27,748 bases of DNA from Spirogloea muscicola (taxonomy: Eukaryota > Streptophyta > Zygnematophyceae > Spirogloeales > Spirogloeaceae): NCBI GenBank assembly GCA_009602725.1, contig WELB01000074.1, positions 186,064-213,811 on the forward strand, given 5' to 3'. The first letter of the stretch is position 1; each line of letters opens with the position of its first letter. The notes under the pieces are model-generated. The model had not been told where the DNA came from. It ran no database searches and saw nothing but the letters and a program-made list of their open reading frames with translations. A program made the translations under genes and the position numbers. Shown here one piece after another: positions 1 through 27,748 of the stretch.

Positions 1-301
1 GGCCCTCCACCGGCCCCCCGCGGCCTGCTGCGCCGCGCACGCCGGGCACACACGGCCCCCACTCGCGCCGCGGCGGAGCGGCGCCGACGCGAGTGCCCAA
101 TGCCGTTCGGCATCTGGTGCATGTTGTGGGTCACAAGCGCTCTCGCGCTGTTCTCTTGCATAGCTGTGTGTGTTTCGGCGCCTTTCGGCCCTTAAGACGG
201 TGTTCATTCTTTCTGGGCTGGCTTTCGTACCCATTCCCCTCGTTGGTCAGCTTTGGTCGCACCCAAAATTGTGGGGCCACACCGAAGCGAACGCCGTTGG
301 C
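1..301. other. GC-rich intergenic stretch with one repeat-unit copy
   Basis: No gene is supported here. The first 100 bases are very GC-rich and look non-coding. A plus-oriented copy of the dispersed ~50-bp unit lies at about 201-245, recognisable by the lead-in TTCATTCTTTCT and the core GGGCTGGC at 215-222; it is diverged after the core. The frames that stay open run across the transposon border at 302 and show no family motif, so I do not call them. Confidence 0.5.
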
Positions 302-304
302 TAA

Positions 305-718
305 GGGCCGGGTTACACCGGGTCGGTCGAGCCGAGCGGTACGTGTCGCGCGTTGTATGGAATGAACGGCGTTGCACTGGCGCGGGCCCGGTCGCGGTCG
401 CACGCCACGAAGGCGCCACATGGGACGCTGACCAGGTCGCCTTTTGGGCGCGTCCAAGGAAGCAACGCGCGCGTTGGCCACGCTGGCGGCCGGAATCCAG
501 ACAACCTCCCGAGGTGCTCTGGATTCCCAAAACCCCCCCCTCCCGCCTTCACGCCGGCCCCGCCCGACAAGCGACAGCTGGCACCAACCTCCTCCAAATA
601 CACGGAGACTCAAATACGCATCCGCACGTGCAGGCGGCCTCGGCCTCCGTGGCAGCGACCCCCCCTTGACCCGGCGGTCGAAACGATTTTGGCCGACCGA
701 CCCGGTGTAACCCGGCCC
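305..718. mobile_element. Non-autonomous DNA transposon (MITE), PIF/Harbinger-like
   Basis: A 414-bp element bounded by perfect 25-bp terminal inverted repeats at 305-329 and 694-718, both starting GGGCCGGGTTACACC when read inward. It is flanked on both sides by TAA (302-304 and 719-721), which looks like a 3-bp target-site duplication. A TWA duplication together with ends starting GGG/GGC is the known signature of PIF/Harbinger elements. The interior is GC-rich with no transposase motif, so the copy would depend on an enzyme encoded elsewhere. The perfect ends suggest a fairly recent insertion. Assignment to the superfamily is inference; the inverted repeats and flanking triplets are directly visible. 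Confidence 0.8.
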
Positions 719-750
719 TAAGAAAGAAGCAAGCGCGGCCAGATTAACTG

Positions 751-810
751 GTGGCTGGGAGAGGCCAGCCCAAATGAATGGACAAGGTCCGGAGCCGGAG
801 TGCTTAGGAC
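751..810 (-). repeat. Dispersed ~50-bp unit, minus copy, with upstream tail sequence
   Basis: Core GCCAGCCC at 764-771, preceded by GGTGGCTGGGAGAG and followed by AATGAATGGACAAGGTCCGG. Read on the minus strand it gives CCTTGTCCATTCATTT, then the hairpin core. Further on, 830-865 contains CTCAGTAACCTCTAGTCAG, a block found again near 14630-14650, so the family extends at least 100 bases beyond the core. Confidence 0.7.
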
Positions 811-866
811 TGAGACAGCAGTAAGCGAACTCTCAGTAACCTCTAGTCAGTAGATGCAAATCCGAA

Positions 867-901
867 TAGCTAGCAGGCGGAAAGACGTCGCCTGCTAGCT
901 A
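867..901. repeat. Perfect 13-bp hairpin
   Basis: TAGCTAGCAGGCG at 867-879 is followed by a 9-base loop and its exact reverse complement at 889-901. The stem itself contains the smaller palindrome GCTAGC. It lies between the repeat-unit copy at 751-810 and the reverse-transcriptase relic at 1089-1595. A function is not evident; it may be the fused ends of a very short foldback element or an RNA structure inside the old LINE 3' region. Confidence 0.75.
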
Positions 902-994
902 AGAAAGGGGCAGAGGGTCACGAGGCGAAAGTGGTTTTGAAGAGGGGGACTTGGGTGCCCACGAATCAGCACATTCCACTTTCGGCAGTCTCAC

Positions 995-1112
995 TTGGGT
1001 AGCCGGAGCGCACCGCCACGGAGGCCAGTGGCCTAGTAGTGGAAGCCCAGCGTGCTGATGGATGATTAAGCCTGGGAGTGCTGCGACCTCAGCGGGAGCT
1101 ACATCCTGTAAC
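995..1112 (+). repeat. Diverged direct repeat, copy A
   Basis: This segment aligns with 2813-2922 in the same orientation. Shared landmarks are a GGCCAGTGGCCT / GCCATTGGCCT block, CCCAGCGTGCTG / CCCAGCACGCTG, and GGAGTGCTGC followed by TCAGCG. Several substitutions and small indels separate the copies. It overlaps the downstream (minus-strand) end of the reverse-transcriptase relic and is probably part of the same old element family. Confidence 0.55.
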
Positions 1113-1595
1113 ACGCAAACCCCGCGAAACACTAGTACGCCCCAAGCTGCCTTCCCTGACTACGACGGCGCACGTCCACAAGCTGGGCCACACGCTGAGG
1201 GACGCCCCGTTTCTACCGTAGCCGCCAGAGATCCAGAGCGCACGGATAGGAGTGGCCTCCTCGTGGTTGGTCCTGGTAGAGACCATCCTTTGTGCTTCGC
1301 GTGGGTTGTGGCCCAGCCAGGCAGAGTCGGCATGACTATCCCAGAAATCTACCCCCTTGGAAGCGTCAATGAGTTTGACGTCAAGGAGGAGGCGAGGCCC
1401 TTTACTGGGCGGAATGTCGATTACGGCCAGGCGCCGCACATTATGCTTGCTACGTAGCTTGTGCTTGTGCTTGGAGACGGCATGATGCCCGACACACCAA
1501 TCGCCGAACAGTAAGCCTTGCGGACACATGCCAGTGTAACATCTCTGTAGTGGATTGTGGAAGGCAATGTGCTCGCCATCCTCAACACATCTCAA
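1089..1595 (-). mobile_element. Decayed LINE-type reverse-transcriptase C-terminal region
   Basis: The minus strand stays open for 168 codons. The translation contains GHHAVS then KLRSKHN, and DIPPSKGPRLLLDVKLID then SHADSAWLGHNPREAQR. This order, a His/Cys-rich knuckle, a basic RHN/KHN patch and then a 'LLLDVKLID' strand, is typical of the tail after the reverse-transcriptase domain in many non-LTR retrotransposon proteins. The polymerase motifs themselves (FADD-type box) are absent, so this is a 5'-truncated, inactive remnant. The plus strand is also open over much of the same span, but shows no family motif and is read as its shadow. Assignment rests on remembered motif layout, not on a search. 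Confidence 0.45.
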
Positions 1596-2812
1596 GCATG
1601 TGGGCAGCTCATGATGTAATCAGCTCTTTGACGACCCTCGCAATGGCGGATGCCAGTCAAGCGATTGGGTAAATGGCCGGAATGATGATGGACTGCTGTA
1701 CAAATAGGTCATCCGCAAGCCAAAAGAATCGTATTGTCGGAAATGCGTTTGATAAACGCGATGATCAGCGCAAAGCCACCAAGGACTGCCCTTATGGATG
1801 GGATGGCTCTCCTAGCGGACGACGGTGGCTGGCGGAGGACCTCTGCACCAGGGCAAGACAGTTCGCTTCCACAAGGTGGTATTGGTTGTGAATGAAGAGC
1901 CTGAAGGACTTAAAGAGCGTTGGAGGAATGCATGGATGGTGTTGAGGTAGAACGGCGCCAGCTAGGCCGACGCAGCATATCAAGCCAGCCGCGACCAGAG
2001 AATCCATGCCAGCTCTGTAGCGGGAAGAGCAGCCTGACGTCAGACTTACCGGTGCACAAAGTGCAATTGCAACGTGGGGGCCAAAGGCTGAAGCTGATTG
2101 CCACCAGCTTTACACCAGTGGAGGAAAGCGCAAATCATGCATGCTTCGTAAGGAGCTCAAACGACTGGGTGCTCAATGGAGATGAGTCCTGACAAGGTAT
2201 CTGGGACTGAGTGACACAGCTCGATGTATTTTTCGTCTACAAGCTACTCTGACTTGTGGCTCCTAAGAAGGAGTTGTTGGACGTTCGTGAAAGGCTGTGC
2301 GTAGCTGTGGGGTGAAGCACTTTCCGGCCCCTCAGACTTTGTCCACGTCTTTTCGGGCTAGCTTTAAGGGGCACAGTCTTAACACAACCCGTCGGGTAGC
2401 GGAACACTTGCGACCAGAGTCGGTGCTTGGGAAGCACGCACGCAGCAGCCTCCGACCGCCTGGGCCGTCCGCTGGTGGGCGGCGTGAAGGCGGCCGGACA
2501 GCTGCTCGGTGGACCTTCGCCAAGCAGGGCCCACCCGCTGCACGCGCGCAACCCGCATGAAAGGGCAGAGGTGAATCATTCCGAAGGGGGCGGGGGCTAC
2601 GAAAAGCCACCCTAGAAAGAATGAATACAATCCTAAGCGAAAGGCGCCAACACCCCACAGCTATGCAAGAAGAAGGGCGCGCGGTGCGCATGAAAATGAG
2701 ATCGAGGCCATTTCGAGTTTTATACAAGTCTGGTAATGGGGCAATGAGCTGGCTAAGGGGGTCTCTATTACCCACGAGTGAGCACATACATTCCCGACAA
2801 GCTAAGCTGAGG
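1596..2812. other. Intergenic stretch with degenerate repeats
   Basis: No gene is supported. Short open frames on both strands lack motifs, plausible splice signals or plausible starts. A degenerate minus-oriented copy of the dispersed unit is recognisable at about 2590-2630 (AAAAGCCACCCTAGAAAGAATG). The stretch probably consists of old, fragmented transposon sequence. Confidence 0.4.
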
Positions 2813-2922
2813 ACCCAGAGCACCACCCGCAAGCCATTGGCCTGGCCATGATCGCCCAGCACGCTGGTGTATCGCTAGTGCCCTAGGAGTGCTGCAGACT
2901 CAGCGAAAGCCGCATATCATAG
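2813..2922 (+). repeat. Diverged direct repeat, copy B
   Basis: Partner of 995-1112, in the same orientation. The best conserved part is GGAGTGCTGCAGACTCAGCG near 2886-2905, matching GGAGTGCTGCGACCTCAGCG near 1074-1093. The following 2923-3230 shows no gene. Confidence 0.5.
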
Positions 2923-3230
2923 CAGGCAACTAATGCTTGCGGGAAGCTAGAATGCCCTAAGATACCCGTCCGACTCAGTTGGCGGGCATCGACAAGCTGT
3001 GCCAGGCGATAGAGGCGGGAAGAAGTGGTCGCCCCGGGGGTGGTCCTTATGATGGCGCTTATAATTGCGCAAGACAAAAGAGGGATGGGAGCTTAGCAAT
3101 CACGAGTCAGAAGCCATGAGTCAAAGGGACTGGCAGCTGGTAAAGAGGCACCTCAACGAGACCCTAATATAGCAGGCAAAGCAAGGCCTGCCCGCAAGAG
3201 CAGTGCGTGAGCCTGGGAATGTTGGAAGGA

Positions 3231-3390
3231 CTAGGCAATGCGGAACACTTGGGCAGGCGACCTGGCGGCATAGAAGCCGGGCAGCTCACTCTGCTGTCCC
3301 TGCCGGCGATCGATGCCCGACGTGCAAGCTGCTGCAGAAGGTCCAGCCACCGACTGCCACATTCCCCGTGCACGCCCATCCAAATTAAAG
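3231..3390 (-). mobile_element. Second reverse-transcriptase tail relic
   Basis: On the minus strand the translation reads VHGECGSRWLDLLQQLARRA and ends near LPKCSALPSPSN. It is clearly related, at both nucleotide and protein level, to the minus-strand frame at 5401-5730 (VHGALGSQWLDLLARLARRA), although the two differ at many bases. The conserved 'D/G-VHG..GS.WLDLL..LARRA' segment fits the extreme C-terminus of LINE proteins, where a 'FVPLAV(D/E)...G' strand is followed by a helix of this kind. A repeat-unit pair lies immediately on its 5' side (minus sense), at 3380-3480, so different insertions are nested here. Confidence 0.45.
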
Positions 3391-3482
3391 CATTTCCTAA
3401 AACGAGGCGATGGCTTCACAGGCCAGCCCAAAAGAAGCAGCTCCTTCAAATGAATCTGATGGCTATGAGAAGCCAGCCCAAC
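3380..3482 (-). repeat. Two tandem copies of the ~50-bp unit
   Basis: Cores GCCAGCCC at 3422-3429 and 3472-3479 are exactly 50 bp apart, and each is preceded by GATGGCT and an A/G-rich stretch. Between them lies AAAAGAAGCAGCTCCTTCAA, the reverse complement of the unit's second half (consensus TTGGAAGAGCTRCTTCTTT). This shows that the unit is about 50 bp and can be tandem. Confidence 0.75.
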
Positions 3483-3540
3483 AGAAACAGCTCTTTCAAG
3501 GTAAGGCAAGGGCTTTGAAAGAAAAACACTTCAAATAGGA

Positions 3541-3660
3541 GGCGATGGCTGTGATTGACCAGCCCAGAAAAGATTTAAGAAGATACGAAGGCCAGCCGTT
3601 TAGACCTTGTTCAGTCCTTTTGGGCTGGCCTCTAACAGCCATTGCCTTATTTTGGAAGAG
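3541..3660. repeat. Inverted pair of repeat units
   Basis: A minus copy (GGCGATGGCTGTGATTGACC at 3541-3560) faces a plus copy (core GGGCTGGC at 3622-3629, followed by ACAGCCATTGCC). The outer ends are reverse complements of each other, so the segment can fold into a long imperfect hairpin with a loop of roughly 45 bases. The minus copy has the variant core GACCAGCCC. Confidence 0.7.
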
Positions 3661-3848
3661 CTATTTTAATCAATGGATTGAAGAAGGTCCAATAGGGCCA
3701 AAGGCGCAGAAAAGGATGAGCGAGGGCTGAAGACAACAGCAGCTCGTCCACATGAAGGCAGTGGCTGTGGTAGGCCGGGACAAAAGCAATGTATAATGGC
3801 AGGAAAGCGCAATCCACACAGCTATGCAAGCGCAGAAAGACGCTTCCA

Positions 3849-3900
3849 GTATAGGGCGATGGCTGTGAGAGGCCAGCCCAGAAAAGAAAGAGAGGTCTGA
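3849..3900 (-). repeat. Dispersed unit, minus copy close to consensus
   Basis: GGGCGATGGCTGTGAGAGGC at 3854-3873 followed by CAGCCCAGAAAAG; this is one of the copies closest to the apparent consensus. It stands alone, with no partner unit adjacent. Confidence 0.75.
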
Positions 3901-5160
3901 AGGGGCTTGTATGTAATAGGGGCGCTCTCAACTATTGACAAATTACTGGGATGGTGCCACGCACAGGCTAGTGAATCTGGGACGCCAGCCGCGCAGAGAG
4001 ACGGCGCCGAGACGCGGCAATACTCTTGAGGGCAATCCCAACGGACGGCGGTGGCGACAAGAAGAAGAGGGCGTCAAGGCAAAGCCGAGCGCGTGCGCTG
4101 TGAAGAAGCTCAAAAGAGAGTAGTTCTCAAGAGGCAGACGATGGCTGTGGAAGCGAAGACAAAATCGCTTCCCAGGTGGACAAGGTCCTAACGGGCCCAG
4201 AAGTGCTCAACACAAAAAGAAACGATCGCTGGGGCCAGCGCAAATAGACAGGGTCAACGTTCAATCAGGTTGTGGCAGTCAGGCCGTAGGTGGACAACAC
4301 TGTGAGAAGCTGACATCCTTACCCACATCCAGCGAGGGGCCATACCGCATTGAGATGGGCGCGTGGCTTTGCACCACCAGCCTGCAGACTATTCTTGGCT
4401 TTTGTGGATGCTTTGCCCTTTGCCTGTCTTCCCTCCTCACCCCTTTTTTACCCTTCGCCCCTCCTTACATTGGACGAAGCGTCTGCTTTGCCTAGCTTTG
4501 CTACAACTGCTCGACCTCTTTAAACATACCTTTCATCTGGCTCTCTCAGCGACCGCTCTAAGTGGCTGGCTCCTCACAGTCACTACTCCTAATGGGAGCA
4601 CACATTCCTGCTTTCCTGAGGGGCCCTGTATATGTAAGGGAGGGTGCGATGTGGGGGAATTCATAGCTGGTCTGGCTAATTTACTGATTACTGATACTGA
4701 TACTGATACTGATACTGATACTGATATTTACTGATGGACGATGGTCGACGGGCAGCTTGAAGTAAGAGCTCCCATGCACACCAAGAAGAAAGCCCGTCTT
4801 GCTCTTGGGCCTCAACATCCGCAGAGGCCCTGCTACACTAATGGGATTTCCTTTCGCCCTGATGAGGCACCAGCTAATCGCAACCATCTTGAGTTGTTCA
4901 GCAGAACAGGGAACTCGGCAACTGTACGACCGGTTTGCACAAAATCTTCGACCACCACCGTCTTCCCTGCAGCGGTCCTTGGCATTCGCCGTTCACTTGC
5001 GGCAGGCCGCGCCGTGGCTGCGCCTCCAGGTCTCAACAGGCGATGCTTTTCCGCCCTCTAATTCTTTGATCTGAACTTGCTGACGATAGATGATTGACTT
5101 ACTTGCACAACTCATGGCGAACAATGTTTTATGCGCCTTCCATCCCTGTTCAGACCTTGT
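3901..5160. other. Intergenic stretch, unassigned open frames
   Basis: No gene is supported. Two overlapping plus frames at 4741-5074 stay open for about 90-105 codons; one includes LYDRFAQNL and a leucine/arginine-rich tail, but no family is recognisable and no splice partners are evident. They could be relic transposon coding sequence or chance in GC-rich DNA. A hexamer microsatellite lies at 4690-4725. Confidence 0.35.
4690..4725 (+). repeat. (ACTGAT)6 microsatellite
   Basis: Six perfect tandem copies of the hexamer ACTGAT, with one more copy offset on each side (4683-4688 and around 4730-4735). In one frame it would encode alternating Thr-Asp, in another Ile-Ser, but nothing around it looks coding. 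Likely to be length-variable between strains. Confidence 0.9.
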
Positions 5161-5189
5161 TCCACTTTTTCTGGGCTGACCAATCACAG

Positions 5190-6390
5190 AGAAGTGGCAC
5201 TCCCAATGGGGGCAAGGGCTGTGGAAAGCCAGCCCGAAAAGAATTGACAAAGTTTCGAAGGAGCCAAATGACGGAGGGGCCTGAAAAGCGCTAAACAGCT
5301 ACGAAGGGGCCTGAAGTTGCTATGTCAGAACGGGGGAGGATGGACCACTCAGTACTTACGAGTGAGGAGCCTCAAGTCCGACAAACTAGCTGCCGGAAAA
5401 CTATTCCTTTGTCGAAAGCCTGAGGCCGTAGCGAGAGCACGGCCAGCACGCAGATGCAAGGCGTGGGCCATGGACCGCCGAAGGGAGACTGACAATCGCA
5501 ATGCAGTATACCTGGGCCCACGAGCCAGCGGCGTTCAAGTCAGCCGGCTCACCGCGCCTGCGGGACATAGCGCGGCGCGCAAGCCTGGCCAGCAGGTCGA
5601 GCCACTGGGACCCGAGAGCCCCGTGCACGTCCACAGCCAGGGGGACGAACTCATCTGCAGCCGGGTGGTCGGCGTATTTGGCCGCCTTGCTGCGAGCGGC
5701 CTTCGCCGCAGCGTGGCCAGTCACAGCCATCAGCCCTCAATTGGACGAAAATGAAAGCTCTGCCAATCTAAGGTAGTGGCTGTGAAAGGCCAGCCCAAGA
5801 AGAATGGACAAGGTATACTGGAAGAGTCTTTCGTCTCGTACATTCTTTGGGCTGGCCTCCCACAAGCCCACGCCTTGCATCTGTGTGCTGGCCGTGCTCT
5901 AGCTGCAGGCCTCTCTCTGGCTTTCGGCAAGGGGATTGCTTTGCGCCATGTCACTTCTTTCGGGCTGGCTTATCACAGCCATTGCCCCCATTGAGAGAGC
6001 CACTTCTTTCCTTGCGACGGCTAGTCTTTCTGACTTTGCGGCAGGTTACTAAGTGATTATACTACTGGGAAAAGCTATTGGGAAGGCGCTTTCTTGGCCC
6101 CTTCGGACCTTGTCAAATCTCTATGGCAGGCTGTTTACAGCCCTTGCCCCTCTTTGGCTTTGCTAGTTTGGGGGATAGTTGTCCGGCAGCTAGTCTGTCG
6201 GATTTGAGGCTCCTCACTCGTATCTACTGAGTGTGTCCATCCTCCCGCGTTCTGACATAGCTTCTTCAGGGCCCCTTCGTAGTTGCTTAGCGCTTTTGGG
6301 GCCCCTCCATCATTTGGCCCATTCGAATCTTTGTCAATTCTTTTTCGGGCTGGCCTTTCACAGCCCTTGCCCCCAAGGAGCGCCACTTCT
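5190..6390. repeat. 1.2-kb imperfect palindrome
   Basis: About 215 bp at 5190-5405 reappears as its reverse complement at about 6170-6390 with scattered mismatches. Landmarks are GCTATGTCAGAACG near 5320 against CGTTCTGACATAGC near 6250, ACGAGTGAGGAGCCTCAA near 5358 against TTGAGGCTCCTCACTCGT near 6206, and GCTAGC-type ends. The left arm then continues at 5405-5475 (CGAAAGCC ... GCACGGCCAGCACGCAGATG), pairing with 5865-5935 (CATCTGTGTGCTGGCCGTGC ... GGCTTTCG). The right arm therefore carries about 230 bp of extra sequence (5940-6170) between its two halves. Unit copies lie at 5172 (+), 5228 (-), 5789 (-), 5849 (+), 5962 (+) and 6347 (+). The structure fits two copies of the same retroelement tail inserted head to head. 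Confidence 0.75.
5401..5730 (-). mobile_element. Third reverse-transcriptase tail relic
   Basis: A minus-strand frame of 109 codons with the translation ARSKAAKYADHPAADEFVPL, then AVDVHGALGSQWLDLLARLA and RRA. A basic K/R-Y stretch, then 'FVPLAVDV.G.LG', then a leucine-rich helix, is the usual ending of LINE reverse-transcriptase proteins. It is the best preserved of the three relics. Read on the minus strand it is followed, in order, by the 5190-5475 palindrome arm and then the ~50-bp unit at 5228, which suggests that these are the 3' untranslated region and 3' end of the same element. No polymerase core is present upstream, so the copy is 5'-truncated. Family assignment is from memory of the motif pattern. 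Confidence 0.5.
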
Positions 6391-6399
6391 TTGCTAGCC

Positions 6400-7183
6400 C
6401 CTCGTTTTCTGTGGGCGTGCCCTTCCCTTCTGCGCAAGGTCATCTAGGAGATGCCACTTAGCTAACTCGTCTTTACTGCTTTGTCGGTCCAGCCGTGGCC
6501 CGCTGCAGCGGGAAACCCGCCCCGCGGACCTGTCAAAGCCGGGCAGCGAGCGCCTGCCGCGTGGCACGCTGCACCTGCCAGCCCCTTCACCCCCCCTGGT
6601 CCAGACCAGAAGCCTGCCCGCCTGAGACGGGCAGGAGGGACAAATTTTCGGGCTGCTCTCGTCAGGGCCTACCCATCGAAGCAACGGCCGACGGGAGTTT
6701 CTCCTTGACGTCGTTGCGAGCCAGGGGCAGCGAGCGCCCCCTAGAGCACGCCGGCCCTGCCCGCTCCGGACGGGCAGCACGGCAAAAAGCGGGCAGCTTC
6801 CACCACCGTCACGTTGGACGGCAATGTGACGCGCTAACGGTGTGCCCCTGCCAGCGCGACGCCGGGCAGCTGTGTGCACGTTTCGCAAGACCAGGCCCCG
6901 GGAGGCCCGCCGTCATCCGCGGCGCGGCGGCGGCGGCTTCGGCGGCGGAGGCGGCTTCGGTGCTGACACGGCCGTCGTGCCTCCTGCCGGAGCGGCTGCC
7001 GCGCCCGTCGTTGGCAGCCACAGCCTCGCTTTGACGGCAGTTGCGGCTTCATAGGCCACGGCCGACACTGGCGCCAGTGAGCGAGGGAGTTCCCGTCGTT
7101 GCCAGGCAAAGGCGGTGCCGCTGAGGCGGACGAGGAGCCAGAAGCCAGGATCTTGGCGGAGGATTTCCCTGTGCTCGCGCGCG
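6400..7183. promoter_or_regulatory. GC-rich hairpin-bearing region upstream of the LETM1-like gene
   Basis: No separate gene is supported. Three short hairpins are visible: CCTGCCCG/CGGGCAGG at about 6614-6636, CTGCCCG/CGGGCAG at about 6757-6779, and GTCACGTTG/CAATGTGAC at about 6807-6830. GGGCAGCGAGCGCC occurs twice (about 6541 and 6727). 6918-6960 is a GGC/TTC-rich simple repeat. The segment next to 7184 should contain the promoter and 5' untranslated region of the downstream gene; no TATA box stands out. Confidence 0.4.
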
Positions 7184-10100
7184 ATGGCTCTCGAGGCCGC
7201 CGGGATGGTGGCCTCCAGCAGGCATACGTGGGGGCCATTCTCGCCGGGATCGTTGCCAGGGAAGCGCTGCCGACGAGCGCGGGTGGTCGTTGTGGCTATT
7301 TTTGAGACGGGCGGCCCTCGTCGTGCGCAAGGGATCAAGCCTTGCAGGATCTCGACCACCTCAACTCGTCCATCGGAAGGGTGCACCAGCAGCTCAGACT
7401 GGGACATAGTCAGTGCCAGGTGAGAGCACATTGGGAGATCATCCTCTGATGCCTATGCCAAGTCCCGATGTTGGTTCATTGCATCAAAATCTGCGCCTTT
7501 GGTGGTGTCCTCGTACGCCTAACTCAGTCTCCACCCTGTGATTGCGATTCCATTGCAGGGGTGCTGCTTTTGCTGCCTTCGGATATTCTAGACAGTATCA
7601 GGTCTCGGTGAGGCCTACCAGAGCAGTGCCAGGAGCAGCAGTACTAGAAGGCACACAGGAGGTCGAGGGGGAAGCTCGCGCCGAAACAGAGTCCCGCTTG
7701 CAGGTGGATAGTGCTGTGGAACGGGACCCCCTGACCTGGGTTTAGAGACCTGGATCGCTAGAGTGGCTCTGCAAGATATATCTCATGCGAGATATACCTC
7801 CTTTCCCTATCAGCACAGATCATGCATCAGAAAAATGCGCATAACTGCTTTTTGCAAATTCCTGCTCTGTCGTCTCGTCTCTCAATTGCCAGGGTAGTAG
7901 AATGTGAGGAAGGATTACACGTCTTTGACTGTCTAGGGTCGTGGTGTGAGGACAGTAACTTGTGAGAGAGCTCCCTGATGATAGGCTTGATTGTCATCTA
8001 TTGAAAAAAAGGGGTTGGGTCCCTGCCACTTTGCAGCGGCTGGAGATTCTTGTTCTACTGCGTCGACTTTACAGAGACGTCGTTCGGTCGGAGCGGGTCT
8101 TGAATATGCCTGTGCCAAGAGTGGTGCCCCCAGAAGCGGGCCAGCCAGAGGGAAGACCTAGCAAGAGGAATCGTCTGCGTGACTGGCTGAAAGACAATCT
8201 AAATCGCAACATGCAAGTCGAGGTAAGCTAATGGATGGATGCACCAAAGCACAGTCAGGAAGAATGTTGAATGCTTCTCAATGCTGTGTACAGCAGGTAT
8301 GAAGCTGGAGCTGTGAAATAGGTAGCTCCACCTTGGCAATTCACCTTTGAGGAGCACACATTTCCTTGCTGAGAGATTTTCTGCATAATCTTCAAGCTTT
8401 CACATGAAACACCCTCCAGTGAATGCGAGGGGTGATAAGGATGTTTCTAACTGAGAAAACCTAGCTCTGGTTTGCAGAATCAAGTCTGTTGGAATGCCTA
8501 TCTCGAGAACGTAGTTGAGATGCGTGGTTTGCTTCACTGCACTTTTTGCAGAACTTTGCAGTGGAAACGCCGCTTCAGGTGCTGGAGTATGCCGAAGACG
8601 TAAGAGAACTCGCTGTGGGACTTGACAGAGATGTTCAAGGCTTGGGAGGCCTCATTCCGGTCGTCTTTTCTGTAAGTTATCTGCAGGGGCCACGAATTGT
8701 TACTGTGACATACGTTTATCAAGTCATTTTTCTGTGAAGTGTGCTTCCCCATAGCAGGATGATCTCCTAGTCTGCTACCAAAACAGTCTGCCCAAGTTTC
8801 AAGACTGAGTCGGATTCGGGTGAAACTTTGTCTTATGGCTGCTATTGCTCTCTGAATGGCAGGGTGACAAAGCAGCAGAAAAGGTAGTCTTGGACACTGT
8901 TCAGAATATCAGGCAGCAACTAAACCAGTATGCAGACAAGATAGAGTCTTCATTGAGTAAGAAGGACAGGGAGGCTGCTAGGCAGGAGCAAGCAGAGCTT
9001 GAAAATCAGGTATGATGGATGAAGGGGCACCTGTTAAGGACTGCTTGTTTCTGCTTGTAGTGTAGCGAGTTGAAGGGCACCTTGTAGGATGCTCTTTAGA
9101 TACTGTTAAGATACAGATAGCTGTTTTCGCTCCCTCATTAGCACGGTTGTGAACAAGGATGTAGCGTTGATGCTTGACCCTGCATACGTGGTATGTCGCA
9201 ACAATCACCCGTATTATATTGTCTTGATGCGCAGTCAAAGTATGGAAAGAGGAGAGACGGTTTGCCGAGGACAAGCGCAGTCTTGGATCGCATGCGCGAG
9301 CGACTTCCGCGTGTGGATCTTAGTTTCTCACGTGTCAGGCTTGATGTGCTGCAGCAGGTGCAGTCCTCAGGCTTCTTAGAAAGGGAAATATGGGGAAATA
9401 CTTCAGTGCAGATCTAACATGTCAGAGCTAATAAGGCTACAGACTTTGCAATGTGTTGAGGATGTGAAGATGCAGCTCTCAGCTGTCTGCAATTGCTAGC
9501 TGAGGACTTACACACCTGCATAATATCTCGAAGTATTTATGCCATTCAACCAACATATGCTTACACAAGCTGTGATGTTGCTGCTTTCAGGAAGGGAAGA
9601 CTGTACTAGATGCACTTGGGGATGTGTGGCGCCGCCTGAACGGAAAGGCTACCCCAATCAAAGTGGAACCCATAACAGCAGGCTTGCCTAAGCCACATTC
9701 CGTGCTAGAAAAAGAGGAAGAGAAGAAGACCAAGCTAATACTTCAGGTCTTTCCTTCAGCCCCTTATAGCATGGCTTCTTCCTTTTTGTGCATTGGTGGG
9801 CTGCAAGATTATGTGGATGCAAAGACTGGTGGAGGACGTAGCCAGATGAAGTAGCAGATGACACCTTCAGTTCTGTGACCTTAGCAAATCCCTAGCTTTT
9901 GTAGGTTGAGGCACTGGATCGCAAACTTCGCGAGGTCAGCAGAGCTCGTGAAGCCCGTATAAGGCAAAAAGATGTGCTAGCCCGGACCAGACTGGCAGGA
10001 GAAATCCGAGCACTAGATGACGAGGTGAGCACTTGCACTACTATGGCAGATGAGTGCGTATGGTAGCCCTTATGTCCTTATGCATATGCTAGGTGGTTGC

Positions 10101-12080
10101 TACATGGTCGTAGAAAATAACTATGTCAGAACTTCAAAGATGCAGGGATCATTGATACTTACTGTTACGCCCATTACCTGAGCACACAGGCAGACTTGAG
10201 CTTGCAGTAGCTTAGCTGCATATGCTACTTGCATGGCCTCCAGAATTGGTTGGAGAAGATGATTGACAAATGCTCATTTTAGCCAGGTTGACGAGCTACG
10301 GAAGAAGTTGGCAGTGCGAGTGCTGCAGCTTGAGATGGAACTTATATACATGTACCTGGAGCAGGAGGTCTTGGTAATCAATGGTAGTCCAGCTTATCTT
10401 ACCCTCCCCGTTGCTATTGTCATGCAGTAGTAGTACAGCTTGAGTGTTTTCAGCGTACTGACTGTGGCGGTTCTGCGAACACCTGCATCAGAGCATAGTA
10501 CTTGAGCCATTTTGTTCCTGCTCTGACAGAGGATTTAAGGACCGATGAAGAGGAGTCCCTTCTTGTAGCAGAATTTGGCCTACTGGATGTTGACCTGGCC
10601 AAGCTCCGAACCGCGCTGGACAGGAGTGAAGCTATTCTGATTGACGACGAAGAACTGGAAGTGCTCGCGGTCGATATACCTGGTTGGTCCACCGTTTGAG
10701 ATCTGTCATGCTGTTTGGTCGCTTTTAAGCAGTAGACTTTTGCACCATCTGCATCCAAGAAGCTGTAAAATCATCAGTTCTGCTGCTCCATGGATATCAC
10801 ATTCTTGCTGCAGACTTGAAGACAGGCCGCACTTGCATCGGCAAGCTGCCAGTAAGTTTTTGCTGCTGCCTAATAGCACGTTGGTACTGCAGACTTAAAG
10901 AATCGCCTGGGCATCGTCGAGGAAGCTTCTATACCTCTGAAGCAAAGGATGCAGATCTCGGCAGGAGAAAGTGTGAAGAAGGTAAAGTCAGGTGCTAGCT
11001 TCTTCTGGTGCGGTTTACGTCTGCTGGGCGGAGACATTGCCTACTCTTGGCGCTTATTCTGGTGTGCTGTCACTGGCACTACCTTGAAACCAAGAGAGGT
11101 ATGGTGCAAGCTGATGTTACCTACTCTCTCTATTCACATCCATATGGGGAAGCATCTATCAGAGAAAGCATCAGCCGAGCATTACTTTAATAAAATTTAA
11201 TTAATATGCTGGGGTCTTCCCTAGCTCCCTTTGCAGGGCTTAGCCGCAGACTGAGCATGCTCTACATGAGTCATACTTACATGACATGATGAGGACTTGC
11301 ACGCTGGAATTGGCTCGCAGGCACAAACTTTGAGACGCACTGCAAAGGATGTGTTGACCTTGATACCTTTTACTGTGATTTTGGTTGCTCCCTTGACACC
11401 GGTGGGGCACGTCATGATCTTCTCTTTCCTTCAACGCTATTTTCCCGGCTTCTTTCCCTCCTCGTTCTCTGTCAAGTAAGTCGCTTGCTCAGTAGGATTC
11501 CACTGTGGAGAGCACTTTGGCATTTATATTTCTTGAAGCTTTTCTGCAGGGTCACAGGGTGAGCAAAGGAAAGAGATTGCCTTACAGGGCTTTCAGAGCA
11601 GTCAACTTAAGTACATTTTGGAGTTGGCCTTGGTCCTTGTTTTGCAGGAGGCAAGACCTGATGAAGCGATATGAGGTCATACGGCGCCAGATGCAGGTAG
11701 CTGAGACTGAGCGAGAGAAAGAGGAAGCAGCCGCAGCAGCGGCTGCTGCTGCAGCAGAGACTTTTGAGGCCTCAGAGGAGGAGATTGCAGAGCCCTCTGA
11801 GGATGGTAGTAAAAAGCGCACAGCTCCGAAGACAGCCTTGAATGCTCCTGCCAGGTCGCCCACCGGGAGGCCTCGTCGATTAATATTCCTAGCTGAGAAG
11901 CTCCCAGAGTTAGCGAGACAACTTGCGGGTCTCAAAGAGGACGGACTGCTTGCGAAACGGAGCAAGAAGGCAAGCTCGCAGCAGGACCTTATTGAGAGGA
12001 CGGAGGCCATGATTGGCAGCCGTGGAAATGGGAGGTTGGGCACATTGGAGGCCACAAGTGGACAAGAGGCAAATCTGTAG
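7184..12080 (+). CDS. LETM1-like membrane protein, 13 exons, plastid-targeted form
   Basis: Model: 7184-7419, 7559-7739, 8037-8222, 8552-8671, 8863-9009, 9235-9357, 9591-9746, 9905-10024, 10287-10383, 10530-10682, 10893-11098, 11321-11475, 11648-12080; every intron is GT-AG and the phases agree, giving 770 residues. ATG 7184 has a good context (GCGATGGC) and opens a transit-peptide-like N-terminus ([17 protein letters not shown], then R-rich, then VVVVA). Residues about 200-500 are coiled-coil rich (for example [20 protein letters not shown]). Residues about 560-627 hold the diagnostic block: [55 protein letters not shown], with the single membrane segment inside it. This block defines the plant 'LETM1-like' family; LETM1 proteins are organelle inner-membrane proteins linked to cation/proton balance and ribosome binding. 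The C-terminus has a run of about 10 Ala and is basic and poorly conserved. The exon-9 donor (10384), the exon-10 donor (10683) and the 3' end are the least certain parts. Organelle targeting is inference. Confidence 0.88.
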
Positions 12081-13647
12081 ATACACCTCGTAACATCTGC
12101 TGCTTTGCAGTGAGACCTGTATAGGTTAAAAGTGAGGACCGTCTTTGCCGACCCTTAGGAGCTTTACAGGTTCTTATAGGAGGATGAGATTGCCCATCTC
12201 CTGACAATTTTCCTTCGTTAAGTCAATTAGATGATTTATTGGCTTGATCATGCAGAAGGCAAGTTGCAAAGCCATTTCACTCTGTTGTCATCACAGCAGG
12301 CATCACAGCACGCAGTGTCCTTGTAGTGAGGGCATTGAAGAAGCTGATGTGATTTGGCAAGTGAGACAACAACACTGTAGCCCCTGTCAGGATATCTTAA
12401 GAGATATGACACAAGATCATGTCTGGTGCGTCCCTTTGGTCAGAAGCAAGATATACCATGTGAAATTCCTGGTATTTACTATACCTTCCCACCATGCACT
12501 GCTGTATACCCAGCTGTCCGTTCCATACCCTTCACATGAGAATCTTCCATGCCCCTCGCATGAGAGCTCTCGTGCTGGAGGAATCTCTTCACACATGTCA
12601 TCAGTACTAGCAGATTCCATACGAAGATACATAAAACCCAGTGAACAACATGAGAGTAGGCAAGAATAGGATGCAGCGCAATGGCCCCCGCTTGTAGGTC
12701 AGCACCTCTAGGTTTTGACTTACTTAGGCCTCACTTAGGCGTTGTTGCTCACACATATTGCTCTCCTCTCCTCCCTCGTTTCTGCATGTTCCACTTTAGG
12801 TGGATGCGCAGTCGGCACTGGCGCCCCCGCCAAGGAGTACAATGAGCACCATGGCTTGCGTGGAGACTGGCATACTGCGGATGCAACTCGGCAAGAGCAG
12901 CCTTTTAAAAGGTGGGGGCTGTCCTCTTAAGCATAATGAAGCGCGTACACTTGGTTTTGCGGACAATTACAATTTGTGGTCTGTGTTTCTTGTAGAAGTG
13001 CACAACACTTAGCGTTTCACAACAGCTCCCCCCTCCCTCCCCCTCCCCTCCTGCCCCCGCAACCCTGCATATAAGTCACAGCCTTGCAGCAACTCAGGGT
13101 AAATGTGCGTCGACTTTCTGTGCTGAAAGGTCGCACAGGTAGCAGACTTTGTGATGCACTGGCTCTCCTGCTTGCCCAAGTTACCAGGTCTTGTTGCCAG
13201 TATGCTGAGGTCGGCTCCACTGTACAAGTTTAGGGTCCCAGAAAAGGCCTAGATTGCTGTGCTTCGTCTTTGTACTGCCAAGGAGTCTGCATTCAGGTGC
13301 AACAAAACTTCAGCCAGAATATCCTGGTCTGGAGGCTTGGTTAAAGGCAACCCTTCGGCCTACCTAGATAGTGCCACCTGCTGAGGGCTCTACCAGAGCT
13401 TCAAGACAACCCCACAACCAGACGGGCTCTTGAATCGGTCCAAGCAAGTACGCCAACAAGAGAACAACGACTGGAACCGCTCTCTGGCGGCGTACGACTG
13501 CGCGGACCACGAGTTGACGGGGAAGCAATGTTTGGGCGGCACCAAGTACTACTAACGTCGCTAGGGCTTCCAGCCCGCGGCCGCACCAAGGATTGGACGG
13601 GATGGAGCACGCCCCGCGGCTGAGCCTTCCCATCATAAGGGGGGCCG
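12081..13647. other. Region downstream of LETM1-like gene; possible extra exons
   Basis: No complete gene is supported. Two pieces look like exons: 12180-12216 (after TTCTTATAG; reads EDEIAHLLTIFL) and 12800-12911 (after a pyrimidine tract and TTTAG; reads VDAQSALAPPPRSTMSTMAC ... GILRMQLGKSSLLK, ending AAAAG|GTGGGG). They might extend or alternatively end the LETM1-like transcript, or belong to another gene. 13022-13060 is a long C/T-rich tract. At 13385-13555 the plus frame is open for 56 codons and ends in TAA (RQQENNDWNRSLAAYDCADH followed by GGTKYY); it lacks an ATG and a clear splice acceptor. Confidence 0.3.
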
Positions 13648-13770
13648 AGCTGCTTCGTTTCTTTTCTGTGCTTGCTGTTCTTTGTACTTCCCCTGGCCCC
13701 TTCTCGTCCTTTGTTCATTCTTTTCTGGGCTGGCTTTTTCCAGCCCCTATCCTCAATGGGCGAGCCCTTC
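13648..13770 (+). repeat. Left arm of a long inverted repeat
   Basis: About 120 bp that returns as the reverse complement at 15622-15744 with only a few differences. The landmarks AGCTGCTTCG, TTTGTACTTCCCCTGGCCCC, TCGTCCTTTGTTCA and TATCCTCAATGGGCGAGCC are in both arms. It contains a unit copy (core GGGCTGGC at 13727-13734) whose hairpin is extended to GGGCTGG/CCAGCCC. The arms are far more alike than most unit copies are to each other, so the duplication or gene conversion is recent relative to the family. Confidence 0.85.
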
Positions 13771-15621
13771 TTCTGGCCGAGCGGTTGCGCCACGTCTAGA
13801 CCCGGGAGGCTAGGATGCATGATGTGACGGTACACTGACCGAGCCTTCCCGTTTGCAAGGTCCACTCCCTTGCTGAGTAACGGAATTAAGCTGCGAGTTA
13901 TGATTGTTTACATTGGAGAGTAGCCAGACCTCCTCGACCTGACAATGGTACTAAGACTCGAATCTTGGCCAGCATCTGTTCAGCAACGACTGTCCATCCC
14001 AAAGACGATAGGGGGCTCTCATGACTCATGGACATGGTGGATACTCTGAGAAGCAAATGTAGGGGCTATTGCACACGTCCTGAGCCCCGTCCAGAGGCAA
14101 ACAGACGAAGCCTTTCAAATGGAGGCCGTACTCATTGAAGGGCAGCCCAAAATATAAGGACAAGGTCAAGGAGAATGCCCCATCGGTGAAATGTAAATGC
14201 TCAGCACACCAAGTAGCTATTACGGAAGGCCACTTCGTAGCCCCTTGTTAATGGAAGCAGCTGAAAAGCAGACAGCTCAGCCAAGTAAGTGGCTCATACG
14301 GATGGCCTCTCCATGACCCCTAGTCAACAGCCGCAAGTCGCTATGAGTAGCAGCTGTAGCGACACGCACACATACTTGCGATAATTTTAGGGCCAAGCAT
14401 ACATCAGGGGTACACCAGGGGGAGGAGGAGCCTGCAGGCCCATTCGGCCCTTGGCCTGATGCTCAGGCTCTGGGCGGGCGACTCTTTTCAGCTGCTAATC
14501 ATTTCAGAGAAATAGCTCTTCCAGATTGACAGCAATGGCTGTGAGAGGCCAGCCCAAAGGAATGGACTAGGTCTGAACGAATGACTCAAAAAGCAGGATA
14601 CTAAGCATTGAAGAAGTCAGCAAGTGGGCTCTCAATAACCTCTAGTCAGCAAGTGCAATTCAGATGTTATGATACCGGACTCGCGCCTGATTGTCTAATG
14701 GCCATCTGTAGTAGCCACTTGCTTTTGCTGAGAGATCCGCAATTTCCGGCCACTTTGGACTTCAATCGCACCTTGTCCGTTCTCAGGTTTGACGTCACAC
14801 TATCACCTTATTCACCATAGAACTGGGCTTCGATTCATGTGGCCCACTATTTGCACAAGCTTTTGCCTGAACAGTGCATTGCCTAAAATTGGCCACTCCA
14901 TGCCATGCGCATCGCGCACCCTCTCTCACGGGCTGGCCTTCAGTCCGCCATCGCCTGCTGTTGGAAGAGGTTCTTCTCGTTCTCTTTCTCTATTCTTCTC
15001 GTCTCGGCACCACATTCTGGCTATAGCTTGGCCGGAGCACGTCGGCCACCAGTTCGCGATGGCGGCAGCTCACGACAGCGACGCGCTGCTGAACGGGAGC
15101 GGTTTCTAGAGGTCAGCCCGGTGGAGGGGGAAGCCCCCGAGAAGTCGGCCAGGCAAGCGGGGGTGGTCCGTGGGGTTTGGGGCTGGGGGCGCTGCACGAC
15201 AGCGACGGGCCGGCCCGCCCCGCTCAGTGGTCCCAGCGACGGCACAGCGTGGGGGTACCTCAACGTGGGGGCCCCACTGACTGAGGAGCCCCAGATATGC
15301 CGAGGGCCTCCCACGAATGCACGTAAGGGCCGGATGAGCCGGCGCCGGTGGGTCTGCGCCGTACGCGTGGCGAGCCGACGGGGGGTGACCGCTTGGACGG
15401 GACCCGCGCTGTCCCGAGGCGCGCTCCCAACCGGGCGAGATGAGCGGCGGCGATGGAGTTCCCCGGGATTGGGTCCGGCTAACCGGGCCATAGGCCGGTT
15501 AACCGCGCCGGGCTATCGCGGCTAGCCTGGGAGGAGTTGATCGGGGGCCGGAAGGCCGCTGTCCCGCCCGTCCCAACAACTCTCGCTTTGTGGCTGTTGC
15601 CGGCCGGCCACTCCGCAGGGG
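13771..15621. other. 1.85-kb spacer between inverted arms, with more units
   Basis: No gene is supported. Unit copies lie at about 14141 (-, variant GGCAGCCC), 14548 (-, close to consensus) and 14930 (+). CTCTCAATAACCTCTAGTCA near 14628-14647 matches the block near 830-850. From about 14990 the GC content rises sharply, and overlapping frames stay open on both strands (up to about 200 codons) without any family motif. I read these as GC-driven chance frames. A hairpin TAACCGG/CCGGTTA sits at 15480-15501. Confidence 0.4.
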
Positions 15622-15744
15622 GAAGGCTCGCCCATTGAGGATAGGGGCTGGAAAAAGCCAGCCCAGAAAAGAGTGAACAAAGGACGAGAAGGGGGCCAGG
15701 GGAAGTACAAAGAAGAACAAGCACTAAAACGAAACGAAGCAGCT
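15622..15744 (-). repeat. Right arm of the long inverted repeat
   Basis: Reverse complement of 13648-13770. It includes a minus unit copy (core GCCAGCCC at 15657-15664). The small differences from the left arm are single-base indels and substitutions, for example one extra C in the GGCCCC run. Confidence 0.85.
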
Positions 15745-16235
15745 ACGAAGCACTCAGTAACCCCTGCTAAGCAGCCTCAGGTCAGAGAGACTGGGTTCCT
15801 GGCAGCAGGTCCCCTGGCCAGAGCCAGAGGCAGCAGGGCCTCGCTTCCCCCCTCACTGGAGGGGCCGCCCAGGCCTGGGGCGGCCCGAGGGGCTCCGGTT
15901 AGCCGACGGTCAGAGGCAGGCCCGGCCCCGTCTTCCGAAGCGGCGGGTAAGGGGGGCTTCCGAGGAGGCGGCCCTCACTGGGCGCCTTTCTCGTCCCCCA
16001 AGCCGGCCCGCCATAGCCACAGCCGGGCCGCTCCCGCCCCGCCTCCCTTCTCCCTGTCAATTCTGGAAGAGTCTCTTTCTCGTCTGGGCTGGCCTCTCAC
16101 AGCCAATGCCTTAACGGTGGAAGAGCTGCTTCTCTCGGGCTGGCTTGTCACAGCACCTCACCCCCGTGCCAGTTCTCGCCATAGCCGCCTGGCCAGCCGC
16201 TTCCGATTCCTCGGAGCCCAGGGCCTCGGCCGAGC

Positions 16236-16268
<33 letters not shown>

Positions 16269-16557
16269 CAGGTACGCCGCCGTGGTCTTCGAGGGGCTCG
16301 GCAACGAGCTCCTGGCTGNCGCGCCCTTTTCCCTCAGCTCACAGCCACTGAAGAGGTCGACGGCCTCCCGCTGGCCCGTCGCAGGCGCTTGTCCATCCCG
16401 GGGCCCGCCACGCGCCCGGTCCGCGGGACAGCCGCCGAGGCGGCGCGCATGGCTCGCGAGCGTGCCCGGGGGAGGTGATCGGCTGCCGAGGCGTCCCCTC
16501 CGAGCTGCCACACGCCACCGTCCCTCGCCCCGCAGCCCGGGGAGCCTGGCGCAGCTG
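15745..16557. promoter_or_regulatory. GC-rich region upstream of the zinc-finger gene
   Basis: Very GC-rich, with a (CCG)n tract at about 16228-16269 and one undetermined base (N) at 16319. One plus frame is open across 15673-16629 (318 codons) but crosses the repeat arm and two unit copies, shows only low-complexity Arg/Pro/Ala composition, and is not called as a gene. It may include promoter and 5' untranslated sequence for the downstream gene, and the real N-terminus could start further left than modelled. Confidence 0.35.
16075..16165 (+). repeat. Two tandem plus copies of the ~50-bp unit
   Basis: Cores GGGCTGGC at 16086-16093 and 16137-16144 are 51 bp apart. The spacer reads CTCACAGCCAATGCC, then GTGGAAGAGCTGCTTCTCTC, giving one complete unit. 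This mirrors the tandem pair at 3380-3482 on the other strand. Confidence 0.75.
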
Positions 16558-19500
16558 ATGGTCAGATCTTGCGACGTTCGCGCAAATGAGGGTGCTCGCG
16601 GGAGCATTTCCCACTCCAACATGAGGTGAGGTCCTCGGTCATTGAGCGGTTTGCTTGCACCAGGCTGGGTATCTGTGCATGCAGCAGTCTGGTACATTGT
16701 GAGCTGCACTGCAGCTGGATAACTTTGCCGCTCAATGGTTGTTGCCAATGGCAAAGCTACGTTGGACACGGCATATCGTCCCCAGCGTTGCCAAGCGTAG
16801 CCAAGGCGTTGCCATCTTGAGTTCTAGTCTGAAGGTTATACTTAGGTGGATGCTGCACCTTTCGTGCCAGCTGGTAGCTCGTCGATCACTGTCACGTGTC
16901 CAGGTATTGGTGTTCGAGCTGAGATACGCAGAGCATGCACGCAGGAGCTCATGCCTGCTGCTCTCACCAGCGGGTCCCTCCCCAACATGCCGACGGCCCC
17001 TCAGGGCAGCCGCACAACCATCGCCACGCCAAGCCAGATGTCACGATCACCACCAAGAGCCGAGGGGCGGGCTCCTGCTGTGGGAATCTCGGTCATGCAT
17101 CCGAGCCTCGTGAACACTCTGAAGTCCATCATCATTACTCCCGTAGCAGCCCCTAGCTCGCAGTCTCCAGACTTGAATCTGCCAACAGCTGCTTCTGCCA
17201 GCAGTGCACTTGGGAGCACGGGTGCTGCGGTGGGGAGTGCAGCTGCAAGTCTAGACGTGGTCTCAGACAGTGTTCCCAGCGAAAGCAGCAGTGTCACTCC
17301 ACCAAGCAGCCCTCAGGCGTGGGCCAGGTCGTCACGGCCGAGGAGGAGGCTGTCGCACTCTCCCTTGTCATTGTCACCGAAGCAGCAGCAGCAGCAGCAG
17401 CATCAGCAGCAGCAGCAGCAGCAGCAAGAGCAGCCAGCCACTTCTTCCTCCCAATATGCTCCAGCCGTGGCTCTTCAGCCGTCATTCCATCCCATCAACC
17501 ATCCGCAGCCGGCAGTGCCAGCATGGGCAAGCATGCCACTGCCAGCTTTCTCGCTCAGGCCCCTTGCACCTTCTGCCAGCTTCCCTCCTTCTGCCTTCAT
17601 CCCAATACCAGGATATTATCCTGGCAGTCAGACCTTCCCCTCTGTGCTCAGCGGGGATAACATGTCGGCTATGACATCAGGAGTGCGACCTACAGCTACA
17701 TTTTGCCAGCCGTATTTGGCTTCTGGTTTCTCTGCGTCGCCATCGACGCCATTGCAATGTAATGCTCTACGCCAGAGTGTTTCACATGTGGAGCACACCT
17801 TGCCTCTGGAGCGCAACTGTGCTGCAGTTGTTCCAGTGGGACTCATCCAGGTAAGCCCCTTGCCAAGGGCTCGATGTGCCCTGCTCAGCATGTGGATGTG
17901 CGAGCCTCACAAAGGAGGAAACCATCAGTATCAGCAGGATGTCAAGGAGTGGTCACGTAGCTTAGTCAACGGAGCTGCTGACATTGAGTAGATGGCCTGC
18001 TGTTGCCATTCAGGCTGTTTGTGGACGTGACTGGTTGCATGGGATGTGGCTGCTGCATCTTCCAATGTGTAATTGATGTGGCATGCAATGCCTGTTATAC
18101 AATCCATGCTCTCCTAACCTTCCCTGGAATGGGCAGACATGCAAATCATACCTCTCATCTTTCTGGCCCACTGTATTTCAACTTCCTCAAAGAAGGTAGT
18201 GTAGTGTAGGACTATTTAAGCGTGTCTCAGAAGTTGATGTGCCCATCCTGCATGTGCAGGACTGCCGACCATTCAAATGCGAGCAGGCAGACTGTGGGAG
18301 GAGCTTCAAGAATGCGCAGACGCTGAAGATGCATCTAAAAGCTCATGTGGCGGTCGACGATGAGGAACATCTCCATGACGGTTATCCCACCGAAGCTCTT
18401 CAACTAGCATTGCTGCAGAGTCACAGGTCGTCCGAAAGGGCTGGCCTTAACAAGAAAATCCCTTCCAGGTGCCCCGAGTGCGACAAGACATTTGTAGGCC
18501 TCTACGAGCTCAGACGGCATTTTGGCCGCAAGCACTCCCAAGGTGACAAGACTTATACATGCAGAAAGTGTGCCAAGGGTTTCTTTGTGAAGGTAGGTCC
18601 GCTAGACCTGGCCTTTGAGCTTGTCTGTGCGAGCTTGTATGTGTCTGTGCTTGACCAGCCTCTGACATGGAAACATCCCATGGCATTGGCCTTGTCGCAG
18701 CTGTAGTTGGCACTTGCATTGCCAGGACTGCAAATCATGTAGCAGTATCACATTCAGCAGACTGTCAGAAAGGCAGCATACTTGCTGCAGATAGAAAGCA
18801 TAAGAACACACTAACATTCTTGCATCTGCTCTTGAATACTCACGTCCTGTTCCTGCACAATCGCCTCCATCTTTGTACAGTTAAGAAGAATGTCAGATTC
18901 GAACTTTGCAAGCAGTAGCCATTGTGCACACATTGATATTCTCTTGCCTTGCGCCATTTACAGGTTGACATGCGTGACCATGAGAAGATGTGTGGAGAAA
19001 CGATTGAGTGCAATTGTGGCATGCGCTTTGCCTTCAAGTGCAATCTTGTGGCCCACAAGAAGCAGCGGCCTGCATGCCAGGACTCGCTTACGGAGGACAA
19101 TTCTCCCAGTCCCAGGTGCCGAACAAGGAGACCTCTTGGCAAGCAGGTACCCCGCTGGTTGCAGAAGGACAGCCGGCCAAGGAAAGATGGGCAGGACGAC
19201 AAGAGGACGAGGGCGTCAGCACTCCTGTACCGCAGGAACAAGGACCGGGAGGCGAAGCTCAACGAGGCTCGAGCAGCTCGTGTGGAGGGGGCATGGCAGG
19301 AGCTGCTCTCGCGGACGGGGACGAGCAGCCAGCAAGAGCAGCTCTCCTCAGGCCAGGCGACTGCTGGTGGCCAACCGCAGAAGCTGGAGGGCCCTCCCAG
19401 TCCCGTGCAGGGCATGATGCACGGGGATGCGGTCAAGGAGGTGCAGGCAAGCGGGCCCCTCGGAGGAGTGTGGCAGGCGAACACCATGAGTCTCAAGTGC

Positions 19501-20955
19501 TTGGACGCCGTTCGAGGAAGCACCATGTGGGAGGACAGCAAGGTGGTCATGCTGGCGGGGCAGCTGCAGGCGGCGACCTCTGCTCACAACCTGAGCCAAG
19601 TTCCTATCGTGACTCAAGATGCTGTGCCCTCTGAGAGGGGTGTGCCGGCCTGTCAACCAGCGCACCACGGATTGCTGCAGGTGGATTCTGTCCTCACCGA
19701 GGCTGCAGTTGGGGGGCCAGGTTCAATTGCAGGTGTGCCGTATGTGGCCTCGCCAGGGCTCCTGTTACCAACTACCGAGGGCGTGCACCCTGCAGCACAA
19801 GTGGGCCAGCTGTTAGCAGGGCATGTTGACCTTGGAAGTGCCTTCCTGTTCAAGGGGCAAGGTGGGCAGCAGCTGGAGCAGAAGCCGCAGTTACAAGAGC
19901 AAGCGCCACAGCAACAGCTGCAGCAGCTAGCTCTGGACTTGCAGCAAAAGCAGCAGCAGCAGCAGCAGCAGCATCAGCATCAGCAGCAGCAGCAGCAGCC
20001 ACAGCAGCAGCAGCAGCAGCAGCCACAGCAGCAGCGGCAGCAGCAGGAGCAGCTGCAGCAGCAGCTGCTGCAGCTGCAGCAGGAGCAGCTGCACCAGCAG
20101 CAGCAGGAGCAGCAGGAGCAGCAGGAGCAGCAGGAGCAGCAGGAGCAGCAGGAGCAACAGCAGCAGCAGCAGCAGGAGCAGCAGCAGCAGCAACATCAGA
20201 AAGAGTTTAAGCAGGAAGAGGACGGGGATGGGGAGCAGCAGCAGCAGGAGCAGCATAAAGAGGTGCAGGAGGCCTCCTTCCAAGACATGCAGCAGAAGGG
20301 CGAGGGAAGCAGCCTCGCATGGAATGCAGAGAGTGCAAGCATGGCCCTGGTTGAGGGGTTCATCAACTCCGACGTAGATGTGGCTGCCAATGCATTGGAG
20401 CTGCAAAAGCTGGCACTTCAGAGGAGTAGTCAGTCAAGCATGCAGAGACTTGCCCTGGCCACAGCCACAGACTGCCTCTTGTCTAATGCAGTCTGCATCA
20501 GACAAGACGGCCATCAGACACGAGAATACCCGCCTCCCTCTGACTTGGACTTCTATGTCAAGCTCCAGCCTGCAGATGTAAGTGCTTTGGGTTATGCTGT
20601 TGAGCTTCAAGAACAGCAGCAGCAGGAGCAGCGAGAGCAACAGCATCAGCAGCAGCAGCAAAAGCAAGAGCAGCAACCTTCTCAGATAGACCTCAACAGC
20701 TTGCATTCCATGTTGTTTCCCGAGCCCCTGTTGCCCTCCACAGTCCACCCTCATCCAGCACATCAGACACAGGGCATGCTTGCCAGTGAGGCTGCACCGC
20801 TCACAACGTCACCCAGCTCGAGAGTGATCAGTGGATCTGGCCATTCCTTAAGTGCAATTCCTCTCTCCTTCCACCCGCCTTTTGTACCTACTCCTTCACT
20901 GTCCACTTCCGTTGGTGGCAATCTGCCAGCTGTATCACAACCTCGGGACATCTAG
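16558..20955 (+). CDS. C2H2/C2HC zinc-finger transcription factor (IDD/WIP/STOP1 type) with long polyQ
   Basis: Model: 16558-16625, 16878-17850, 18260-18592, 18964-20955, about 1121 residues, in frame; the last three exons are firm. The start is not: exon 2 could instead open at 16846 (after TTATACTTAG), or translation could begin at ATG 16951. Four fingers lie at about residues 350-510: FKCEQADCGRSF..H-x3-H; RCPECDKTF..H-x4-H; TCRKCAKGFFVK|VDMRDHEKMC (C2HC, split by an intron); and ECNCGMRFAFKCNLVAH..C (C-x-C start). A C2HC finger ending 'HEK.CG' followed by a C-x-C finger is the signature shared by plant IDD, WIP and STOP1 factors, so nuclear DNA binding is expected. The N-terminal part is Ser/Pro-rich with polyQ at 17382-17434. 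The long tail is Gln-rich, probably an activation domain, and a GT donor-like site at 20578 is read through. Target genes are unknown. Confidence 0.85.
17382..17434 (+). repeat. First polyglutamine (CAG) tract
   Basis: An almost pure CAG run interrupted by one CAT (His) and ending CAAGAGCAG, coding for about 17 residues inside exon 2 of the zinc-finger gene. The purity of the CAG codons makes length change by slippage likely. Confidence 0.9.
19942..20200 (+). repeat. Main polyglutamine tract, about 86 residues
   Basis: CAG-dominated coding repeat in the last exon, with embedded H, P, L, R and E residues. At about 20104-20155 it becomes a regular 9-bp repeat coding E-Q-Q. Read in the opposite direction the same bases give a long leucine-only frame, which is an artefact. 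A third, shorter Gln-rich block lies at 20612-20678. Confidence 0.9.
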
Positions 20956-22690
20956 GGAGTTACGCAAGCACTTCTGTACTTGGCATTCACCTTTAGTGTA
21001 CTTGTCCTATTAATCCATCAATCGTGGCTGGCTTAGCAGGCCAGATCACCCACTCCTGGTATTCTTTCATGTACTTGTAAGGTGTCCTGTTCTACATCAA
21101 GCACAACTCCAATTCAGTAGTACTGACGGTTGGATCAAGCATCAAGCTCGTCTTCACAGGCATGTACCCAATCCGTCACGTTTTATCTGCAATACATACT
21201 GCGATGTTTTGCTTAGATGATCTAGGAGACCTAGTCCTAATGCAAAATTTACAAATTTTAGTCATCTTGGGCCTGGACGTCCTCCGGCGCTACTGTCACT
21301 TACGAGCTCAATTTCCTAGCAATCTGATGATATATCTGTGTCATTGCAGAGTCGGAACTTTTCCAACCTTATCCTGGTGTTGAGTTGATCAGGTGTACCA
21401 TTTCTTTTGGTAACTGTAGCAGGTTATGAAAAGACCAAGGCCGCTTCAACCGCATCACAGAACGTTTTTCCGGACGGCTTCAGAGAAGAGCCTCCCTAGT
21501 GTTGTTTCTTTATATGTATAATTGGCATCTGACCACAAGGCCAGATGTCCTTCAGAGGTGGTGCAAATCCAGCATCAACTTCCGGCCAGCCCACAATACT
21601 GGTGCTGTGCAGGCTAAGCATATTGCAGGTCTTACGGCAACTGACAGTATATCATATCTGGCATGAGGGGGCACAAAAGAGCCATATAATGTACCTCAGT
21701 GTGCAGCTTGGGCTACAATGATTGCTCAGCATGCATTGAGTGCGATTTTGACTTGATGTGGGGAGGTGTTTTATATCCATTGGCTGGTATAATGTCTCAT
21801 TGAGTAAGAGGCTGACTTACAGCACTGGTGAGAGGGTATGTCCTAGCAAATTAGTGAGTGTTACCAGTGAGATTGTTGGGATGAGAAGTTGGCTGCGGAA
21901 TTTGTGACTCTTCCAGACAACCCCTGGTGTTGCTCCTGTCCGTTGTATTCAACAGCCTCAGCTTCTTCTCCACTCAGAGTCCTCAACAGGGCGTGCACCC
22001 TTCTCTGAAAGACCAGCAGACCACCCTCGTCTCGGCAGTATACACAAAGAACTCAATGTGGTTGAAGCTGAACATAGATGTCATAGTGGACATAGCAGAT
22101 TGGGCTGGAAATTTCTTGACTCGGGCGTTGTCATTTTTTGGACCGGCCTTCCACAAAGAACAACCCCTTTCAGAAAAGCTTGCCGTGCCGGTGGGCCGTG
22201 CAAGCGATCCCTGTGGAAAGCGACGCCCCAGTACATGTGGCTCATGCAGAATCTGAAGCAATCGCCCTGCTCCAGTGCGCCCTAGCTATGGCTGCCACCC
22301 ATCTAGGATGAGGACGGAGCCTGTGCTAGTTGTGTGCCGCAGCTGCTGTTGATGTGCTCAACGTGTGCCACACAGAATAACACGTTGCTCATGTATGGCA
22401 CTGCGGGATTAAGCATGCTTGCTCCAATGACGGCGGTCATCATTTATCCTCTCTCAGCACCTCGAGAGTAGAAAGTAGCTCACACTAAAGACTTCCGGAC
22501 CAGGTGACTAGGTATAGATTGTAATGGATCGTGCTTTTAACGGCCAGAGTCCAGGCCTTGAGCACTTCAAAATCTTCTTCAGAATCTGCTGTGCATCAGT
22601 GCGGCAGTCTGCAACAGCTGATGATGCAGGTAACCGGGACATTCAGGGGCTGCAGAGATGGCTTTCTTGGGGCAGGGCAGATAGGTGAGA
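20956..22690. other. 3' flank of the zinc-finger gene and intergenic sequence
   Basis: No gene is supported. The first about 130 bases should be 3' untranslated region. Several plus frames of 70-110 codons (for example 21927-22256) have no family motif. GCCAGCCC at 21585-21592 and GGGCTGG at 22102 lack the flanking unit sequence and are probably chance. Confidence 0.4.
21076..21080 (+). terminator. Possible polyadenylation signal TGTAA
   Basis: TGTAA lies 121 bases after the zinc-finger stop codon. TGTAA is the established polyadenylation signal of many chlorophyte algae. I found no TGTAA within about 1 kb after the LETM1-like gene nor within about 300 bases after the PHR2-like gene, so this may be coincidence and the signal may not be general in this organism. 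Confidence 0.3.
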
Positions 22691-22780
22691 AGCTAGTCCA
22701 AGAGAAGCTCGTCCAAAAGGGGCGATGTCTGCGAAAGGCCAGCCCAAATGAATGGCCCATTAGGGGAGATGACGCCGAAA
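22690..22780 (-). repeat. Dispersed unit, minus copy
   Basis: Core GCCAGCCC at 22738-22745, preceded by GGGGCGATGTCTGCGAAAG and followed by AAATGAATGG; on the left GTCCAAGAGAAGCTCGTCC matches the unit's second half in reverse. Confidence 0.7.
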
Positions 22781-22924
22781 CAACACCACTAATAACATCC
22801 CAACACGAAGCGTGAGCCAATTGGCAGAAGAGGTAGTCGCCACTCTTCGCCTGCATACGGTCGCTTGGGCTGCCGCAGGAGAACCGAGGATTAGCTCGTA
22901 CAAGGCAACTTACTACTAGCAGCC

Positions 22925-22995
22925 AAGCATGATACTTGTGTCCATGCCCTTTTGGGCTGGCCATACCCAGCCATCCTCCTCTTATGGGTAAGAGA
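22925..22995 (+). repeat. Dispersed unit, plus copy facing the previous one
   Basis: TTGTGTCCATGCCCTTTT leads into the core GGGCTGGC at 22954-22961, then CATACCCAGCCATCCTCC. With the minus copy at 22738 it makes an inverted pair about 210 bp apart, repeating the outward-end arrangement seen at 3541-3660 and 5789/5849. Confidence 0.7.
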
Positions 22996-24600
22996 TCTGC
23001 GGCCAAAACATCTCACGAGCAAGCCCTGAATCTGCGCACAAGCCAGCGGCCCCAATCCAGGTCCGGGAGGTAAAAGCTGGCGACAAAAGTAGCCACCAGG
23101 CCACGGACGATATGGAGCCTGCGTTCACAGTCAGACCTACGGTGGATAGCAGACTAGCGCTGTGCTTCCACAGTGGACGATGACATGGATTGAGGAGACA
23201 TCAATAGCGATAAGCAGGGAACTCGTATGTAACAGCTGTACACTCATATAGCTAAACAATCCATCACGAGTCTCCAGCGCGTCCAGCCTTATGCACTCCG
23301 CAGGTTGCAAGAGGAAGTGTGCTCAAACCGACCGTCCCTTTTCACTGAATGCGTAGCATGGTTGCAACCTCACCTTTGTGGGCTGGCAGACAGATAGCGT
23401 GCCAGCAGTTTCTGCAAGTGGCTGCTGCAAGAGTACACACAATGCCGTTTGAAGAGAAAGAGAACGTCTTGATATTTTATAGCAAGCTTCCTACACATAC
23501 CGACCGAGAGTTCAAGCCCGACTGCTGCTTCATGGCTCCGATAAGACATTGGCGCTCTGGTTTGAGCCAACTTACACTGAAACTGCTCTGATAAGCTGCG
23601 ATGAGCATACAAGCAATGAGCAGCATCCCGAGCTGATTCTGTTGCTTCTTTAGTGTTTTCTGTCTGGTGCTCCAAGCTTCTCTCTGAACTTGATTTTGAA
23701 GGTAAACGCAAAGGTCGCAGGAGGGTGCAACGCGAATACATCGACATTGACATCTCGGTCCTGTTTGGACTTCTCTTGCACCAATTGAAGAAAGAACAAT
23801 AGGTGGGGCAGTGTCTGTAGTCTACCAGCCAAAAATTTGACTATACTTCTGTCCTAGAAAGTGCGTGCAGACACCACCGCACTCAGGTGCTTGCCAGCTC
23901 AACAATATGCAGGTGCGAGCATTGAGGCACAAGAAGAGAGTGCCAAAACTGCCATTCTGTTGTCTTGTGTAGGCAGCGAGCGGATGGCAAAGAGCTTCTC
24001 ATGTTCGGGCCACAGCGCAGGGTGGCCGCAGGCACTAATATCGCATCCATTTTTGCGTCATTTATTGAGGCAGAGTCTTATGCAGCCCTTATATGCGGCC
24101 ATTCAATTATGGGTTGTTGTAGTAGGTCTGCATGACTTTGACGTGCGAGTGCTGCACTATGCAGATACATGCAACAGGCATGCAAGCTGAGTCTCAGCGA
24201 GGCAACCTTGCAACCGAACTTTGTATTGCCAGCCAAAGCTGCCATGGCGAGAGGTCTACCACAGACTGAAGCCAATTGGCTTTGGTACATGCTCGATAAC
24301 ACCTACCCTGGACGAAAGACCCAGCCTCTCCTTGAGACATGACTACAGTATGCTCCTTGGAGCAGTTTGGTGCCTCGTTCAAGCTTGACCTGGTAAACGG
24401 ACCAGGTAAATGGGGGCACTGATTCAAGTGTATCCTCGACGGTGTGCACAACACACAGAACGCGTTGCAGTCATTGCAAACAGGGCAACTAGTGGCCTCC
24501 GCGGCCTTGGCAGACAAGTCAGAGAAGAGCACGTCTGCTGCTACAGTTGCGCCGCGTCAGCATATCAGCTGCCAAGAGCAGGACACGTTGCCTGCCTTTG
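22996..24600. other. Intergenic sequence and 3' flank of the PHR2-like gene
   Basis: No gene is supported. Short frames on both strands (up to about 127 codons, for example minus 23370-23753) lack motifs. GGGCTGGC at 23380-23387 has no unit flanks. The part next to 24600 is the expected 3' untranslated region of the minus-strand gene; no TTACA (TGTAA on the minus strand) is seen within 300 bases. Confidence 0.4.
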
Positions 24601-26977
24601 TCAAGCGCATGCCACAGCTTGGGTTGCTGCTGGGGCTGCACGACCCACGCCAAATTTCTTTGTGATGAATCTGCAATTTGATATTCTTGACTGTCAGTTC
24701 ACCAACTTTGTTGCTACAAGGCCAGTGACACTGCCGACAAGGTACTGACAATGGTTGACAATCTAACAAAGAACAAATTCCAGTTATCTGTACTAGTCAA
24801 GGAGATTGCATCAGAAGCCTGACATCAGATTGAAATGACGAAGTCCTTGCAAACACATGTAAGCACTGTAGTGGCAGCACAATTGAGGGCAGAGGCCATC
24901 ACCTGAAAAAATCCCTCCAGAGAAGCTCAAAGACGAGCCAGTCGAGGCTGTTGCTCTGCTCACCATTCTTCCGATCGCGGGAGGCAGTTGCACCAATCGT
25001 TCTGCAGGCGCGACATATTGTCAGTCCTAGCTACCAAAAGAGCTCCAGCCCTTCGCGCCACAACTTGCTGCTGCTGTGCTCTTACTCATCAATACCACAA
25101 GGCAATCACTTCAGGCCTCTGCATGTCATGCAGAGCGCTCGTCTGGCGGCACACCTGCCCCCCTTGTGGCGCAGGTCCTCATACATGCGGCGTGGGGAGA
25201 GGCAACCCATGGCCAGCCACGGAGATATCTTGCACGAGAAGTTGGCCCCGTACAAGCTATCGCTGCTGGTCGGAGCGACCTTGCCAGCTTGGCTGCTTGC
25301 CTCCGAGACAAAGCACCTGAGCCTTGCCAGCGCCTCATTCTCCCCGCCCACCAGGTAGGACGATGACGACGCAGGTTGCTCCTACCACAGACTCCAGGCA
25401 ACGGCTTCAGTACAGCGCGCTCCAGATCAGATGCTGTACTGCTAGAGCACAACTACTTCGAGCCCGATAATACCCATTGCTGAAAGTGATTGCCACCATT
25501 GTTTACTTTCATGCCAGGCCTTGCTACAAAGCCCTACCTCTCCAAATCATCCTCGTAATTCTGCTGAGCTTCCAGAAGGCTTGGCATGCAGCAGCTACTG
25601 AGGGGGCCTGCATGAGTCCAGGTGGGCTCGACTCACCAGATGCTGCCCTCCACCCATGGGGTTCAGCCCGAGCTCAGACAATGTGGGAATCTTGCCTGCC
25701 TCCACGTGGCCTTTCACCGGGAGGCCTTTCAACTGGTCTGGATCGTCCATCGTCTTTCGTACCTGGTCACCAGCTAGCTTACTCATGGTCAAGCTATAAG
25801 AGCTGGCAACGAACCCACTGCAGACGGACTCTCGACTCCCATCTACCAGCACACGGACGGCTGTGACGGCGATCAGGCCGCATGGGCAGAGATGCAGCCG
25901 TCAAGGTCAGCAGGCAGTACCTCCACCCTCTGGACGACTTCGCGGAAGCTGCCGTAGCTGGAGGGCATGTCGGCGAGCTTGAAGGGCAGATCATCGACAT
26001 GGTACAAGGTGCTGCCCCAGAAGAACTTCGTCTCGACACCTTCGTCCTGCATTTGCGACAGACTAAACATCAGCTCGTGGCCCCCCTCTAAGGGCTCTGA
26101 CTGAGCACGACCAGACAACCGACTGAGGCAGTCAGCAGAAGCCATGCTACCTGACCTTGAGAACAGTAGCAACTCTCTCCTCTGTACGGAGCTCCTCAGC
26201 GGTGACCTCCTGGTGCACAAACAGGGCGTCGGCGCCGGTGGCCTTGGCGAGCTTGAGCAGGACATCCTCCGGCTTGCCGATGCGCACGACGAGGTCACTG
26301 CCGTGTTTCCTGAGGTTGCGCCGCAGGTCCTCGACGCACTCCACCAGGAACTTGGCACGGTAGGGGCCGGTTTTGTCAAACCCAGACGAGGATTTGCCTG
26401 CTCGTGACCCATTGCAAGCAATGCAACAGCAATTCAGAAAAATTTCAGGCAATAATCTAACGACAAGGTCTACATATTTACAACGCCTCTTGACCTCAGA
26501 TATATGGCTATATGACGACCACGAGCTCTCCAGCAACTCGTCCTGCTCACCAAAGTCACGGGGGTCGAAGCAGTAGACAGGCATGACTGCAAGCGACTCC
26601 TTAGTAGCAGCAGCCAGCGCCTCATTATCGTGGATGCGGAGGTCGTTGCGGAACCACACTATGGCAGCCTTGCGAGCGCCGGCGATGCTGGTCGGATCAC
26701 TGAAGCGGAACCACAGTGTTTCCGGATATAAGAACGCTTCCCCAACTTACAGGCGAGAGATGCCGCGCTGGAAAAGGTCAGCATGCCACTCTGATAGGTT
26801 ACTAAAGCATGCACATGAGTAAGCCACTTTGCATTGCCCCATGCAAATCAGCAGCAGTGTCAGCAATTCCGCACCCGGTGCGATGGGAGCTCCTGGGGAG
26901 CCGCTGGAAGTCGGGGAATGCAGAGATGCGCATCGAGGGCTGCGCCGCAGGCCTTGCCGGGGGCTCCGGAAGCGCAT
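24601..26977 (-). CDS. PHR2: PHR2-type photolyase/cryptochrome-like protein, 8 exons
   Basis: Exons in transcript order: 26977-26751, 26699-26551, 26397-26156, 26046-25921, 25762-25637, 25381-25155, 25001-24903, 24670-24601; all introns GT-AG, all phases agree, 421 residues plus TGA. The ATG at 26977 opens an Arg/Ser-rich, transit-like stretch (MRFRSPRQGLRRSPR). The photolyase-homology domain follows: AAIVWFRNDLRIHDNEAL, VYCFDPRDFGKSSSGFDKTG, FFWGSTLYHVDDLPFKLADM, then the start of the FAD-domain region with VGGENEALARL, YGANFSCKISPWLAMGCLSP and WLVFELLWRDFFRFITKKFG. It stops just there, as Arabidopsis PHR2 does (about 447 residues), and so lacks the later part of the FAD-binding domain found in full photolyases and CRY-DASH. 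It is probably plastid-located. Repair activity cannot be assumed; the biochemical role of PHR2 is not settled as far as I know. Exon 1 is the least certain exon. Confidence 0.9.
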
Positions 26978-27656
26978 GCTTGCCTTGCATTGCGGACGCC
27001 GATTTCACTGCTCGAGTTGTACATTCACAACAATGGATTTGCGTCAGCTGGCAGGACTCCAGAAGCGTGAAATCACATAGAGGTGCAATAAGCGGCGTTG
27101 GCGAGAAGCAGCTCTTGCTTAGGGGCGACAATACTTATCAAATCGTGGTGCGCAATTGAATACTGATTACAGCAGTATTGCACGATGACCGAAGTGTCAA
27201 AACCAACTGCAATTCACACCACTTCCAGTAGTGCTGCTGAGTCCTGCTGAGTCTTAACGGCCCGGAACGAAGGAGCGCGGGTTCGAGTCCGGCGGGGCAG
27301 CGCCAAGGCCCAGCCATCCAGCAAGGAGCGAGGGGAGGTGTGGCAAGGCCTTGCCTGGCAAGTGGCTCCCAGCCGGGGCCGGCGGCGGAGCCGCCCGGGC
27401 CAGCGCCCCACCGCCAGCACTGGCCGACGGCGGCACTGCCGCTCTCGCCAACGCCGGGCCGTCGCGCGCCGGAGCCGGCGGCGGAGGCGGCGGCGGCTCG
27501 TAGGCGAGCCGGCTGAGAAGAGGGCTAGAAAGGAGCGCAGCGTTGAGGCCCATCGTCAGGGACGCCACCGCGACCGCTGGCGGCGCCAGCCGCGGCGGGC
27601 GGTCCTCTCGACCACCGCAGCCGGCGGCGGCGCCCGCCTCGGACTCCGGCGCGCAG
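26978..27656. promoter_or_regulatory. Upstream region of the PHR2-like gene, then GC-rich sequence
   Basis: 26978 to about 27200 should hold the promoter and 5' untranslated region of the minus-strand gene. From 27240 to 27656 the base composition becomes very GC-rich. GGGTTCGAGTCC at about 27281-27292 resembles an RNA polymerase III B box or the T-arm of a tRNA, but the flanking stem pairs imperfectly and no acceptor stem or A box is convincing, so no tRNA is called. Frames open in this part (Pro/Ala/Arg-rich, minus strand 27254-27568) look composition-driven. Confidence 0.35.

Positions 27657-27748
<92 letters not shown>
27657..27748 (+). repeat. Run of 92 A at the window end
   Basis: An uninterrupted A homopolymer running to the last base of the window, directly after GC-rich sequence ending CGGCGCGCAG. 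It could be the poly(A) tail of a retroposed sequence whose body is the GC-rich segment before it, or an assembly or sequencing artefact at a contig edge. No interruptions are seen, which is unusual for an old genomic poly(A). Confidence 0.95.

Follow-up and report, generated by a model that had tools for sequence, protein, structure and literature searches.

Related, 5'-truncated LINE families with a 3' hairpin as the source of an interspersed tail repeat in Spirogloea muscicola

LINEs with a restriction-like endonuclease (RLE), namely CRE, R2, R4, NeSL (including Utopia) and HERO, encode a central reverse transcriptase (RT) followed by a C-terminal zinc knuckle and RLE region, and the elements analysed here appear to share that layout, with a putative RLE-like C-terminal region. 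Their described boundaries are precise at the 3' side and variable at the 5' side, as in the copies treated below. For Utopia, the published description gives a zinc-finger-like N-terminus, an RT in the middle and a knuckle plus RLE at the C-terminus (PMC4640811), an arrangement that the ORF of one of the present families, family B, resembles by eye. HERO is described as including families that target microsatellites. The elements in Spirogloea muscicola differ from the RLE LINEs in their very high copy number, in comprising several families with related GGCTG..CAGCC hairpins, and in their apparent targets, which would be the pyrimidine tracts of other copies rather than rDNA, snRNA or similar sites.

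The LINEs UnaL2, ZfL2 and plant L1 belong to APE-type clades. These stringent-type LINEs and their SINEs carry a stem-loop in the 3' tail, as is also the case here. For ZfL2, retrotransposition is described as depending on the stem-loop, which the LINE protein binds (PMC4176376), and plant L1s and SINEs are described as having ~50 nt with a hairpin in common (PMC3747384). The loop and stem sequences in S. muscicola differ from those of UnaL2, ZfL2 and plant L1, and as judged from sequence the hairpin is a candidate signal only.

Zepp inserts into itself and becomes nested. Zepp and Zepp-like L1 elements are clustering LINEs of green algae and resemble the present copies in this respect; however, Zepp is of the L1 type, whereas the copies here are dispersed between genes and have an ORF that is R2-like in layout. 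LINE clusters formed by ZeppL at the centromeres of green algae are described in PMC8226300. The green lineage also harbors Dualen/RandI, LINEs with an RLE domain described from Chlamydomonas relatives (PMC8226300, PMC4640811). Dualen encodes both APE and RLE, whereas RVT_1 was the only Pfam match in the ORFs of two family B copies (L043 and L044) at E values up to 0.05.

The starting point was a window of 27,748 nucleotides, meaning the whole stretch of S. muscicola DNA analysed, in which a preliminary description had reported an intergenic repeat unit of ~50 bp. The window contains 23 occurrences of the 8-mer GGGCTGGC; 100 dinucleotide shuffles gave a mean of 2.68 and a maximum of 8. The chance expectation had earlier been put at fewer than one, which is too low, but the observed number is still far above it. 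All 19 exact sites listed at that time were recovered in place, and four more exist (6577, 18438, 21585 and 23380), none of which is matched by the repeat profile. This profile was seeded with 74 copies, window copies included, and is therefore partly circular for the window; its seeds were chosen by the core motif, which biases it toward stems. It gave 25 window matches at E<0.01 and no match in 335 kb of dinucleotide-shuffled sequence. Eighteen of the 19 listed sites and two of three near-matches were among the matches; the site at 14930 (E 1.5) and the near-match at 14141 (E 0.19) were weak. The 25 matches are confined to three blocks, at ~0.2-6.4, 13.7-16.2 and 22.7-23.0 kb. These lie outside the presumed genes, as had been claimed, although Pfam supports just photolyase and C2H2 zinc-finger exons among those genes. 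Pieces of the three blocks matched other fetched loci in 78 of 133 cases, compared with 4 of 253 for the rest of the window, and Rfam gave no match in the window.

Several other features of the window may be recorded. Positions 26147-26746 and 18200-20955 hold photolyase/cryptochrome exons, with the DASH type among the best PDB matches, and C2H2 zinc fingers next to an extended polyglutamine ORF. A segment of 422 bp at 301-722, between 29-bp inverted repeats that are 97% complementary (CTAAGGGCCGGGTTACACCGGGTCGGTCG) and flanked by two tail copies, is probably a small DNA transposon. A short CTGATA-like repeat run occupies 4681-4732, and a run of 92 A (27657-27748) reaches the window end.

In the genome that the window comes from (153.1 Mb in 471 contigs), where 68 matches to exons of light-harvesting proteins support a chlorophyll a/b lineage, the exact core 19-mer GGGCTGGCCTYTCACAGCC occurs 2,599 times, 1,296 times on the forward and 1,303 times on the reverse strand, and its reversed control not at all. 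The claim that copies lie on both strands is thus borne out, as is the presence of thousands of copies genome-wide, which had been set beforehand as a test. Twenty regions of 2.5 kb, placed arbitrarily and amounting to 39.3 kb once N is removed, yielded seventeen profile matches; extrapolation gives ~66,000 copies, a rough figure because the matches were clustered (7 of the 20 regions, with 7 matches in one), so that the total copy number may be in the tens of thousands. A core 25-mer was absent from the viral contigs searched, and the 19-mer occurred once in a bacterial and archaeal collection. Literature searches, made outside Repbase, found no description of the repeat or its LINE families.

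Forty loci (L001-L040) were taken from 100 of the exact 19-mer places; they do not overlap and all lie on contigs 1 and 2 of the 471. Some of them contain other repeats. One of ~700 bp (L011:305-996, L033:55-751, L014:1622-2019; 91-94% identical) starts with TGTAACGATTT and ends in ..TTACAC, and in L011 it sits within the lead-in of a core copy. Another locus (L037:1216-1993) has local repeats that are 69-73% identical and shifted by ~117-470 nt.

When the forty exact-core loci were compared with each other and with the window, many alignments ended just after ..CCACTTCTT, and their other end varied. This border was quantified with eight mutually related family A queries that run 94-225 nt past the tail end. 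Among their 388 alignments passing the hairpin, which are not independent, 236 stopped between -2 and +9 nt from the family A tail end, 145 stopped 6-29 nt short of it and 7 went beyond. The 5' ends lay 48 to 524 nt upstream of the tail end, the lower value being set by a filter at ~46. The combination of a fixed 3' end with variable 5' truncation, as expected of a LINE, was thus found, for family A queries only. The ~50-bp repeat is real, but it is no free-standing unit, as longer copies reach hundreds of bases upstream and contain coding sequence there, with an ORF end ..SDLRLLTRTY*. The sharp 3' border and mobile origin suggested by the preliminary description are both upheld, by the alignment ends and by homology to LINE ORFs.

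Many copies are shorter than 150 nt, and these might be SINEs that have borrowed the hairpin and tail of a LINE 3' end and rely on the LINE enzyme for mobilization in trans; Chlamydomonas SINEs are described as sharing 3' ends with RandI/Dualen or L1 LINEs (PMC3747384). A SINE would have a fixed 5' head, but the longest shared 5' extension per exact-core locus (n=40) ranged from 7 to 128 nt with no common start. Furthermore, some copies keep the end of the LINE ORF, and a tRNA-like head was not found: the single ARAGORN call in the window (16789-16885, tRNA-Pyl, probably spurious) has no copy within 600 nt of it. A SINE origin is therefore considered improbable.

The evidence for parent elements favors the reading, which we regard as well supported, that several related LINE families gave rise to the repeat, as the 3' end of their 5'-truncated copies. 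A search of the genome with two tail-linked C-termini gave at least 150 scored places each, from 8,351 and 10,828 first-look candidates. Only family B was seen at full length, in two copies (L043 and L044) that form one shared block of 3,959 bp, are 99.7% identical over it and have the same start base. Their open frames of 1,313 and 1,350 aa match RVT_1 in Pfam (E 1.1e-16) and, in PDB, the RTs of group II, R2 and, weakly, L1 elements; the N-terminus has a zinc-finger-like CPVC..H..C motif by eye. Family A, whose interior is N in L041 and L042, is 43-47% identical to the intact B ORF across 513-670 aa (L048, L049 and L050; E 1.9e-98 to 1.2e-164). The joint A/B alignment holds an RT with YADD, a CxC..H..C (CCHC) knuckle and, read by eye, a C-terminal R-x-D..DVV motif, which we take to be that of restriction-like endonucleases. 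In a PDB profile search with this alignment the RT part alone aligned (to R2, L1 and other RTs), and for this reason the assignment of a restriction-like-endonuclease-like C-terminus is provisional. As a separate observation, N runs in L041, L042, L045, L046 and L047 begin or end at almost the same internal positions of family A and are probably gaps left by the assembly where LINE interiors are nearly identical.

At least five related families carry the tail: A, C, D, E and F. An RT ORF is linked to it through B and A, and families C, D, E and F were seen at the C-terminal part only. The exact-core family C has the same LINE C-terminus in L017, which matches at 69% across 29 aa (E 8e-8, from a search set of small size), and in L035. 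Families A, D (L006), E (L021, L049 and the window) and F (L046) have a common layout, in which an LLTRGY*-like stop is followed by ~55-110 nt, the hairpin and the terminus. The tail of family B differs in that the core hairpin is absent, with GGCCATTTGGCC in its place, and the terminus is ..AATACACGA.

Within the window, the copies and their parts are collected in Table 1. Four copies retain the ORF end in translation. The copy at 5190-5718 reads RLSVSLRRSMAHALHLRAGRALATASGFRQRNSFPAASLSDLRLLTRKY*, is 82% identical to L048 (query 1588-2099) and 85% identical to L024 over 534 nt, and has split an older tail copy in its hairpin; the left half of this older copy is the earlier near-match at 5172, and the right half begins at 5717, its first bases being the target duplication CCAGTCACAG, corresponding to CCAATCACAG at 5180-5189 on the left side. 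The second family A copy is inverted relative to 5190-5407 (88% inverted match to 5187-5407), and the matches at 6094-6157 and 6303-6396 overlap it or its upstream neighbor.

Table 1. LINE and tail copies in the window
Feature	Position	Strand	Basis
Family A LINE copy, 5'-truncated: ORF end, 3' UTR, hairpin, terminus ..GTGCCACTTCT	5190-5718	-	
LINE ORF end ..SDLRLLTRKY* of the 5190-5718 copy	5349-5498	-	Translation; tblastn with family B ORF, E 5e-8
Hairpin GGGCTGGCTTTCCACAGCCC of the 5190-5718 copy	5216-5235	-	Minimum-energy fold and centroid
Older tail copy, left half, split by family A insertion	5128-5189	+	23.2 bits alone
Right half of the split tail copy	5717-5756	+	4.2 bits alone; 36.4 bits joined to left half
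Second family A copy, 3' UTR and tail	6170-6392	+	76% to L048 query 1896-2101
Family E tail copy, hairpin 13727-13746	13648-13773	+	Inverted repeat with 15616-15744; profile E 1e-8; fold
Family E copy, ORF end SDLRLLSRGY* at 15754-15786	15618-15836	-	87% to L021 over 211 nt; translation
Family C-type copy, ORF end SDLHLLTRGY at 834-865	715-865	-	Profile E 4e-16 (715-804); translation
Family C-type copy, ORF end SELHLLTRGY* at 14632-14664	14505-14664	-	Profile E 1e-17 (14505-14580); translation
Tail copy	176-224	+	Profile E 1.5e-6
Tail cluster	3380-3912	3380-3435 -, 3440-3487 -, 3516-3596 -, 3595-3667 +, 3738-3776 -, 3822-3912 -	Profile E 0.006 to 2e-16
Tail copies	5744-6396	5744-5826 -, 5836-5878 +, 5940-6015 +, 6094-6157 +, 6303-6396 +	Profile E 0.0013 to 1e-16
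Two head-to-tail tail copies, 51 nt apart	16077-16154	+	8-mers 16086, 16137; profile E 2e-10, 0.007
Tail copies	22700-22992	22700-22755 -, 22939-22992 +	Profile E 1e-6, 2e-7

The core forms a hairpin whose start lies ~45-50 nt upstream of the 3' end, the position at which an RT-recognition stem-loop is expected, and it may serve in recognition. The stems of the families are variants of one another: GGGCTG/CAGCCC in A, GGCTG/CAGCC in D, GGCTG/CAGCC or GGCTGG/CCAGCC in C, and GGGCTGG/CCAGCCC with shorter loops in E and F. A stem of at least 5 bp is possible in 120 of 139 non-seed copies, compared with 26% of shuffles. Minimum-energy folding yields the hairpin for both A tails, for the E, F and D tails and for the C-type L053, but not for the family C copy L017, and fold z-scores of eight tails ranged from +1.15 to -2.93. 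A test for covariation in single copies found none: changes in the right arm left the pair unpaired in 93 cases and paired in 23, changes in the left arm in 24 and 2, and double changes in 19 and 8, respectively. Uncompensated substitutions are what dead copies would show, and with no covariation within copies the structural claim is based on the differences between families.

Target duplications were found for some insertions: CTGTCCA in L050, CTGATACACCTGC in L039 with extra bases on the 5' side, CTCTTT in L043, and CCARTCACAG (9/10) for the window copy at 5190-5718. A clear duplication is present in a minority of the 19 copies displayed, and the lengths differ, from ~6 to 13 nt. Such unequal lengths are hard to reconcile with the repeat being a MITE, or another DNA-transposon end with an inverted repeat, mobilized by transposase cut-and-paste. 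The core is indeed an inverted repeat, and short copies are scattered over both strands, but one border is fixed while the other varies and copies continue into a reverse-transcriptase ORF, so that this origin is very unlikely.

The sites of insertion were studied in copies picked by protein match, 40 of family B (all used) and 16 of 20 family A tails, with L114 left out for an N run and L121, L126 and L129 because the tail end was not recognised. At least 7 pyrimidines in 8 nt were found in the 3' flanks of 32 of the 40 B and 8 of the 16 A copies, compared with 5.2% of random positions; the first pyrimidines after the family B end could still be element sequence and not target. Core copies were present within 140 nt in 16/40 B flanks, with no orientation bias (8 plus and 8 minus by best match), and in 12/16 A flanks (9 plus, 3 minus). 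The flanks matched other fetched loci for 32/40 B and 15/16 A copies, against 35/200 random pieces; this signal of self-landing is just moderately above background, because the window blocks also match (the 78 of 133 pieces given above). A stricter rule, suggested by L028 and L043, would place B insertions between the hairpin and the TTGGAAGAGC of a tail. This site specificity was not borne out in the 40 B copies, which were picked regardless of the core, and what remained was the pyrimidine-rich 3' junction.

Insertion into earlier copies is seen directly in the split tail of the window, and in L028, as read from the sequence, a B insertion with CCTTAC at either side appears to interrupt a family C copy. 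Another A tail directly precedes the start of a truncated A copy in L050. Adjacent tails have the same orientation in 96 of 142 pairs, and among those less than 110 bp apart 27 are in the same and 5 in opposite orientation. Some neighbors are 44-51 bp apart, head to tail, as might be expected if the repeat were a minisatellite of ~50 bp spread by unequal exchange and dispersed locally. However, array members often come from different families (e.g. L015, L036 and L038), copies were present in 7 of the 20 arbitrary regions, and the link to LINE ORFs also disfavors a minisatellite, for which there is very little probability. The landing of new LINE copies beside pyrimidine tracts, usually in other repeats, would explain both the head-to-tail arrays and the gene-free placement.

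With high confidence, we favor the explanation that the tail repeat derives from the 3' ends of related LINE families, with a hairpin that the RT would bind, truncation and landing at pyrimidine tracts. The parent ORF encodes an RT, and downstream of it a CCHC knuckle and a putative C-terminus resembling a restriction-like endonuclease. About 55-110 nt past the stop (..LLTRGY* or similar), the RNA can fold into a hairpin of 5-7 bp (GGGCTG..CAGCCC and variants), and the remaining ~30 nt run to the pyrimidine-rich terminus. Most likely, the RT binds this structure and begins target-primed reverse transcription from the 3' end next to it. Reverse transcription would often halt early, a presumed cause of the stubs of 50-100 bp, and new copies would land at short pyrimidine tracts, often inside earlier copies, building head-to-tail intergenic arrays. 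Landing in earlier copies may go beyond what repeat-rich DNA would yield as a by-product.

A further proposal, which we put forward tentatively and hold to be somewhat more doubtful than probable, is that the LINE tail acts as both handle and landing strip. The families would share an RT-recognition hairpin and a pyrimidine end preferred by their own endonucleases, and each insertion would provide a new target. The result would be a self-maintaining safe harbor of nested, often head-to-tail tails that spares the genes from tens of thousands of insertions. Hairpin recognition and a pyrimidine tail as target are both ordinary in kind, to judge from what the literature describes.

With this analysis, an interspersed repeat that had lacked an explanation can be annotated as LINE tails, and the related LINE families, with their natural hairpin variants, provide a test set for how an RT chooses its RNA. 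If it is true that the tails are preferred targets, these retrotransposons would be a case in which massive multiplication nonetheless spares the genes.
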